A model generated the notes under the pieces. That model did no database searches and was not told the DNA's origin. It saw only the letters and a list, made by a program, of their open reading frames with translations. Positions 1-64,000 of a stretch of 64,000 nt of DNA are shown in pieces. Each line of letters opens with the position of its first letter. Positions within the stretch are counted from its first letter, which is position 1. The DNA comes from Kutzneria viridogrisea (GTDB taxonomy: Bacteria; Actinomycetota; Actinomycetes; Mycobacteriales; Pseudonocardiaceae), in assembly GCA_014138725.1 (NCBI GenBank), contig JACJID010000001.1, positions 434,001-498,000 of the forward strand. The letters are read 5' to 3'. A program made the translations under genes and the position numbers.

Positions 1-199
1 CGCCACGCTGCTGGCCTTCGGCGAGGTCGCGGCCGACCGCCCGCACTGGCCCGGTGAGCTGCGCGCCCACCACATCGCGCCAGCCGGGACCCCGGGCGAA
101 TTCGTCGACACCGCAGGGCACGCGTTCGCCGCCTACGGGGTCGCACCCGGCACGCAGGTGCTCGTCCGCCCGGACGGTCACATCGGCCGGGTGCGCTGA
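1..199 (+). CDS. FAD-dependent aromatic monooxygenase, C-terminal fragment
   Basis: Reading from base 2 gives about 65 residues ending at the TGA at 197-199; the rest lies outside the window. The fragment resembles the thioredoxin-like C-terminal domain of PheA/TfdB-type flavin hydroxylases, where a segment like QVLVRPDGHIGRV near the end is typical. That family hydroxylates aromatic substrates with FAD and NAD(P)H, but the substrate cannot be judged because the FAD-binding and substrate domains are missing. It converges on the ABC transporter operon with a 4-base gap. The family call rests on the terminal motif only. Confidence 0.6.
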   Translation, partial: ATLLAFGEVAADRPHWPGELRAHHIAPAGTPGEFVDTAGHAFAAYGVAPGTQVLVRPDGHIGRVR

Positions 200-203
200 C
201 CGC

Positions 204-953
204 TCACAGCCGTCCGGCCTGGATCACCCGCCGCAGGAACTGCCAGGTCCGGTCGTGCTCCGGGTCGACCAGCACCCGCTCCGGCGGCCCGGACTCCACC
301 AGCACCCCGCCGTCCAGGAAGCACACCCGGTCGGCCACCTGCCTGGCGAAGCCCATCTCGTGCGTGGCCATCAGGATCGTCGTGCCCTGCTCGGCCAGTT
401 CCCGCACCAGCGCCAGCACCTCGCCGACCAGCTCCGGGTCCAACGCGCTGGTGATCTCGTCCAACAGCAGCAGCCGGGGCTCGTAGGCCAGCGCGCGCAC
501 GATCGCCACCCGCTGCTGCTGCCCGCCGGAGAGCCGGTCGGGGTAGGAGCCCGCCCGGTCGGCCAGCCCGACCCTGGCCAGCAGGGCCCGCCCGCGCTCC
601 TCGGCCTCCGCCCGGCCCAGCCCGTGCACCACGCGCGGGGCCAGGGTCACGTTGTCCAGCACCGACAGGTGCGGGAACAGGTTGTAGGACTGGAAGACCA
701 CGCCCATCCGGCGGCGGGCCAGGTCCGGGTCCACCCTCGGATCGGAGACGTCCTGCCCGTCGAGCAGGATCTGCCCGTCGTCGATCTCCTCCAACAGGTT
801 GACGCAGCGCAGCAGCGTGGACTTGCCCGAGCCGGAGGCGCCGATCAGCACCACGATCTCGTGCTCGCCGACCGCCACGTCCACCCCGTCGAGCACCCGG
901 CGCTCGCCGTAGTCCTTGACCAGGCCCCGAACCTGGAGCACTTGCTCACTCAT
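204..953 (-). CDS. Polar amino acid ABC transporter ATPase
   Basis: A 249-residue ATP-binding subunit of the GlnQ/HisP type that powers import of a polar amino acid. Visible motifs are Walker A (GASGSGKST), Q-loop (VVFQSYNLFPH), signature (LSGGQQQR), Walker B (LLLLDEITSALD) and switch His (THEMGF). The start is the ATG at 953, which overlaps the permease stop (ATGA); a much longer open frame upstream is only a shadow of the permease gene. Walker B reads DEIT rather than the usual DEPT, a tolerated variant in this subfamily. It is the last gene of an overlapping operon with the permease, binding protein and an EamA exporter. The substrate is unknown. Confidence 0.93.
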   Translation of the reverse strand: MSEQVLQVRGLVKDYGERRVLDGVDVAVGEHEIVVLIGASGSGKSTLLRCVNLLEEIDDGQILLDGQDVSDPRVDPDLARRRMGVVFQSYNLFPHLSVLDNVTLAPRVVHGLGRAEAEERGRALLARVGLADRAGSYPDRLSGGQQQRVAIVRALAYEPRLLLLDEITSALDPELVGEVLALVRELAEQGTTILMATHEMGFARQVADRVCFLDGGVLVESGPPERVLVDPEHDRTWQFLRRVIQAGRL

Positions 954-1783
954 CCACTGCCCTCCCTGCGCGCCAGCCTGCGGCCCGCCGCGTCCGCCAG
1001 CCGTGCGCAGGGCACCGCCAGCAGCACGAACAGCAGACCGGCCACCACGTACGGCGTGAAGTCGTAGAACCGCGCGGTCGCGATCTGCGCCGCGCGCACC
1101 GCGTCCACCGCGCCCAGCACCGAGATCAGCCCGCAATCCTTCTGTAGGGCCACGAAGTCGTTGAGCAGCGGGGGCAGCACCCGGCGGACCGCCTGCGGCA
1201 CCACCACGATGCGCATCGTCTGCGCGTGGGTCAGCCCGATCGAGCGGGCCGCCGCCCGCTGCGAGGGGTGCACCGAGTCGATGCCAGCGCGGAACACCTC
1301 GGCCACGTAGGCGGAGTAGATCAGCACCAGCGCGATGCCGCCGAGCAGCACCGGGTCGTTGGGCACCCCGGACAGTCGCAGGCCGGGCAGCCCGAAGCCG
1401 ACCAGGTACAGGCAGATGATCAGCGGCAGGCCGCGGAACAGGTCCACGTAGCCGGTGGCCAGCGCGCGCACCGGGAACCACACCGGCCCGCGCAGGGTGC
1501 GCAGCGCGGCGATGCCCAGGCCCAGCACCAGGATCAGCAGTTCGCAGACCACCAGCACGCGCAGGTTCAGCCACAGCCCGTCCAGGATCGCGGGCAGCGC
1601 GGACACCGCCGTGTCCAGGTCCAGGAACGAGGACCGCACGGTGGACCAGCCGGGCGCGGAGGTGACCGCGAACCAGGCGACCACGGCGAAGACCACAGTG
1701 GACAGCAGGGCGACCGCGGTGGACCGCCTGGTGCGGGATCGCTTGTACGCCAGGCGATCCCGCTGCAACTGGCTGACCGTCAC
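950..1783 (-). CDS. Polar amino acid ABC transporter permease
   Basis: A 277-residue inner-membrane permease of the HisM/GlnP type. It has hydrophobic helices at about residues 22-42 and 70-95, then three more, and the EAA-type loop appears as EVFRAGIDSVHPSQREAARSIG-like sequence around residues 160-180. The start is taken as the GTG at 1783 because it overlaps the binding-protein stop as GTGA, although the frame could run 12 codons further upstream. Its stop overlaps the ATPase start. The arginine-rich N-terminal tail before helix 1 is typical of actinobacterial homologues. The gene order gives a complete importer. Confidence 0.9.
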   Translation of the reverse strand: MTVSQLQRDRLAYKRSRTRRSTAVALLSTVVFAVVAWFAVTSAPGWSTVRSSFLDLDTAVSALPAILDGLWLNLRVLVVCELLILVLGLGIAALRTLRGPVWFPVRALATGYVDLFRGLPLIICLYLVGFGLPGLRLSGVPNDPVLLGGIALVLIYSAYVAEVFRAGIDSVHPSQRAAARSIGLTHAQTMRIVVVPQAVRRVLPPLLNDFVALQKDCGLISVLGAVDAVRAAQIATARFYDFTPYVVAGLLFVLLAVPCARLADAAGRRLARREGSG

Positions 1784-2649
1784 TTCAACACCGGGGCGTT
1801 GGCGTTGGTGGACAGCCACTGCGTGGTCAGCTTGCCGAGCGTGCCCTCCGAACGCAGCGCCTCGACCGCGGCGGACACGCAGCCGGTCAGCGGGCTGCCC
1901 TTGTCCAGCACCGCGCCGAACTGCTCGGCCCTGCCCGTGCCGGGCAGTTGCCCGACGATCACCGCGTCCTTGACCTCACCGGCCCCGGTGATCTCGAAGG
2001 CGGTGGGCAGGTCCACCACCAGCGCCTGCACCTGCCCTGCGGACAGCGCCTGCTTGGCGTCGTCGTTGTTGTTGAAGACGGCCACCTGGCCCTGCACCTG
2101 CTGGGCCGCGTCGTAGCTGGTGGTGCCGACCTGCGCGCCGAGCTTCACCCCGTGCAGGTCCGCCAGTGAGTGGGCGTTCGCGGCCGGCGAGGACTTCACC
2201 GCGACCACCGCCTGGGTCACTTCGTAGTACGGGGCCGAGAAGTCCACGGCCTTGCGGCGCTCCTCGGTGATCGAGAACTCGTTCAGGTCCACGTCGTAGG
2301 GCTTGGGACCGGGCTGGATCGCCGCGGTGAACGGCACCCGCGCCCAGCTGACCTGCCCCTGCTGGTAGCCGAGCTTGCCGGCGATCGCGTAGGCCAGCGC
2401 CGACTCGAAGCCCTTGCCGTTGCTGGGGTCGTCCTCGGTGAACCAGGGTGCGTAGACCGGCTGGTCGGTGCCGAAGGTGAGCGTGCCCGCCTTGAGCGTG
2501 CGCAGCTGCGCCGGGGTGCAGTCGCCCTGGCCCGCGGTGTGCGCCCCGGTGGTCGGTGCCGCCTGGTCGACCGGGGCGCAGGCGGCGGCGAGCAGCCCGG
2601 CGGTCAGCACGGCCGTCACCGCGAGGACTGGTCGGTGCGCAGTGGTCAT
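1780..2649 (-). CDS. ABC transporter substrate-binding lipoprotein (amino acid type)
   Basis: A 289-residue extracytoplasmic binding protein, family 3. The N-terminus is a lipoprotein signal with lipobox LLAAAC, giving a lipidated Cys near residue 24. The mature part has the typical FGTDQPVYAPW and GFESALAYAIAGKLG segments of polar-amino-acid binding proteins and a VDFSAPYYEV hinge segment. The start is the ATG at 2649: AGGA lies 7 bases upstream, and the ATG overlaps the stop of the preceding EamA gene (ATGA). The ligand cannot be told from the sequence. The coupling to an EamA exporter is unusual, because import and export functions then share one transcript. Confidence 0.9.
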   Translation of the reverse strand: MTTAHRPVLAVTAVLTAGLLAAACAPVDQAAPTTGAHTAGQGDCTPAQLRTLKAGTLTFGTDQPVYAPWFTEDDPSNGKGFESALAYAIAGKLGYQQGQVSWARVPFTAAIQPGPKPYDVDLNEFSITEERRKAVDFSAPYYEVTQAVVAVKSSPAANAHSLADLHGVKLGAQVGTTSYDAAQQVQGQVAVFNNNDDAKQALSAGQVQALVVDLPTAFEITGAGEVKDAVIVGQLPGTGRAEQFGAVLDKGSPLTGCVSAAVEALRSEGTLGKLTTQWLSTNANAPVLK

Positions 2650-3566
2650 GGCCGCATCCTGCACGAAGGCCCGTCGGGGCAGTAGCCGGGGGAGCCGGTT
2701 CCCACCGATCGGGACGTCGCACGCCGCCTGCTCTGGCCCAACAGGACACCGGCCAGCACCAGTCCCAGCCCGAGCAGTTGCTGGACGGTGAGCCGCTCAC
2801 CGGCGATCGCGGTGCCGACGAGCACACCGGCCACCGGGTTGAGCAGGCCGATCAGGCCGACCGTGCCCGCGCTGAGGTGCCGCAGCCCGGTGAACCAGGC
2901 GGCGAAGGCCACGGCGGTGCCGATGACCGAGACGTAGCCGAAACCCAGCAGCGCCTTGGTGTCCAGGGCGGGCGGCGTGCCCTCCACCAGCAAGGCGGCC
3001 GGCAGCAGCACGAGCCCGCCCGCGATGAGCTGCCAGGCGGTGCTGGCCAGCACGGGCACGTCGGTGGTCCACTTCTTGGCGAGCACGTAGCCCACTGAGG
3101 ACATGGTCATGGCGGCCACCGAGGCGAGCACGCCCAGTGGCTCGACCCGGCCCACCCCGGTGGCCAGCAGCACGTACACGCCGAGTACCCCGACGGCGAC
3201 CCCGGCCAGGGCCTGTGGGCGCGGGCGTTCGGCCAGCAGCAGCCAGGCCAGCAGCATCATGACCGCGGGGGAGCTGGCCATCACCGTTGCGGCCACGCTG
3301 GTCGGCAGCAGCTGGGCGGCCAGGTAGACCAGGGCGAAGAACGCGCCCATGTTGAGCGCGCCCAGCACCAGTGAGCGCCACCACCAGCTGCCGCGCGGTA
3401 ACCGTCGGCACACCGCGAGCAGGACCAGCCCGGCCGGGAGCGCGCGCAGCACCGACCCGTAGAGCGGGTGGTCCGCGGGCAGGGCGTGCCGCGTGACGAA
3501 GTAGGTGGTGCCCCAGGCGATCGGCGCGAGGGCCGCGAGCAGCGACCACCTCCAGGTAGCTTCCAT
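2646..3566 (-). CDS. EamA/DMT-family exporter
   Basis: A 306-residue membrane protein with about ten hydrophobic helices in two EamA repeats, first helix at residues 5-25 (LLAALAPIAWGTTYFV). The family includes exporters of amino acids and other small metabolites. The start is the ATG at 3566, which sits inside the TTCCATGGAA palindrome shared with the divergent MarR promoter. A TATATT-like -10 only about 8 bases upstream suggests a leaderless transcript. Its stop overlaps the start of the ABC binding protein, so all four genes are probably one operon under MarR control. The substrate is unknown. Confidence 0.88.
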   Translation of the reverse strand: MEATWRWSLLAALAPIAWGTTYFVTRHALPADHPLYGSVLRALPAGLVLLAVCRRLPRGSWWWRSLVLGALNMGAFFALVYLAAQLLPTSVAATVMASSPAVMMLLAWLLLAERPRPQALAGVAVGVLGVYVLLATGVGRVEPLGVLASVAAMTMSSVGYVLAKKWTTDVPVLASTAWQLIAGGLVLLPAALLVEGTPPALDTKALLGFGYVSVIGTAVAFAAWFTGLRHLSAGTVGLIGLLNPVAGVLVGTAIAGERLTVQQLLGLGLVLAGVLLGQSRRRATSRSVGTGSPGYCPDGPSCRMRP

Positions 3567-3592
3567 GGAAGTTAATATAACTTCCCAGGAAG
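3560..3592. promoter_or_regulatory. Divergent promoter with palindromic MarR operator candidate
   Basis: GGAAGTTAATATAACTTCC at 3567-3585 is a palindrome with 8-base arms around a 3-base centre. It overlaps a second palindrome CTTCCATGGAAG at 3560-3571 that contains the start codon of the exporter, and CTTCCCAGGAAG at 3581-3592 adds another half-site pair. The AT-rich core stands out in GC-rich DNA and holds -10-like hexamers for both directions. Autoregulation plus control of the exporter operon by the adjacent MarR protein is inferred. Confidence 0.7.
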
Positions 3593-3597
3593 GTACT

Positions 3598-4125
3598 ATG
3601 TCGAGCATGACCGAACAGCTCGACCGGGTCGCGCGCATCCAGCGGGAGTGGGCCCGCGAACGACCCGACCTGGACGTGAGCCCGCAGGGCGTGATCGGCA
3701 GGCTGCACCGGGTGGCGGGCCTGCTCACCGAGCGGCTGTGCGAGGTGTACGCCCAGCACGGGCTCAGCGAGGGTGAGTTCGACGTGCTGGCCGCACTGCG
3801 CCGTGCGGGCGAGCCCTACGAGCGGGCCCCCGGCGAGCTCGCGGCGTTCACGATGGTCACCACGGGCGGCATCACCAAGCGCATCGACCGGCTGGAGCGG
3901 GCCGGGCTGGTCACCCGTCGGGTGAGCGAGCACGACGGCCGCGGCCGGGTCGTGGCCCTCACCGAGCGCGGCCGGGCGGTGTTCGACGCGGCGTTCACCG
4001 AGCACATCGCCAACGAGCACACTCTGCTCGAAGCCCTGTCCTCGCGGCAGGCCACGCAGTTGGAGTCCCTGCTGACCGCCTGGCTGCGCGAACTGGAACC
4101 ACCTGTGTCAGGGGCCGTGGTGTAG
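3598..4125 (+). CDS. MarR-family transcriptional regulator
   Basis: A 175-residue winged-helix regulator. The HTH and wing lie at about residues 60-130, with the MVTTGGITKRIDRLERAGLV recognition segment and the DGRGRVVALTERG wing, both typical of MarR. The start is the ATG at 3598, preceded by AGGAAGG 4 bases away; an upstream frame extension would run through the operator. It is divergent from the EamA/ABC operon, the classical layout for a MarR repressor that responds to a small ligand. Its 3' end overlaps the convergent CHAT gene by 18 bases. Confidence 0.92.
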   Translation: MSSMTEQLDRVARIQREWARERPDLDVSPQGVIGRLHRVAGLLTERLCEVYAQHGLSEGEFDVLAALRRAGEPYERAPGELAAFTMVTTGGITKRIDRLERAGLVTRRVSEHDGRGRVVALTERGRAVFDAAFTEHIANEHTLLEALSSRQATQLESLLTAWLRELEPPVSGAVV

Positions 4126-7100
4126 GAAGCCCGCCCACATGGAGGGCTCGTCGGGGTGGTCGCGCCGGAGCCGGTGTGCGGCGCGGTGCAGGGCCTCGGC
4201 GGGACCGGTCGGCGGTGTGCCGTCCAGGGACCGGTACACCTCGGCGGCCAGCTCGCAGCGGTCCTGGATGGGCCACAGGGTGCCGATCACGTCCCGGTAC
4301 CCGGCCAGGTGCAGTGCCGAGGCCAGGCTGATCGACTCGTCGAGCAGCTGTGCGGAGGCGGCGGTCTCGCAGGCGGACAGGAACGCGAACTCGGCGTGCG
4401 CCAGGTCCCGCCCGGCGATCTCCGCCACGGTCAGCGGTCGGTCGTGCAGCGCCAGCGCACTGCGCGAGGGGTCCCCGGTGTCCTGCCAGGCGTGGCAGGC
4501 GATGTGCAGCCACGGGTGGCTCGCCAGCTCGGCGAGCACGCGGTCCGCCGTGGCCGCCTCGCCCAGCAGGGTGCTGCCCTCCCGCTGGACCAGCGCCACC
4601 TCCTCGGCGACGTTGCGCAGCGGCGGCGTGCCCGCCACGCCGACGACGAGCCTGCGCCTGTCCTGTGTGGACGGTCGATTCCTGGCCCGCAGCAAGGTGG
4701 TCAGGGTCGTGGTGTAGGAGGACACCACCTGGTCCGCGGCGGCGTGCAACGGCAGCAGGGCGAACGGCCCCACCGGGCACCACCACAGGCGGCCCGCGTC
4801 CGGCAGCGCGCGCAGGACCGGCTCGACAACGTTGTCGGCCAACCAGTCCAGCACCTCCAGCAGGGTCTCCTGGGCCGTCACGTAACCGCCGAAGCCTTTG
4901 CCGAGCGGCAAGTTCAGCACCCGGATCGACTGCTCGGCGGTCTGCGCCAGGGTGATCTCCAGCGGCACCACCCGCACCTCGTGCTCGGCGGTGACGATCA
5001 GCGCGTCACACCGCTCCCGGCTGGCGGTCAGCAGCACGACGGGACCCTGCGTCGCGGCCAGCCTCAGCTCGGCGAAACCCTTGCGGCGCGCGAACCCCGC
5101 GAACCCCGGTAGGGCGCGGATCCGCGCGACGAGCTCCTGTTCCCGGTGTGCAAGCTCGGAAAGGTCGGCCTCGGCCGCGGCGCGCAGGTCGGCGCGCACC
5201 CGCTCCAGTTCCCCGGCCAGCTCCGGCCACTGCTCCCGCAGCTGCGCCACCGAACCGTACGCGGGATCGCCGCGGGTCTCCAAGGCCTGCGACCACAACA
5301 CCGCCCGCCCGTGCTCCAGCAGTTCCACCGCGGTCTCCGGGCGGCCCGCCGACAGTGCGACCGCCGCCGCCTCACTGGCCAGCCCGGAGTTGTCCTGCAG
5401 GTAATCCTGCTGGTCCTGGCGGGCCAGGCCCGGCCACGCCACCAGCGACAACAGGTCCACGGCCTGCGCGTAGCCGCTGACCGCCTCCTCCCAGCGGGCG
5501 GTCCGCACCGCCAGCGCCCCGCCGCACCGCGCGGAGTGCAGGCGCAGCCAGCTCGGCACCCGGGGATTGCCCGCGACCTCGCGGAACGCCTCGTGTGCCG
5601 CCGCGGCGTCACCGGGCTCGTCCCTGGCCCGCAACAGCTCCGCGAGGTGTACGCGCAGCAACGGTTCGGTCGTCTCGGTGGACCTGGCCATGCCCTCGGT
5701 CACGGCCGCGATGGCCTCGTGCAGGTCGCCGCGGTCACCGACCAGTTCGTGGCGCAGCTTCAGCGCGGTGGCCAGGTTGATCCGCACCCCGGCGTGCCGG
5801 TCCGGCCGCGGGTCGGTGACCGCCAGCAGTTCGCGCAGCACGGGCACGGCCTCGTCCAGGTCCGCGACCTGGCGGCTCAGCGAGGCGCGGACCGCCAGCG
5901 CCGACCCCAGCCCGAGGCGCGCGTTCTCCAGGGTGCGGTGGGAGGCCTGGAAGTCCAGTGCCATGCGGTAGGCACGCACCGCCTCGTCCAGCAGCGGTAC
6001 CTGCCGGATGCGCTGGCCCTGCTCGGACAGCGCCAGCGCCAGGCTGACCCAGGTGTTGGGCCGCTCCGGGTCGTCCAACTCCATGCCCAGCAAGGCCGAC
6101 TGGAAGCACCGCACCGCCTCGGCGCCCTCCGTGCTGCTGCCGCGCTGCCGTGCCCTGGTGGCGAGCGCGGACCCCAGCACGATGCGCGCGTCCCGGTGCG
6201 CCGTGCCCTCGGGTGGCAGCAGTTCCAGCGCCTGGCGCAGCAGCTGCACGGCGCGGGTCGAGTCGGCGAACTCCCCGAAGTGCGCATGTCGTTGCCAGTA
6301 GGCGGTTCCCCTGCGCAGCAGCAGCGCGCCCCTGGCCGAGGGGTCGGCCGGCGAGAGCTCGTCGAGGTGCTCGAACTCGCGGACCGCGTCCTGGATGTCC
6401 ACCGACAGGCCCATGCGCTGGTAGCGCTCCAGCAGCGCACCGGCCAGCCCGTTCACGGCGTCGAACCAGTCCATGGATTCCACTGTGGACAGTTCCTTCG
6501 CCCTGGCGAAGAACTCGATCGACTCGTCCAGATCGGACTCGTTCGACCCCGCGAGGTACCTGGAGTGCAGGGCCGTACCGAGCCCGACCGAGGCCTTGTA
6601 GCGGAAGTTGACCGCCAGCCCGGGGGAGCGCAGTGCCCTGCGGAGCGAGGAGATCGCGCTGTCCAGGTCGGCCTCGGCACCGGTCTCGGCGAAGCGGTAC
6701 CGCAGGGTCTCGCCCAGGTCCACCTCGACCTCCGCGGTGCCGCCGCGGACCATCGCCGCGGTGAGCAGTTCCACCGCCTCGCCCAGGTCCGTGCCGGGTC
6801 CCCCGCCGCGCAGGGCACGCGTGCGCAGCGTGACTCCGAGCGCACTGAGGGCGTTCATGCTGTCCGGCAACAACTGCACGACCGCGCGCAGCAGGGTGAT
6901 GGCCTCGTCCAGCTCCTGCGCGCCCTCCTCGAGCTGGTCGGAGCTGGCCGTCAACGCGGTCGCCAGCTCCATCAGGTCCACGGCCAGCGCCTCGGGCTCC
7001 TGGACCCGGCGCTCGGCGAGGACCTCGGCGGGCAGCGCGGCGCGCATCGCACCGACCCATTCGTCCACAACGGACTCATCGGCCTCGCTCGCCCAGCGCT

Positions 7101-7980
7101 GCCCGAGCAGCCTGCCAAGCATCCCGCTGAACTGAGGGAAACTGGGATTGTCCCGCGGCATCAACGCCACGGCCGCACGCGCGGCGAGCACCGCCGCGGA
7201 CACGTCCTCGGGCTGACCGGTGAGCCGGGCGCGCGCCTCCAGGGTGGCGGCGAGGTCGGCCAGCGCGGGGAGCCGGTCGCCGGGCGAGGTCAGTTCCGCC
7301 AGCGCGGAGCGGAGTTCGGTCTCCGCACTGTCCAACCAGGACGGTTCCCGCTCCTCCCCGTACGCCAGGAACAGCGCCCGGCCCAGGCTCGCGTGCAGCA
7401 CCGGGCGCACCGGTGCCGTAGGTGGCAGCTCCGACAGCGCCCGCCACAGCACGGCGATCGCCTCCTGCAACTCCGCCCGGTCCCCGCTGAGCTGGTAAAG
7501 GTCCACCAGCGACCCGCCCAGGCTGCCCAGCGCCAGACCGTGGTCCTCGGCCCCAACCGAGACCTCCACCGCCTGCCGCAACCGGGTTAGCGCGCAGCGG
7601 ATCACCGTGGCGTTGAACGGATCGGCGGCCAGCAGCTGACTCGCCTCGGCGACCAGGTGCTGGTGACCGCGCTGCTCGGGGCTGATCTGCGCCAGCAGCC
7701 CGAGCAGGGCCTCGGCCAGCTCGAGCTCCTCCTCGCCCAGGGCCCACCCGACCTGCTGCGCCGCCTGCCTTCTGCACCGCAGGAACATGGCGACCCGGTG
7801 CACGCCCGACAGCACCACCTGGCGCCCGGCGGGGGTGTCCCGCACCGACAGCGCCAGCAGCCGCTCGGCCTCGTCCCAGCCCGGCTTGCCCAGCACCAGC
7901 CCCGGGTCCCCGCCACCGACGTACCCGTCGATCAGCTCGCTGACGGCCCGCAGCGCGGTGGCCAGGTAGTCGGTGGTCAC
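4108..7980 (-). CDS. TPR-repeat CHAT-domain peptidase-like protein
   Basis: A 1290-residue cytosolic protein. Roughly residues 1-900 are Ala/Leu-rich TPR-like helical repeats (recurring DLDEAVxxLRxAL units). The last 350 residues form a CHAT (caspase HetF associated with TPRs) domain. The expected catalytic pair is present: His about 1163 in IACHAW and Cys about 1204 in LSACET. CHAT proteins are caspase-like cysteine peptidases, some of them activated by protein or nucleic-acid partners; the trigger and target here are unknown. The start is the GTG at 7980, overlapping the stop of the membrane-protein gene (GTGA), so the two are translationally coupled. Its 3' end overlaps the marR gene tail. 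Confidence 0.88.
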   Translation of the reverse strand: MTTDYLATALRAVSELIDGYVGGGDPGLVLGKPGWDEAERLLALSVRDTPAGRQVVLSGVHRVAMFLRCRRQAAQQVGWALGEEELELAEALLGLLAQISPEQRGHQHLVAEASQLLAADPFNATVIRCALTRLRQAVEVSVGAEDHGLALGSLGGSLVDLYQLSGDRAELQEAIAVLWRALSELPPTAPVRPVLHASLGRALFLAYGEEREPSWLDSAETELRSALAELTSPGDRLPALADLAATLEARARLTGQPEDVSAAVLAARAAVALMPRDNPSFPQFSGMLGRLLGQRWASEADESVVDEWVGAMRAALPAEVLAERRVQEPEALAVDLMELATALTASSDQLEEGAQELDEAITLLRAVVQLLPDSMNALSALGVTLRTRALRGGGPGTDLGEAVELLTAAMVRGGTAEVEVDLGETLRYRFAETGAEADLDSAISSLRRALRSPGLAVNFRYKASVGLGTALHSRYLAGSNESDLDESIEFFARAKELSTVESMDWFDAVNGLAGALLERYQRMGLSVDIQDAVREFEHLDELSPADPSARGALLLRRGTAYWQRHAHFGEFADSTRAVQLLRQALELLPPEGTAHRDARIVLGSALATRARQRGSSTEGAEAVRCFQSALLGMELDDPERPNTWVSLALALSEQGQRIRQVPLLDEAVRAYRMALDFQASHRTLENARLGLGSALAVRASLSRQVADLDEAVPVLRELLAVTDPRPDRHAGVRINLATALKLRHELVGDRGDLHEAIAAVTEGMARSTETTEPLLRVHLAELLRARDEPGDAAAAHEAFREVAGNPRVPSWLRLHSARCGGALAVRTARWEEAVSGYAQAVDLLSLVAWPGLARQDQQDYLQDNSGLASEAAAVALSAGRPETAVELLEHGRAVLWSQALETRGDPAYGSVAQLREQWPELAGELERVRADLRAAAEADLSELAHREQELVARIRALPGFAGFARRKGFAELRLAATQGPVVLLTASRERCDALIVTAEHEVRVVPLEITLAQTAEQSIRVLNLPLGKGFGGYVTAQETLLEVLDWLADNVVEPVLRALPDAGRLWWCPVGPFALLPLHAAADQVVSSYTTTLTTLLRARNRPSTQDRRRLVVGVAGTPPLRNVAEEVALVQREGSTLLGEAATADRVLAELASHPWLHIACHAWQDTGDPSRSALALHDRPLTVAEIAGRDLAHAEFAFLSACETAASAQLLDESISLASALHLAGYRDVIGTLWPIQDRCELAAEVYRSLDGTPPTGPAEALHRAAHRLRRDHPDEPSMWAGFLHHGP

Positions 7981-8912
7981 TTCGGCTCGGGGTGCTCGTA
8001 GGTCAGCGGCAGCGAGCGATCACCCGGGGCCTGCCGCCACAGGGTGCACAGCACCTCGTTCGCCTCGCGCTCGGCGTCCTGGTCGGCGGGCATCGGCAGC
8101 CGCAGCCTGCGCAGCAGCTCGAACCGGTTCAGGTCGAAGGCCGTCTGCACCGCCTCCCCGTACGCCACGGCCTCGTGCACGGCACCCCGGTAGGCGATGC
8201 GCGCGATCACCAGCGGGGCCAGCGCCAGCAGCAGCCACCACCCCGACCCGGCGAGCAGGGCCCCGGCGGCCACCCCCGCCACGACCGCCGTCACCGACAG
8301 CCGCACCATGCCGTCCAGCGCGTTGCGCCGGTCGTCGACCACCGAGCGGGTCATCTCGTCCAGCACCAGGTAGAGCCTCGGCCAGGCCACCACCCCGTCC
8401 AGCCCGTACTCCCGGCCGGCCCGTGACTCGGCCGCCGCCAGCGCGTTGCCCAGCGCCGTGGGCAGCAGCGGTGCGCCGCCCACCGGGAACAGCCTGCGCA
8501 ACACCGTGCCCGCCTGGCCCGCGCGCTGCACGGCGGCGTGGTCGGCGGCCTCGGGCAGTTCGGCGGCGCGGGCCAGCCTGCGCCGCCGCCCGGTCTGCCG
8601 CCAGGTGCCGTACCGCCTTGGCAGCGCGGCCCAGCGCGGCCAGTAGCCCTCCAGCAGGCGCACCATCGGCAGCTGAAGGGGCTGCACCAGCACAGCCAGC
8701 ACGACCAGCCCCAGCGCGCCGAGCACGAGCTGGCCCAGGTTCAGCCCGGCGATCGCCTGCCACGCGTCGGCGAACCGCAGCGGGCCGGGCGCCCCGGCGA
8801 AGGCCAGCAGCAGCAGGAAGGCGCAGGCCGCGATCGTCGGCACGCAGCCGACCACGAGGAAGCGCAGGCCGAACACCTCCCGCGCCGTGCGCAGGGCCGC
8901 GTCCACGCTCAC
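7977..8912 (-). CDS. Membrane protein of unknown function, CHAT operon
   Basis: A 311-residue protein that I do not recognise. It has hydrophobic segments near residues 15-37 and 50-75 and a pair at about 205-250, with a basic, Arg-rich cytosolic stretch between (RRYGTWRQTGRRRRLARAAELPE). The start is the GTG at 8912, which overlaps the stop of the preceding small gene (GTGA); a 12-codon longer frame exists but would lose that coupling. The strict coupling to the TPR-CHAT gene suggests it is its membrane partner, anchor or cleavage target, which is inference. No pore-forming gasdermin resemblance was seen. Confidence 0.7.
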   Translation of the reverse strand: MSVDAALRTAREVFGLRFLVVGCVPTIAACAFLLLLAFAGAPGPLRFADAWQAIAGLNLGQLVLGALGLVVLAVLVQPLQLPMVRLLEGYWPRWAALPRRYGTWRQTGRRRRLARAAELPEAADHAAVQRAGQAGTVLRRLFPVGGAPLLPTALGNALAAAESRAGREYGLDGVVAWPRLYLVLDEMTRSVVDDRRNALDGMVRLSVTAVVAGVAAGALLAGSGWWLLLALAPLVIARIAYRGAVHEAVAYGEAVQTAFDLNRFELLRRLRLPMPADQDAEREANEVLCTLWRQAPGDRSLPLTYEHPEPK

Positions 8913-9316
8913 CGCACGCGCTCCATCGACCCGTGCCCCTCGGGGCACCGCGGCGGCGAGTCGTCCAGGAACAGCAACCGCACCTCCGCGGGACAGCTCG
9001 CGCAGCGGAACCGCAGCAGCACGTACCCCGTGGACCGGCCAGGCAGGGTCGCGCCGTCCCCGTCACCAGCCGAGCGCGTGCCCTCCTCGACCCGTGCGGC
9101 CAGGTCCAACAGCCGGTCCCGCGTGACGGTGCCGATGACCTGGCCGTCCACCGCCAGCGCCACCCGGTCCAGCCCCGGCTCCGCGCGGAACAGGTCCAGC
9201 AGCCGCTCGGCGACCACTCCGCCGGCCGCCTCGGAGGTCACGGCCACGCGGACCGGATCTCCGGCTGGAACGTCCTTGTCCAGCAGCGATCCGTAGCGGC
9301 GCAGCGGGTCGACCAT
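8909..9316 (-). CDS. Small protein with zinc-ribbon-like tail, CHAT operon
   Basis: A 135-residue protein of unknown function and first gene of the CHAT operon. The N-terminal half (about residues 1-65) has alternating strands and helices with DRVALAVDGQVIGTVTRDRLLDL. The C-terminal part has CASC followed by CPEGH, a possible zinc knuckle. A GTG two codons upstream (9322) is an alternative start; the ATG at 9316 is preferred because a TAGAGT -10-like hexamer at 9324-9329 would place the transcript start at or next to it, giving a leaderless message. Its stop overlaps the next gene's GTG. Confidence 0.65.
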   Translation of the reverse strand: MVDPLRRYGSLLDKDVPAGDPVRVAVTSEAAGGVVAERLLDLFRAEPGLDRVALAVDGQVIGTVTRDRLLDLAARVEEGTRSAGDGDGATLPGRSTGYVLLRFRCASCPAEVRLLFLDDSPPRCPEGHGSMERVR

Positions 9317-9323
9317 GGTCACA

Positions 9324-9329
9324 CTCTAG
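9324..9329 (-). promoter_or_regulatory. Putative -10 box of the CHAT operon
   Basis: On the minus strand TAGAGT lies 7 bases before the ATG at 9316. No good Shine-Dalgarno sequence precedes the gene, which fits leaderless translation, common in actinomycetes. The -35 region is not convincing. Confidence 0.4.
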
Positions 9330-9442
9330 TGCCGCCCGCCGCGGTCTGTACCGCCTTCTGATCAGCTACCGCCGAGGCTGGTGCTGCCCGAACCCGCGCG
9401 TTAGGCTCGCCGCGCACGAACTGACTGCCTGGGGGCACAGGA

Positions 9443-10855
9443 ATGCACCGTGTGGTGAGCGGGCTGCTCGCGTTGGCCCTGACGACGTCCGGCGCCGCGG
9501 CCGCGGCCACCCCGGTGGAGGTCACGCCCTTCGCCTCGGCGGTCTTCCGCGCGACGCACAACAGCTATTCGGGCAACGTGGACGGCACCAAGGGGTCCAT
9601 CACCCAGCAGCTCGACGCCGGGGTGCGCTTCATCGAGCTGGACATCTACACCAGCGATTTCGGCACCCTGCACGACTACGCGATCGGCCACTCCGGGCCC
9701 GGTGACGCCGTGGACCACGCGGGCAACCCGGCCTCCAACGCGCTGCGCGACTGGCTGCGGGTGATCAACGACTGGTCCGCGGCGCACCCCTCGCACGCCC
9801 CGCTGACGGTCATGCTGGACCTGAAGAACGACCTGACCAGCGCGGGCTCGCCCGCCGATGGCAACGCCACGGCCCTCAACCAGGAGCTGCGCGCGGTCTT
9901 CGGGTCCAGGCTGCTGCTGGCCAAGGACAACGCCGCGTTGCCGACCGTCGAGTCCGCGCGCGGCCGGGTGCTGGCCCTGCTGTCCGGGGACCGGACCTCG
10001 CGCCTGGGCTACCGGCACGACTCGGGCCGGCACCCGGCCGTCGCGATCAACAGTCGCGGCCAGGTCGTGGAGGTGCACGACTCCGGCGGCGGGGACCTGT
10101 GGCTGTGGACGGGCACCTACGGGTCCGACGGCCGGATCACCTGGAACCGACACGAAAGGTACGACACCGGCACCACGCCCGCCGTGGCGCTCAACGACCA
10201 GAGCCTGCTCGTGGAGGTGCACAAGTCCGAGACCGCTGACACCCTCTGGTACCACGTGGGCCGCCTCGGTGCCGACGGCGCGATCACCTGGTCCGCCAGC
10301 AGGAAGTACGACAGCGGGGTGCAGCCCACCGTCCGGTTCACCAGCCCCGGCGGCAGCGCGCTGCGCGAGGTGCACCGCAGCCAGTCGGGCAGCCAGAACT
10401 GGGAGTGGAAGGGCGCGCTGGACGCCGGTGCCCTGTCGGTGTCCTGGACCGGCAACGCCCGTACCTCCGACCCCCTGCCCGCCACCAACGTCTCGGCCAG
10501 CGGCTCGGCCAAGGTCACCGTGTCCACCGGCTCGGACGGCACCTCACCCGCCGACACCCTGCGCGCCAGCACCGACCGGGCCGCCGCCGAGAACATCCGC
10601 TACGAGCAGTTGGCCTTCGTCGAGTACCAGCCCGACGACGGCACCGAGTTGCAGCGCACCGCCCTGTTCTACGCGGCGCCCTCCAGCAACACCTCGTTCA
10701 TCACCGAGGCGCGCAAGGCGGGCCACGTGGTGCGTGGCTGGGACTTCGACGACCCGGGCCGCGCGACCACCCCGCTGGCCAACTACCCGGCCACCAACCA
10801 CCCGGACGCCGCCTGGTACGTCAAGCTGATGGCCGACGCGCACGCCGTGCGGTAG
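9443..10855 (+). CDS. Secreted PI-PLC-X-like phosphodiesterase with inserted repeats
   Basis: A 470-residue protein with an N-terminal Sec signal peptide (about residues 1-23, ending AAAA-TPV). The PI-PLC X fold is marked by His39 in RATHNSYS and His83 in AIGHSGPG, the expected general acid/base pair, with FIELDIY and LDLKNDL between and after them. Residues about 194-345 are an insertion of three repeats of about 48 residues, each opening with a YDSG/YDTG-like turn followed by PxV and a VEVH segment. The catalytic fold then resumes with AFVEYQPDD and VRGWDFDDPG. GGGGG lies 7 bases before the ATG. Likely an extracellular phospholipase-type enzyme; lipid specificity unknown. Confidence 0.85.
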   Translation: MHRVVSGLLALALTTSGAAAAATPVEVTPFASAVFRATHNSYSGNVDGTKGSITQQLDAGVRFIELDIYTSDFGTLHDYAIGHSGPGDAVDHAGNPASNALRDWLRVINDWSAAHPSHAPLTVMLDLKNDLTSAGSPADGNATALNQELRAVFGSRLLLAKDNAALPTVESARGRVLALLSGDRTSRLGYRHDSGRHPAVAINSRGQVVEVHDSGGGDLWLWTGTYGSDGRITWNRHERYDTGTTPAVALNDQSLLVEVHKSETADTLWYHVGRLGADGAITWSASRKYDSGVQPTVRFTSPGGSALREVHRSQSGSQNWEWKGALDAGALSVSWTGNARTSDPLPATNVSASGSAKVTVSTGSDGTSPADTLRASTDRAAAENIRYEQLAFVEYQPDDGTELQRTALFYAAPSSNTSFITEARKAGHVVRGWDFDDPGRATTPLANYPATNHPDAAWYVKLMADAHAVR

Positions 10856-10861
10856 ACGGGT

Positions 10862-11614
10862 TCAGCAGCGGGCGGCCGCGGACAGTTCCGCCACCGCCGA
10901 CTGGAGTTCCCGCTGCCGCAACGGGTTGACGCTCACCCAGTCGTCCTCGGCGCTGCTCACCCGCAACCGTCCACTTGGACCGTCCAACCAGGACAGTTCG
11001 GTGCCCGCCCTCGTACGGCCCGTGTCCGTGCGGCGGGTGGCGCCGAACTGCCCCCGGCCGCTCAGGCTCGGCAGCAGGTGGGCGAGCCGGTCCAGGGCCA
11101 GCGGGTCGCCGCCGCAGTCGCGGACCAGGTCGCGCAACTGCCCCTCCTGTTCGGCACCGGCCCTGCGCACGGCCAGCGCGGGCAGGGTGATCGGCATCGA
11201 CCTCGCGGGCGCCACCTCGGGCACCAGCGCGAGCAGGTGCTCGGCCAACGCCGTGTCCGCGACCCGCTGGACCGCCACCGTGCCCGCGGGGTCCTCGTCC
11301 AGCTGCTGGCGGCAGACCAGCGCCCAGGACCGGTAGACCAGGGCCGCGACCCCGACCGCGCCCTCGCCGGTGACCAGCACCAGGTGCACGGTGCCCCGGT
11401 GCTCGCGCAGGGCCGTGACGACCTCGGCGGCCTCGCCGACGGGCCCGCTCTCCTCGGCCAGCCCGCTGGCGCACAGGGTCTGTCCGGCGGCGGCCAGCAG
11501 CAGTTCGCGCTCACCGGGGATCCGGCCGAAGCTGGGCACCCGCAGCGGGAACGGGAAGGGCACGCCCGCGTGCGCGCTGAGCAGGTCCAGCTCGACCAGT
11601 CCGAAGTGGGTCAT
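10862..11614 (-). CDS. EspG-like ESX secretion-associated chaperone
   Basis: A 250-residue protein matching the EspG family by its N-terminal pattern (FGLVELDLLSAHAGVPFPFPLRVPSFG), its length and the spacing of the later strands (GTVHLVLVTGEGAVGVAALVYRS). EspG proteins bind PE/PPE-type type VII substrates in the cytosol. The start ATG at 11614 overlaps the stop of the upstream small gene (ATGA). The gene order, PPE-like then small target-like then EspG, supports the call. No ESX core ATPase or channel genes are in the window. Confidence 0.75.
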   Translation of the reverse strand: MTHFGLVELDLLSAHAGVPFPFPLRVPSFGRIPGERELLLAAAGQTLCASGLAEESGPVGEAAEVVTALREHRGTVHLVLVTGEGAVGVAALVYRSWALVCRQQLDEDPAGTVAVQRVADTALAEHLLALVPEVAPARSMPITLPALAVRRAGAEQEGQLRDLVRDCGGDPLALDRLAHLLPSLSGRGQFGATRRTDTGRTRAGTELSWLDGPSGRLRVSSAEDDWVSVNPLRQRELQSAVAELSAAARC

Positions 11615-11940
11615 GCCGGGTCACCGTCCGGGGCGCGCAGGGACCGCGCGATGGCGGCCTCGGTGTCCAGGTAGGTGGCCAGCGTGCCGCGCAGCGCCTG
11701 GTGGCAGTCGGACAGTTCGGTGTCGGCGGCGGTGACCTCCCCGGTGAGCCCGGACCGGCCCGCCGCCTCGCGCAGCCGGGCGGCCAGGTGCAGGGCGGGC
11801 GGTGCGGTGCCGAGCTGGGGCAGCCGCTCGGCCAGCCGCCCCGCCGAGGCCACCAGGGCGGTGGTCTGCTCGCCGAGCGCGGCCAGCGCGCTGGCCTGCG
11901 TGGTGAGTTCCTGCGGAATGACCTGGTACCCGGAGTTCAC
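11611..11940 (-). CDS. Small ESX-type target-like protein
   Basis: A 109-residue, mostly helical protein with a YQVIPQELTTQASALAALGE opening, resembling type VII secretion target proteins (EspC/DUF2580-like). These form helical hairpins and are exported by ESX systems. No clear WxG motif is present; the turn region reads LPQLGTAPP. The start is the GTG at 11940, overlapping the stop of the PPE-like gene, and its own stop overlaps the EspG-like start, so the three are translationally coupled. Confidence 0.65.
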   Translation of the reverse strand: MNSGYQVIPQELTTQASALAALGEQTTALVASAGRLAERLPQLGTAPPALHLAARLREAAGRSGLTGEVTAADTELSDCHQALRGTLATYLDTEAAIARSLRAPDGDPA

Positions 11941-13028
11941 GACTCACCCCTGTCCGGTGCCAGCCCGATGACCGGGTTGGTCACCTGCTCGTCCAGTGCG
12001 AACAGCTGGTTGTCCACGGTGGGCATGCGGTTGCGGTGCTGCTCCTCGCGCTCGCCGCGACCGCGCGCACCGCCCGGCGGCATGCCGCCGCTGGCCCCGA
12101 CCGGTCCCGGCGAGGCCCCGGCCCGCGCCAGCAGCGCGCGCTCGAAGGCCCCGCCGAAACCGGCGGCCGGTCCCGCGCCCAGCTGACCCGCGCCCAGCGG
12201 CGAGGCACCGACCAGTTGCCGCCACGGCACGCCGCCGCCACCTGCCGAGCCGCCGCCCCCGGCGTACCCGGCGAGGCCGGTCTCCGCGACCGCGCCCTGC
12301 TGACTGTCCACTGTGGATGAACGGGCGGCGGCCGGTGCGATGGCCTGTCCGCTGCTGGCCAGGCTCTGCTCGTAGCGCTGCATCACGTGCACCGCCTCGG
12401 CCTTGCGCTCGGCGGCGGCCACGTTGGCCAGGAACATGCTGCCGCCCGCCCCGGCCACCGCCCCCACGGCCGCACCGATCGCGGCGCCCGGCGCCGCGCC
12501 GACCCCGGCCGCGCCCGCCCCGACCACGCCGCCGACCGCCGCGCCCGCCGCGGCACTGGCCAGGCCGCTGGCCAGCGCCAGCCCCGTCGGGTCGCCCGGC
12601 GGCCGCGGCATGGAACTGCGCGCGGTGGCCAGCGCCTCGCCCGCGCTGCCCGCCGCCTGCTGCACGGTGCCCGCGCGGGCACCGGTGTCGGCGGCCCGCT
12701 CGCCCAGCGCGCCGATCCGGTCCGAGGCCAGCTCGGCCGCCTGGCCCGACCAGTTCGCCCGCAGCGCGTCACGCTGTTCGCGCAGGCTGTCGGCGTGCCC
12801 GCGCAACTCGGTGCCGTGCCGCCCCCACTCCTCGGACACCGCCGCCACGTCCGCGGGATCGGCGTTGGTCCACAGCATCTGGTAGAGCTGCTCGTGGGTG
12901 TAGGCGTTCCAGTTGGTGGCGCCCGGCGGGACCGGGGCGCCGAAGTAGCCCTCCCACACGTTGTGCAGCGCGTCCACCAGCGGTGTGGCCAGTTCGCCCA
13001 GGTGCAGGTCCGGAACCTGCTCCGTCAC
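11937..13028 (-). CDS. PPE/WXG-like type VII secretion substrate
   Basis: A 363-residue protein. The N-terminal about 150 residues are helical and include NWNAYTHEQLYQMLW and a WSGQAAE turn typical of WXG100/PPE-like folds. The middle (about 170-225) is an Ala/Gly-rich hydrophobic stretch and the C-terminal 130 residues are Gly/Pro-rich and low in complexity. The start is the GTG at 13028, with GGGGGA about 6 bases upstream. It heads a coupled operon with the small target-like and EspG-like genes, so it is probably the exported or chaperoned substrate. The secretion machinery itself must be encoded elsewhere. Confidence 0.68.
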   Translation of the reverse strand: MTEQVPDLHLGELATPLVDALHNVWEGYFGAPVPPGATNWNAYTHEQLYQMLWTNADPADVAAVSEEWGRHGTELRGHADSLREQRDALRANWSGQAAELASDRIGALGERAADTGARAGTVQQAAGSAGEALATARSSMPRPPGDPTGLALASGLASAAAGAAVGGVVGAGAAGVGAAPGAAIGAAVGAVAGAGGSMFLANVAAAERKAEAVHVMQRYEQSLASSGQAIAPAAARSSTVDSQQGAVAETGLAGYAGGGGSAGGGGVPWRQLVGASPLGAGQLGAGPAAGFGGAFERALLARAGASPGPVGASGGMPPGGARGRGEREEQHRNRMPTVDNQLFALDEQVTNPVIGLAPDRGES

Positions 13029-13194
13029 TTCGATTCCCCCATCGCATTGTGTGCCCGGCCCCCGCCGGGCGAGTGCGATTCTGTCGTCTGGCACGGGGCG
13101 GGCGGGCCCGGACGCGCTGTCTCAGTTGGGCCGTGGCGCAGGTGAGCCATCGGCCGATTGACCCCGGTCCGAGCCGCCGCCTAGGGTCCACTGC

Positions 13195-14160
13195 GTGCTG
13201 GACGCGCTGGACCCGGACTCCGCCCAAGGCCAGGTCTACCGGGCTCTGGTGAGCTCTCCCCGGTCCCGTGTTGCCGAGCTGGCGGACCGCACCGGGCTGG
13301 CCGGTGACGCGGTGCGCGCGAGCCTGGCCGAGCTGTCCGCTGAGGGCGCGGTGCTGGTGGTGGACCCCAAGGCCGAGCTCTGGGACGCGCAGTCGCCAGC
13401 CGAGGTCACCGAGGTCCTGTTGCAGCGGGAGGCCGCGCGACGGGTCGGCGTGCGGCGGACCGGGATCGAGCTGGAACGGCTGTTCCGTACCGCACGGCAG
13501 GACAGCGGCAGCTACCCGGCGCTGGAGGTGGTGGAGGGCGGCGAGCGCATCCTGGCCACGCTCCAGCGCCTGCAAAGCGGCGCCCGGCGCTCGGTGCGGG
13601 GCATCGACCGGCCCCCGTACTACGGTTCCACCGGCTACTACGCCGACCAGGAGACCATCCAGCGCGAGCGGATGGCCGCCGGGATCGCCTATCACTTCCT
13701 CTACTACGAGTCGGCCTGCTCGGACCCGATCGTCGGGCCGAACATGGCTCGCATGATCGAGGCGGGGGAGCAGGCCCGCACCCTGGCCGAGCCGCCGATG
13801 AAGCTGCACATCGGGGACGAGGACCTCGCGGTGGTCACCCTGGAGAACGAGGACCGGTCCGACTTCGTGGCGCTCGTGGTGCGCCCCTCCGCCCTGCTCA
13901 CCACGCTGTGCCAGGTGTTCGACACCCTGTGGAAGCTCGCCGTGCCGGTCTCGGTGGCCGAGGCCGGGGCCGAGATCGACCGCAGGGACCGGGGCATCCT
14001 CGTGCTGATGGCCAGCGGGGCCACCGACGAGGCGATCGCGCGGCGGCTGGACCTCTCGCGGCGGACCGTGGTGCGGCGGGTGGCCGCCCTGCTGGAACAG
14101 CTCGGGGCGACCAACCGGTTCCAGGCCGGGGTGCAGGCGGCGCGGCGCGGCTGGCTCTGA
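13195..14160 (+). CDS. LuxR/TrmB-type transcriptional regulator
   Basis: A 321-residue regulator starting with GTG. It has an N-terminal winged-helix-like segment (about residues 8-60, with VAELADRTGLAGDAVRASLAELSAEG) and a LuxR-type HTH at the C-terminus (about 262-315, ASGATDEAIARRLDLSRRTV). The middle domain is of the TrmB-like sensor type. Such proteins occur widely in actinomycetes, often as stand-alone regulators. It lies between the ESX cassette and the MBL hydrolase, with no obvious operon partner. Confidence 0.85.
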   Translation: MLDALDPDSAQGQVYRALVSSPRSRVAELADRTGLAGDAVRASLAELSAEGAVLVVDPKAELWDAQSPAEVTEVLLQREAARRVGVRRTGIELERLFRTARQDSGSYPALEVVEGGERILATLQRLQSGARRSVRGIDRPPYYGSTGYYADQETIQRERMAAGIAYHFLYYESACSDPIVGPNMARMIEAGEQARTLAEPPMKLHIGDEDLAVVTLENEDRSDFVALVVRPSALLTTLCQVFDTLWKLAVPVSVAEAGAEIDRRDRGILVLMASGATDEAIARRLDLSRRTVVRRVAALLEQLGATNRFQAGVQAARRGWL

Positions 14161-14167
14161 CCCGGCC

Positions 14168-14914
14168 TCAGTCCAGGACGAGCCGGTCGGCGATGCCCGC
14201 GGCGGTGAAGGCGCCGACGAACTCGGTCAGGCCCTCGGTGAAGTGCGCCCAGCTGTCCAGGTGCGCGGGCACCACGCGCCGCGCCCCGAGCAGGCTCGCC
14301 GCGCGCGCGGCCAACTCGCTGTCCAGGGTGAGCAGCGCCCCGTCCAGCAGGGGAGTGCGTGCGGCGCCCGCGAACAGCACGGCCGTGTCCACCGGCCCGA
14401 AGCGCTCGGCGATCCGCTGCACCACCTCGATCGAGGCGTTGTCCCCGCTGACGTAGACCGTCGGCACGCCCTGCCCGGTCAGCACGAAGCCGATCACGTC
14501 CCCGGTCACCGGCTCGCAGCCCTCCGGCCCGTGCTGGGCGGGCACGGCGGTCACCACCAGCACCCCGCCGTCCGGCCTGGTCAGCTCGTGGGTCTGCCAG
14601 GGCCGAAGTCCGCGCGCGGTCCCGCCAAGGCGCCCGGCCCCGCTGGCGGTGGTCAGCACGAGCGGCACCTCGGCCAGCAGTTCGCGGCCGGAGTTGTCCA
14701 GGTTGTCCGGGTGCTCGTCGTGGGAGAGCAGCACCGCGTCCAGCCGTCCCAGCTCGGCGGCCCGCACCGGGGCGGGCCGGGTCTTGACCAGCGCCCTGCC
14801 GCCCGTCGGGTACTCGCCAGCGGGGTCGAAGGTCGGGTCGGTGAGCAGGCGCAGGCCGCCGATCTCGATCAGCACGGTGGGGCCGCCGAGCACGCGGAAC
14901 TGGGGGTCGGACAT
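14168..14914 (-). CDS. MBL-fold metal-dependent hydrolase (UlaG-like)
   Basis: A 248-residue hydrolase of the beta-lactamase-like superfamily. LLTDPTFDP and LLSHDEHPDNLD match the metal-binding region of UlaG-type lactonases; here the motif is SHDEHPDN rather than the canonical SHxHxDH, so His/Asp ligands are partly altered. Later AVPAQHGPEG supplies another His and PAHLDSWAHF the last one. The start is the ATG at 14914 with GAGG 5 bases upstream. It diverges from a CGNR regulator, which probably controls it. The substrate is unknown. Confidence 0.82.
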   Translation of the reverse strand: MSDPQFRVLGGPTVLIEIGGLRLLTDPTFDPAGEYPTGGRALVKTRPAPVRAAELGRLDAVLLSHDEHPDNLDNSGRELLAEVPLVLTTASGAGRLGGTARGLRPWQTHELTRPDGGVLVVTAVPAQHGPEGCEPVTGDVIGFVLTGQGVPTVYVSGDNASIEVVQRIAERFGPVDTAVLFAGAARTPLLDGALLTLDSELAARAASLLGARRVVPAHLDSWAHFTEGLTEFVGAFTAAGIADRLVLD

Positions 14915-14963
14915 GGTTACCTCACGGAGAATCGTTCGATTTGACGTGATGAACCGTAGACCA

Positions 14964-14979
14964 CGTCTCACGCGAGACG
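14964..14979. promoter_or_regulatory. Inverted repeat between divergent genes
   Basis: CGTCTC-ACGC-GAGACG, arms of 6 bases, in the 77-base gap between the MBL hydrolase and CGNR genes. It lies 12 bases before the CGNR ATG. A likely operator for the CGNR protein, by position only. Confidence 0.5.
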
Positions 14980-14991
14980 CAATGGGTTAGC

Positions 14992-15585
14992 ATGAGAACC
15001 GTGCGGACCGCTGCGCTGCCGCCCGCCCCGGGTGAGGACCAGCACCCGGCGTTGGCCCTGGTCAACACCGTGCAGACCACCCCGGCGGGCAGTGCCGACC
15101 TGATCGCCGACCCGGAGCTGGCCGGATCGTGGCTCACCGGGCACTCGCTGCTGCCCGAGGACGTGGGCTTCGGCGAGCCCTGCACCATCCGGCTGCACGC
15201 CCTGCGCCAGGCGCTGCGCACCCTGCTGGCCTGCGCCACCTCGGCGACCCCGCCGCCCGCCGAGGCCATCGCCGCCGTCAACACCGCGCTGACCGCCGCC
15301 CCCACCGCCGGGCTGCTTGCCTGGGACCCCGCCCAGGGCCTGCACCGCTCCGCCAGGCACCCGCTGGACCAGGCCACCGACCACTTGCTCGCCCGCATCG
15401 CCGTGGACGCCGTGGACCTGCTCACCGGGCCCGGTGCCGACAAGCTCGCCGCCTGCGGGGCCGCCCCCTGCTCGCGCTTCCTGGTGCGCACGCACGGCGC
15501 GCGGCAGTGGTGCTCGGTGCGCTGCGGGGACCGGATCCGCGCCGCACGCGCCTACGCCCGCAGGACGCACGGGTCCTCGACCTGA
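14992..15585 (+). CDS. CGNR zinc-finger (ABATE-domain) regulator
   Basis: A 197-residue protein of the ABATE/CGNR family. The C-terminal zinc finger has the expected Cys pairs (CGAAPCSRFLV and WCSVRCGDRIR), with CGDR in place of CGNR. The N-terminal helical ABATE domain begins DQHPALALVNTV, as is usual. Proteins of this family are presumed stress-responsive DNA-binding regulators in actinomycetes. It is divergent from the MBL hydrolase and separated by an inverted repeat, so autoregulation and control of the hydrolase are plausible. Confidence 0.85.
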   Translation: MRTVRTAALPPAPGEDQHPALALVNTVQTTPAGSADLIADPELAGSWLTGHSLLPEDVGFGEPCTIRLHALRQALRTLLACATSATPPPAEAIAAVNTALTAAPTAGLLAWDPAQGLHRSARHPLDQATDHLLARIAVDAVDLLTGPGADKLAACGAAPCSRFLVRTHGARQWCSVRCGDRIRAARAYARRTHGSST

Positions 15586-15667
15586 GCTGCTGCGCCGAGG
15601 TCTAGAGCCCGGCATTTCCCCCACGCACTCGGCCCGCTGTCATGCCCGGCGTGTACTCCAGGGCAGT

Positions 15668-15706
15668 CCTTGACGTAATCCAGGACACAGAATTTTTGTG
15701 TCAAGG
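15668..15706 (+). promoter_or_regulatory. Promoter and nested palindromes upstream of the small NRPS unit
   Basis: TTGACG at 15670-15675 is a good -35 hexamer. Downstream, GACACAGAATTTTTGTGTC at 15684-15702 is a palindrome with one mismatch, unusually AT-rich for this DNA, and CCTTGAC at 15668 pairs with GTCAAGG at 15700-15706. The palindrome covers the -10 position, as expected of a repressor site. The regulator is unknown. Confidence 0.5.
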
Positions 15707-15765
15707 CCCCGAGCGGGTATTAACTGACTTCGGGGAGTGAGCGCGGGAGGGGATGATCCGTCGGC

Positions 15766-16173
15766 ATGGTGCTGCCCTCGTACGCCCAGCAGCAGATGTG
15801 GGCCTTGGCGCGGGTTGCCGGGGCCGGCGCGGCCGACAACCGGCCGATGGCCTTTGACCTGCGAGGAAACCGCCACCACGAGGTGTTCGCCCGTGCCATG
15901 GACCCGCTGGTGGTCAGGCACGAGTCGCTGCGCACCGTCCTGGTGGGGGTTGGTGGCGAGGGGCACCAGGTGATCGGATCATCAGCCATCGATCTCACCC
16001 TGACGGTCTACGGCCTCACTGAGAGTGAGGATGCAGACGATCGTCTACATGGGCTAATGCGCGACGACCCACAGGTGCCGTTCGTGCAAGCCACGGCTGA
16101 GGGCGAGGACAAGGTGGACTGCGGCCACTGGGACATGCTGGAGAGCGCCGAGCTGGACCGGATCCCCGCATGA
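15766..16173 (+). CDS. Truncated NRPS condensation-domain fragment
   Basis: A 135-residue protein. Residues 1-70 follow the start of a condensation domain (LPSYAQQQMWALAR, then MDPLVVRHESLRTVLV), but the chain ends before the catalytic HHxxxDG could appear, and the last 30 residues do not resemble the family. A ribosome site GGGAGGGG lies 13 bases before the ATG, somewhat far. The stop overlaps the next NRPS start (ATGA), so the fragment is still translated and coupled. It is either a relic of a lost N-terminal condensation domain or a small domain retained for structure; it cannot catalyse condensation. Confidence 0.65.
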   Translation: MVLPSYAQQQMWALARVAGAGAADNRPMAFDLRGNRHHEVFARAMDPLVVRHESLRTVLVGVGGEGHQVIGSSAIDLTLTVYGLTESEDADDRLHGLMRDDPQVPFVQATAEGEDKVDCGHWDMLESAELDRIPA

Positions 16174-19100
16174 GCGGCAGAACCAGCGTGGCCCAGGGGG
16201 TGCACGCCCAGGCCCTGCGCACGCCGGAGGCCGTGGCGGTGGTCGACGGCGCGCACCGGCTGGACTACGCCGCCCTGGACGCCGCGGGGTCGGTTGTCGC
16301 GCAAGCGCTTACCCGCAGCGGGGTCCAGCCGGGGCAGGCGGTGGCGATCGGCCTGCCCCGCTCCTGGCAGCTGATCTGCGCCATGCTCGGCGTCCTGCGG
16401 CTGGGCGCCCAGGTCGTGCCGCTGGACGGCCAGAGCCCGGCCGAGCGCCGCAGGCACATCCTCACCGACTCGGCGGCCGTGGCCCTGATCCACGGGGACG
16501 CGCCGCCCGCCGACCTGCCCGACTCCGTGCGACCGCTCGCGGTGGCCGACCTGCTCGCGGCGCAACCCGGCGAGGTGGGCGAGCCGGAACCGCCCGCACC
16601 CGCCTCGTTCCTGTTCTACACCTCGGGAACCACGGGCCGTCCCAAGGGCGTGGAGGTCCGCGACGCGGGCGTGCTGCGGCTGGCCCGGCCCGGCTACCTC
16701 CGGATCGAGCCGGGCACGCGCTACTCCTGCCTGTCCAATCCGGCCTTCGACGCGCTGAGCTTCGAGGTCTGGGTGCCGCTGCTGACCGGCGGCTGCTGCG
16801 TGGTGCTCGCCGACGAGGCGGTGCAGACCCCGCACGAACTGGCCGCCGCGCTGCGCCGCGAGCGCGTCGACACCGTGTGGATGACCGCCGCGCTGTTCAA
16901 CGCGGTCGTGGACGCGGTGCCGGACTGCTTCGCCGCGGCCAGCCAGGTCCTGGTGGGCGGCGAGCAGCTCAACGCCGCGCTGATCCGCCGCTGGTACCGC
17001 GACAACCCCGACAGCACCACCCAGCTCTACAACGGTTACGGGCCAACGGAGTCCACGACCTTCGCGCTGAGCCACCCGATCCCGCGCGAGTTCGGCGGGG
17101 ACTCGGTGCCGATCGGCAGGCCGCTGCCCGGGACCGAGGCGCTGCTGGTGGTGCCCGGGGCCGAGCGCACGGCCGAACCCGGTGAGCTGGCCGAGTTGCA
17201 CCTGGCTGGTGACGGGCTTGCCGTCGGCTACCGCAACCTGCCCGAGGAGACCGCGCACCGGTTCGTGACCCTGCCCTGGTACGACGAGGGCCGCGAGCGC
17301 TACTACCGCACCGGCGACCTGGTGCGCGCCGACGCCGAGGGGCTCGTGGAGTACGTCGGGCGCACCGACCGCCAGGTGAAGGTCCGCGGCTTCCGGGTCG
17401 AACCGGGCGAGCTGGAGCGGCGGATCCTGGCGCACCCGGCGGTCCGGCAGGCCTACGTGTGCACCCGGCGCGACGGCGCGCACGGCCCGAACGAGCTGTT
17501 GGCCTACCTGGTCGCGGAAGACCTGTCCTACGAGGAGTTCGACCGGCACCTCGCCGGGGAGCTGCCGTCCTACATGCGACCGCACCACGTGTACCGGGTG
17601 GATGCGTTGCCGCTCAACGCCAACGGCAAGGTGGACCAGGCCGCGCTGCTGAGCCGCGAGGACCGGCCCTGGCGCCGTGAGTCCACTGAGGACACCGCAG
17701 TTACGGCCTGGCAGCGCGAGGTCCTGGACCTGGTGTCGCAGGTGCTCGGGATTGCCGACCCCCGGCTGGGCGACCACTGGATCGCCGGTGGCGGCGACTC
17801 GCTCAAGGCGCTGCGACTGCGGTTCGCCGCACGGCAGCGCTGGGGCTGTGAACTGCCACAATCCGTTGTCCTGCACGGCGACTTCGCCGAGCTGGCCGCC
17901 ACGATCGCCGCAGCCAGGACGGGCACGACCAGGGCCTACCCGGTGCCCGCCGCCCCGACGGGCGCGAGCTCGGCACCGGCCACCAGCGAGCAGCAGCGGC
18001 TCTGGCTGTTCCAGCAGAGTTCCCCGCGGTCCTTGGCGTACAACGTGAACCTGGCCTTCCGCATTGACGGTGAGGTGGACGCCGCGGCACTGCGGGGTGC
18101 ACTGCGCGGCTTGGTGGAACGCCACCCGGCGCTGCGCACCTCGTTCGAGGCGACCACCGAGGGCCTGCGCCAGGTGGTGTGCGAGCCGTACGACCCATGG
18201 ACCGAATCCAGCCGTGATGAGTTCTTCGGCACGGCCTTCGACCTCGCACAGCACCACATGCTGCGCGCGAGCTGGGTACCCGGACAAGGCGGGGGCGAGC
18301 TCCTGCTGTGCCTGCACCACATCGCGGTCGACGGCTGGTCGCTCAACGTGCTGCTCCGCGACCTGTCGGCCGGGTACGCGCAGACCCCGCTCAGTGACAG
18401 CGCACGCACTCCGCTGGACTTCGCCGCCTGGCAGACGGAGTGGTTCGCCAGCCCGGCCTACCTCGCCAAGTGCGAGGAGCTGCGCGCCCACTACGCGCAG
18501 GTGGACCGCGCGCCGGAACCGTTGCGCCCGGCCAAGTCCCCAGCGGCGGCACTGCTGCACACCACCCTGGACACCGTGCGTCGCGAGCAGGTGGACCGGC
18601 TCTGCGCGGAGCTGGGCTTGACCCGTTTCCAGCTGCTGCTCGGGGTCTACGTCTGGAGCCTGTACGGGGTCACCGGGCGGAGGAGCCCGTGCGTGGCCAG
18701 CCCGGTCGCGAACCGGCCGGTCCAGGAGTTCGAGTCCAGCGTCGGCATGTTCGCCAACACCGTGCTGCTGCCGCAGGACGTCGTGCCCGGCGAGGACCTG
18801 CGCGGGCAGTTGCTGAGGCTGGGCGCTGCCACGCGGGAGGTGCTGGACCGCCAGGAGGTCGCGCTGTCCGACGTGCTCGCCGCGGGACAGTCGCCGATCG
18901 ACTTCCTGTTCGTGCTGGAGAACACCGAGTTCTCCGCGCTGGCGCTGCCCGGCTGCGCGGTCCGTCCACTGTGGCCGGTGCCGGCCGCGGCCAAGTGCCC
19001 GCTGACCATGTCCGTCGTGGCCGGTCCGGAGGGCTTCGACTGCCTCTGGGAGTACGCCCAGGACTGCTTCGAGCCCGCCGAGGTCGTGGCGATGGCCGAG

Positions 19101-21044
19101 CTGTTCGAGCGCGGGCTCGACCTGCTCGCCGCGGGTGGCGCCGCGACGCCCGCCGAGCTCGTGGCCTCCTACCGCCGATCGCTGCCCGAGCACGGCCGCG
19201 GCGAGCAGACGCCGTTGCACAGCAAGACGATCGCCGACCTGGTCGCCAGGCAGGTCGTGCTCACGCCCCAGGCCCCGGCCCTGATGTCCGCGGACGGCCC
19301 GGTCAGCTACGCCGAACTCGACGCCTACGCGACGGCGCTGGCCGCCGAGCTGCCCGCCCCGACGGGCTCGTGCAGCGTGGCCCTGTACTTCGAGCCCTCC
19401 GTGGAGCACGTGGTCTCGTTGCTGGCGCTGGCCAAGCTCAACCTGACCGCCGTGCCGCTGGACCCGGCCTACCCGCCCGACCTGCTCCGGCAGGTCATCG
19501 AGCAGGTCGACCCGTTGTGCGTGCTGCTCGCGCCCGGCGCCGAGTTCGACGTCATCGACCCCGGTGACGTGCCCCGGCACCCGGTCGTGCTGTCGGCCGC
19601 CGAGGCGCCCGCCGTACCGCCGCACGAGGGCACCCGCCCGCTCTACACCCTGTTCACCTCCGGCTCCACCGGGACGCCCAAGGGTGTGCAGGTCCCCGAC
19701 CGGACCCTGGTCAACCTGCTCCAGTGGCAGGCCGGGTCCGGCGGCCTGGCGTTGCCCGCCGCGACCCAGCAGTTCTCCATGCTGTCCTTCGACGTGTCCT
19801 TCCAGGAGGTCTTCGGCACGCTGTCCTCGGGTGGCTGCCTGCACCTGGTGCGGCCCGACTGGCGCCACGACGTGCCCGCGCTGTTGGACCAGCTGGAGTC
19901 CGCCGGGGTGGAGCGGATCTTCCTGCCGTACGTGGCCCTGCAACTGCTCGCCGAGCACGGCGTCCGGTTGGGGCGCTACCCCTCACGGCTGCGCGACGTG
20001 GTCACCGCGGGCGAGCAGTTGGTCTGCACGGAGGCGATCCGCCGCTGGTTCGCGGGCCTGCCGGGGGCGCGCCTGTTCAACCACTACGGCCCCACCGAGA
20101 CGCACGTGGTGAGCAGCCTGTGCCTGGACGGGGACCCGGCCCGGTGGCCGGAGCGCCCGGCGATCGGCAGGCCGGTGCCCAACGCGGTGCTGCGCGTGGT
20201 GGACGAGTCCGACCAGGCCGTGCCCCCGGGCTGCGTGGGCGACCTGCTGATCGGCGGCCTGGCCGCGCGGCGCTGCTACCTGGGCGACCCCGAACGCGAC
20301 GCCGAGCGCTTCGTGGAACTGCCCGGGGTCGGCCTGTGCTACCGCAGTGGGGACAAGGCGTACTTCGACCGGGACGGCCTGCTGCACTTCGTGGGCCGCG
20401 AGGACCAGCAGATCAAGCTGAGCGGTTACCGCCTGGAGCTCGGACAGGTCGAGGCGGCACTGTTGCGGCACCCGGAGGTCGTCAACGCCGCGGTGGTCCG
20501 TGACGGGGACAGCCTGGTGGCCTGCGTGCAGTGCCGTCAGCGGCCCACTGCTGAGGAACTCGCCGCCCACCTGGCGCAGTTCCTGCCCGCACACGCCCGA
20601 GTGGACCGGTTCCGCCTGCTGGCCGACCTGCCGCGCACCCCCAGCGGCAAGGTCGACCGGGCGGCGGCGTTGCGCGCACCCGGCGAGGACCTGCGCCGTG
20701 GCGGCGCCGCGAACCGGCCCATGCTCTCACCCCGCGAGGCGCAGCTGGCGGAGCTGTTCGAGCAGGCGACCGGCTCGCCCATCGGCCCGGACCAGACCTT
20801 CTTCCAGGCGGGCGCCTCCAGCCTCGGGCTGATGCGCTTCCACCTGCACTGCACCCGCGAACTCGGCCCGATCTTCACCGTGGCCGACCTGTTCGAGCAC
20901 GTGACGGTCCGCGCGCTGGCCCGGATGATCGGCGGACCGGAACCCGTTGCGGCGCAGGAGGTCGAGCCGATCGCCGCGGAGTTCGAGATCGCGTTCGACT
21001 CGGCGAGCACCCCGGCGTTGGCCTCGGCGTTCAGCTCGGTGTAG
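16170..21044 (+). CDS. Two-module NRPS, A-T-C-A-T, predicted Val-Pro
   Basis: A 1624-residue synthetase. Order: A1 (about 1-490, FYTSGTTGRPKG), T1 (Ser in GGGDSLKAL, about 540), C (HHIAVDG, about 716), A2 ([11 protein letters not shown], about 1160), T2 (GASSLGLM, about 1547), then a short acidic tail and stop; no thioesterase, reductase or terminal C domain. Pocket residues read by alignment to GrsA give DAFWLGGTFK for A1 (valine type) and DVQFVAHVVK for A2 (proline type). The start overlaps the stop of the truncated condensation fragment. With no release domain, the Val-Pro thioester could leave as a diketopiperazine or be passed to a partner in trans. Those outcomes are inference. Confidence 0.92.
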   Translation: MSGRTSVAQGVHAQALRTPEAVAVVDGAHRLDYAALDAAGSVVAQALTRSGVQPGQAVAIGLPRSWQLICAMLGVLRLGAQVVPLDGQSPAERRRHILTDSAAVALIHGDAPPADLPDSVRPLAVADLLAAQPGEVGEPEPPAPASFLFYTSGTTGRPKGVEVRDAGVLRLARPGYLRIEPGTRYSCLSNPAFDALSFEVWVPLLTGGCCVVLADEAVQTPHELAAALRRERVDTVWMTAALFNAVVDAVPDCFAAASQVLVGGEQLNAALIRRWYRDNPDSTTQLYNGYGPTESTTFALSHPIPREFGGDSVPIGRPLPGTEALLVVPGAERTAEPGELAELHLAGDGLAVGYRNLPEETAHRFVTLPWYDEGRERYYRTGDLVRADAEGLVEYVGRTDRQVKVRGFRVEPGELERRILAHPAVRQAYVCTRRDGAHGPNELLAYLVAEDLSYEEFDRHLAGELPSYMRPHHVYRVDALPLNANGKVDQAALLSREDRPWRRESTEDTAVTAWQREVLDLVSQVLGIADPRLGDHWIAGGGDSLKALRLRFAARQRWGCELPQSVVLHGDFAELAATIAAARTGTTRAYPVPAAPTGASSAPATSEQQRLWLFQQSSPRSLAYNVNLAFRIDGEVDAAALRGALRGLVERHPALRTSFEATTEGLRQVVCEPYDPWTESSRDEFFGTAFDLAQHHMLRASWVPGQGGGELLLCLHHIAVDGWSLNVLLRDLSAGYAQTPLSDSARTPLDFAAWQTEWFASPAYLAKCEELRAHYAQVDRAPEPLRPAKSPAAALLHTTLDTVRREQVDRLCAELGLTRFQLLLGVYVWSLYGVTGRRSPCVASPVANRPVQEFESSVGMFANTVLLPQDVVPGEDLRGQLLRLGAATREVLDRQEVALSDVLAAGQSPIDFLFVLENTEFSALALPGCAVRPLWPVPAAAKCPLTMSVVAGPEGFDCLWEYAQDCFEPAEVVAMAELFERGLDLLAAGGAATPAELVASYRRSLPEHGRGEQTPLHSKTIADLVARQVVLTPQAPALMSADGPVSYAELDAYATALAAELPAPTGSCSVALYFEPSVEHVVSLLALAKLNLTAVPLDPAYPPDLLRQVIEQVDPLCVLLAPGAEFDVIDPGDVPRHPVVLSAAEAPAVPPHEGTRPLYTLFTSGSTGTPKGVQVPDRTLVNLLQWQAGSGGLALPAATQQFSMLSFDVSFQEVFGTLSSGGCLHLVRPDWRHDVPALLDQLESAGVERIFLPYVALQLLAEHGVRLGRYPSRLRDVVTAGEQLVCTEAIRRWFAGLPGARLFNHYGPTETHVVSSLCLDGDPARWPERPAIGRPVPNAVLRVVDESDQAVPPGCVGDLLIGGLAARRCYLGDPERDAERFVELPGVGLCYRSGDKAYFDRDGLLHFVGREDQQIKLSGYRLELGQVEAALLRHPEVVNAAVVRDGDSLVACVQCRQRPTAEELAAHLAQFLPAHARVDRFRLLADLPRTPSGKVDRAAALRAPGEDLRRGGAANRPMLSPREAQLAELFEQATGSPIGPDQTFFQAGASSLGLMRFHLHCTRELGPIFTVADLFEHVTVRALARMIGGPEPVAAQEVEPIAAEFEIAFDSASTPALASAFSSV

Positions 21045-21130
21045 CGCTCGCCGTGGTCGATCGTGGGCCGTAACGAATCGTAGGGCCCCGCGATGCGTTG
21101 GCTGGCAACATCCGACGCAGGGGGGCCGCC

Positions 21131-21970
21131 GTGGCACTCACCGATTGGTTGCGCAATCTGTTCACCGCCCCGCGCGAGCTGGTCGCACACCAGCTCGGCC
21201 AGGCAGGGGCGGACCCAAGGCAGGTGTTCCGGAAGTTCCGGATGCGCCGCAGCTACCGGATCAGGTACATGGTGCTGGGCGGTCTGATCATCCTGGCTGG
21301 GCTCGCCACGCCGTGGGTGATCACGCAGTTCACCCCGCCCGGTGGCTCGGTCACCCTCAACGGCACGATCTACGACGCGGGGAGCACCTTCTCCAACGGC
21401 TTCGACTTCGGCGACTCCGCCAAGGGCCAGGGCGATTCCCTGACCCTCAGCGGGATCGCCAACATCGAGTGGGCGGCGGGCGTGGTGCTCGCGACCGGCC
21501 TGTTCCTGCTGATCGTCAACCCGCAGGAGCCGAGCCCGCGCACCCGCTTGGTCAACTTCCTCGTCTCCCTGCTGCCCAGGCTGTTCAACTTCTTCACGAT
21601 CTACGCGTTCGTCAGGTACGCGTGGTGGTCCTTCGCCGAGGACGGCGTACAGCAGGACACCGTGCGGCACTTCCTGTTCCTCAACGGGGGAAGCCAGGCC
21701 GCACTGGACGCCACGCGCTGGATCGCCGTCTACCCGCTGCCCGGGTTCTTCATCACCCTCTTCGGTCTTGTGCTCGCCGCCATCGGCCTGTACTCGGGCA
21801 CCTCCCGGCTGACCGAGGAACAGATCGCGGCCCGCAACCAAGCCGGGCTCGCTGTTGTCCGAGGGCTGCTCAGTTTTGTCGGGAGAGTCATCGCGACCGC
21901 CATCCTCATCGCGTTGCTGCTCGCCGTGCTCGTCAACACCGTTGACTTCCAACACATCCAGATCGGGTGA
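21131..21970 (+). CDS. Membrane protein of unknown function
   Basis: A 279-residue protein with four hydrophobic segments: about residues 42-62 (MVLGGLIILAGLATPWVI), 118-140 (AAGVVLATGLFLLIV), 195-235 and 250-275. The loop between the first two contains DSLTLSGIANIEWAAG. The start is the GTG at 21131 with AGGGGGG 5 bases upstream; an ATG at 21098 in frame is possible but has no ribosome site. It follows the small NRPS by about 85 bases on the same strand. It does not resemble a known transporter family, and no function is assigned. Confidence 0.65.
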   Translation: MALTDWLRNLFTAPRELVAHQLGQAGADPRQVFRKFRMRRSYRIRYMVLGGLIILAGLATPWVITQFTPPGGSVTLNGTIYDAGSTFSNGFDFGDSAKGQGDSLTLSGIANIEWAAGVVLATGLFLLIVNPQEPSPRTRLVNFLVSLLPRLFNFFTIYAFVRYAWWSFAEDGVQQDTVRHFLFLNGGSQAALDATRWIAVYPLPGFFITLFGLVLAAIGLYSGTSRLTEEQIAARNQAGLAVVRGLLSFVGRVIATAILIALLLAVLVNTVDFQHIQIG

Positions 21971-22660
21971 TCACGCTCCGGTCGTCTCGTGCGCGACGGA
22001 CGAGGTCTGTCCATAGTAGAACGCCGCCACCCGGTAGGAGGCCGTGTGCTCCTGCTCCAGCGGGTAGACCCCGACCTCGTTGACCCCCGGCCCGAGCACG
22101 GCGGCCACCCGCACGGCCGAGCCGTTGGCCGGGGTCACCTCCAGCAGGTAGCCGTCCTCGTCCCGAGCGTGGTCGGTCCAGCTCAGGTGGACCCCGTCGG
22201 TGCCCACCGCCTCCGCGTGCAGGTCGGTGGGGCCCGCGCCGCTGTTCTCCTTGTCGCGCAGGGAATTGCGGGGCCCAGGCGGGCTCGGTCTGCTGCGCGG
22301 GGCGGCCCAGTCGCCCTCCGGCGCCGCCGGTCCCGAGCCGGTCGGCAGGGCCACCGCCACCGAGGTCGACTCCCGCCCGAACACGGTGCGCACCCGGTAG
22401 TAGAAGTCCGTCCGCGGGATGAGTTCGCTGTGCGTGTAGCTGGTGGCGTTCGCGGGCAGGAAGGCCAGTTCGGTGAACTCGCCCCCGGCCTGGTTGCGGT
22501 ACTCCAGCACCTGTCCCAGTGCGGTGTCCGGCGCCGCGGGCCAGGTCAGCCTGATCTCCGTCGAGCCCGTCCTGGTCGCGGTGAGCCCGCTGTCCGCGGT
22601 GCAGGCGGCGAGGCCCAGAACGAGCAGGACCGCCCCGAGCCTCGCCCGCACAACGCTCAC
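21971..22660 (-). CDS. Fibronectin type III-like lipoprotein
   Basis: A 229-residue exported protein with a lipoprotein signal (LLVLGLAAC, Cys near residue 17). Two fibronectin-like beta domains follow, the first with IRLTWPAAPD and DFYYRVRTVFG, the second with GVHLSWTDHARDEDGYLLEV and ASYRVAAFYYG; a Pro/Arg-rich linker joins them. The start is the GTG at 22660, overlapping the stop of the upstream lyase-like gene (GTGA), so the two are coupled. A role in carbohydrate or surface binding alongside the lyase-like protein is plausible but not shown. Confidence 0.7.
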   Translation of the reverse strand: MSVVRARLGAVLLVLGLAACTADSGLTATRTGSTEIRLTWPAAPDTALGQVLEYRNQAGGEFTELAFLPANATSYTHSELIPRTDFYYRVRTVFGRESTSVAVALPTGSGPAAPEGDWAAPRSRPSPPGPRNSLRDKENSGAGPTDLHAEAVGTDGVHLSWTDHARDEDGYLLEVTPANGSAVRVAAVLGPGVNEVGVYPLEQEHTASYRVAAFYYGQTSSVAHETTGA

Positions 22661-23298
22661 TTGCGCCAGAAGTGGACGTCGCTCCAGTTCACGGTGATGC
22701 TGCCCGAGCCGGAGCTGGTCTTGTAGGCGCCGATCTTGTCGTAGAACGCGCCGCCCGGGGCGTTGTTGTCGGTGTAGGCCAGCGAACCGTTGATGTACAC
22801 GCGCAGGGTGTGCGCCTGCACGTCGTGCACCGTGTTGACCCGCACGGCGGTGCCGACCTTGGCGATCCCGCTGTTGATCGTGCCACCGCCCTCCACGCTG
22901 TAGAGGCGGCCGGTCTTCTCCACCGCCAGCATGAAGTACGGCCCGTCGTCCCCGTTGAAGGTCTGCTTCAGGCTGATCCGGTTGCCGCCCATGCTGCTGA
23001 TGGTGAAGGTGCCGCTGAACTGCCGGACCCCGGAGGAGTAGTTCGTGCCGCCGCCGGAGTAGTTGCGGTAGCGGCGTTCCGCGCGCGGCGCGCCGTTGCC
23101 GCACGCGTCGAACGCGCTGGCCGAGGGCAGGCTGAAGGTCAGGCCGTTGACCTTGCCGCCCTGGCAGGTCTGCACGTCGTAGGACGGGGAGTCCTCGGTC
23201 CAGTTGCCCGATTCGACCGGTCCCGCGGCGAAGGCCGAGGGGGCCAGGCCCACCAGGGCGGCACAGGCCACCAGTACGGGGAGAACGCGGATTTTCAC
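22657..23298 (-). CDS. Secreted alginate-lyase-like (PL7-type fold) protein
   Basis: A 213-residue protein with a Sec signal (about residues 1-25, ending AFAAGP). The rest looks like a beta jelly-roll of the family 7 polysaccharide lyase type: RAERRYRNYSSG-like sequence, a central SLKQTFNG strand and a C-terminal FYDKIGAYKTSSG that parallels the YFKAGxY element. The usual QIH or QVH catalytic motif is QTF here, so the catalytic His is absent and the protein may only bind sugar. The start is the GTG at 23298, GGAG 8 bases upstream. Its stop overlaps the lipoprotein start. Confidence 0.6.
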   Translation of the reverse strand: MKIRVLPVLVACAALVGLAPSAFAAGPVESGNWTEDSPSYDVQTCQGGKVNGLTFSLPSASAFDACGNGAPRAERRYRNYSGGGTNYSSGVRQFSGTFTISSMGGNRISLKQTFNGDDGPYFMLAVEKTGRLYSVEGGGTINSGIAKVGTAVRVNTVHDVQAHTLRVYINGSLAYTDNNAPGGAFYDKIGAYKTSSGSGSITVNWSDVHFWRK

Positions 23299-23454
23299 GG
23301 CAGGGGCTCCATTTCCGCCAGGCACCGCGGAGGTCCGCACGAGGGGAGGGCGGCGATTCCCTGTCGTGCCATCGATCTCCGCGAGCCGAAGGTCAAGTAG
23401 CAGCCCTGACAGGAAAGCAGCGCCGGTGACGCGTGTCAACGGGCTGCACAGTGT

Positions 23455-24810
23455 TCAGGAACGTGAACGCGACCGGGTTCCGGCCACGGCCAGCAGCACG
23501 ATCGCGCTGAACGCGAGGGCGACCAGCACCATCGAGGCCCGCGGGGCGATCAGGTCCTGGGCCCCGCCGAGCAGACTGCCCAGCAGCGCCACACCCAGCG
23601 CGCCGCCGGTCTGCCGCGCGGCATTGAGCACCCCGCTGCCCAGACCGGCCTGGGCCGGGCCGAGCGAGCTCATCGCCGTGGCGGTCATCGCGGGCATGGC
23701 CAGGGAGCAGCACCCGAACAGCACCGAGCCCACGAGCAGCACGGCGAGCGGGCCGTGCACGTCCAGTGTCGCGAGTACCGCCGAGCCGAGGGCGCCCGCG
23801 ATGCCACCGGCCACCATGGGCGCGCGGGTGCCCAACCGCGCCACGACCCGGCCCGCGAGGAACGCGTTGGTGCCGACCGCGAGGGTCAGTGGCAGCAGCG
23901 CCAGACCGGCGGCCCAGGGCACCAGGTGCAGGGACTGCTGCAAGTACAGGGAGAGTACGAACAACGTGCCGTAGAGGCAGAAGTTGAACAGGAAGCCGAT
24001 CGCGCTCGCGGCGCTGAACGCGCGGTTGCGGAAGACACCGAGCGGCAGCATGGGCGCGCTGGCGTTCGCCTCGACGAGCACGAACCCGATGGCGGCGCAC
24101 ACACCGACCGCCAGCAGCCCGAGCACGACCGGACTGGTCCAGCCGCGCTGACCGGCCTCGATCATGCCCGCCGCGAGACAACCCAGTGCCGCCACGCTGA
24201 GCAGTTGCCCCGCGAGGTCCACGCCGACCTGGCGCTGGCGGGGCGCCTCCGCGACGGTCCAGCGGGTCAGCAGCACTGCCAGTACCGTCACGGGCAGGTT
24301 GACCAGGAAGATCGTGCGCCAGCCCACGAGGTCCACGGCGAACCCGCCGAGTACCGGCCCAGCGGCCAACCCGAGACCGCTCATGCCGCCCCAGATGCCC
24401 AGGGCGTGCGCACGCCGCCGCGCGTCAGGGAACTGGTGCACGATCAGCGCCAGCGAGGCGGGTAGCAGTACTGCGGCGCCGACACCCTGCACGGCGCGGG
24501 CGGCCACCAGCACCGCCTGGCCGGGGGCGAGCGCGCAGGCCGCCGAGGACAGCGCGAACACCACGAGCCCGAGCTGGAACGCACGGCGGGCACCGGCCTG
24601 GTCCGAGCCCGCGCCCGCCGTCAGCAGCAGGGCGGCCAGCGCGATGGTGTACGAGTCGACCACCCATTGCAGGCCCTCCAGCGTGCCGCCGAGATCGGAC
24701 CGGATGGCGGGCAGTGCGACGTTCACGATGGTGGCGTCCAACGTGATCATCAGGAAGCCCAGGCAGATCGCGGTCAGCGCGAGGCCGGGGCGGGTGACGG
24801 GTGCCAGCAC
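23455..24810 (-). CDS. MFS drug exporter, EmrB/QacA type
   Basis: A 451-residue transporter with about 14 hydrophobic helices. The family motifs are visible: LDATIVNVALPAIRSDL in helix 1, WVVDSYTIALAALLL in helix 2 and GWRTIFLVNLPV after helix 5. It is expected to be a proton-driven exporter of hydrophobic compounds. The start is the GTG at 24810 with GGAAG about 8 bases upstream. It diverges from a LysR-type regulator, the usual arrangement for regulated efflux. It could serve export of the small NRPS product, which is only positional inference. Confidence 0.9.
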   Translation of the reverse strand: MLAPVTRPGLALTAICLGFLMITLDATIVNVALPAIRSDLGGTLEGLQWVVDSYTIALAALLLTAGAGSDQAGARRAFQLGLVVFALSSAACALAPGQAVLVAARAVQGVGAAVLLPASLALIVHQFPDARRRAHALGIWGGMSGLGLAAGPVLGGFAVDLVGWRTIFLVNLPVTVLAVLLTRWTVAEAPRQRQVGVDLAGQLLSVAALGCLAAGMIEAGQRGWTSPVVLGLLAVGVCAAIGFVLVEANASAPMLPLGVFRNRAFSAASAIGFLFNFCLYGTLFVLSLYLQQSLHLVPWAAGLALLPLTLAVGTNAFLAGRVVARLGTRAPMVAGGIAGALGSAVLATLDVHGPLAVLLVGSVLFGCCSLAMPAMTATAMSSLGPAQAGLGSGVLNAARQTGGALGVALLGSLLGGAQDLIAPRASMVLVALAFSAIVLLAVAGTRSRSRS

Positions 24811-24927
24811 GAGATGATCTTCCACCGGTCCAGCCAAGCCGGTGGCCGGGCACCCGGTCCACGACCGGCCGCCTAGCACTGGTAGGCGCAGACTCCCACC
24901 GCAGGTCAGCGGCGGTAAAGTCGCCGG

Positions 24928-25866
24928 GTGGAGCTCAGGCGGCTCAGGTACTTCGTGGCGGTGGCCGAGGAACTGAACTACGGGCGGGCCGCCGCCCGGC
25001 TGAGGATCAGCGGGCCCTCGCTGTCCCAGCAGGTCAAGGCGCTGGAGCGGGACCTGGGCGCACAGCTGCTGATCAGGGACCGCCGCCACGTGGAGCTGAC
25101 CCCGGCCGGGGCCCGGCTGCTGGCCGACGCCAGGCAGATCCTGTCCCTGGTCGAGAGCGCGGTCAACCGGGTCCAGGGCTCGGGCGCGGACGTGCTGCGG
25201 CTGGGCTACGTGAGCTGGCTGCCGCCCGAGGTGGCCGCGCTGGTGGCCCCGGCCGTGGAACTGCGCGTGGACGAGTGGGTGCTGCCCTCGCACACCCAGG
25301 TCGAGCGGGTCGCCGACGGCAGCCTGGACCTGGCCGTGGCCTGGGCCCTGCGCCCCGAGGTGCGGAACAACGGACTGGTCGCCCACCTGCTGCGCTGCGA
25401 GCCGCTGACCGCCCTGCTGCCCGCCGGGCACCGGCTGGCGCGCGAGAAGCAGGTGCCCGCCGACCAGGTGGTCGCGCTGGTCGACGAGGACGAGACCTCC
25501 TGGGCCTCCTGGAACCGGTTCGCCGAGGACTTCGTGCGCTGCACCGGGGCCCGCCAGGTGCGGGTCGCCAACGGGGGCATCGCCGGGCGCGCGTTCCACG
25601 ACCACGTGGCGCGGTTGCGTGCCCCCGTGCTGCGCTCGCCCAAGCAGCACCCGGCGCCGGTTCCGCCCGGCCTGGCGTCCCGGCCGGTCACCGGGCCCAC
25701 CCCGCTGTGGACCTGGTCCCTGCTGCACCGCGCGGACGACACCCGCGACTCGGTCCGGCACGTCGTGGAGAGCCTGCGCCAGATCGGCGAGGTCGCGCGC
25801 TGGCACGGGCCGCCGGACATGGCGGGCTACTGGCTGCCCACCGAGGACCCGCACCGCCGTGGTTGA
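24928..25866 (+). CDS. LysR-family regulator
   Basis: A 312-residue regulator starting with GTG. The N-terminal HTH spans about residues 1-60 (MELRRLRYFVAVAEELNYGRAAARL, then GPSLSQQVKALE), followed by the effector domain with GLVAHLLRCEPLTALLPAGHRLA. The 117-base gap to the divergent MFS gene is expected to hold its binding sites, but no clear T-N11-A pair was identified. It probably controls the MFS exporter. The 3' end carries no overlap with the next gene. Confidence 0.9.
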   Translation: MELRRLRYFVAVAEELNYGRAAARLRISGPSLSQQVKALERDLGAQLLIRDRRHVELTPAGARLLADARQILSLVESAVNRVQGSGADVLRLGYVSWLPPEVAALVAPAVELRVDEWVLPSHTQVERVADGSLDLAVAWALRPEVRNNGLVAHLLRCEPLTALLPAGHRLAREKQVPADQVVALVDEDETSWASWNRFAEDFVRCTGARQVRVANGGIAGRAFHDHVARLRAPVLRSPKQHPAPVPPGLASRPVTGPTPLWTWSLLHRADDTRDSVRHVVESLRQIGEVARWHGPPDMAGYWLPTEDPHRRG

Positions 25867-25898
25867 CTTCGGTACTGGGCAGGGGAGGAGCGGGACGC

Positions 25899-26426
25899 AT
25901 GGCCGACTACGACAGGGGAGTGGAGCTGCTCCAGCGACTCGGCGGGGTGGCACGCCCAGCCGTGCTGGAGCTGTTCGAGGGCGTCGGCGCGGCGGACTTC
26001 GGCGCTGAGGCCGTCGCCTTCGTGTACGGCGGCGTCTACCAGCGGCCCGACTTGTCCTTGCGGCACAGGCAACTCGTCACGGTCGCCGCGTTGAGCACCC
26101 TGGGATACGCCCAGGCCCAGCTCGACTTCCACCACACCGCCGCCCGCAACCTGGGCTGCACCGAGCAGGAACTCCGGGAGGCCGCGGGAACCGCGGGAGA
26201 AGTCGGCGCCCTCGATGAGCGGAGTCGGCTGCTCGTGCTGGTCGCCGCCAGCACGGCTCGCGGCGGCGTGGGTCCGGAACTGCGCGAACACCTCCTGCGA
26301 CTGCGCGACTCCGGCGGTGAACGCGCGGCCGTGGAGGTCATCCTGCACACGGCGGTCTACGCCGGGTTCCCCGCCGCGCTCAACGCACTGGCCATTGCCC
26401 GGGAGGTCCTCCGACCCGGCGGGTGA
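25899..26426 (+). CDS. Carboxymuconolactone decarboxylase-like protein
   Basis: A 175-residue helical protein of the CMD/AhpD superfamily, PcaC-like (SLRHRQLVTVAALSTLGYAQAQLDFHHTAARNLGC). The Cys pair of AhpD-type peroxidases is missing; one Cys remains after the helix. GGGGAGGAG lies 8 bases before the ATG, a strong ribosome site. The family acts as decarboxylases, isomerases or peroxidase partners, so the reaction cannot be named. It follows the LysR gene by 32 bases and may share its transcript. Confidence 0.78.
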   Translation: MADYDRGVELLQRLGGVARPAVLELFEGVGAADFGAEAVAFVYGGVYQRPDLSLRHRQLVTVAALSTLGYAQAQLDFHHTAARNLGCTEQELREAAGTAGEVGALDERSRLLVLVAASTARGGVGPELREHLLRLRDSGGERAAVEVILHTAVYAGFPAALNALAIAREVLRPGG

Positions 26427-26431
26427 GGCGC

Positions 26432-26460
26432 CGGTCAGGGCGCTGTCAGCTGGATGTCAG
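26432..26460 (+). promoter_or_regulatory. Triple SARP-type heptamer repeat
   Basis: CGGTCAG (26432-26438), CTGTCAG (26443-26449) and ATGTCAG (26454-26460) are spaced by exactly 4 bases, an 11-base period. SARP activators are known to bind direct heptamers with this spacing. The same core occurs before the amidase and main NRPS genes. It lies 48 bases before the aminotransferase start. Confidence 0.75.
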
Positions 26461-26507
26461 CCGCCAGGGTGAACCTGGATCCAGGTGACACCTGGACGGA
26501 GGACGCC

Positions 26508-27863
26508 GTGACCATCGAGTCCATGCCCGCACTGCACGGGGTGCGGACCCCGCTCCCGGGACCGCGCAGCGCGGAACTGCTGGCCAGGCAAGCTGATCGC
26601 GAGTCCGCCGCGCGGTCCTACCCGCGCCGCCTGCCGATCGCGCTGCGCCGGGGCAGCGGCAGCTACGTCGAGGACGCCGACGGCAACGTCTTCATCGACT
26701 TCCTCAACGGGGCCGGGGTGCTGCCGCTGGGGCACTCCCACCCCGAGCTGATCGGCGTGGTGCAGCACCAGGCGGCTGAACTCGCGCACGGGCTGGACTT
26801 CCCCACGGCGGTGAAGGACGAGTTCACCACGGCCTTGCTGAGCACCCTGCCCGAGGCCATGCGGTCCACGGCGAGGGTGCACTTCAGCGGGCCCACCGGC
26901 ACCAACGCCGTCGAGGCGGCGCTCAAGCTGTGCCGCACGGCAACCGGCCGCAGTGAGGTCGTGGCCTTCCACGGCGGTTTCCACGGTATGACGGCGGGTT
27001 CGCTGGCGGCCTCCTCGGAGGGCTCGCTGCGCGCCAGCTCACCGGGCGTGCACTTCCTGCCCTTCGCCTACTGCCACCGCTGCCCGCTCGGCCTGCGCCC
27101 GGAGTCCTGTGACACCAACTGCGCCGCCTACCTGGAACGGGTGCTCACCGGCAGCCACACGGGGTTGGCCAGGCCCGCCGCGGTGCTGCTCGAACTCGTG
27201 CAGGGCGAAGGCGGGGTCGTGGTCGCACCGCAGGAGTTCGTGCGCCGGGTGCGCGAGGTCACCGCGCGGCTGGACATCCCCCTGATCGTGGACGAGGTGC
27301 AGACCGGTTGCGGTCGGACCGGTCGCTGGTTCGCCTTCGAGCACTACGAGATCGAGCCGGATGTGCTGGTGCTGTCCAAGATGCTGTCCGGCTCCGGCAT
27401 GCCCACCGCCGTCGTGGTCTACCACGAGCGGCTCGACAGCTGGCGGCCCGGCGCGCACACCGGCACCTTCCGCGGCAACCAGCTCGCCTTCGCCTCCGGC
27501 ACGGCCTACCTCCGCATCGCCAGGCGGGACGGCCTGCTGGAGACCGTGTCCGCGCGGTCGACCCAGCTCAGACGCGGCCTCGACGAGCTGGCCGCACGAC
27601 TGCCGCAGCTGATCTCCGAGGTGCGCTCGCTCGGGCTGATGCTCGGTGTGGAGTTCAGCCACGCCGACGGCAGCCCCTGGCCGGAGGCGGCCAGCGCCAC
27701 GCAGCAGGAGGCACTGGCCCGCGGCCTGATCGTGGAGATCGGCGGCCGTGCGGACTGCGTGGTGCGCATGCTGCCCCCGCTCAACCTGGACGAGGCAACG
27801 GCACACCATGCACTGGAACTGTTCGGTGCCGCCGTGGAAGCGGTGTCGAAGCGGTTCGCGTAG
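26508..27863 (+). CDS. Class III aminotransferase, diaminobutyrate type
   Basis: A 451-residue PLP enzyme. The signatures are GPTGTNAVEAALK, HGGFHGMTAGSL, ELVQGEGGVVVAP, IVDEVQTGCGRTG and the PLP lysine in VLSKMLSG (about Lys291). The CHRCPLGL...C..NC insert is typical of the 2,4-diaminobutyrate:2-oxoglutarate aminotransferases found in siderophore and NRPS clusters. It would turn aspartate semialdehyde into 2,4-diaminobutyrate. The start is the GTG at 26508 with GGAGG 5 bases upstream; an ATG further upstream falls inside the heptamer site. SARP-type repeats upstream tie it to the main cluster. Ornithine or another omega-amino acid remains a possible substrate. Confidence 0.85.
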   Translation: MTIESMPALHGVRTPLPGPRSAELLARQADRESAARSYPRRLPIALRRGSGSYVEDADGNVFIDFLNGAGVLPLGHSHPELIGVVQHQAAELAHGLDFPTAVKDEFTTALLSTLPEAMRSTARVHFSGPTGTNAVEAALKLCRTATGRSEVVAFHGGFHGMTAGSLAASSEGSLRASSPGVHFLPFAYCHRCPLGLRPESCDTNCAAYLERVLTGSHTGLARPAAVLLELVQGEGGVVVAPQEFVRRVREVTARLDIPLIVDEVQTGCGRTGRWFAFEHYEIEPDVLVLSKMLSGSGMPTAVVVYHERLDSWRPGAHTGTFRGNQLAFASGTAYLRIARRDGLLETVSARSTQLRRGLDELAARLPQLISEVRSLGLMLGVEFSHADGSPWPEAASATQQEALARGLIVEIGGRADCVVRMLPPLNLDEATAHHALELFGAAVEAVSKRFA

Positions 27864-28918
27864 GGGCCTGCGGCGGTGCGGTGCGTGTCGGACGGTGCGG
27901 GGTGGTGTGTTGGGGGTTGGGGTGCCGCGTGTTCGGTGTTCTGGGGTGGTGTGTTGGACGTTCGGGGGTGGTGTGTTGGCGGTTGGGGGCGGCGTGTTCC
28001 GGTGTGTGTCGTGAGTCCGGCTGTGTGAGGCGCGAGTCCCGGTGTGTGAGGCACGATCCCGGTCTCAGGAGAGCGAGTCCCGGGCTAGGAAGAGCGAGTC
28101 CCGGTCTCGGGTAGGCGAGTCCCGCTCTGGGGAGGGTGAGTCCCGGTGTGCGGGGTGCGGGTCCCGCTTTGGAGGGGGTGGGTTCTGCCTTGTGAGGTGC
28201 AGGTCCGGCTGTGCGGTTGGGGATTGGCGAGGTGTGTCGGGGTTGGGGGTGTGGGGTTGGTTTGGTGCGGGTCCCTCGCGGCGGCCGTAATCGGGGTTTT
28301 CGGGGCAAGGAGGGATGCCCCGATTCGCCGACGAGCGTAAGGCCGCCGCTACCCGCACAAAACCAACCCCGGGTTGGTGGGGGTGTGCGGGTGCGCGGTA
28401 GGCGGGGATTGTGGTGCGTGTCGGGCGTTGCGGGGCGGTGTGTCGGACGTTGCGGGGTGGTGTGTTGGTGGTTGGGGTGCGGTGTGTTGGACGTTGGGGT
28501 GTCGCGTGTTCGGTGTTCCGGGGTGGTGTGTTGGCGGTTGCGGGATGGTGTGTTCGGTGTACCGGGGCGGCGTATTGGCGGTTGCGGGGTGGTGTGTCGG
28601 ACGTTGCGGTGCCGCGTGTTCGGTGTTGCGGTGCGGTGTGTTGGCGGGGGTGGGGTGGCGTGTTGGCGGCTGTGGGCGGCGTGTCCCGCTGACCGGAGCG
28701 CGTGTCCCGTTGTGGGGAGCGCGAGTCCCGGTCTGGGGCGGGGGAGTCCCGGGTTGGGGTGGGGGAGTCCCGCTGACTAGAGCGTGAGTCCCGTTGTGGG
28801 GAGGGTGAGTCCCGGGCTCCGGTGGGCAGTTTCGTCGACTGGCTCGGGTTGGGTTTTGGGTGTGGTCACCCACATGGGTAGGCATTGGTGGGCAACGGTT
28901 TTGGGGTGGATTGGGGAG
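27864..28918. repeat. G-rich, repeat-filled intergenic region
   Basis: About 1 kb with no credible gene. Two repeat families alternate: units like GGTGTGTTGGCGGTTG and its GGACGTTG variant (27.89-28.00 and 28.43-28.68 kb), and units built on GAGTCCCG (28.01-28.16 and 28.69-28.82 kb). Spacing is irregular and there are no constant spacers, so it is not a CRISPR. Purine and pyrimidine are strongly skewed between strands. Open frames in it are low-complexity Pro/Thr/His-rich artefacts. It sits between the aminotransferase and an HNH gene. Confidence 0.75.
28253..28370. repeat. 118-bp imperfect inverted-repeat element
   Basis: The outer arms GGGGTTGGTTTGGTGCGGGT (28253-28272) and its complement at 28351-28370 differ by one base. 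The inner arms GCGGCGGCC (28278-28286) and GGCCGCCGC (28341-28349) match. A central hairpin pairs TCGGGGCA (28300-28307) with TGCCCCGA (28316-28323). It could fold as a long cruciform or stem-loop RNA. It resembles neither a simple terminator (too long, no T tract) nor a recognised insertion sequence. Confidence 0.55.
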
Positions 28919-28924
28919 TAGAAT
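28919..28924 (+). promoter_or_regulatory. -10 box of the HNH gene
   Basis: TAGAAT lies 7 bases before the ATG at 28932, placing the transcript start at or beside the start codon. No ribosome site is present, so a leaderless transcript is likely. Confidence 0.45.
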
Positions 28925-28931
28925 TGTTGGT

Positions 28932-30290
28932 ATGACAGCATTCGTGGAGGCTCGGCCTGCCGCAGGGTTGTGGCGGTTGGGTGATGCGGAGCTGTTGGGT
29001 GAGTTGCGGGACGCGGAGGTGGTTCTGCGGCAAGCGTATGCGCGGGTGTTGGGGTTGGTTGCGGAGGCGGGTGCGCGGGGTGTGGCGGAGCGGGTGGGGT
29101 ATCCGAGCTTGAGTGAACTGCTGCGGAGTGTTCTGCTTGTCAGTAAGCGGGAGGCGAGGCAGAGGATTGTCCACTCGGCTGTTTCGGTGCCGGTTCCGCT
29201 TGAGCCTGAACAACTTTCGGTGATCAACCGGGTGCTGCGGGAGTTGCCGCCACACGTCGGTGCGGCCGACCGGGAGCAGGCTGTCGAGGTCCTGGCAGCA
29301 GCGGCCCAGTCGCTGGATGCGTCCTGCCTGGTGCCGCTGGGCCGGGAGATCGTCAACCGGCTGGATCCCGACGGGGCGCTACCGGGTGAGGACGAGCTCG
29401 CCCATCCCCGACGAGAATTCCGTTACGACACGCGGCGGGACGGATCAGTACGGTTCCAGGGGTGCCTGGACGCGGAGACTGGCGCACTGCTGGGGGCAGT
29501 GCTCAGCCCGTTGGCGAAACCACACGACGCCAGCGACACCCGCACCCTGCCCGAGCGGCAAGGGGACGCGTTCGCGGAACTACTGGAAACCAGCACCACC
29601 CCCACTGAAGGCGGAGAACGCCCGCACATCGCGGTGACGATTCCGCTGACAACACTCCAGAACGGGCTCGGCACCACCGAACTCGCCCCATCAGCGATCC
29701 GCCGACTGGCCTGTGATGCGAAGGTGATCCCAGTAGTACTGGGCAGCAACTCCGAACCCCTCGATATCGGGCGGATCAGCTACACCGTGCCGCCCCACCT
29801 CCGACGAGCACTAGTGGTCAGGGACAAGCATTGTGCGTTCCCGGGGTGCAGGCGCAGGCCAAGCTCCTGCCATGCACACCACATCGTCCATTGGGCGAAT
29901 GGAGGAGAGACGGCGCTGTCCAATCTGGTGCTGCTGTGCGGAATGCACCACAGACTCATCCACCACAGCGGCTGGACGGTGCGAATGGTCAACGGACAGC
30001 CGGAATTCACGGCGCCCGCGTTCCTCAGGCGAGGACGAAGACCGGGCAGTCAGGGCAAGGTGCCCAGTGGGCCGGGGGCGGCGAGCACGGCCTTGGCCTC
30101 GGCGAGCGGATCGCGGTACGGGGAGAGCAGGCGCTCGGCGAGGTGGGAGTGCAGGCGGGCGACGGAAACCACGGCGAGGGCGCCGAGCAGGGAGAGCAGG
30201 AGGAAGCAGGTGGCCATGAGCAGGGCGGTGGGCAGGTCGCCGACGAACACGCCGATGCCGCCACGGCCCTCGGGGCCGCTGGGGAAATAG
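28932..30290 (+). CDS. DUF222/HNH endonuclease (13E12-type) with aberrant C-terminus
   Basis: A 452-residue frame. About residues 1-300 are the DUF222 region, then an HNH nuclease motif: CAFPGCRRRP, CHAHHIVHWANGGETALSN and LLCGMHHRLIHH. Normal family members end soon after a segment like PEFTAPAFL; here about 80 further residues are read antisense through the convergent sensor gene (30050-30290), so the native stop is probably lost. Codon use is less GC-rich than its neighbours, suggesting acquisition. Such genes often occur in multiple copies in actinomycetes; whether they are mobile is unclear. The G-rich repeat tract lies immediately upstream. Confidence 0.82.
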   Translation: MTAFVEARPAAGLWRLGDAELLGELRDAEVVLRQAYARVLGLVAEAGARGVAERVGYPSLSELLRSVLLVSKREARQRIVHSAVSVPVPLEPEQLSVINRVLRELPPHVGAADREQAVEVLAAAAQSLDASCLVPLGREIVNRLDPDGALPGEDELAHPRREFRYDTRRDGSVRFQGCLDAETGALLGAVLSPLAKPHDASDTRTLPERQGDAFAELLETSTTPTEGGERPHIAVTIPLTTLQNGLGTTELAPSAIRRLACDAKVIPVVLGSNSEPLDIGRISYTVPPHLRRALVVRDKHCAFPGCRRRPSSCHAHHIVHWANGGETALSNLVLLCGMHHRLIHHSGWTVRMVNGQPEFTAPAFLRRGRRPGSQGKVPSGPGAASTALASASGSRYGESRRSARWECRRATETTARAPSRESRRKQVAMSRAVGRSPTNTPMPPRPSGPLGK

Positions 30291-30787
30291 CCGAGTTTCA
30301 CGCCGTGTTCGAGGTGGCCGTTGTACCAGGTGGGGGCGGACAGCCAGAACCACAGGGGCAGGGTCACCCCGGCGACACAGGCGAGCCACAGCACGAGGGC
30401 GGCGAGGTCGAGCAGGGCGAGCGGCAGGTACAGCAGGCCGAGGTAGGCGCAGTCGCGGAGCACGGCGGGATCGGTCCACCGGGCCTTGATCATGGCGAGC
30501 AGGCCGTGTTCGGGGGAGGGCAGGTAGGAGCTGTCGATGCGCTGGCCGAACAGCCGGGTGCGGTGGCGTTCGACCTCGGCACAGCCGCGCACGACGAGGG
30601 CGGCGCCGATGAGCAGGGGCACGCCGAGCGAAAGCAGGCTCAGGGCCCAGCAGACGAGCACGACGGTGGCGACAACGGCGAACAGCGCGGTGTCGAGCAC
30701 GAGGTAGCTCAGCAGGTAACCGCAGGCAATCCACGGGGCGGCCGAGAACGGCAGCGTCAGCGGACTGCGGCGGTGCCGCAGGATCAC
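30050..30787 (-). CDS. Membrane sensor-domain protein
   Basis: A 245-residue membrane protein resembling the putative sensor domain (PF13796 type) that precedes histidine kinases in actinomycetes, here alone. It has hydrophobic pairs at about residues 12-65 (LSYLVLDTALFAVVATVVLVCWAL) and 120-160, and a final helix near 200-220. The start is the GTG at 30787, overlapping the stop of the small coiled-coil gene (GTGA). It ends with an antisense overlap of about 240 bases with the HNH frame. It is coupled to a winged-helix regulator two genes upstream, so it may sense envelope stress for it; that is inference. Confidence 0.7.
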   Translation of the reverse strand: MILRHRRSPLTLPFSAAPWIACGYLLSYLVLDTALFAVVATVVLVCWALSLLSLGVPLLIGAALVVRGCAEVERHRTRLFGQRIDSSYLPSPEHGLLAMIKARWTDPAVLRDCAYLGLLYLPLALLDLAALVLWLACVAGVTLPLWFWLSAPTWYNGHLEHGVKLGYFPSGPEGRGGIGVFVGDLPTALLMATCFLLLSLLGALAVVSVARLHSHLAERLLSPYRDPLAEAKAVLAAPGPLGTLP

Positions 30788-31038
30788 CCGACGCTCCGCA
30801 GCAGCGATTCGACAGCGCTGAGCCGGGCGTTCACCTCGCTGAGTTCGGCGCGCAGGGCCTGCTGGTTGGCCACGGCCTCCTCGGCCAGCTTGCGGTAGCT
30901 GGCCATGGCGACGGCGTCGGCCCGGTGCCGCTGCAACCGGAAGTAGGCGACCAGGCTGGCCGAGATCCCGCCAATGACGATCAGCACGACGGCGATGGTG
31001 ATGATGGCCCCGGTCATCGGGAGGTCGATCTCCTTCAT
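30784..31038 (-). CDS. Small membrane-anchored coiled-coil protein
   Basis: An 84-residue protein with one transmembrane helix (about residues 9-31, GAIITIAVVLIVIGGISASLV) followed by a charged helical tail with heptad-like hydrophobic spacing (LAEEAVANQQALRAELSEVNARL). The start ATG at 31038 overlaps the stop of the winged-helix gene, and its stop overlaps the sensor gene start. Function unknown; it probably works with its two operon partners. Confidence 0.75.
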   Translation of the reverse strand: MKEIDLPMTGAIITIAVVLIVIGGISASLVAYFRLQRHRADAVAMASYRKLAEEAVANQQALRAELSEVNARLSAVESLLRSVG

Positions 31039-31361
31039 GTTCTCGTCTGCTTCCCACCAGCCACGCCATCCTCGTCCTCGCGCAGCGCCCCGAGCACGAC
31101 ATCGAGGTTGATCACGAGTTCGAATGGCATGAGTTCGAAGTACTTCATCGCTTTGCCGTCCGGCGAGAGTTCGAGCGTACCGGTGACCAGACCGGCTTTC
31201 TCCAGGCGCCCCAGGTGCATGTACAGCAGTGGCCGGGACAGTTCCAGCCGACGGGCCAGCTCGCTGACGTGCACACGCCCCTCGGCCAGCTCGCCGATGA
31301 TCCGCAGTCGCTGGGTGTGGCCCACCGCCGCGAGCAACTCCAGCAGTTCCTCGCTGGTCAG
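31035..31361 (-). CDS. ArsR/winged-helix regulator with probable CTG start
   Basis: A 108-residue winged-helix DNA-binding protein. The HTH is VSELARRLELSRPLLYMHLGRLEKAGLV, followed by a wing with GKAMKYFEL. The only conventional start is a TTG at 31337, which would cut off the first helix and has no ribosome site. A CTG at 31361 gives LTSEELLELLAAVGHTQRLRI, which fits the family N-terminus, and has GAGGGAG 5 bases upstream. CTG is therefore proposed. It heads the operon with the coiled-coil and sensor proteins. An AT-rich imperfect palindrome upstream (31399-31411) may be its operator. Confidence 0.75.
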   Translation of the reverse strand: MTSEELLELLAAVGHTQRLRIIGELAEGRVHVSELARRLELSRPLLYMHLGRLEKAGLVTGTLELSPDGKAMKYFELMPFELVINLDVVLGALREDEDGVAGGKQTRT

Positions 31362-31398
31362 AGGATCTCCCTCGGTTCGCGGGTCCTGAAGGTTTGAA

Positions 31399-31411
31399 TT
31401 TACATATGAAA
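31399..31411. promoter_or_regulatory. AT-rich palindrome upstream of winged-helix gene
   Basis: TTTACATATGAAA, a near-palindrome around CATATG, lies 38 bases before the CTG start and overlaps a TATGTA -10-like sequence on the minus strand. A candidate operator, by composition and position. Confidence 0.4.
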
Positions 31412-31612
31412 GACTGAGGCGGTCAAGCGGGCACGCCCCAGTTTCACCAGGTCCGCCGGAATGTTCCGGCCGAGCTGGTAGCCTCGTTCACACCTTCGTA
31501 GTTGAGGGCGCAACAGATCTGTGCATGCGATGCAGCAGGGGGGCTGGGATCATGCGATTCACAGACGTGTCCAGAACCGGTCGGAAACGGCACTGCGTGC
31601 CGGGCTGCTGAC

Positions 31613-32569
31613 ATGCAGTTGGAGATCAGGCACGCCAGGGTGGTGGTGACCCTCGCCGAGGCCGGAAGCATCTCCAAGGCGGCGGCCCGGCTGAAGCTGC
31701 CACAGCCGAGCCTGACGGCGCAGTTGCGGCGGATCGAGCAGGTGACCGGGGGAGAGCTGTTCATTCGCTCCAGCACGGGCATCACCCCGACCAGGCTGGG
31801 CAGGCGGCTGGTGCCCATGTTGGCGGAACTGGTGGCCAAGGCGGACGCGGTGCTGGCCGAGGCCACCTCCGAGGCGGCGACGCTGCGCTTCGGCGTGGCC
31901 GAGTGGACGCCGACCACGCTGCCCGCGGCGGTGCAGGGCAGCATGCCCGGCCGCGAGGTCCGCACGGTGACGCTGACCAGCGCGGCGGCACTGGCCGAGG
32001 TCATCGGCGGGCAGCTCGACCTGGTGCTGGTGTCCGGACCGGCGGAGGTGCCCGCACTGGGCATGGACGCGGGGCTGGCCACGGAGGTCGTGGTGACCGA
32101 GCCGATCTGGGTTGCGGTGCCCCAGGAATCACCGGTGAGCGGCCAGAGCCGGGCGCACTACGCCGAGTTGACCGAACTGCCCTGGGTACGGCACGTGCCG
32201 GAGCACTGGGTGCACGAGGTCGAGCGCTGGCTGACCGCGGGCGGCGGGTTCGAACCCGAGGTGCTGCACGAGGTGGCGGGGCACGCCGAGGCGATGATCT
32301 GGGTGCGGGACGCGGGAACGGCCACGCTGGTCACGCCCAGCGGCTGGAGTCGCGGCGCCGGGCTGGTGACAATCGACGAGCCGCTGCACAGCGAGTTGAA
32401 GCTGGTCTGGCGGCCAGGTGCGGTAGAGGAGGAGACCGTGCGCACGCTGACCGCGGCGCTGCGGAGCTACTACGCGGACTACGCGAGGACGGTGCCGGGG
32501 CTGGTGTCCTGGGCGCGGGAACATCCCGGTGAGTTCCCGCAACTGGAGGGATTCGCCGAGCCGGGCTGA
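31613..32569 (+). CDS. LysR-family regulator in the main cluster
   Basis: A 318-residue regulator. The HTH at residues 1-60 has the family pattern (EIRHARVVVTLAEAGSISKAAARL, then QPSLTAQLRRIEQ) and the effector domain follows (VTEPIWVAVPQESPVSG). The start is the ATG at 31613; upstream in-frame codons are shadow. It lies on the same strand just before the amidase operon, whose heptamer site begins 2 bases after the stop. It may act alongside the SARP proteins, or control export or resistance. Its target is not evident from the sequence. Confidence 0.88.
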   Translation: MQLEIRHARVVVTLAEAGSISKAAARLKLPQPSLTAQLRRIEQVTGGELFIRSSTGITPTRLGRRLVPMLAELVAKADAVLAEATSEAATLRFGVAEWTPTTLPAAVQGSMPGREVRTVTLTSAAALAEVIGGQLDLVLVSGPAEVPALGMDAGLATEVVVTEPIWVAVPQESPVSGQSRAHYAELTELPWVRHVPEHWVHEVERWLTAGGGFEPEVLHEVAGHAEAMIWVRDAGTATLVTPSGWSRGAGLVTIDEPLHSELKLVWRPGAVEEETVRTLTAALRSYYADYARTVPGLVSWAREHPGEFPQLEGFAEPG

Positions 32570-32570
32570 G

Positions 32571-32588
32571 GTGTCAGCGTGCTGTCAG
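32571..32588 (+). promoter_or_regulatory. SARP-type heptamer pair before the amidase operon
   Basis: GTGTCAG (32571-32577) and CTGTCAG (32582-32588), 4-base gap, 11-base period, 22 bases before the amidase ATG. Same core as the sites at 26432 and 39335. Confidence 0.75.
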
Positions 32589-32610
32589 CGCCCCGGGGGA
32601 CGCTGGCGGC

Positions 32611-33942
32611 ATGGAGAGCGCCGACCTGACCGACCGCTGCCTGGCGCGCATCGCCGAGCTCGACCCGGCGGTCAACGCGGTGCTCGCGGTGGACCCGACC
32701 GCGCGGGCCCAGGCCGAGGCCGCGGACCGGCGTCGTGCCGCCGGGCGGCGGTTGAGTCCGCTGGACGGCATCCCGGTGCTGGTCAAGGACAACATCGACA
32801 CCGAGGGGCTGGGCGGCAGCTGTGGTTCCCGCCTGCTGACGGCCCCGCCGGTGCGCGATGCCGGGGTGGTGCGGGCGCTGCGCGCGGCAGGCGCCGTGCT
32901 GCTGGGCAAGACGAACCTGTCGGAGTGGGCGAACTTCCGCGCCGCCGTGGTCACCGAGGGCTGGTCCGGGGCGGGCGGTCAGACCCGCAACCCGCACGTG
33001 CTGTCCCACAGTCCGTGGGGGTCCTCCTCCGGGTCGGCCGCCGCCGTGGCCGCGGGCATGGCCCCGCTGGCGCTGGGCACCGAGACCGACGGCTCGATCG
33101 TCGGTCCCGCGGGCGCCTGCGGGGTGGTCGGGTGCAAGCCGGAGCCAGGACTGTTGCCGGGCAACGGGATCTGCCCGGTCTCCCCGGCACAGGACAGCGT
33201 CGGGGTGTTCGCCGCGCACGTGCGGGACGCGCTGTCGGCAGTGGCCGTGCTCAGCGGCGGGCAGTGGCCGCCTGCCGAGCCGGGCCCGATCAGGTTCGGC
33301 TGCTGGCACCCGCCCGGTATGCCGGAGGAATCCGTCGAGCTCGTCGCGTCGGCGGCCGACCGGTTGCGGGCCGCGGGCAACGAGGTCGTGCCGGTGCGGC
33401 TGGAGCTGCCCAGGTCGGTGCGAGCCGACGGGTTGCGCGCGCTGTTCGCGGAGTTCCGGCCCGCGCTGGAGGACTATCTCGCGCGGCGGCCGGGCAACCC
33501 GGGCACCCTGCGCGAGCTGATCAGGCTCAACCGCACCGATCCCGTGGAGCTCGCGCTGTTCGAGCAGGACCTGTTCGAGCAGTGCGCGGACATCGACGAG
33601 CGCGAGCGACTGGCCGCGGCGCGGGCCGGGGTCCTGGCACGGGCCGCCGCGCGGCAGGTGATCGACACCGTGCTGCGCGAGCACGGCGTGGCCGCGGTGC
33701 TCGCGCCGTCCAACCCGCCCGCCTGGCCGATCGACCACGAGGTGGGCGATCCGTTCCCCAGTTCGAGCTCGACCCCCGCGGCGCTGGCCGGGTACCCGGT
33801 CGTCTCGGTGCCGGTCGGCTGCCACGGCGACCTGCCGGTGGGCATGTCGGTGTTCGGCCCGGCCACGCTGGCCGGGCTGCTGCCCGCCGCACTCGCCGCG
33901 GCGGCGGTCGGCGTGCTGCCCGCGCCGCGTTTCCTGCCCTGA
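32611..33942 (+). CDS. Amidase-signature hydrolase
   Basis: A 443-residue amidase with the Ser-Ser-Lys triad intact: Lys59 in VLVKDN, cis-Ser138 in WGSSSGS and nucleophile Ser162 in TDGSIVGPA. The 24-residue spacing between the two serines matches fatty acid amide hydrolase. The family hydrolyses amide bonds; it could trim a peptide, remove a protective group or release an aminoacyl part. It heads an operon with the SyrP-like oxygenase, tryptophan dioxygenase, formamidase and FkbM methyltransferase, with gaps of 3-20 bases. SARP-type repeats lie directly upstream. The substrate is unknown. Confidence 0.88.
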   Translation: MESADLTDRCLARIAELDPAVNAVLAVDPTARAQAEAADRRRAAGRRLSPLDGIPVLVKDNIDTEGLGGSCGSRLLTAPPVRDAGVVRALRAAGAVLLGKTNLSEWANFRAAVVTEGWSGAGGQTRNPHVLSHSPWGSSSGSAAAVAAGMAPLALGTETDGSIVGPAGACGVVGCKPEPGLLPGNGICPVSPAQDSVGVFAAHVRDALSAVAVLSGGQWPPAEPGPIRFGCWHPPGMPEESVELVASAADRLRAAGNEVVPVRLELPRSVRADGLRALFAEFRPALEDYLARRPGNPGTLRELIRLNRTDPVELALFEQDLFEQCADIDERERLAAARAGVLARAAARQVIDTVLREHGVAAVLAPSNPPAWPIDHEVGDPFPSSSSTPAALAGYPVVSVPVGCHGDLPVGMSVFGPATLAGLLPAALAAAAVGVLPAPRFLP

Positions 33943-33961
33943 CCACGTCAAGGAGCGCACC

Positions 33962-34897
33962 ATGCAGTTGGAGAAGGCCACCGAGGGCGGCACCACCGCG
34001 ATCATCGTCCACATCGGACCCGGGGATGACCCCGCCGAGGCGCGCGCCCAGGCGGAGGACCTGCTGCCGGTGTACGGAGCCGTGCTGCTGCGCGGCCTGG
34101 GCATCAGCGACCCGGACTCGTTCCACGAGGCGGTGCGCGGTTTCGGCAGCCCGACCATCGACAGCTACCGCGGCGGCAACACCCCGCGCAGCACCGTGTC
34201 CGAGGGGGTGTTCACCTCCACGGAGTACCCGGCGCGCTACGAGATCACCCTGCACAACGAGCTGTCCTACGCCCACCAGTGGCCGTCCCGGCTGTTCTTC
34301 TGCTGCCTGGTGGCCGCCGAGACCGGTGGCGCCACCCCGGTCTGCGACGGCCGTGCGCTGCTGGCCGACCTCGACCCGGCGGTGCGCGAGCGTTTCGAGT
34401 CCCGGCAGGTGGCCTACCACCAGCACCTGCACGGCGGGCACGGGCTGGGCAAGTCCTGGCAGCAGACCTTCGAGACGCGGTCGCGTGCGCGGGCCGAGGA
34501 GTACCTCACCGCGGCGGGCGCCCGGTTCGCCTGGACGACCGAGGGCGGGCTGCGGGTGACGCAGGTCCGCGCGGCCGTGCGGCAGCACCCCGCCACCGGC
34601 GAGCCGGTGTGGTTCAACCAGGCCACCCAGTGGCATCCGTCCAACCTGCCTTACGACGAGGCCGACCTGCTGCTGTCCGTTGTGGACAGTGAGCTCGACC
34701 TGCCGCATTCGGCGAGCTACGGGGACGGCGGGGCGATCGGCGCGGACGACCTGGCGCAGGTGCGCCGGGCGGAGCGGCGCAACAAGCTGTCGGTGCCCTG
34801 GCGGCCCGGCGACCTGATGATGATCGACAACATGCTGGTGCTGCACGGGCGTGAGCCGTTCACCGGCAGCCGCAAGGTGATCGTGTCGATGACCTGA
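33962..34897 (+). CDS. SyrP/TauD-like Fe(II)/2-oxoglutarate oxygenase
   Basis: A 311-residue non-heme iron enzyme. Ligands are His98 and Glu100 in LHNELSY (an HxE variant of HxD) and His295 in LVLHGREPF, with Arg304 for 2-oxoglutarate. HNExSY is the pattern of SyrP-type enzymes, some of which hydroxylate aspartate bound to a carrier protein. Here it could hydroxylate a residue on the NRPS carrier, such as the third residue. It lies 19 bases after the amidase and 20 bases before the dioxygenase gene. A separate AsnO-like enzyme in the cluster uses a different fold subgroup, so the two probably act on different substrates. Confidence 0.85.
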   Translation: MQLEKATEGGTTAIIVHIGPGDDPAEARAQAEDLLPVYGAVLLRGLGISDPDSFHEAVRGFGSPTIDSYRGGNTPRSTVSEGVFTSTEYPARYEITLHNELSYAHQWPSRLFFCCLVAAETGGATPVCDGRALLADLDPAVRERFESRQVAYHQHLHGGHGLGKSWQQTFETRSRARAEEYLTAAGARFAWTTEGGLRVTQVRAAVRQHPATGEPVWFNQATQWHPSNLPYDEADLLLSVVDSELDLPHSASYGDGGAIGADDLAQVRRAERRNKLSVPWRPGDLMMIDNMLVLHGREPFTGSRKVIVSMT

Positions 34898-34917
34898 GAC
34901 CTGAGGAGCACCGGGAC

Positions 34918-35826
34918 ATGCGCGAATCCGAAGGAGCCAACGTGGGTGGCCGTGCCTACCGGCCCCTGTCCGAGCGGGAGCGGAGGGAGCGGGCCGAGCG
35001 CACCGGCGGCGAGCCCGAGTTCGACTTCGGCGCCAGCGCCGAGAGCACCCCCTACATCGACTACCACCACGTGGACGTCCTGCTGAGCTTGCAGCACCCG
35101 CGCACCCAGGAGCCCGCGGAGCTGTCGTTCTACATCTGCGGGCAGGTCCAGGAGTTGCTGTTCAAGCTGCTGTTCACCGAGGTGAACCTGGCCAGGGACC
35201 TGCTGTTCGCGCGGCGGCTGGACCCGGCGCTGGCCGTTCTGCGCCGCACCGAGCGGACCCTGCGCGTGCTGGTCACCACCTGGGAGCCGCTGAGCACGAT
35301 CACCGTGTCGGAGTTCCACAACTTCCGCGACGAGCTGGGCGAGGCCTCCGGGTTCCAGTCCTACATGTACCGGCAGCTGGAGTTCGCGCTGGGCAACAAG
35401 TCCCCGCGCATGGCCGAGGCGCACCGCGGGGTGGACTGGGTCTACAAGCAGGTGGACGCGGCCCTGCGGGCGCCGAGCCTGTACGACGCGGCGCTGAGCT
35501 ACCTGCACTCGCAGGGGGTGGAGCTGCCCGCCGGGTGCTTCACCCGCGACCCCGCCGAGCCCGCACCGCACGACCCCGCCGTGCAGGCCGCCTGGGCGCG
35601 GGTCTACCGCGAGCCCGAGCGGCACCACGGTCCGTACCTGCTCGCGGAGGCCCTGTCGGACCTGAACTACCAGTACGCCCGGTGGCGCAGCACGCACCTG
35701 CTGACCGTCGAGCGGGTGATCGGCGGCAGACCCGGCAGCGGGGGCACCGACGGGGTCGGCTGGCTGCGGCGCATCGCCGAGCACCGGTTCTTCCCCGAGC
35801 TGTCCGCCGCCCGCTGCACGGGCTGA
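34918..35826 (+). CDS. Tryptophan 2,3-dioxygenase with altered active site
   Basis: A 302-residue heme enzyme. Family marks are IDYHHVDVLLSLQHP, EFHNFRDELGEASGFQS and the proximal His260 in WRSTHLLTVERVIG, followed by GSGGTDG in place of the usual GTGGSSG. In canonical enzymes the distal motif reads FIxxHQxxELWFK; here it is FYICGQVQELLFK, so the His that contacts the indole nitrogen is Gly75. The enzyme would open Trp or halo-Trp to formylkynurenine. The ATG at 34918 has GAGGAG 9 bases upstream; a GTG at 34942 with AAGGAG 5 bases upstream is an equally good start. It is followed after 3 bases by the formamidase. Confidence 0.88.
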   Translation: MRESEGANVGGRAYRPLSERERRERAERTGGEPEFDFGASAESTPYIDYHHVDVLLSLQHPRTQEPAELSFYICGQVQELLFKLLFTEVNLARDLLFARRLDPALAVLRRTERTLRVLVTTWEPLSTITVSEFHNFRDELGEASGFQSYMYRQLEFALGNKSPRMAEAHRGVDWVYKQVDAALRAPSLYDAALSYLHSQGVELPAGCFTRDPAEPAPHDPAVQAAWARVYREPERHHGPYLLAEALSDLNYQYARWRSTHLLTVERVIGGRPGSGGTDGVGWLRRIAEHRFFPELSAARCTG

Positions 35827-35829
35827 GCC

Positions 35830-36660
35830 GTGGCGGTGTACCGGGGGTTCGACCAGGCCACCCTGGACCGCGAGTACTCGCCCAGCTCGCGGGTGGCGGA
35901 CATGGGCGTGTACCTGCGCGAGTACGCCAGCGCCAGCCTGGCCGCCAGGCGGGCGCTGGCCTTCCGGGAGTACCGGTACGGCCCGCTGGACTGCGAGCGG
36001 CTGGACTTCTTCCCCGCCGGGCGCGCGCGGGCGCCGTTGGTGGTGTTCGTGCACGGCGGCTACTGGCAGGAGCTGGACAAGTCGGATTCCTCTTTCCCCG
36101 CAACGGGTTTCCTGTCCGCTGGCGCCGCGTTCGCCGCGATCGGGTACGGCCTGGCGCCCGCGTTCTCGCTGCCGGAGATCGTCGACCAGGTCCGCAGGGC
36201 GCTGCGCTGGCTGCTGGCGCACGCCGGGGAACTGGGCGTGGACCGGATCCACCTCGTGGGCCACTGCGCCGGGGCACAACTGGTGCTGGCGGCACTGCTG
36301 GCCGACGAGGCCCTGGCCGCGGTCTCGGGCGTCACGGCGCTGAGCGGGGTCTACGACCTGGAGCCCGTGCGGCTGAGCTACGTCAACGGCCCGCTGGGGC
36401 TCGACCGGCGGACGGCCGCCGAGCTGAGCCCGATCCGGCAGTTGTGCCGACCCCTGCCGCCGCTGCTGGTGGCCGTGGGCGGCATCGAGACCGCGGAGTT
36501 CGCGCGCCAGCACGAGGAGTTCGTGCTGGCGGCCCGGCGCTGGGCCCCGGTGCGGGATCTCGTGCTGCCCGACCGCAATCACTTCGACATCCCGTTCGAC
36601 CTGGCCGATCCGGCGAGCCCGCTGGGCGCCGCGCAGTCGCGCGCGCTGGGTCTGCAGTGA
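35830..36660 (+). CDS. Kynurenine formamidase-like hydrolase, Cys nucleophile
   Basis: A 276-residue alpha/beta hydrolase resembling arylformamidase. The oxyanion motif is HGGYWQ (residues 75-80) and the nucleophile elbow is GHCAGA, with Cys146 where GHSAGA has Ser. The acid and base align as Glu220 (in GIETAEFARQ, where animal enzymes have Asp) and His251 in DRNHFD. It should deformylate formylkynurenine to kynurenine. The GTG start lies 3 bases after the dioxygenase stop, so the two genes are coupled in order of reaction. The Ser-to-Cys change is rare in this fold; whether the enzyme is slowed, altered or retuned is unknown. Confidence 0.85.
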   Translation: MAVYRGFDQATLDREYSPSSRVADMGVYLREYASASLAARRALAFREYRYGPLDCERLDFFPAGRARAPLVVFVHGGYWQELDKSDSSFPATGFLSAGAAFAAIGYGLAPAFSLPEIVDQVRRALRWLLAHAGELGVDRIHLVGHCAGAQLVLAALLADEALAAVSGVTALSGVYDLEPVRLSYVNGPLGLDRRTAAELSPIRQLCRPLPPLLVAVGGIETAEFARQHEEFVLAARRWAPVRDLVLPDRNHFDIPFDLADPASPLGAAQSRALGLQ

Positions 36661-36669
36661 GGAGCACCG

Positions 36670-37497
36670 ATGACCATCGACCCCGCGCGGATCGAGGGGA
36701 TCAACCGGCACGAGACGGAGTTCCTCTACGAGGAGATCTTCCGCAGGCGGACCTACCTGCCCGAGGGGCTGAGCCTGCCGCCGGGCGCGGTGGTGTTCGA
36801 CGTGGGCGCGAACATCGGCGTGTACTCGCTGTTCGTGCACACAGTCAGCCCCGGTGCGCGGGTCTACGCCTTCGAGCCGCTGCCCCCGGTCTTCGCCAAG
36901 CTGGCGGCCAACCTGGCCCGGCACGGGGTGGACGGCACGGCGCTGCCGCACGGTCTGTCCGATGTGGATGGTGAGTGCGAGTTCACCTACTACCCGGGCT
37001 ACACCACCATGTCCGCCCGCGCCGACTACGCGGACACGGTGGCGGAGAAGGAGTTCGTCAAGCAGCAGGTGCTCGTCGACGGGGCGCCGGAGGTCCGCGA
37101 GTACGTGGACGAACTGCTCGACGTGCGCTTCCGCGAGACCGCACACCGGTGCCGCCTGCGCAGGCTCTCCTCGGTGCTCGACGAACTCGACGTGCCCCGC
37201 ATCGACATGCTCAAGATCGACGTGCAGCGCGCCGAACTGGACGTTCTGCGCGGCATCGAGGACCGGCACTGGCCGCTGGTCGGCCAGGTGGTGCTGGAGG
37301 TGCACGACCAGCCCGGCACCGCCACGGAGGGCAGGGTGGCCCTGGTCGGCGGACTGCTCGCCGACCAGGGCCTGACCGTGACCGTGCAGCAGGAGGACCG
37401 GCTCACCGGCACCGACCGCTACACGCTGTTCGCCGTGCGCACCACGGATCGGCCCGGGGGCCAGTCCAGCTCCGGGGCCCCGGTGAGGATGGCGTGA
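36670..37497 (+). CDS. FkbM-family methyltransferase
   Basis: A 275-residue SAM-dependent methyltransferase. Motif I is VVFDVGANIGVYSLF, followed by RVYAFEPLPPVFAKL and later LKIDVQRAELDVL, all typical of FkbM proteins. These usually O-methylate sugars, hydroxy acids or natural-product hydroxyls. GGAG lies 8 bases before the ATG. It ends the amidase operon and overlaps the convergent SARP gene by 79 bases. A likely target is a hydroxyl introduced by one of the two oxygenases or the P450, which is inference. Confidence 0.88.
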   Translation: MTIDPARIEGINRHETEFLYEEIFRRRTYLPEGLSLPPGAVVFDVGANIGVYSLFVHTVSPGARVYAFEPLPPVFAKLAANLARHGVDGTALPHGLSDVDGECEFTYYPGYTTMSARADYADTVAEKEFVKQQVLVDGAPEVREYVDELLDVRFRETAHRCRLRRLSSVLDELDVPRIDMLKIDVQRAELDVLRGIEDRHWPLVGQVVLEVHDQPGTATEGRVALVGGLLADQGLTVTVQQEDRLTGTDRYTLFAVRTTDRPGGQSSSGAPVRMA

Positions 37498-38270
37498 TGC
37501 ACCCGGCGCAGCAGCTCGCCGGGGTGCACGCCGAACTCGTCGGCCAGCGTGCGGCGGCCCTCGTCGAACAGGGCCAGCGCGTCGGCCTGCCGGTCACTGC
37601 GGTAGAGCGCGGTCATCAGCTGTGCCCGCAACCGGTCCCGCAGCGGGTGCTCGGCGACCAGCCCGGCCAGCTCCGGCAGCAACTCGGCGTGCCCGCCCAG
37701 GGCCAGGTCCGCCTCGATCCGCCGTTCCAGCACCGAGATCCTGGCCTCCTCCAGGCCCGGTGCCGCCGAGCTGACCAGGCGCTCGGAGACCCCGGCCAGC
37801 GCGGGACCGTGCCACCGGTCCAGCGCTGAGCGCAGTTTCCTGCTCGCCTGTTCGTACCGGCCCAGTGCGAGCGCGGACCGGCCCAGTTCGGCGTCGGACT
37901 CGAACCGCGCCAGGTCCAGGTTGCCCTGGCCGATGTGCAGCACGTAGCCGGGGGAACGGCGCTCGATGACCGCCCCGCGCCCCAGTGCCTTGCGCAACCG
38001 GGACACGTAGGTGCAGATCTGCGCGTGCGAGGTGGCTGGCGGGTCCTGTCCCCACAGCAGGTCGCTGAGCTGGCTGTCGGACACCAACCGCTGCCCGGAC
38101 AGCAGCAGCGCCGCCAGGACCGTGCGTGGTTTCGACCCGTCCACCGGCAACTCGCGCAGCCCGTCGCTGACCCCGACCGGGCCGAGCACCCGGTAGTCCA
38201 GCCCGTCGGCCGGGCGCAGTGTGCCGCGCCTGCGCGCGTCCCCGGCACGCCCCGCGATTCTCCGGATCAT
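37419..38270 (-). CDS. SARP-family transcriptional activator (distal)
   Basis: A 283-residue regulator with an OmpR-like winged HTH (about residues 25-115, YRVLGPVGV, then ATSHAQICTYVSRLRKALG) and a bacterial transcriptional activation domain (about 120-270). SARP proteins bind tandem heptamers and recruit RNA polymerase to antibiotic genes. Its start ATG at 38270 overlaps the stop of the second SARP gene, so the two are co-translated. It has no NTPase or sensor extension. Its 3' end overlaps the FkbM gene antisense. Confidence 0.9.
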   Translation of the reverse strand: MIRRIAGRAGDARRRGTLRPADGLDYRVLGPVGVSDGLRELPVDGSKPRTVLAALLLSGQRLVSDSQLSDLLWGQDPPATSHAQICTYVSRLRKALGRGAVIERRSPGYVLHIGQGNLDLARFESDAELGRSALALGRYEQASRKLRSALDRWHGPALAGVSERLVSSAAPGLEEARISVLERRIEADLALGGHAELLPELAGLVAEHPLRDRLRAQLMTALYRSDRQADALALFDEGRRTLADEFGVHPGELLRRVHHAILTGAPELDWPPGRSVVRTANSV

Positions 38271-39025
38271 CCGAGCACCTTGTCCTGGACCAGAATCGCC
38301 TGGTACAGGTTCCGCATTCCGCGACCCGGTTCCAGCCCCATTTCCGTCGCCAGCCGCCTGCGGGCGTGGTGGAATACGTCGAGTGCCTCCTCCTGTCGTC
38401 CGTTGCGGTAGAGCGCGAGCATCAATTGCTCGCTGAACCGCTCCCGTTCCGGGTATTCCGCGGCCAGTTCGTTGAGTTCCGACACCACGCCCCTGCCGTC
38501 ACCCACGGCCAGTTTCGCGGTGATCAGGTCCTCCCGTGCGCCCAACCGCCGTTCCTCCAGCCGGGTGGCCGCCAGCCGGCACCGCATGCCGTCGCCGACA
38601 TCGGGCAGCGCCGGCCCGCGCCACAGCCGCAGAGCCCTGTCCAGCAGCGCCATGGCCCGCCTCGGGTCCTGCGCCAGGCAGGCCGAGCCGCGCGCTGCCA
38701 GGTCGGTGAACTCGTGCGCGTCCACCCACTCGGTGGGCAGGTCCAGCAGGTAGCCCCCGCTGACCGTGCGCACCACCTCGTCGCCCCGGCAGCCGGTGAC
38801 CGACTCCAGCAGCTTGCGCAGCCGGGTGACCGTGGCCTGCAACGCGTTGCGCGCGTTGCCCATCTGCTTGTCCGCCCACAACTCGTCGACCAGCCGCTCG
38901 GCCGACAGCGGAACCCCCGGTGCGAGAGCCAACATCGCCAGCACGGTGCGCCCCTTCACCGAGGCCACGTCGAACCTCTTCGCACCGTGCGCGATGACGA
39001 CCGAACCGAGAACCAGTATCCGCAT
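38267..39025 (-). CDS. SARP-family transcriptional activator (proximal)
   Basis: A 252-residue SARP with the same layout: winged HTH (about residues 5-95, KGRTVLAMLALAPGVPLS, then NALQATVTRLRKLLE) and an activation domain. The start is the ATG at 39025, with GGGGGG about 9 bases upstream; in-frame codons before it are not supported. It faces away from the NRPS gene across a 379-base intergenic region holding the heptamer pair, so it can act on both. Two tandem SARP genes may bind as a hetero-pair or in sequence; only their adjacency is seen. Confidence 0.9.
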   Translation of the reverse strand: MRILVLGSVVIAHGAKRFDVASVKGRTVLAMLALAPGVPLSAERLVDELWADKQMGNARNALQATVTRLRKLLESVTGCRGDEVVRTVSGGYLLDLPTEWVDAHEFTDLAARGSACLAQDPRRAMALLDRALRLWRGPALPDVGDGMRCRLAATRLEERRLGAREDLITAKLAVGDGRGVVSELNELAAEYPERERFSEQLMLALYRNGRQEEALDVFHHARRRLATEMGLEPGRGMRNLYQAILVQDKVLG

Positions 39026-39404
39026 CCGCGACAACCCCCCTCTGAGTCGTCGGGGGACGGCCTCACACGCGCGAGGACCAGACCAACTCGCCTGTTCCGA
39101 GATAAGCCACCCCCCCCAGGTACAACCGAACACCCGGTGTAGTGCCCCCATGTCCACCGGAACCGGAAGAATTCAGACCGAATGAAAACTTCCTGCACGC
39201 ATCCTAGACAGGGCGATTCGGTGGGGGAAATACCACGAGAGATGTACGCACATACCGCCGTGGTATGCCGCCAGAAAGGTGACCCGCACTCGAAGTGTAT
39301 CGGAATGCCTGATTCCGCGCACCGCCCGTTCGCGGTGTCAGGACCGTGTCAGCGGGCCCGGACAGGATTGTCCGCAGCGGCTACGACGCTTCCGGGAGAC
39401 AGTC
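39026..39404. promoter_or_regulatory. Divergent SARP/NRPS control region
   Basis: A 379-base region without a gene. The SARP-type pair GTGTCAG (39335-39341) and GTGTCAG (39346-39352), 4-base gap, lies 53 bases before the NRPS ATG, with CAGGAT at 39363-39368 as a possible -10. An inverted repeat CATACC-GCCGT-GGTATG lies at 39251-39267, and a run of eight C near 39111. GGGAG sits 6 bases before the NRPS start. Confidence 0.7.
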
Positions 39405-42400
39405 ATGACTACAGTTCGGGCGGCCAGCCTTCCGCTTTCCTCCGCGCAGAAGGACATCTGGTTCGACGAGAAGGTCAGCGGGGGCGGTGCCAGCTACAAC
39501 ATCGCCTGCTACTGGGACATCCGCGGCCCGCTGGACGTGGCGGTGCTGCGCGCCGCGCTCGCGCTGCTGGTGGACGAGGCGGAGTGCCTGCGCGCCCGGT
39601 TCGTCGAGGAGGTCGGGCAGCCCCGGCAGCTCGTCGAGCCGCTGATCGAGGTCCCGCTGCGCGAGGTCGACCTGGCGCAGTGCCCCGACCCGCTGGCCGC
39701 CGCGCTGGGCTGGATCGACGAGGACCTCGCGCGGCCGTTCACCGCCGAGGAGTTCCCGCTGTTCCGCATGGCCCTGCTGCGGCTGGCCCCGGACCGGGTG
39801 CTGTTCAGCATCTGCAACCACCACCTGATCTCCGACGGCTTCAGCTACCCGGTGTACTGGAACCGGCTCACCGCGCTCTACACGGCGTTGCGCGAGGGCA
39901 CCTCCGTAGCCGAGGGCAGGCTCGCCCCGCTGAGCAGCCTGCTGGAGGCGGAGGCGGGCTACGCCGACTCGGCCCGCGCGGACAAGGACGCGCAGTACTG
40001 GCTCACCCGCTTCCCCGAGGAGCCGGAACTGCTCAGCCTGGCGGCCCGCGAGGCCGAGCCGGGGCCGGGCTTCTGGCGTGCCGAGCGGGAACTCGGCGAG
40101 CAGGTGCTGCGGCAGCTGCACGAGGTGTCCTGGCAGGCGCGGGTGAACTGGCAGAGCACGGTCACCGCCGCCGCGGCCGTCTACACAGGACGGTTGGCGG
40201 GCGGTGGAACCGAGGTGCTGCTGTCGATGCCGGTGCACGCCAGGGTCGGTGCCGCCATGCTCGGGATCCCCGGGATGATCAACAACTGCCTGCCGGTTGC
40301 CGTGCCGCTGAGCCAGGCGATGACCCGGCCGCAGCTGTTGCGCTCGGCGGCGGGCGAGTTGTCCCGCGCGCTCAAGCACCAGCGGTACCGGATGAGCCGG
40401 ATCCGCGGCGGCATGGGGCTGCGCAGCGACGACCGCAGGCCGTTCGGGCCGTTCGTCAACTTCCTGCCGCACGTGACCCGACTGTCCATAGGGGACTGTG
40501 AGGTCACCACGCACACCCCGTCCACCGGGCTGATCGACGACTTCGAGATCGCCTTCGTGGACTCCGAGGAGGGGCTGCGCCTGATCGTCAGCGGCAACAG
40601 CGGGCGCTACACCGAGGGTGAGGTCTACGGGCACCTGAACCGGTTCGCCGGGTTCCTCGCGCGGTTCGTCGCGGCCGAGGCGGACCTGCCCGTGGGCCGG
40701 ATCGGCCTGCTGGAGGCCCCCGAGCGCGCGGCCCTGCTCGCCGTGGGCGTCGGACCCGAGCGCCCGCTGGACGAGGAGGGCGTGGTCGAACGGTTCGTGG
40801 CGCACGCCCTGCGCGGGCCGAACGCCCTGGCGCTGACCGAGAACGGGAGTTCGACCAGCTACGGCACGCTCGCGCGGCGGGCCAGCGCCCTGTCCCGGCG
40901 GCTGGACCAGGACGGGCTGACCGCCGTGCTCGCCCCACGTGGCAGCGGGTTCGTCACCGGCGTGCTGGCCGCGCTGTGGCGTGGCGGCGCGTACGTGCCG
41001 CTGGACGCGACCATGCCGGTGGCCAGGATCGCCAGGACGCTGGCCGACAGCGGGGCCGGGGTGCTGCTCGTGGACGCCTCGCAGCGCGCCCTGGCGGCCG
41101 AGGTGCTCGCCACGGCTGGAGTGCCCGCACGACTCGTTGTCATGGACGGGGTCGAGGACCCGTTGGACGGGCTCGCCCCGGTGTCCGGGGACCCCGCCGC
41201 GCTGGCCTACATCCTGTTCACCTCCGGCTCCACCGGTACGCCCAAGGGCGCGCTGGTGCACCGCGGCGGGCTGCTCAACCACCTGCTGGCGATGATCGAG
41301 GAACTGGACCTGTCCGCGGCCACCACGCTGGTGCACAACGCCCCGGTGACCTTCGACATCTCGGTCTGGCAGATGCTCACCCCGCTGCTGGTTGGCGGGC
41401 GGGTGCTGGTCGCCGACCGGGACACCGCCGCCGACCCCGGGCTGCTGTTCGGCTTGCTGGCGGCCGAGTCCGCCACGGTGCTGCAACTGGTGCCCTCCCT
41501 GCTGCGCGCCTCGCTGGACGCCTGGGACCTCGGCGCCGCGCGGCCGGACCTGGCCTCGCTGCGCCAGGTCGTGGTCACCGGGGAGGCGCTGCCCGCGCAG
41601 CTGTGCGCCAGGTGGTTCGACCGCTTCCCGGCGGTCCCGCTGGTCAACGCCTACGGCCCCGCCGAGTGCGCCGACGACGTGACCCTGGCCAAGCTCACCT
41701 CGGCCGAGGGCTTCGCCGGGCCCGGTGCCCCGCTGGGCGAGCCGATCCGCAACCTCGCCGTGCACCTGCTCGACGACGCCATGGAGCCGGTGCTCGGCGG
41801 GGCCGTTGGCGAGATCTACGTCAGCGGGGCCGGGGTCGGCCACGGCTACCTCGGCGACCCGGTGCGGACCGCCGCCAGCTTCGTGGCCGACCCGTTCGGC
41901 CCGCCGGGGACCCGCATGTACCGCACGGGCGACCTCGCGGTGCGGCGGCCCGGCAACGTGCTGGAGTTCGTGCAGCGCCGCGACCACCAGGTGAAGATCC
42001 GCGGCCACCGGGTCGAACCGGGTGAGGTCGAGGCGGCACTGCGCGCCCTGCCCTCGGTGGCCGACGCGGTGGTGGTCGCCGGTGCGGACGGCAACGGGGG
42101 CACCAGGTTGCTGGGCTACTTCGTGCCGCGGGCGGGCGGCACCGCCGAGCAGGTCCGCGGGGCGCTGAGCGCGGTGCTGCCCGGCTACCTGGTGCCCGCG
42201 GTGCTCACCCCGCTGGCGGCCCTGCCGCTGAACACCGCGGGCAAGGTCGACCGGCGCGCGCTGCCCGAGCCGGTGTCGCGCCCGGTCGCGGCCCGCACCC
42301 AGGTGCCGACCGAGGAGATCCTGTGCGCGGTCTTCGCCGAGGTGCTGAACCTGCCCTCGGTCGGGGCCGGTGCGGACTTCTTCGCCGCTGGCGGGGACAG

Positions 42401-45400
42401 CGTGGGCGCGATCCAGGTGGTCAGCCGCGCGCGGGCGGCCGGTCTGCTGCTGACCCCGCGCGAGGTCTTCCTGCACAAGACCCCGGCGGCACTGGCCGCG
42501 GCGGCCAGCCCGGTGGACTCGGCGCGGGCCCCGGTGCTGGCCGACGGGGTCGGCGAGGTGGACCTGACCCCGGCGGTGCACCAGTTGCGCGAGGACACCC
42601 GGGGGCTGGCCGGTCCGGTGGCCGCCTACAGCCAGCACGTGGTGTTCGAGGTGCCGGACGGGTTGGACGCCACTGGCCTGGTCACCGCGCTGGCCGGTGC
42701 CCTGGACCACCACGACGTGCTGCGGACCCGGTTGCTCGTGCCGGTGGAGAACGTGTGGCAGCTGGAGATCACCCCGCCCGGCACGGTGGACGCGGCCCAG
42801 TTGGTGCGCACCGAGGAGCTGACCGGTGCCGTGGACGAGGTGCTCGACCAGGCAAGGCGGCGGCTGGACCCCGAGCGGGGCGTCACCGTGCAGGCGGTGC
42901 TGCTCGACGGGCTCGGGCAGCGTCCGAACCGGCTGCTGCTGGTGCTGCACCACCTGGTCGTCGACGGGGTGTCCTGGCGCATCCTGTTGCCCGAGCTGAT
43001 GAACGCCTGGCAGGGCAGGGCGAGCTGGTCGCCGCGGGGCACCTCGGTGCGCCGGTGGGCGCGGCGGCTCACCGAGCAGGCCGCCTCGGCCCGCCTGGTC
43101 GCGGACCTGCCGCGCTGGCTGGACCAGCTGCGCGGGCAGGACCCGGCGCTGGGCAGTCGCGGGCTGGACCCCGAGCGGGACACGACCGCCACCGCGCGCG
43201 GCCTGCGCACGGAGCTGAGCCCGGAGCTGACCGAGCAGTTGCTCACCGGAGTGCCCGCGGCCTTCCACGCGGAGGTCGAGCAGGTGCTGGTGGCCGGGCT
43301 CGCGCTGGCGGTCGCGCAGTGGCGGCGCGCCAACCGGACCGCCAGCGGCGAGCTGCTGCTGGAACTGGAGGGGCACGGCCGCGACCAGTTCGGCGAGGAG
43401 CTGGACCTGTCCGGCACGGTGGGCTGGTTCACCAGCGTCTACCCGGTGCGGGTGGACGTGGGCGAACTCGGGCCGCACCAGGCGGGTGCCGCGGTCAAGC
43501 GGGTCAAGGAACAGCTGCGCGCGCTGCCCGCCGACCGCGCCGGGTTCGGCGTGCTGCGCTACCTCAACCCGCAGACCCAGCAGGCGCTCGCGCGGTTCCC
43601 CGTGCCACAGGTGGGTTTCAACTACCTGGGTCGGTTCGGCGAACAGGGCGACACCGGCGGCCTGGGCACGGCGCCGGACATGCCGCTGCGGCACGTGGTG
43701 GAGCTCGACGCCGTCGCGGTCGACCGCGCAGAGGGGCCGGTGCTGGTGGCGAACTGGCTCTGGGCGGGCGAACTGCTCACCGAGTCGGAGGCCACTGACC
43801 TGGCCGCCGCGTGGACCAGCGCGCTGGCCGCGATCGTGCGCGCCGCCGAGACCGCGGGCGGCCACACGCCCTCGGACTTCCCGCTGGTGACGCTGGAGCA
43901 GTCGGAGATCGAGGAGTACGAGCGCGACGCCGACCTGGCGGACGTGCTGCCGCTGACCCCGTTGCAGAAGGGGCTGCTGTTCCAGACCCAGTTCGACCAG
44001 CAGGGCGTGGACGCGGACACCGTGCAGGTCACCCTGGACTGCCAGGGGCCGCTGGACGTGGCCGCGCTCCAGGCGGCGGCCACCGCCCTGCTGCGCCGCC
44101 ACCCCGGGCTGCGGGCCTGTTTCCGCTACCGCAGCTCCGGCGAGGCCGTGCAACTGGTCCGCACCGAGGCCGAGATCGAGATCGCCGAGGTGGACCTGAG
44201 CGGGCGGCCCGAGCAGTTGTCCGCGCTGACCGACGAGGAGTGGACCCGGCGCTTCGAGGTCACGACCGCCCCGCTGGTCCGTTTCACCGTGGTGCGCCTG
44301 GGCGGGGAGCGGTTCCGCCTGCTGGTGACCGCGCACCACATCCTCGCCGACGGCTGGTCCCTGTCGGCGGTGTTCGCCCGCGAGCTGCTCACCCTGTGGG
44401 GCAACGGGGCCGACACCTCCGCCCTGCCCGCGCTGGTGCCGCACCGGGGCTACCTGGCGTGGCTGGCCGAGCAGGACGAGCAGGCGGCCCGCGCGGCCTG
44501 GCAGGAGGAACTGGCCGGGATCGAGGAGCCGACCCGGCTGGGTCCCGACGACCGGCAGCGGATCTCCGCGCTGCCCGCGACCCTGGTGCGCAGGCTGCCC
44601 GAGCCGCTGTTCGCCGAGCTGACCGCCTGGGCCCGGGCCCGCGGCCTGACGCTCAACACGGTGTTGCAGGGCTGCTGGGCGGTGCTGCTGGGTAGGCTCA
44701 CCGGCCGCGAGGACGTGGTGTTCGGCGCGGTCAACTCGGGGCGTCCCGCGGAACTGCCCGGCGCGGAGTCGATGGTGGGCGTGTTCATGCACACCCTGCC
44801 GGTCCGGGTACGGCTGGACCCGGCCCGCGGTTTCGGCGAGCTGCTGGCCGATCTCCAGCGGCGCCAGGCGGAACTGGCCGCGCACCAGCACCTGGGGCTG
44901 GGCGAGGTGCAGGCCCTGGCCGGGCTGGGCGAGCTGTTCGACACCGTGGTGACCTACCACAACTACCCGATGGACGAGCCCTCCGCGCTGAGCGGGATCG
45001 TGCCCGGCACACGGGTGCTGGACTACCAGTCCCGGGTGATCACCGACTTCCCGTTCGCGCTGGCCGCGTTCCCCGTCGACGGCCTGCGCCTGGAGGCGGA
45101 GTACCGCCCCGACGTGTTCGGCCCGGAGCAGATCTCCACGCTGCTCGACCGGTTCGAGCTGGTGCTGACCAGGGTGCTCGCCGCGCCCGACGCGCCGGTG
45201 GGGCGGCTGGACGTGCTCGGTGCCGCGGAGCGCGAGCTGATCCTCGGCACCTGGGCGGGCTCGATCCGGCAGCACCCGGACACGGTGGTCGGCGCGCGGT
45301 TCGAGGACTGGGTGCGCCGCGGCCCGGACGTGGTCGCGGCCGTGGACGCCGCGGGGGAGCACAGCTACCGGGACCTCAACGCGAGGGTGAACCGCTTGGC

Positions 45401-48400
45401 GCGCCTGCTGATCGGGCGCGGTGTCGGCCCGGAGCGCGTGGTGGGCCTGGCCCTGCCGCGCTCGGCGGACACGATCGTCGCGGCCATGGCCGTGCTCAAG
45501 GCCGGTGGCGCCTACCTGCCCGTGGACCCCGGCTATCCGGCCGAGCGCATCGTCCACATGGTGCGCGACGCCGCCCCGGTGCTCGTGCTGACCACGCGGG
45601 AACTGGCCGCCTCGCTGTCCTCGCCGACCCTCGCGCTGGACGATCCGTCCACAGTGGACTCGCTGGCGGCGTTGCCCGCGCAGGACGTGACGGCGGCCGA
45701 GCGGCTCGGTCCGCTGCTGCCCGCGCACGCCGCGTACGTGATCTACACCTCCGGCTCCACCGGCACGCCCCGGGGTGTCCTCGTTGACCACGGCGGTTTC
45801 CTGGCCATGATCGACAGCCTGGCCGAGTGCTTCGGCGTCACCCCGGGCACCCGCGTGCTCCAGTTCGCCTCGTACAGCTTCGACTTCTCCGTCTGGGAGA
45901 TGGGCGTCGCCCTGCTGCGCGGCGGCACCGCCGTGGTCGCCGACCAGCGGCACCGCTCCGGCGGGCGGCCGCTGGCCGAGCTGATCGCCGAGCAGCGGGT
46001 GGACCTGGCCGGGCTGCCGCCCGCCGTGGTCGCCGCCTTCGACCAGGACCTCCGGCTGCCCGAGGGCATGTCCCTGGTGGTGGCCGGGGAGGCGTGCCCG
46101 CCCGAGGTGGCCCGCCGCTGGTCGGCGCGGCACCGCATGTTCAACGGCTACGGCCCCACCGAGACCGTGGTCGGCGCGACCGTCAGCGCCCCGTTGACCG
46201 GGCAGGGCCGCCCACCCATCGGGCCGCCCACCTCCGCGCACCGGGTCTACGTGCTGGACCGCACCCTGCTGCCGGTGCCCGAAGGCGTGGTCGGCGAGCT
46301 GTACGTCAACGGCTGGCTCGCCCGCTGCTACCTGGGGCGGCCGGACACGACGGCGGCCCGCTTCGTGGCCGACCCGTTCGCGCCCGGCGAACGCATGTAC
46401 CGCACCGGCGACCTGGTCCGCTGGCTGCCCGGCGGGGACCTGGACTACGTGGGCCGCAGCGACGACCAGGTGCAACTGCGCGGGTTCCGGATCGAGCCCG
46501 CGGAGATCGAGGCCGCGCTGGAGCGGCACCCCGGCGTGCTGCGGGCCGTGGTGGCGCTGCGCGAGGACGGAGCCGAGGCCGGTCTGGTGGCCTACGTGGT
46601 CACCGCCGAGGGCGTGCCCACCGAGCAGGTGCGCGAGCACCTCGCCGGGACCCTGCCCGCGCACATGGTGCCCGCGGCCTTCGTCCGGCTCGACGAGCTG
46701 CCGCTGACCCCGCAGGGCAAGGTGGACCGCGCGGCCCTGCCCGCGCCCGGCAGGGCGACCGCGGGGCGCGGCCCGCGCACCCCCGTGGAGGAGATCCTGT
46801 GCGGGATCTTCGCCGAGGTGCTCGGCCTGCCCTCGGTGGGCGTGGACGAGGACTTCTTCGACTCCGGCGGGCACTCGCTGCTGGCCACCCGCGCGGTCAG
46901 CCGGATCCGCTCCGCGCTGGCCGTGGACCTGCCCATCCGCGCGCTGTTCGAGGCCCGCACGGTCGCCGAGCTGGCCGGGCGCGTCGGCCTCGGCGGTGGC
47001 ACCCGCCGCCCGCCGCTCAAGCCGGTGCCGCGCACCGAACGCGGTGGCGACCGCACGGCCCCGCTCTCGGCGGGCCAGCGGCGGCTGTGGTTCCTCAACC
47101 GCCTCGACGGGGACAAGGGCGCCTACAACGTGCCGCTGGCACTGCGTATGACCGGCCGGTTGGACACCGACGCGTTGCAGGCGGCGCTGCGGGACCTGGT
47201 GGCACGGCACGAGGTGCTGCGCTCGATCTTCCCCGACGAGGACGGGGACCCGTACCAGCGCGTGCTCGCCGAGTCCGCGGGCCACCCGCTGTTGCAGGTG
47301 ACCAGGATCGGTGAGGCCGCGCTGGCCGCCGCGATGACGGCGGAGGGCAGGCGCGGGTTCGACCTCGCCGCGGCCCCGCCGCTGCGGGTCGGGTTGTTCG
47401 CGCTGGCCGAGGGCGAGCACGTGCTGCTGCTGGTGCTGCACCACATCGTGTTCGACGGCTGGTCCATCGCCCCGCTGACCCGCGACCTGCTGACCGCCTA
47501 CGAGGCCCGCGCACAGGGTCGGCGTCCACAGTGGACTCCGCTGCCCGTGCAGTACGCGGACTACGCGGTGTGGCAACGGGAACTGCTCGGCAGCCCCGAT
47601 CAGGAGGACAGTCTGCACCGCGAGCAGCTGGCGCACTGGACCAGCACGCTGGCCGGTCTGCCCCAGGAGGTCACCCTGCCCAGGGACTTCGACCGGCCCG
47701 AGGTGAGCAGCCGACTGGGCGGGCAGCTCACCTTCACCCTGGGCGCGGAGGTCCACCGCGGGCTCACCGAGCTGGCCACCCGCACCGGGGCGAGCCTGTT
47801 CATGGTGGTGCAGGCCGCCGTGGCCGCCGTGCTGACCGGTCTCGGCGTGGGCACCGACATCCCGTTGGGCAGCCCCGTCGCCGGTCGCACCGACTCCGCG
47901 CTGGACGAGCTGGTCGGCTTCTTCGTCAACACCGTGGTGCTGCGCACCGACACCAGCGGGGACCCCGGCTTCACCGAGTTGGTCCGCCGGGTGCGCGACA
48001 CCAACCTGGCCGCCTACGGCCACCAGGACCTGCCGTTCGAGGAGGTCGTGGAGGCACTCAACCCGGTGCGTTCGCTGTCCACCCAGCCGCTGTTCCAGGT
48101 GATGGTCGCGCTCACCGAGGGCCCCTCCGCCCCCGCCACGGCCGCGGACCTGGCCGTGCGGGCGGAGTTCGTGGCCGCGGAGACCACCAAGTTCGACGTC
48201 ACCGTGGAGCTGATGGCGCCCGCCGGTGAGTCCGAGCTGAGCGGGCTGGTCAGCTACAGCCTCGACCTGTACAGCCCGGCCACCGTCGAGGAGTTCGTGA
48301 ACCGGCTGCGGCGGTTCCTGCTCGCGGTGGTGCGCGAGCCCGAGCAGCGCATCGGCCAGATCGACCTGCTCACCCCGCGGGAACGCGAGGACGTGCTGGT

Positions 48401-51053
48401 CACCTGGAACGACACCGCACACGCCGTGCCGGAGGCCACCCTGGTCGAGCTGTTCGAGGCACAGGTCGCGCGGACCCCGGACCGGGACGCGGTGCGCGCG
48501 GGCAGCACCGTGCTGTCCTACCGCGAGCTCAACGAGTGGGCCAACCGGCTCGCCCGGCTGCTCGTGGCCCGCGGTGCCGGTCCGGAACGGGTCGTGGCCG
48601 TGGCACTGGACCGCTCGTGGGAGCTGGTCGTCGCCCTGCTCGCGGTGCTCAAGTCCGGTGCTGCCTACCTGCCGGTCGAGCCCGATCACCCGGCGGACCG
48701 CCTGCGCGAGATGTTCGCCGGTGCGGACCCGGTGTGCCTGCTCAGCGACGCCGACATCGCCCCGCGCATGCCCGAGCTGGCGCGGCGGGTGTTGTTCGGC
48801 GAGCCGGTGCCCGAGGACGGGCGGGACCTCACCGACGCCGAGCGCACCAGCCCGCTGTGCCGGTCCAACGCGGCCTACGTGATCTACACCTCGGGGTCGA
48901 CCGGCCGCCCCAAGGGCACGGTCGTGGAGCACCGGTCGGTGGTCAACTACCTGAGCTGGGCGGTGCACGAGCTGCCCTCGCTGGCGCACAGCGCGCTGCT
49001 GCACTCCCCGGTCTCCTTCGACCTCACCGTGACCGCGCTGTACGGTCCGCTGCTGTCCGGCGGCTGCGTGCAGGTGGGCGAGCTGGCCGAGGGTGCGCTG
49101 CCCGCGGAGCTGGAGGTGGCCTTCGGCAAGGCCACGCCGAGCCACCTGGCGCTGCTCAACCTGTTGCCACGGCAGTACTCCCCGCGCGCCGAGCTGATGC
49201 TGGGCGGCGAGGCGCTGCCCGCTGACCAGCTCGCGGCCTGGCGGCAGGCCAATCCCGGCGCGCGCGTGATCAACGAGTACGGCCCCACCGAGACCACCGT
49301 GGGCTGCACCGCCCTGGCCATCGAGCCGGGTGCGGCCCTGCCCGAAGGCGTGATCTCGATCGGCCGTCCACTGTGGAACACGCGGATCCACGTGCTGGAC
49401 GCGCGACTGCGGCCGGTCCCGCCCGGGGTGGTCGGCGGGCTGTACGTGGCCGGGGCCAACCTGGCGCGCGGCTACGCCGGTCAGCCCGGGCGCACGGCGG
49501 AGCGGTTCGTGGCCAACCCGTTCGGCGGCCTGGGCAGCCGGATGTACTGGACCGGTGACCTGGCCCGCTGGGAGCCCGACGGCACGCTGAGCTTCGCGGG
49601 GCGGGCCGACGAGCAGGTCAAGATCCACGGCTACCGGATCGAGCCCGGCGAGGTGGCGGCCGTGCTGGCCAAGCACCCGGAGGTGGGCCAGGTCGCCGTG
49701 GTGGCCAGGGAGGACCGTCCCGGTGACCGCCAGCTGGTCGGCTACGTGGTGCCCGCCGACGGCCGCGCGCCCGACCTGGCCGCGCTGGCGGCCTTCGCCG
49801 CGGCCGGGCTGCCGGAGTACATGGTGCCCGCGGCCTTCCTCGTGCTGGACGCGCTTCCGTTGACGCCCAACGGGAAGCTGGACCGCCGCGCGCTGCCCGC
49901 TCCGCGGTTGCGGGTGGGCGAGGCGGGTGCGCCCTCGGGCTCGGCCGTGGAGCGCACGCTGTGCGAGATCATGGCCGAGGCCGTCAACCTGCCCGCGATC
50001 GGCGCCGAGGACAACTTCTTCGACGCCGGTGGCGACAGCGTGCGGGTGGTGCGGGTGGTCAGCAAGGCGCGCAAGGCCGGGCTGAAGATCACCATCGCCG
50101 ACCTGTTCGCGCACCAGAGCGCCCGCGCGCTGACGGCCATGATCGAGCAGCGGGACGCACCGGCCGCGCCCGCCAGCGGCTCGGCCGCGACGGCCATGGC
50201 CGAGGCGCTGTCCGAGCAGGGCGGGGTGGACGCGGACGACCCGTTCGCCACCGTGCTGGCGATGCGCGCCGCCGGCTCGCGGGCCCCGTTGTTCTGCGTG
50301 CACAGCGGTGTGGGCTTCGCCCTGCCGTACCTGGGACTGGCCAAGCACCTGGGCCCGGACCAGCCGCTGTACGGGGTGCAGGATCCGATGATCACCGAGC
50401 TCGCCCCGCAGCCGGGCACGCTGGCCGAGGTGGCCGCCGACTACGTGCGGCGGATCAGGCGGGTCCGCCCGGTGGGGCCGTACCACCTGCTGGGCTGGTC
50501 CTTCGGCGGGCTGGTGGCCCAGGAGATGGCGGCACAGCTGGCGGCGGCGGGGGAGGAGGTCGGCGTGCTGGCCAACCTGGACGCCTACCCCAGGCTGGGG
50601 GCGGATCCCCGGGAGGACGAGCAGGCCATGTTCGGCTGGCTGCTGGAGCTCATCGGGCACGAGCGCGGCGAGTTCGGCGGGGCCGAGGTGAGCGCGCAGG
50701 ACCTGCTCGCGGCGCTGCGCGCGGACAACAACCCCATGGCGGCGCTCGGTCCCGAGCGGATCGCCGCGATGATCGAGTCGATGCGCGGGCACGACCGCCT
50801 GGTGCGCGAGGCCCGACCGTCCCACTTCGGCGGGCGCATGCTGCTGTTCGCCGCGACCGGCGGGGTCGGCGAGGAGGAGCTTGAGTCCAAAGTGGACCGC
50901 TGGTGGGATCACGTCGAGGACCTGGAGGTCTACCGGGTCACCGCCGCGCACGACGACCTGATGAGCGCCGAACCCCTTGCCCAGGTGGGGGTCGTGCTCG
51001 CGGCGCAGCTCGACCGCGCGCACCGCAGGGCCAACCGGGGCGGGCGGCGGTGA
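39405..51053 (+). CDS. Three-module NRPS, C-A-T-E-C-A-T-C-A-T-TE
   Basis: A 3882-residue synthetase. Order with key residues: C1 (HHLISDG, about 139), A1 (about 450-945), T1 (GGDS, about 995), E (HHLVVDG, about 1181; GFNYLGRF), C2 (HHILADG, about 1643), A2 (about 1960-2450), T2 (GGHSL, about 2488), C3 (HHIVFDG, about 2678), A3 (about 3000-3490), T3 (GGDS, about 3542), type I TE (GWSFGG, about 3697). Pocket codes by GrsA alignment: A1 DIWQVTADDK (no firm match; two acidic residues suit an amine side chain), A2 DFWGVAGVGK (Phe-like frame with enlarged pocket), A3 DLTKMGEVGK (Asn/Asp type). The N-terminal C domain implies an acyl or peptidyl starter. Confidence 0.95.
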
Positions 51054-51841
51054 CCGCGCTCGTGGTGGGCGCGGCCTGGGTGGAGGTGCTGGCCATCGCG
51101 GGCAGGCGGCTGCGCCAGCTGCGCAGGGCCCCGGCCAGGCTGATCGGCATCACGGTGAACCCGCTGATCTCCATGGTGGTGCTGGGCTACCTGTTCCGCG
51201 AGGCCATCGCGGTGCCCGGGGCGGGCAGCTACCAGGAGTACCTGTTCGCCGGGGCCGTGGTGCAGGTCGGCCTGGCCGGGATCGGCCCCACCGCGCTGGC
51301 GGTGGCCACCGACCTGCGTGGCGGGCTGGTGGACCGGCTGCGGTCGATGCCGGTCAGCCGGGCCGCGGTCCCGTTCGGGCACACCGCGGCGGACCTGCTG
51401 GCGAGCCTGGTCTCGCTGGCCGTGGTGCTGGCGGTCGGTCTGCTGCTGGGCTGGCGCCCCCATGGCGGCCCGCTGGCCACCCTGGCCGGGTTCGGGCTCG
51501 CCGTGCTGTTCGCCCACCTGTCGCTGTGGGTGGGCGTGCTGATCGGCACCCGGCTGCGCAACGTGGAGTCGATCAGCTCACTGACCCAGTTCCTGGTGGT
51601 GGTGCTGCCCTTCCTGTCCACGGCCTTCCTGTCCGCGGCCAGCTTCCCGGCGGCGATCCGCCCGCTGGCCGAGTGGAACCCGATCAGCGCGGTGATGTCC
51701 TGCCTGCGCGTGCTGTGGGGCAACGACAAGTCCGCCTCGACCCCGGCCTGGCTGGTGGCCGTGGTGCTGGCCCTGCTCACCGCGCTGGTGGTCGGGTTGT
51801 GCGTACGGCGGTTCACCCTGCGAGGAGGAGACAAGCCATGA
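51050..51841 (+). CDS. ABC-2 type exporter permease
   Basis: A 263-residue ABC-2 membrane protein of the DrrB type. About six hydrophobic helices are visible, with [16 protein letters not shown] early and the family segment [25 protein letters not shown] before the last helices. Export of a hydrophobic natural product is expected. The start is the GTG at 51050, overlapping the NRPS stop (GTGA). Its ATPase partner is not next to it but 1.4 kb on, after the P450 and MbtH genes. Product export or self-resistance is the likely role. Confidence 0.9.
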
Positions 51842-53061
51842 CCGGCACCGTGCCCACCGAGCTGGTGGGCTGCGACCTGACCGATCCCCAGACCTACCTC
51901 GGCACCGACGTCACGGCCCTGTGGCGGGCGTTCCGGCGGCACAGCCCGGTGCACCGGCACCCGCCCAGCGGCGGCCTGCCCGGCTTCTGGGCGGTGACCC
52001 GCTACGCCGACGTGCTCGCGGTCTACCGCGACGACGAGCGGTTCACCTCCGAGCGCGGCAACGTGCTGAGCACCCTGTTGCAGGGCGAGGACTCCGCGGC
52101 GGGCAAGATGCTCGCGGTCACCGACGGGCATCGGCACCGGGAGATCCGCAAGCTGATGCTCAGGTCGTTCTCCCCGCGTGTGCTGGCCCGCCACCGCGAG
52201 TCCGTGCGCGCCAGGACCTCCGCGCTGCTGGCGGCGGCGGTGCGCGAGGAGCGGTTCGACTTCGCCACGCGGGTCGCCGACCACATCCCGATCAACACCA
52301 TGGGCGACCTGATGGACGTGCCCGAGGCCGACCGGGCGAAGTTGGTCGAGTGGAACACCGAGACCCTGGGCAGCAGGCACGCCGACGGCACCCAGCTGGA
52401 CGAGGTGCTGGCCCGCAACGAGATCCTGCTCTACTTCTCCGAGCTGGCCGAGCACCGTCGCCGCCACCCCGGCGAGGACGTGATCAGCGCGCTGGCCAAC
52501 GGATCGGTGGACGGCGAGCCGCTCAGCGACGAGGAGGTCGTGCTCAACTGCTACAGCCTGATCCTGGGCGGGGACGAGTCCAGCAGGCTGTCCGCCACCG
52601 GCGCGGTGGTCGCGCTGGCCGAGCACCCCGAGCAGTGGCGCGCGCTCAAGGACGGGTCGGTGGGGCTGGCCGAGGCCAGTGAGGAGGTGCTGCGCTGGAC
52701 CACCCCGGCCATGCACTTCGGGCGGCGCGCCCGCACCGAGGTCCAGGTCGGCGACCAGCTGATCGCCGCGGGGGACATCGTCACCCTGTGGAACAGCTCG
52801 GCGAACTTCGACGAGGACGTCTTTGCCGAGCCCGAGCGGTTCGACCTGGCCCGTACCCCGAACAAGCACCTGACCTTCGGCTACGGCCCGCACTTCTGCC
52901 TGGGCGCCTACCTGGGCCGCGCCCACGTGGAGGCCGTGCTGGAGGCCCTGCGCGAGCAGGTCGCCGAGCTCGCGCTGGCCGGGCCCGGCCACCAGATCCG
53001 CTCCAACTTCGTCTACGGCTACCTGAACCTGCCCGTCAGCTTCCGAGGAGAAAAGCGATGA
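51838..53061 (+). CDS. Cytochrome P450
   Basis: A 407-residue P450. Heme Cys near residue 353 in [15 protein letters not shown], ExxR as EEVLRW, and an I-helix segment [10 protein letters not shown] near 243-249 where most family members have an AGxET(T)-like motif; the usual Thr is Ser here. The layout resembles P450s that oxidise carrier-bound amino acids in NRPS pathways. ATG at 51838 overlaps the permease stop (ATGA) with GGAGGAG upstream, and its stop overlaps the MbtH start. Possible roles are beta-hydroxylation or ring oxidation of a bound residue; the site is unknown. Confidence 0.9.
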
Positions 53062-53264
53062 GCAATCCCTTCGACGACCAGGACGGCACCTTCCTGGTGC
53101 TGGTCAACGAGGAGTTCCAGCACAGCCTGTGGCCCGCCTTCGCCGAGGTGCCCGCGGGCTGGACCGTGGCCCTTGGCGAGAGCAGCCGCGCGGAGGCCCT
53201 GTCCTACGTGGAGCGGCACTGGACCGACCTGCGCCCGCGCAGCCTGGTCGAACGGGCCGGCTGA
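53058..53264 (+). CDS. MbtH-like adenylation-domain partner
   Basis: A 68-residue protein with the full MbtH signature: [10 protein letters not shown], then PAGW, and WTDLRPRSL near the end, containing the three conserved Trp. MbtH proteins bind A domains and are often needed for their solubility or activity. The start ATG overlaps the P450 stop (ATGA). It is the only MbtH gene in the window and most likely serves the large NRPS; it could also serve the Val-Pro synthetase. Confidence 0.95.
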
Positions 53265-53269
53265 GCAGG

Positions 53270-54208
53270 ATGGATCTGGCGATCGAGGCGGTGGGCCTGC
53301 GCAAGACCTACCGGGACACCGAGGCGCTGGCCGGGGTGGACCTGGCGGTGCGGGCGGGCACCGTGCTCGGCCTGCTCGGCCCCAACGGCGCGGGCAAGAC
53401 CACCGTGGTCCGCACGCTCACCACCCTGTCGCGGCCCGACGGCGGCACCGCCTCGGTCGCCGGGTTCGACGTACTGCGCCAGCCCACCGAGGTGCGCAGG
53501 CGCATCGGGCTGGCCGGGCAGTACGTGGCGCTGGACGAGTTGCTGACCGGTACGGAGAACCTCGTGCTGCTGGGCAGGTTGCTGCACCTGGGCAGGCGCG
53601 GGGCACGGCGGCGGGCCGCACAGCTGCTGGACCGGTTCGGGCTGGCCGAGGCCGCCGACCGCCCGGTCGGCGGCTACTCCGGCGGGATGCGGCGCAGGCT
53701 GGACATCGCCGCCTGCCTGCTCGGCGAGCCCTCGGTGCTGTTCCTGGACGAGCCGACCACCGGGCTGGACCCGGCGAGCAGGCACGCGCTGTGGGCCACC
53801 GTGCGGGAGATGGTCGCCGCCGGGGTGACCGTGCTGCTGACCACGCAGTACCTGGAGGAGGCCGACCAACTCGCCGACCAGGTCGTGGTGATCGACGGCG
53901 GCCGGGTGATCGCCGAGGGCTCACCGGAGCAGCTCAAGCGCAAGGTCGGCGCGCAGTGGCTGGAGGTCGTCCTGGCCGATCCCGCCGCCCTGCCCGCCGC
54001 CCGCGCCGCACTGGAGCCGGTGGCCGCCGAGATCACCGAGGCGGGGGCCTGCGTGCTGTCGGTGCGCCCGAGGGAGGGCATGGACGGGGTCGCCGACGCG
54101 GCGCTGGCCCTGCGCGGCGCGGGCGTGCGGGTGACCGGGTTCGCCGTGCGCGCACCCACCCTGGACGACGTCTTCTTCGACCTCGTCGGGCAGCGGACCG
54201 CGGGGTAG
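53270..54208 (+). CDS. ABC exporter ATPase (DrrA-like)
   Basis: A 312-residue ATPase of the daunorubicin-resistance type. Walker A GPNGAGKTT, signature YSGGMRRRLDIA, Walker B VLFLDEPTTGLD and a switch region QYLEEADQLAD (Gln in place of His). The C-terminal 90 residues form the domain found in DrrA proteins, ending PTLDDVFFDLVG. It starts 5 bases after the MbtH gene. It should pair with the permease at 51050, giving exporter-based self-resistance. Four genes separate or share the unit without losing coupling. Confidence 0.92.
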   Translation: MDLAIEAVGLRKTYRDTEALAGVDLAVRAGTVLGLLGPNGAGKTTVVRTLTTLSRPDGGTASVAGFDVLRQPTEVRRRIGLAGQYVALDELLTGTENLVLLGRLLHLGRRGARRRAAQLLDRFGLAEAADRPVGGYSGGMRRRLDIAACLLGEPSVLFLDEPTTGLDPASRHALWATVREMVAAGVTVLLTTQYLEEADQLADQVVVIDGGRVIAEGSPEQLKRKVGAQWLEVVLADPAALPAARAALEPVAAEITEAGACVLSVRPREGMDGVADAALALRGAGVRVTGFAVRAPTLDDVFFDLVGQRTAG

Positions 54209-54211
54209 CCG

Positions 54212-55087
54212 GTGGTCCGGATCCACTTCACCGCCGAGGACCTCGGCCGGATCACGCTGCGGGTCACCCTCGGCCCGCTGGCGCAGTCGTTGCTGGCACT
54301 GGGCGCGCTGGGCAGGTCGGGGGTGGCACCGCACGGCCCGTGGCGCAGCAGGGTCACCGCCCAGCTGCGCGGGCAACCCGCGTTGGCGGGCCTGCTCACC
54401 GCCGGTCCGGTGGACGGTTTGCCGGTGCTGCTTGAGGATCCCGCACGGAGCGCGGCGCTGCTTGGTCTGTGGCGGGTGGCCGTCGCGCCCTACTGGGACC
54501 GCATGGCCGGTCAGCTCACCGCCGAGTGCGCGGTGCGCGGGCGGGCCGCGATGTCCGAGGGGGTCCCGGCGCTGCTGTCCACCCTGCACACCAGGATCGA
54601 GTGGTCCGCGCCCGTGCTCGAACTGCCCGGCCAGGACCTGACCGTGCGGCTGCGCGGGCGCGGGCTCGTGCTGTGCCCCTCGCTGTTCCCGCTGCCCAGC
54701 GGCGGGCTGTTCCTGGACGGGGACCGCCCCGCCCTGCTGTTCGCCGCCCCGCCCGACCGGGCCGCCGCGGAGTGGATCTTCGGTGCCGCAGCGGAGGGGC
54801 CGGGGGCACTGGGCTCGCTGGTCGGCCACACCAGGGCCGCCGTGCTGCGCGAGCTGACCGCCACCCGCAGCACCGGGGAACTCGCCGAGCGGCTGGGCAT
54901 CTCCCCGGCGGGGGCCAGCCAGCACACCACCGTGCTGCGGCACAGCGGGCTGATCGCCACCCGCCGGGTGCGCAACCGCGTGCTGCACTCGCTCACCCCG
55001 CTCGGACAGGCCCTGCTGCGCGGGCGCAGTTGGACGACCGCGCCCGCGCACCGGGTTCACACCGCGTCCGCCGACCAGCCCCGGTAG
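54212..55087 (+). CDS. ArsR-type helix-turn-helix regulator
   Basis: A 291-residue protein with a C-terminal winged HTH (about residues 210-270, STGELAERLGISPAGASQHTTVLRHSGLI, then RVRNRVLHSLT). The large N-terminal domain of about 200 residues has no recognised ligand fold and begins VRIHFTAEDLGRITLRV, a pattern seen in actinobacterial regulators of this type. GTG start 3 bases after the ATPase stop, so it belongs to the NRPS operon. Likely a local regulator of export or resistance. Its 3' end overlaps the convergent flavin reductase by 31 bases. Confidence 0.85.
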   Translation: MVRIHFTAEDLGRITLRVTLGPLAQSLLALGALGRSGVAPHGPWRSRVTAQLRGQPALAGLLTAGPVDGLPVLLEDPARSAALLGLWRVAVAPYWDRMAGQLTAECAVRGRAAMSEGVPALLSTLHTRIEWSAPVLELPGQDLTVRLRGRGLVLCPSLFPLPSGGLFLDGDRPALLFAAPPDRAAAEWIFGAAAEGPGALGSLVGHTRAAVLRELTATRSTGELAERLGISPAGASQHTTVLRHSGLIATRRVRNRVLHSLTPLGQALLRGRSWTTAPAHRVHTASADQPR

Positions 55088-55575
55088 GACCGCCTGCCGT
55101 ACAGCAGCGGGCCGGGGCCGTGCCGGGTCGCGGTCGCGCGGACCTCGCCGAAGACGATCAGGTGGCTGCCCACGTCCTCGGTCCGCACGACCCGGCAGTC
55201 GGCGATCGCGTGGGCCTGCCGCACCAGGTGCGGTCCGGCGGCGCCCTCGGGCAGTTCCCAGTCCACCAGCTCGAACCGGTCCGCGGCCCCGGAGGCGAAC
55301 AGCTCCGCGGTGCGCCTGGCCCGCTCGTGCAGCAGGTTCACGGTGAACGCCCCCTGCCGCAGCACCTCGGCCAGCGTGGGGCTCTGCGCGCGCAGGCACA
55401 CCAGCAGGGTGGGCGGGTCCAGGCTGAGGCTGCACAGGGAGGTGCAGGTCATGCCCCTCGGCTCACCCAGCTCCCCGAGCGTGGTCACCACCGCGACCCC
55501 GGTCGGGAACTCGGCCATCAGCGAGCGGAACCCGTTGGGGTCCACCGTCTTGCTCAGCGAGGTCGACTCGGTCAT
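55057..55575 (-). CDS. Flavin reductase (halogenase partner)
   Basis: A 172-residue flavin reductase-like protein: FPTGVAVVTT near the start, GMTCTSLCSLSLDPPTLLVCL, then FTVNLLHERAR and LIVFGEV. These are the marks of the small NAD(P)H:flavin oxidoreductases that feed reduced FAD to two-component halogenases and monooxygenases. ATG at 55575 overlaps the antiporter stop by one base (TGATG). It ends an operon headed by the tryptophan halogenase, which fits it being the supplier of FADH2. NADH or NADPH preference cannot be told. Confidence 0.92.
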   Translation of the reverse strand: MTESTSLSKTVDPNGFRSLMAEFPTGVAVVTTLGELGEPRGMTCTSLCSLSLDPPTLLVCLRAQSPTLAEVLRQGAFTVNLLHERARRTAELFASGAADRFELVDWELPEGAAGPHLVRQAHAIADCRVVRTEDVGSHLIVFGEVRATATRHGPGPLLYGRRSYRGWSADAV

Positions 55576-56849
55576 CACACGCCTTCCTCCTGTCGGACGG
55601 CGATCGGCCGCCCGCGTGCCTGCACCCGGTCGAGCAGGGTCAGCAGCGGACCGGTCATCCCGGTGCTCACCAGCGCCATCACCAGCAGCGCGAGGAACAG
55701 CGGCGGGGTCAGCAGGTGCGCCTGCAACCCGACCTGGAGCACGATCAGCTCGGTCAGCCCGCGGGTGTTCACCAGCACGCCGACGCGCAGGCCGTCCCAG
55801 TGCGTGCACCCGCCCAGCCGCGCGCCGAGGTGGCCGCCCGCCACCTTGGCCGCCACGCCCAGCAGCACGGTCAGCGCGACCAGTGCCCAGGGCGCCGTCG
55901 TGAACGCCTTGCTCACCACGGTGATCCCGGTGAGCACGAAGAAGACCGGCACCAGCACCCGGCCGATCCGCGACACCGAGGACACGGCCCTGGCCCAGTG
56001 CGGCTCGGCGCTGGCGGGCGTGCTGAGCCCGGCCAGCACCGCGCCGACCACCGCCGTGAGGCCGAAGCTCTCCGTGGTGAAGGCGAACGCGAGTGCGACC
56101 GCGCCCAGCAGCACCGCCACCGCCACCGGCCGCCTCGCGCACAGGGCCGAGACAGCCCCAGTGCGCAGCACGCGCCGTAGCAGCAGGGCCGCGAGCGCGG
56201 CGCCGCCGAGCACCGCCAGTGCGCGCAGGAACCCAGCTGTGGAGCCGGATCCGAGCGCGACGGCGAGTGCGAGCAGCAGCCAGCAGGACGCGTCGATGGC
56301 GATCGAGGAGGACAGGGCGAGCCTGCCCACCGCGGTGCCGTCGATGCCCCGATCGGTCAGGATCCTGGCCAGCACCGGCACGGCCGTGATCGCCAGCGTG
56401 ACCGCGACCATCAGCACGAAGGCCCCAGTCGGCGCCGAGCCCAGCAGCACGGGGTCACCGGTGCCCAGCACGAGCAGTGCCAGCAGGCCGCCCGCGGCCA
56501 GCGCGGGCAGGAAGGCCCCGGCCGTCACCCAGCCGATCGCCCCGGCGCGGGGCCGGTCCGAGCCCAGTCGCAGTTCGCGCGCCAGCCCGAACAGGAACAG
56601 CGCCAGCCCGGCCTGGGTGAGCAGGCCCAGGTCCTCGAGCACCCGCTGGGGCAGCACCTGGGCGAAGGCCCCGGGCCCGAGCAGCGCGAGCAGTGCGGGC
56701 CCGGCGGCCAGCCCGGCGAGGATCTCGCCGATGACCTCCGGCTGGCGGGCCCGCCTGGCCCCGAACCGTCCGATGAGGACGATCGGGACCACGGCGGCGA
56801 GCACCGCCAGCGCGTGGCCGGTGCGCAGCAGCACCTCGGTCACGGTCAT
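55575..56849 (-). CDS. Cation/proton antiporter
   Basis: A 424-residue membrane protein of the CPA2/KefB-type antiporter family, with about 12 hydrophobic helices. Visible pieces are QPEVIGEILAGLAAGP, ALFLFGLARELRLG and LVNTRGLTELIVL, all characteristic. Similar antiporters occur in other halogenated NRPS clusters (for example the balhimycin type), where they are thought to move product or ions. It lies 4 bases after the halogenase stop and overlaps the flavin reductase start. Export or ion balance is a guess. Confidence 0.88.
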   Translation of the reverse strand: MTVTEVLLRTGHALAVLAAVVPIVLIGRFGARRARQPEVIGEILAGLAAGPALLALLGPGAFAQVLPQRVLEDLGLLTQAGLALFLFGLARELRLGSDRPRAGAIGWVTAGAFLPALAAGGLLALLVLGTGDPVLLGSAPTGAFVLMVAVTLAITAVPVLARILTDRGIDGTAVGRLALSSSIAIDASCWLLLALAVALGSGSTAGFLRALAVLGGAALAALLLRRVLRTGAVSALCARRPVAVAVLLGAVALAFAFTTESFGLTAVVGAVLAGLSTPASAEPHWARAVSSVSRIGRVLVPVFFVLTGITVVSKAFTTAPWALVALTVLLGVAAKVAGGHLGARLGGCTHWDGLRVGVLVNTRGLTELIVLQVGLQAHLLTPPLFLALLVMALVSTGMTGPLLTLLDRVQARGRPIAVRQEEGV

Positions 56850-56853
56850 CGGT

Positions 56854-58656
<1,803 letters not shown>

Positions 58657-58680
58657 GCGCGACCGTGGTCACGGTCGCGC
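58657..58680 (-). terminator. Hairpin terminator after the AsnO-like gene
   Basis: On the minus strand GCGCGACCGTG pairs with CACGGTCGCGC across a 2-base loop (11-base arms), followed by TTCTTTG. It starts 23 bases after the stop of the hydroxylase gene and should end its transcript before the halogenase promoter. Confidence 0.7.
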
Positions 58681-58702
58681 TCGGGGCAGGGCTGGTCCGG
58701 GT

Positions 58703-59686
58703 TCAGCGCACGAGCACCGGCCCGTCACCCGGCCGGTGGTCCCGGGAGCGGCGCAGGTCGCGCAGCGAGAAGCTGCGCTGCAACCAGCGGTCCCGGCCGT
58801 CGTAGCGCGGGGTGAACGCGGTCCTGCCGTGCAGGGCCACGTGGTTGTCCACGATCGCCAGGTCGCCGGGGGCCGGGTAGTAGGTGTCGGCCGTGTTCGA
58901 CAGCGCGGCGTGCAACTCCAGCAGCGCCTCGCCCGCGGACTCGGTGAGCGGCCGGGTCGCGGCGAAGTCGACCACGATGTCGGGGTCCTCGGGGTCCCCG
59001 CCGAGCACGGCGTGCGCGGGGGCGTCCTGGCCCGAGCCGAAGGAGGGCGGCGGGGAGGTGACGAACTCCGCGCGGTGCAGTGCCCGCAGGCAGGAGGCCG
59101 ACAGCTGGGGCCTGGCGCGGCGGATGCAGGCCACCCGCAGGCCCGCCACCCGCTCGTGGTCGGCGCGCAGGCACAGCAGCAGCACGTAGTCCGGGCGGTG
59201 CCGGTGGAACGCGTTCTCGTTGTGCAGGGAGAGCAGCACCGAGCCCTCGTTGCCCTGGAAGTTCTCGTTGCCGGGCACCGGGACCACGTCCTGTACCAGC
59301 GCGCCCGACTTCTCGGCCAGGAAGGCCGCCGGGTCGCCAAGCCCGCAGGCGAACATGGTCAGCAGCGCGGCGGGCACCGTGGGCGCCAACTGCACCGAGC
59401 CGCTGGCCGAGGGCGTGTCCGGCAGCAGGGACTCGTCCACCGGCAGCCCACGCACCAGCAGTGCGCCCTCGGCCCCGGAATCGCGCCGGAATCGCGCGAG
59501 TCGTCTGCGGGTGGCGGCCGGGAGGTCCTGCCAGCCCGCGCTCGCAGCCTCCGTCCACTCGGGTGAGTTCAGCCCGTTCCGGCCCGAGGAGAGCAGTTTT
59601 CGTGCTACTTCTCCGACGGTATTCCGTTCTGCCTCGGACAGGACGAGAATGGGCGTGGAAAAGCCGATGTCATCGGTGATGGACAC
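58703..59686 (-). CDS. AsnO/VioC-like Fe(II)/2-oxoglutarate hydroxylase
   Basis: A 327-residue oxygenase of the clavaminate-synthase-like subgroup. Ligands are His155 and Glu157 in SLHNENAFH and His286 in VALHGRTAF, with Arg about 300-304 for 2-oxoglutarate. In this subgroup AsnO makes 3-hydroxyasparagine from free Asn, and VioC acts on Arg. The Asn-type code of the third NRPS module makes free Asn hydroxylation an attractive assignment, but Arg or other amino acids are possible. The start is the GTG at 59686 with AGGAG 6 bases upstream. It is divergent from the MMPL exporter. Confidence 0.82.
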   Translation of the reverse strand: MSITDDIGFSTPILVLSEAERNTVGEVARKLLSSGRNGLNSPEWTEAASAGWQDLPAATRRRLARFRRDSGAEGALLVRGLPVDESLLPDTPSASGSVQLAPTVPAALLTMFACGLGDPAAFLAEKSGALVQDVVPVPGNENFQGNEGSVLLSLHNENAFHRHRPDYVLLLCLRADHERVAGLRVACIRRARPQLSASCLRALHRAEFVTSPPPSFGSGQDAPAHAVLGGDPEDPDIVVDFAATRPLTESAGEALLELHAALSNTADTYYPAPGDLAIVDNHVALHGRTAFTPRYDGRDRWLQRSFSLRDLRRSRDHRPGDGPVLVR

Positions 59687-59804
59687 GGTGTCTCCTGGAT
59701 GACCGGGATGAAGAGCTGGCTTTCGAGGGTAGTTTCGCGCGACCGCGTGCCGCCAGGAGATTAAGCCGGGGACGAAAGACCCAGGCCGGTCGACCGGTCG
59801 CGGG

Positions 59805-59837
59805 ATGTCAGTTGACAGCTCGACCATGCACCTGTCA
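59805..59837. promoter_or_regulatory. Degenerate heptamer-type sites in the MMPL/hydroxylase gap
   Basis: ATGTCAG (59805-59811) and CTGTCAG (59831-59837) carry the heptamer core of the SARP sites but are 26 bases apart, not 11. TGTCA-GT-TGACA (59806-59817) is also a short palindrome, and TTGACA at 59812 could serve as a -35. A weaker or different control site. Confidence 0.35.
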
Positions 59838-59934
59838 GTCTCGTCTTACACGTGAAGCGCCCCGCGGCGGGCGCTCGGGGGACGGGCGGCCGGCGCGGGG
59901 ATCCGCCGGGGACGCGCCCGAGGGGTGAGAAGGG

Positions 59935-62136
59935 GTGGGGTACGTGCAGAACAAGTCAGTCACGGTGCGCGCGGCGAGGTGGAGCGCGCGCCACCCGTGG
60001 ACCGCGATCATCGGCTGGGTGGTCTTCGTCGCGCTGTGCCTGGTCGCGGGCAGCGCGATCGGCAGCCACGCGGCGACCAACCGGGACTTCGGCGTCGGCG
60101 AGGCCGGTCGCATGGAGGCGATGGCCGAGGACAACGGGCTGACCCTGGCCGCCGTCGAACAGATCCTGATCACCGCACCGAGCGGATCACTGGACCGGGC
60201 CCAGGCCCAGGCCGTGGCCGCCGAGATCAGCCAGCGCATGGGTGCCCTGCCCGCGGTGGCCTCGGTGGACCCGCCGGTGGTCTCCGCCGACGGCTCCGCG
60301 ATCTCCGTGCCGGTCACCATGAAGGGCGACGCCCGCGAGGCCGCCAGCCACGTGGACACCCTGCTCAGGCAGACCGCCGAGGTGCAGAAGGCCCACCCTG
60401 GCCTGCGCGTGGAGGAGACCGGCCGCGGCTCCACCGGCAAGGGGCTCAACGAGCAGCGCGCCAGCGACCTGGCCCTGTCGGAGAAGATCACGCTGCCCAT
60501 CACGCTGGTGATCCTGTTGCTGGTGTTCGGTTCCCTGCTCACCGCGGGCGTACCGGTGCTGCTGGCCATCACCGCCATCGCCGGCACCATGGGCCTGTAC
60601 TCGATCGCCTCGCACGTCTTCCCGGACGCCGGTGTGGCCAACCAGGTCATCCTGCTGCTGGGCATGGCGGTGGGCGTGGACTACGCGCTGTTCTACGTCA
60701 AGCGGGTCCGCGAGGAGCGGGAGCGCGCGGGCGGGCAGATCAGCTCCCAGGCGGCGGTCGAGCTGGCCGCGGCCACCTCGGGTCGGGTCGTGGTGATGTC
60801 CGGGCTCGCCGTGATCGCCTCCACCGCCTGCCTGTTCCTGGCCGACGACGTGATCTTCTCCTCGCTGGCGGCTGGCACGATCATCGTGGTGCTGGTCGCC
60901 ATGATCAGCTCGCTGACCGTGCTGCCCGCCCTGCTCACCAAGCTGGGCAAGCGCATGGACTCGCAGCTGCCCTTCCTGCGCCGCAAGCGCTCCGCGGGTG
61001 GCGGCCGGCGCTGGAACGCGCTGCTGCGCCCCGCGATGACGCACCCGGTCGCCACCCTGGTGATCGCCACCCTGGCCATGCTGCTGCTGGCGCTGCCCGG
61101 GCTGGGCATGAAGCTGGGCACGCCCGGTGAGGACACCTACTCCCGTGAGATCCCGGCGTTGCAGGTGGCCGACCGGCTCGACGCGGCCTTCCCGGCCCAG
61201 AAGGTCACCAACACGATCGGCCTGCACTCCACCGAGCTCGACGGCCAGCAGATCCGCGCCGCGTTGCAGGGCCTGGTCCGCACCACCTCGACCGACCCGT
61301 TGTTCGCGGGCAACACCGCACCGCGCATCCGCATCGCCACCGACGGCCACACCGGGACCCTCGACCTGGGCACCCCGTTCACGGCCAGCACCCAGCAGGC
61401 CAGCGACGCACTGCACGTGCTGCGCCAGCGCTACGTGCCGCAGGCCTTCGGCTCGCTGCCCGGCGCGCGGTACGCGGTCTCCGGTGACGTGGCCCGCGAC
61501 CAGGACTACACCCAGCACCAGAACGAGCAGCTGCCCTGGGTGCTGCTGGTCGTCCTGCTGGTCACCTTCCTGGTCACCGCCTTCGTGTTCCGCTCAGTGG
61601 TGATCGCCTTCTTCGGCACCCTGCTGACCATGCTGTCCACCGCGGGCGCCCTGGGCGGGCTGGTGCTGCTGTTCCAGAGCTCCTTCTCCACCGCACTGTT
61701 CGGCGCCGACTCCGCGGGCTTCATCGGGTCCCGGGTCCCGCTGTTCCTGATCGTGATCCTGTTCGGACTGTCCATGGACTACCAGATCTTCGTGGTCAGC
61801 CGGATCCGCGAGGCGGTGCTGCGCGGGGTGCCCACCCGCCGCGCGGTGGCCGAGGGCATCGCCAGTTCGGCCAGCGTGGTCACCGGCGCCGCGGTCGTGA
61901 TGGTCTCGGTGTTCGCCAGCTTCACCTTCCTGCACCTGCTTGAGGTCAAGCAGACCGGCTACGCGCTGGTGCTGGGTGTGCTGCTGGACGCGGTGGTGGT
62001 GCGCATCCTCATCCTGCCCGCGCTGCTGGCCCTGCTGGGCCGCGCCAGCTGGTGGCCCTCCCGCGCCGCGCGCAGGGCGGCCACCGCGCCTGCGCCCGCC
62101 GAGACCACCGCCAGGCTGAGCCAGCCGATCCGGTAG
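59935..62136 (+). CDS. MMPL/RND-type exporter
   Basis: A 733-residue membrane transporter of the MMPL family. One N-terminal helix (about residues 24-44), a soluble loop, then a block of helices (about 180-330) including GMAVGVDYALFYVKR, a second soluble loop and a second block (about 535-710) with LFGLSMDYQIFVVSR. These repeated GxxxDY elements hold the proton-relay Asp-Tyr pairs. Actinobacterial MMPLs export lipids and lipopeptides, so export of an acylated product fits. GTG at 59935, with GAGAAGGGG upstream; a GTG at 59944 is an alternative. Confidence 0.92.
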   Translation: MGYVQNKSVTVRAARWSARHPWTAIIGWVVFVALCLVAGSAIGSHAATNRDFGVGEAGRMEAMAEDNGLTLAAVEQILITAPSGSLDRAQAQAVAAEISQRMGALPAVASVDPPVVSADGSAISVPVTMKGDAREAASHVDTLLRQTAEVQKAHPGLRVEETGRGSTGKGLNEQRASDLALSEKITLPITLVILLLVFGSLLTAGVPVLLAITAIAGTMGLYSIASHVFPDAGVANQVILLLGMAVGVDYALFYVKRVREERERAGGQISSQAAVELAAATSGRVVVMSGLAVIASTACLFLADDVIFSSLAAGTIIVVLVAMISSLTVLPALLTKLGKRMDSQLPFLRRKRSAGGGRRWNALLRPAMTHPVATLVIATLAMLLLALPGLGMKLGTPGEDTYSREIPALQVADRLDAAFPAQKVTNTIGLHSTELDGQQIRAALQGLVRTTSTDPLFAGNTAPRIRIATDGHTGTLDLGTPFTASTQQASDALHVLRQRYVPQAFGSLPGARYAVSGDVARDQDYTQHQNEQLPWVLLVVLLVTFLVTAFVFRSVVIAFFGTLLTMLSTAGALGGLVLLFQSSFSTALFGADSAGFIGSRVPLFLIVILFGLSMDYQIFVVSRIREAVLRGVPTRRAVAEGIASSASVVTGAAVVMVSVFASFTFLHLLEVKQTGYALVLGVLLDAVVVRILILPALLALLGRASWWPSRAARRAATAPAPAETTARLSQPIR

Positions 62137-62158
62137 TGCACAACCGATCGGCTCTCCA

Positions 62159-62198
62159 GCGCGATGTCCCGGGATCCCCCTTCTCCGGGACATCGCGC
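62159..62198 (+). terminator. Long stem-loop after the MMPL gene
   Basis: GCGCGATGTCCCGG (62159-62172) pairs perfectly with CCGGGACATCGCGC (62185-62198), 14-base arms and a 12-base loop. It begins 23 bases after the MMPL stop. There is no T tract, so it is either a GC-type actinomycete terminator or an RNA element. An AT-rich stretch with two TATAGG hexamers (62214-62243) follows and may be the ACP promoter. Confidence 0.6.
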
Positions 62199-62307
62199 GC
62201 CGCCGTCGCCCCCTATGGGAAAAATATAGGAGCCCGTATAGGTCCCGGTGCGAGTCTCCTCCCGCGGGCCACCGGACCGGCCCGCCAATCACGCGGGAGA
62301 GACGAAC

Positions 62308-62583
62308 ATGACCACTGCGAATGCCAACGCGTCCACCGGTGTCGGCGACGAGCTGCGGGCCAAGGTGAAGGAGATCGTCTGCGAGATCCTGGAGATCGAC
62401 CCCGAGGAGATGACCGGGGAGAGCCTGTTCAAGGAGGACCACGGCGCTGACTCGATGGGTGCCATCGAGATCCTGTCCTCCCTGGAGCGCACCCTCGGCG
62501 TGGACATCGACCAGAGCGAGCTCGCCCGCATGGTCAACCTCGACGGGGTCATCGCCGTCGTCGCCGAGGCCATGGCCGCCTGA
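62308..62583 (+). CDS. Acyl carrier protein
   Basis: A 91-residue carrier protein. The 4'-phosphopantetheine site is Ser49 in GADSMGAIE, with the usual flanking helices (ELRAKVKEIVCEILEID before, LERTLGVDIDQSELARM after). The start is the ATG at 62308 with GGGAGAG 7 bases upstream. The ketosynthase gene follows after 28 bases. A free ACP beside a ketosynthase and close to an NRPS with an N-terminal condensation domain suggests that it carries an acyl or polyketide starter chain. Confidence 0.92.
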   Translation: MTTANANASTGVGDELRAKVKEIVCEILEIDPEEMTGESLFKEDHGADSMGAIEILSSLERTLGVDIDQSELARMVNLDGVIAVVAEAMAA

Positions 62584-62611
62584 GCCGACACCGAGCAGGG
62601 GGGAGGACCGC

Positions 62612-63832
62612 ATGGACAGCGCGCGCGAGCCGAGGCGGGTGGTCGTCACCGGACTCGGTGTGGTGACCAGCATCGGCACCGGGGTCGGGGAGTTCCTGAC
62701 CGGGCTGAGATCGGGCCGCAGCGGGGTCAAGCCGATCACCTCGTTCGAGACGGCGGGCTACGCGCACGCCAACGGGTGCGAGATCACCGACTTCGATCCG
62801 GCGCGGCGGCTGCACGAGGCCGGTGCGGAGGAACTGGGCCGTGCGGGCCAGTTCTCGGCGGCGGCGGCGCGCATGGCCGTGGCCGACGGGGCGATGCCCG
62901 TGCGGGCGCTGCGGGAGGAGCGCGTGCTGGTCTCCGTGGGGACCACCGACGGCGAGTCCCGCGACCTGGACCGGCTGGCGATCCTGGACTACCAGGACGG
63001 GCCCGCCCACCTGGCGCGGCGCTCGCCAGCGGGCAGGCTGTCCAGTGCCATCGTGCGCGAGCTCGGACTGTCCGATGTGGAGGCCGTGACCATCCCGACC
63101 GCCTGCGCCGCGGGCAACTACGCCATCGGGCACGGCATGGACGCCATCCGCGCCGGTGACGTGGACGTGGCCCTGTGCGGCGGGGTGGACGCCCTGTGCC
63201 GCAAGACCTACGCCGGGTTCTACCGGCTCGGCGCGATGGCGCCGGAGGTCTGCCAGCCCTTCGACCGGGACCGCAAGGGCATCCTGGTCGGCGAGGGCGC
63301 GGGCATCCTGCTGATGGAGAGCCTGGAGCACGCCCTGGCACGAGGGGCGCGCATCTACGCCGAACTGCTCGGCTACGGGCTGACCTGCGACGCGCTCAGC
63401 CCGGTCGCACCGGACCAGGACAGCCTGGCCCGCTGCATGCGGCTGGCCCACGAGAACGCCGGGGTGAAGCCGACCGACATCGACTTCATCTCCGCGCACG
63501 GCACCGGTACCAAGGCCAACGACATGACCGAGGTGGCGGCCATCCGGCAGGCGTTCACCGACGCGCCGCCGCCCACGGTGTCCATCAAGGGCATGCTGGG
63601 CCACGCCATGGGTGCCGCGAGCGCGCTGGGTGCCGCCGCCTGCGCGCTGGCGATCACGGAGGGCTTCATCCCGCCGACGATCAACCACCGGGAGACCGAC
63701 CCCGAGTGCCAGGTGGACTGCGTGCCCAACCAGGCGCGGCCCGCCGAGGTCAGGGTGGTGCAGAACAACGCGCTGGCCTTCGGCGGCAACAACGCGGTGC
63801 TGATCCTGGGACGGTACGGGACCGCGGCATGA
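62612..63832 (+). CDS. Beta-ketoacyl-ACP synthase (FabF-type)
   Basis: A 406-residue ketosynthase with the full Cys-His-His set: Cys165 in PTACAAGN, His296 in SAHGTGTKAND and His331 in LGHAMGAA. The spacing fits condensing enzymes of the FabF or type II PKS alpha kind; no chain-length-factor partner lies in the window. It elongates acyl-ACP with malonyl units. GGGGGGAGG lies 6 bases before the ATG. Its stop overlaps the next gene's ATG. The rest of an acyl-chain set is probably outside the window. Confidence 0.92.
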   Translation: MDSAREPRRVVVTGLGVVTSIGTGVGEFLTGLRSGRSGVKPITSFETAGYAHANGCEITDFDPARRLHEAGAEELGRAGQFSAAAARMAVADGAMPVRALREERVLVSVGTTDGESRDLDRLAILDYQDGPAHLARRSPAGRLSSAIVRELGLSDVEAVTIPTACAAGNYAIGHGMDAIRAGDVDVALCGGVDALCRKTYAGFYRLGAMAPEVCQPFDRDRKGILVGEGAGILLMESLEHALARGARIYAELLGYGLTCDALSPVAPDQDSLARCMRLAHENAGVKPTDIDFISAHGTGTKANDMTEVAAIRQAFTDAPPPTVSIKGMLGHAMGAASALGAAACALAITEGFIPPTINHRETDPECQVDCVPNQARPAEVRVVQNNALAFGGNNAVLILGRYGTAA

Positions 63833-64000
63833 CGGCCTTCCCAGTGCTCCGCAGGAAGTCCACATCTGACAGTCCTGTTCGGACATTGCTGCTGCACGGC
63901 CTCGGCTGCACGAACGCGATGTGGGACGAGTTCGTGGTGCACGCGGACGGGCGGCTGGAGCTGTGGGACGTCACCCTGCCCTGGCACGGGGTGGACGACC
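63829..64000 (+). CDS. Alpha/beta hydrolase, N-terminal part
   Basis: The gene begins at the ATG overlapping the ketosynthase stop (ATGA) and runs off the window after 57 codons. The visible part has LLLHGLGCTNAMWDEF, the strand and oxyanion-hole loop of an alpha/beta hydrolase, then LELWDVTLPWHG. The catalytic residues lie beyond the edge. In this position it could be a thioesterase or lactonase for acyl chain release. Function open. Confidence 0.7.
   Translation, partial: MTAFPVLRRKSTSDSPVRTLLLHGLGCTNAMWDEFVVHADGRLELWDVTLPWHGVDD

Follow-up and report, generated by a model that had tools for sequence, protein, structure and literature searches.

What kind of peptide could be made by a locus in which a tryptophan halogenase and a tryptophan 2,3-dioxygenase (TDO) lie on opposite sides of one short nonribosomal peptide synthetase (NRPS)? 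Such a locus is found in Kutzneria viridogrisea (assembly GCA_014138725.1, contig JACJID010000001.1, positions 434,001-498,000, forward strand); this whole stretch of 64,000 nt is called the window, and coordinates refer to it. From the observed gene content, gene and domain order, conservation and co-variation among related clusters, we predict substrates, regiochemistry and product, and a small lipopeptide with chlorokynurenine, a chlorinated and ring-opened tryptophan, is very probably what the cluster makes.

Extent of the cluster

Where does the cluster begin and end? The initial annotation suspected that it is cut by the right edge and advised obtaining the adjoining DNA; the cut is confirmed, as the right flank (L005) carries the cluster on to ~70.1 kb in window coordinates and holds there a type II reducing polyketide synthase (PKS) set. 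Its left limit of 26432 is probably too wide. The limit probably lies near 30 kb, because a sensor-LysR gene pair (30-32.6 kb) also stands side by side in the related cluster G265 and an aminotransferase at 26.4 kb, probably outside the cluster, has no close homologue in the examined stretches of 15 other loci. The limit, regulatory and transport genes are as follows.

30050..31102, minus strand, membrane sensor-like protein, probable left limit (PF13796, 80.8 bits)
31502..32569, plus strand, LysR regulator, start uncertain (PF00126/PF03466)
37419-38270 and 38267-39157, minus strand, two SARP-type regulators (PF03704 + PF00486)
51050..51841, plus strand, ABC-2 membrane subunit (PF01061)
53270..54208, plus strand, ABC ATPase, start inferred (PF00005)
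54212..55087, plus strand, HTH regulator (PF12840)
55575..56849, minus strand, cation/proton antiporter (PF00999)
59935..62136, plus strand, MMPL exporter (PF03176)

The counterpart of the sensor-like protein that adjoins the LysR gene in G265 is 54% identical; homologues of 43-46% occur in G346, G178, G122 and G153, and none was seen in the other six clusters of the set described below. LysR homologues are present in the sister clusters G265, G346, G001 and G178.

Assembly line and acyl chain

A three-module NRPS with an N-terminal condensation domain and a thioesterase had been read from the sequence at the outset, and this is borne out by four Condensation-family, three AMP-binding and three PP-binding stretches and one thioesterase in Pfam. 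With one of the Condensation stretches taken by its motif as an epimerase, the order is C-A-T-E-C-A-T-C-A-T-TE. The adenylation codes are DIWQVTADD (A1), DFWGVAGVG (A2) and DLTKMGEVG (A3), the tenth residue being assumed as Lys.

39405..51053, plus strand, NRPS, C-A1-T-E-C-A2-T-C-A3-T-TE, start inferred (Pfam, domain motifs)
45300..46331, plus strand, A2 core, AMP-binding, candidate halokynurenine pocket (Pfam stretch 2008-2351; DFWGVAGVG)
50286..50966, plus strand, thioesterase domain (PF00975, stretch 3670-3896; GWSFGG)
53058..53264, plus strand, MbtH-like protein (PF03621, 95.3 bits)
62308..62583, plus strand, acyl carrier protein (PF00550, 47.5 bits)
62612..63832, plus strand, ketosynthase alpha of a type II reducing PKS (PF00109/PF02801)
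63829..64000, plus strand, alpha/beta hydrolase, only its start in the window
L005 2829-9121, past the edge: thioesterase-like protein, KS-beta, two FabA-type dehydratases, ketoreductase, DSBA-domain protein, acyl-CoA dehydrogenase

The acyl carrier protein shares 75% identity with that of G265, the gene order past the edge matches that in G265 and G346, and the DSBA-domain protein has 57-73% identical counterparts in all 15 other loci. This KS/CLF, ACP, KR and DH set adjoins an NRPS that opens with a C domain and is likely to be the acyl source. The acyl-tripeptide of the initial annotation is supported and refined, the probable origin of the chain being the type II reducing PKS whose genes start at the window edge. 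A cinnamoyl acyl group was considered and set aside: the annotated genes between 30 and 75 kb hold one KS/CLF pair, against two in the cinnamoyl peptide system of epoxinnamide as given in the excerpt of PMC9321520.

Which carbon would be chlorinated?

Halogenase, flavin reductase, TDO and formamidase had been described as standing together with the NRPS. Every gene is present, but TDO and hydrolase flank the NRPS on one side and halogenase and reductase on the other, with ~18 kb between the two pairs.

34918..35826, plus strand, tryptophan 2,3-dioxygenase (PF03301, 153.4 bits)
35830..36660, plus strand, alpha/beta hydrolase of the kynurenine formamidase type, Cys in the nucleophile site (GHCAGA)
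55057..55575, minus strand, flavin reductase (PF01613, 127 bits)
56854..58446, minus strand, flavin-dependent tryptophan halogenase of the RebH kind, predicted Trp-7, start inferred (PF04820, 534.9 bits)

The halogenase has both the catalytic Lys and Glu. It scores 840.9 bits with RebH, 822.5 bits with the Trp-6 halogenase Thal and only 349.1 bits with PDB 6nsd, which we take to be Tar14 of taromycin. In its pocket, IITAN, four residues (Ile52, Ile82, Thr360 and Asn470) agree with the RebH-like form, and Ala at position 469 is unlike both the Ser and the Gly forms; the Trp-6 halogenases 6h43 and 6ul2 carry Val, Val, Gly and Ser at 52, 82, 469 and 470. Thal (6h43) differs at five aligned positions from 6ib5, a Thal with a RebH pocket and 7-selectivity, and at four of these five our halogenase agrees with 6ib5 and RebH. 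This RebH-like (Trp-7) pocket leads us to predict halogen on C7 of tryptophan, and hence 3-chlorokynurenine, and not halogen on C6. Chlorination at C6 to give 4-chlorokynurenine as in taromycin, or otherwise away from C7, seems unlikely in view of these pocket residues and the low Tar14 score, even though the nearly equal Thal score and Ala469 speak for it. The same is to be said of gausemycin, which is reported to have 4-chlorokynurenine despite a halogenase annotated as Trp-7 (excerpt of PMC12471526), and this case counts against the C7 reading.

Residues 1 and 3 in 12 related clusters

Related clusters were taken from the best 16 of 55 genomes with a match to the PKS thioesterase-like protein; G064, G297, G027 and G092 were dropped as they have no such NRPS within the stretch taken. 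The remaining 12 come from one family, and absences among them hold for stretches of 52.8 to 101 kb, that of G091 stopping inside its NRPS and that of G171 just past its flavin reductase. In G265 (59%) and G346 (57%) the NRPS is conserved over its full length, and the PKS set, TDO, halogenase, hydrolase, AsnO-like enzyme and P450 are conserved with it.

All 12 clusters carry a diaminopropionate (Dap)-type code, D[IV]W[EQ]xTADD, in module 1, and SbnA is found in 11 of the 12 stretches; SbnA and SbnB of G265 exceed their curated cut-offs. The Kutzneria cluster itself is without SbnA/SbnB, which counts against our reading, and the genome has its SbnB/SbnA at C1:171992-173951, within a different NRPS cluster also bearing a DIWQSTADD domain. 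The D-basic residue of the initial annotation is supported, most likely as D-2,3-diaminopropionate. But might residue 1 be diaminobutyrate (Dab) instead, made by the following enzyme?

26454-27863, diaminobutyrate-transaminase-type gene (TIGR00709, 406.7 against a cut-off of 401.6)

This gene, which passes its model and weighs against Dap, the lack of SbnA/B in the cluster and Gln at position 278, where the 11 others have Glu, would favour Dab. The excerpt of PMC12283262 moreover gives DVWQMIGDDK as a beta-hydroxy-Dab code and describes the codes for Dab and Dap as similar. The Dab reading was nevertheless downgraded, because Gln is also found in DIWQSTADD of the genome's own SbnA/SbnB-bearing cluster; the transaminase, in addition, has two paralogues in the genome and only 28-29% matches in two of the 15 other loci. 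Dab is therefore improbable as residue 1, and Dap is kept.

For residue 3, an AsnO-like gene is present in all five clusters with DLTKxGEVG in module 3 and in none of the seven stretches with DIWEVTADD there. The Asn-type residue proposed before is in agreement with this, and is most likely beta-hydroxy-Asn. The AsnO-like gene and the other putative tailoring genes are these.

32611..33942, plus strand, amidase-signature enzyme (PF01425, 259.7 bits)
33962..34897, plus strand, TauD-type Fe/2OG oxygenase 1 (PF02668, 160.3 bits; PDB best 1y0z, 129.1 bits)
36670..37497, plus strand, FkbM-type methyltransferase (PF05050; TIGR01444 above cut-off)
51838..53061, plus strand, cytochrome P450 of the P450sky kind (PF00067; PDB 4l0e 496 bits, next 287.2 bits)
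58703..59827, minus strand, AsnO-like Fe/2OG oxygenase, asparagine oxygenase kind (PDB 2og5 369.1 bits, next 144.2 bits)

We take 4l0e to be P450sky, a beta-hydroxylase of carrier-bound amino acids. The amidase gene occurs in three of the 12 clusters (G000, G265 and G178), TauD oxygenase 1 in four and the FkbM methyltransferase in three.

Residue 2 and the ring-opening enzymes

TDO and the hydrolase are present in three of the 12 clusters, and the module-2 code DFWGVAGVG in exactly those three (0/9 others); the TDO-less clusters have DGWGVAGVS (one), DAWCVAGVA (one), DAWGVAGVG (two) and DAWAVAGLA (five). The three form a single clade in the NRPS tree (100/100 support), so the match between TDO and code is one event, which weakens the case for chlorokynurenine. 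Could module 2 then take (chloro)tryptophan, with TDO and hydrolase acting outside the peptide's second residue, for instance in making a cap from kynurenine or in Trp regulation? Five sister clusters with a close halogenase (72-74%) and no TDO, which presumably load chloro-Trp, would suit this, as would the common xxW.VAG core of A2, DFWGVAGVG differing from the TDO-less G122/G153 code by a single residue, at position 236. That very position is however Phe in all three TDO clusters and Ala or Gly in all nine TDO-less ones, and no kynurenine-using enzyme is recognised by Pfam name among the annotated genes from 30 to 71 kb, so that (chloro)tryptophan is quite unlikely. Outside the conserved cluster, at 72.8 kb, lies an Amidohydro_2 protein, of a fold that includes one late kynurenine-breakdown enzyme. 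The halokynurenine that had been assigned to position 2 of an acyl-tripeptide is the best-supported reading after this comparison, which is one of sequences.

The TDO aligns with 2nox across 258 residues and reaches 281.5 bits with TIGR03036, below the equivalog cut-off of 390.7, a further point against our reading. The cluster thus has a dedicated TDO, beside a second TDO of the genome (C4:240278-241072) that is 45% identical to it. Close TDOs (E 1e-92 or better) occur in three of 390 genomes of the family, namely those of the three TDO clusters; a wider draw of 394 genomes of the class gave no additional one (1/394, the own genome), and 106 matching records of a plasmid collection held no TDO at 60% identity or above.

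Among matches of the hydrolase, the PDB kynurenine formamidase 4e11 ranks third. It is a family-type hydrolase in which Cys replaces the Ser nucleophile expected of a formamidase: Cys in all three TDO clusters, Ser in all 14 other aligned homologues. Deformylation is thus not assured, which also speaks against our reading, and the likeness claimed for known systems concerns the working of the pathway and not standard membership of every enzyme. That the Cys enzyme does not deformylate, and that N-formyl-(chloro)kynurenine is kept as such or has its formyl moved, is very unlikely, since the oxyanion HGGYW and the His are retained and Cys triads can hydrolyse. A more specific idea, a 3-chlorokynurenine lipotripeptide family whose RebH-derived cassette has a Cys formamidase transferring or retaining the formyl group instead of simply hydrolysing it, is highly doubtful.

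Proposed pathway

The best reading of the product is acyl-D-Dap-(3-chloro)kynurenine-(beta-hydroxy)Asn, and we give this chlorinated lipotripeptide, with its full proposed pathway, a probability of roughly 0.62. The flavin reductase would supply FADH2 to the RebH-like halogenase, which would chlorinate free tryptophan, by prediction at C7; TDO would open its indole ring, and the formamidase-type hydrolase would take off the formyl group to leave chlorokynurenine (3-chloro if C7 is right). The acyl chain, which is probably short and unsaturated, would be made by the type II reducing PKS with its ACP, KS-alpha/KS-beta, ketoreductase, pair of dehydratases, DSBA-domain protein and acyl-CoA dehydrogenase. 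The first C domain may couple this chain to Dap, which module 1 would load and epimerise and which would be supplied in trans by the SbnB/SbnA at another site of this contig. Chlorokynurenine would be taken up by module 2 and Asn by module 3, the AsnO-like enzyme probably adding a 3-hydroxyl to this Asn, and the TE would then free the peptide. The proposal further includes tailoring, with no position given, by the P450sky-like P450, TauD oxygenase 1, the FkbM methyltransferase and the amidase.

Across the 12 clusters, two residues seem to have been swapped along with their supplying enzymes: residue 2, as aromatic, chloro-aromatic or chlorokynurenine, and residue 3, as Asn or Dap. If this is true, the recoding of A domains when a supply cassette is gained or lost becomes directly testable, and an unusual Cys-type formamidase becomes available to assay.

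Comparison with known systems

Is the predicted product already known? No paper describing it was among the matches listed in openly licensed full texts, which is weak evidence of absence. We know of no peptide containing the 3-chlorokynurenine isomer. Some candidates were set apart by description: enamidonin, with a backbone of Gly, Phe and two Dap (excerpt of PMC11204786) against Dap-type, aromatic-type and Asn codes here; kutzneridine, a Dap lipopeptide that does not fit by the part of a review describing it; and the pachycephalamides, a different peptide in the excerpt of PMC11446937.

The TDO (62-68% identical), hydrolase (58-61%) and halogenase (72-77%, pocket again IITAN) recur in six Streptomyces loci (L032-L037), which differ in their neighbour genes and in a hydrolase with Ser. 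Taromycin is a long daptomycin-like lipopeptide with 4-chlorokynurenine, unlike the three modules and predicted 3-chloro isomer here, and the present halogenase is RebH-like and not Tar14-like (840.9 against 349.1 bits, if 6nsd is Tar14 as we assume). The logic is alike: in taromycin Tar14 chlorinates free Trp, chlorokynurenine forms afterwards and is then loaded by the NRPS (excerpt of PMC12615548). Gausemycin (ClKyn12; Streptomyces sp. B188M101), reported to contain L-4-chlorokynurenine, similarly has its Trp halogenase and a TDO within an NRPS cluster, but is a 14-residue lipoglycopeptide, compared here by its description in PMC12471526. The acyl side resembles ishigamide, skyllamycin, ADEP1 and the cinnamoyl peptides, where type II reducing PKS genes for KS/CLF, KR, DH and ACP likewise accompany an NRPS (excerpts of PMC9321520 and PMC11446937), epoxinnamide being unlike in its second KS/CLF pair. 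If our reading is true, chlorokynurenine peptides such as taromycin and gausemycin are joined by one with a far shorter scaffold and another, predicted isomer of the residue.

Gene order and cluster limits

The initial annotation had read a probable halokynurenine-containing acyl-tripeptide from a halogenase, a flavin reductase, a tryptophan 2,3-dioxygenase (TDO), a formamidase-type hydrolase and a three-module NRPS, and gene calls and Pfam scans of the window and its right flank (L005) recover all of these in the 10.25 Mb genome of Kutzneria viridogrisea (G000), of which the window covers C1:434001-498000. The genes stand in the following order.

Left part: sensor-like membrane protein, LysR, amidase, TauD oxygenase 1, TDO, formamidase-type hydrolase (35830-36660)
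Then: FkbM methyltransferase, two SARP regulators, NRPS of 3.9k residues
3' of the NRPS: ABC membrane subunit, P450, MbtH, ABC ATPase, HTH regulator
Minus strand, after the HTH regulator: flavin reductase, antiporter, halogenase, AsnO-like oxygenase
Right end of the window, after the AsnO-like oxygenase: MMPL exporter, ACP, KS-alpha
Past the edge (L005): alpha/beta hydrolase, thioesterase-like protein, KS-beta, two FabA-type dehydratases
L005, after the dehydratases: ketoreductase, DSBA-domain protein, acyl-CoA dehydrogenase

The cluster ends on the right near 70.1 kb, after the acyl-CoA dehydrogenase. A search at E 1e-8 finds no counterpart of the genes beyond this point (methyltransferase, PhzF-like, DJ-1-like, amidohydrolase) in the stretches of two sister clusters with TDO, G265 and G346, which carry a SARP pair at the corresponding place.

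Elsewhere in the window, 16170-21044 encodes a separate 1624-residue NRPS (A-C-A-T; codes DAFWLGGTF and DVQFVAHV-), in which Pfam finds no thioesterase, and 4108-7980 a protein of 1290 residues that carries a CHAT domain at its C-terminus. For the diaminobutyrate-transaminase-type gene at 26454-27863, G000 has two paralogues (60% and 58%); when six other genomes of the genus were compared, a single one gave a match to it at E 1e-80.

Related clusters and the module-2 code

Related clusters were sought in 390 genomes of the family, presumably Pseudonocardiaceae, from 46 genera, with TDO as the first bait and the PKS thioesterase-like protein as the second. TDO at E 1e-92 or better occurs in three of the 390 (G000, G265 and G346). 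The same kind of NRPS is found in 12 of the 16 best-scoring among 55 PKS-marker genomes. End to end, the NRPSs of G265 and G346 are 59% and 57% identical to that of G000, and both clusters also carry TDO, the hydrolase, the halogenase (79-80%), the P450 (75%), the AsnO-like enzyme and the PKS genes. G001 and G178 retain NRPS, AsnO-like enzyme and PKS; TDO was not found in either stretch, no halogenase was seen in the G001 stretch, and the G178 stretch has only a halogenase of a distant kind (35%).

Domain motifs and Pfam give the G000 NRPS as C-A-T-E-C-A-T-C-A-T-TE, with adenylation codes DIWQVTADD, DFWGVAGVG and DLTKMGEVG, read at the GrsA positions. All three clusters with TDO and hydrolase have DFWGVAGVG in module 2, and the nine without them have DAWAVAGLA (five), DAWGVAGVG (two; G122 and G153), DGWGVAGVS (one) or DAWCVAGVA (one), DAWGVAGVG differing from DFWGVAGVG at a single position. 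It is to be noted that the TDO clusters form one clade in the NRPS tree (support 100/100), and therefore the match between module 2 and TDO counts as one evolutionary event, not three. With this tracking of the module-2 code, and with 2,3-diaminopropionate (Dap) as the likely first residue and the 3-chloro position predicted, the halokynurenine acyl-tripeptide reading is supported in a refined form.

The five DAWAVAGLA clusters (G194, G291, G112, G091 and G171; loci L082, L084, L092, L093, L120, L122-L125, L134-L142 and L146-L149) have Dap-type codes on both sides of DAWAVAGLA and a RebH-like halogenase 72-74% identical to that of G000, and TDO is not seen in them. Those of G194, G291 and G091 have a fourth code, DILQxGxIW, presumably of Gly type. 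Products of the five are perhaps chlorotryptophan lipopeptides. In G122 and G153 (L080, L090, L091, L121, L130-L133), modules 1 and 3 likewise both carry a Dap-type code, and no halogenase was found in their stretches.

Halogenase and hydrolase

Against the G000 halogenase, RebH scores 840.9 bits and Thal (6h43) 822.5 bits. In the alignments Thal differs at five places from 6ib5, which we take to be Thal with the RebH pocket, and the G000 enzyme agrees with 6ib5/RebH at four of them (Ile, Ile, Thr, Asn), the fifth being Ala. Thus chlorination is predicted at Trp-7, which would give 3-chlorokynurenine after ring opening. The same pocket, IITAN, occurs in nine RebH-like halogenases beside TDO (G000, G265, G346 and L032-L037), and VITSN in those of the five DAWAVAGLA clusters. 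Halogenases next to TDO in Streptosporangium carneum (L038) and Streptomyces sp. DHE7-1 (L043) are of a distant type (37% to that of G000; pocket FITYS).

Of 19 loci that came from a scan across named genomes, six, all Streptomyces (S. narbonensis, S. caatingaensis, S. echinatus, S. cupreus, S. hydrogenans and sp. rh34), have TDO, hydrolase and halogenase (72-77%) in a row, which makes it probable that the cassette is an older unit. In the halogenase tree as drawn (midpoint root), the TDO-less family halogenases adjoin those of G000, G265 and G346 within the cassette group. Loss of TDO and hydrolase from the TDO-less clusters would fit this tree, whose root is insecure.

The hydrolase keeps HGGYW and the His. 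Its nucleophile elbow is GHCAGA, with Cys, in all three clusters, and Ser stands at this place in all 14 other homologues aligned, which come from loci found by TDO (L025 and L053, one gene, are counted once).

Supply of the flanking residues

The module-1 code is D[IV]W[EQ]xTADD in 12/12 clusters. SbnA lies in 11 of the 12 fetched stretches and SbnB in eight; SbnB of G001 is 3.6 kb outside its stretch, and those of G346 and G178 are elsewhere in the genome. The G265 proteins score 384.8 against TIGR03945 (SbnA; cut-off 349.95) and 406.5 against TIGR03944 (SbnB; cut-off 326.9). G000 is the exception, with its SbnB/SbnA pair at C1:171992-173951 within another NRPS cluster, one domain of which reads DIWQSTADD, so that supply of Dap in trans is the simplest explanation. 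Also encoded in that region (C1:155001-195000; L099, L100) are a SARP, an MbtH protein and two oxygenases of the TauD type.

For module 3, DLTKxGEVG is taken by us as an Asn code. An AsnO-like gene is present in 5/5 clusters with an Asn code there and in none of the seven fetched stretches of clusters with DIWEVTADD; the G000 enzyme matches the asparagine oxygenase 2og5 at 369.1 bits (second-best, 144.2). The P450 is closest in PDB to 4l0e, presumably P450sky of skyllamycin (496 bits; second-best, 287.2). It occurs in 10 of the 12 clusters (it was not seen in G001, and the fetched stretch of G091 stops within the NRPS), and hence its presence follows neither residue 2 nor residue 3.

Comparison with known systems

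Among the matches listed in full-text, openly licensed papers, none is on the proposed acyl-D-Dap-(3-chloro)kynurenine-(beta-hydroxy)Asn. Pairing of a reducing type II PKS with an NRPS appears in passages of PMC9321520 and PMC11446937. The family exhibits apparent swaps of building blocks between clusters, and the hydrolase is an odd Cys formamidase. In taromycin, as passages of PMC12615548 have it, Tar14 acts on free Trp, and chlorokynurenine follows. Gausemycin, in passages of PMC12471526, is a 14-residue peptide with L-4-chlorokynurenine, whose cluster has TDO and a halogenase annotated as Trp-7; an annotated Trp-7 halogenase yet a 4-chloro product advises caution on regiochemistry in G000. 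Judged from its genes, the chlorokynurenine of G000 would be made by this known logic, on a short scaffold that is new to us and in a product that is itself a prediction.
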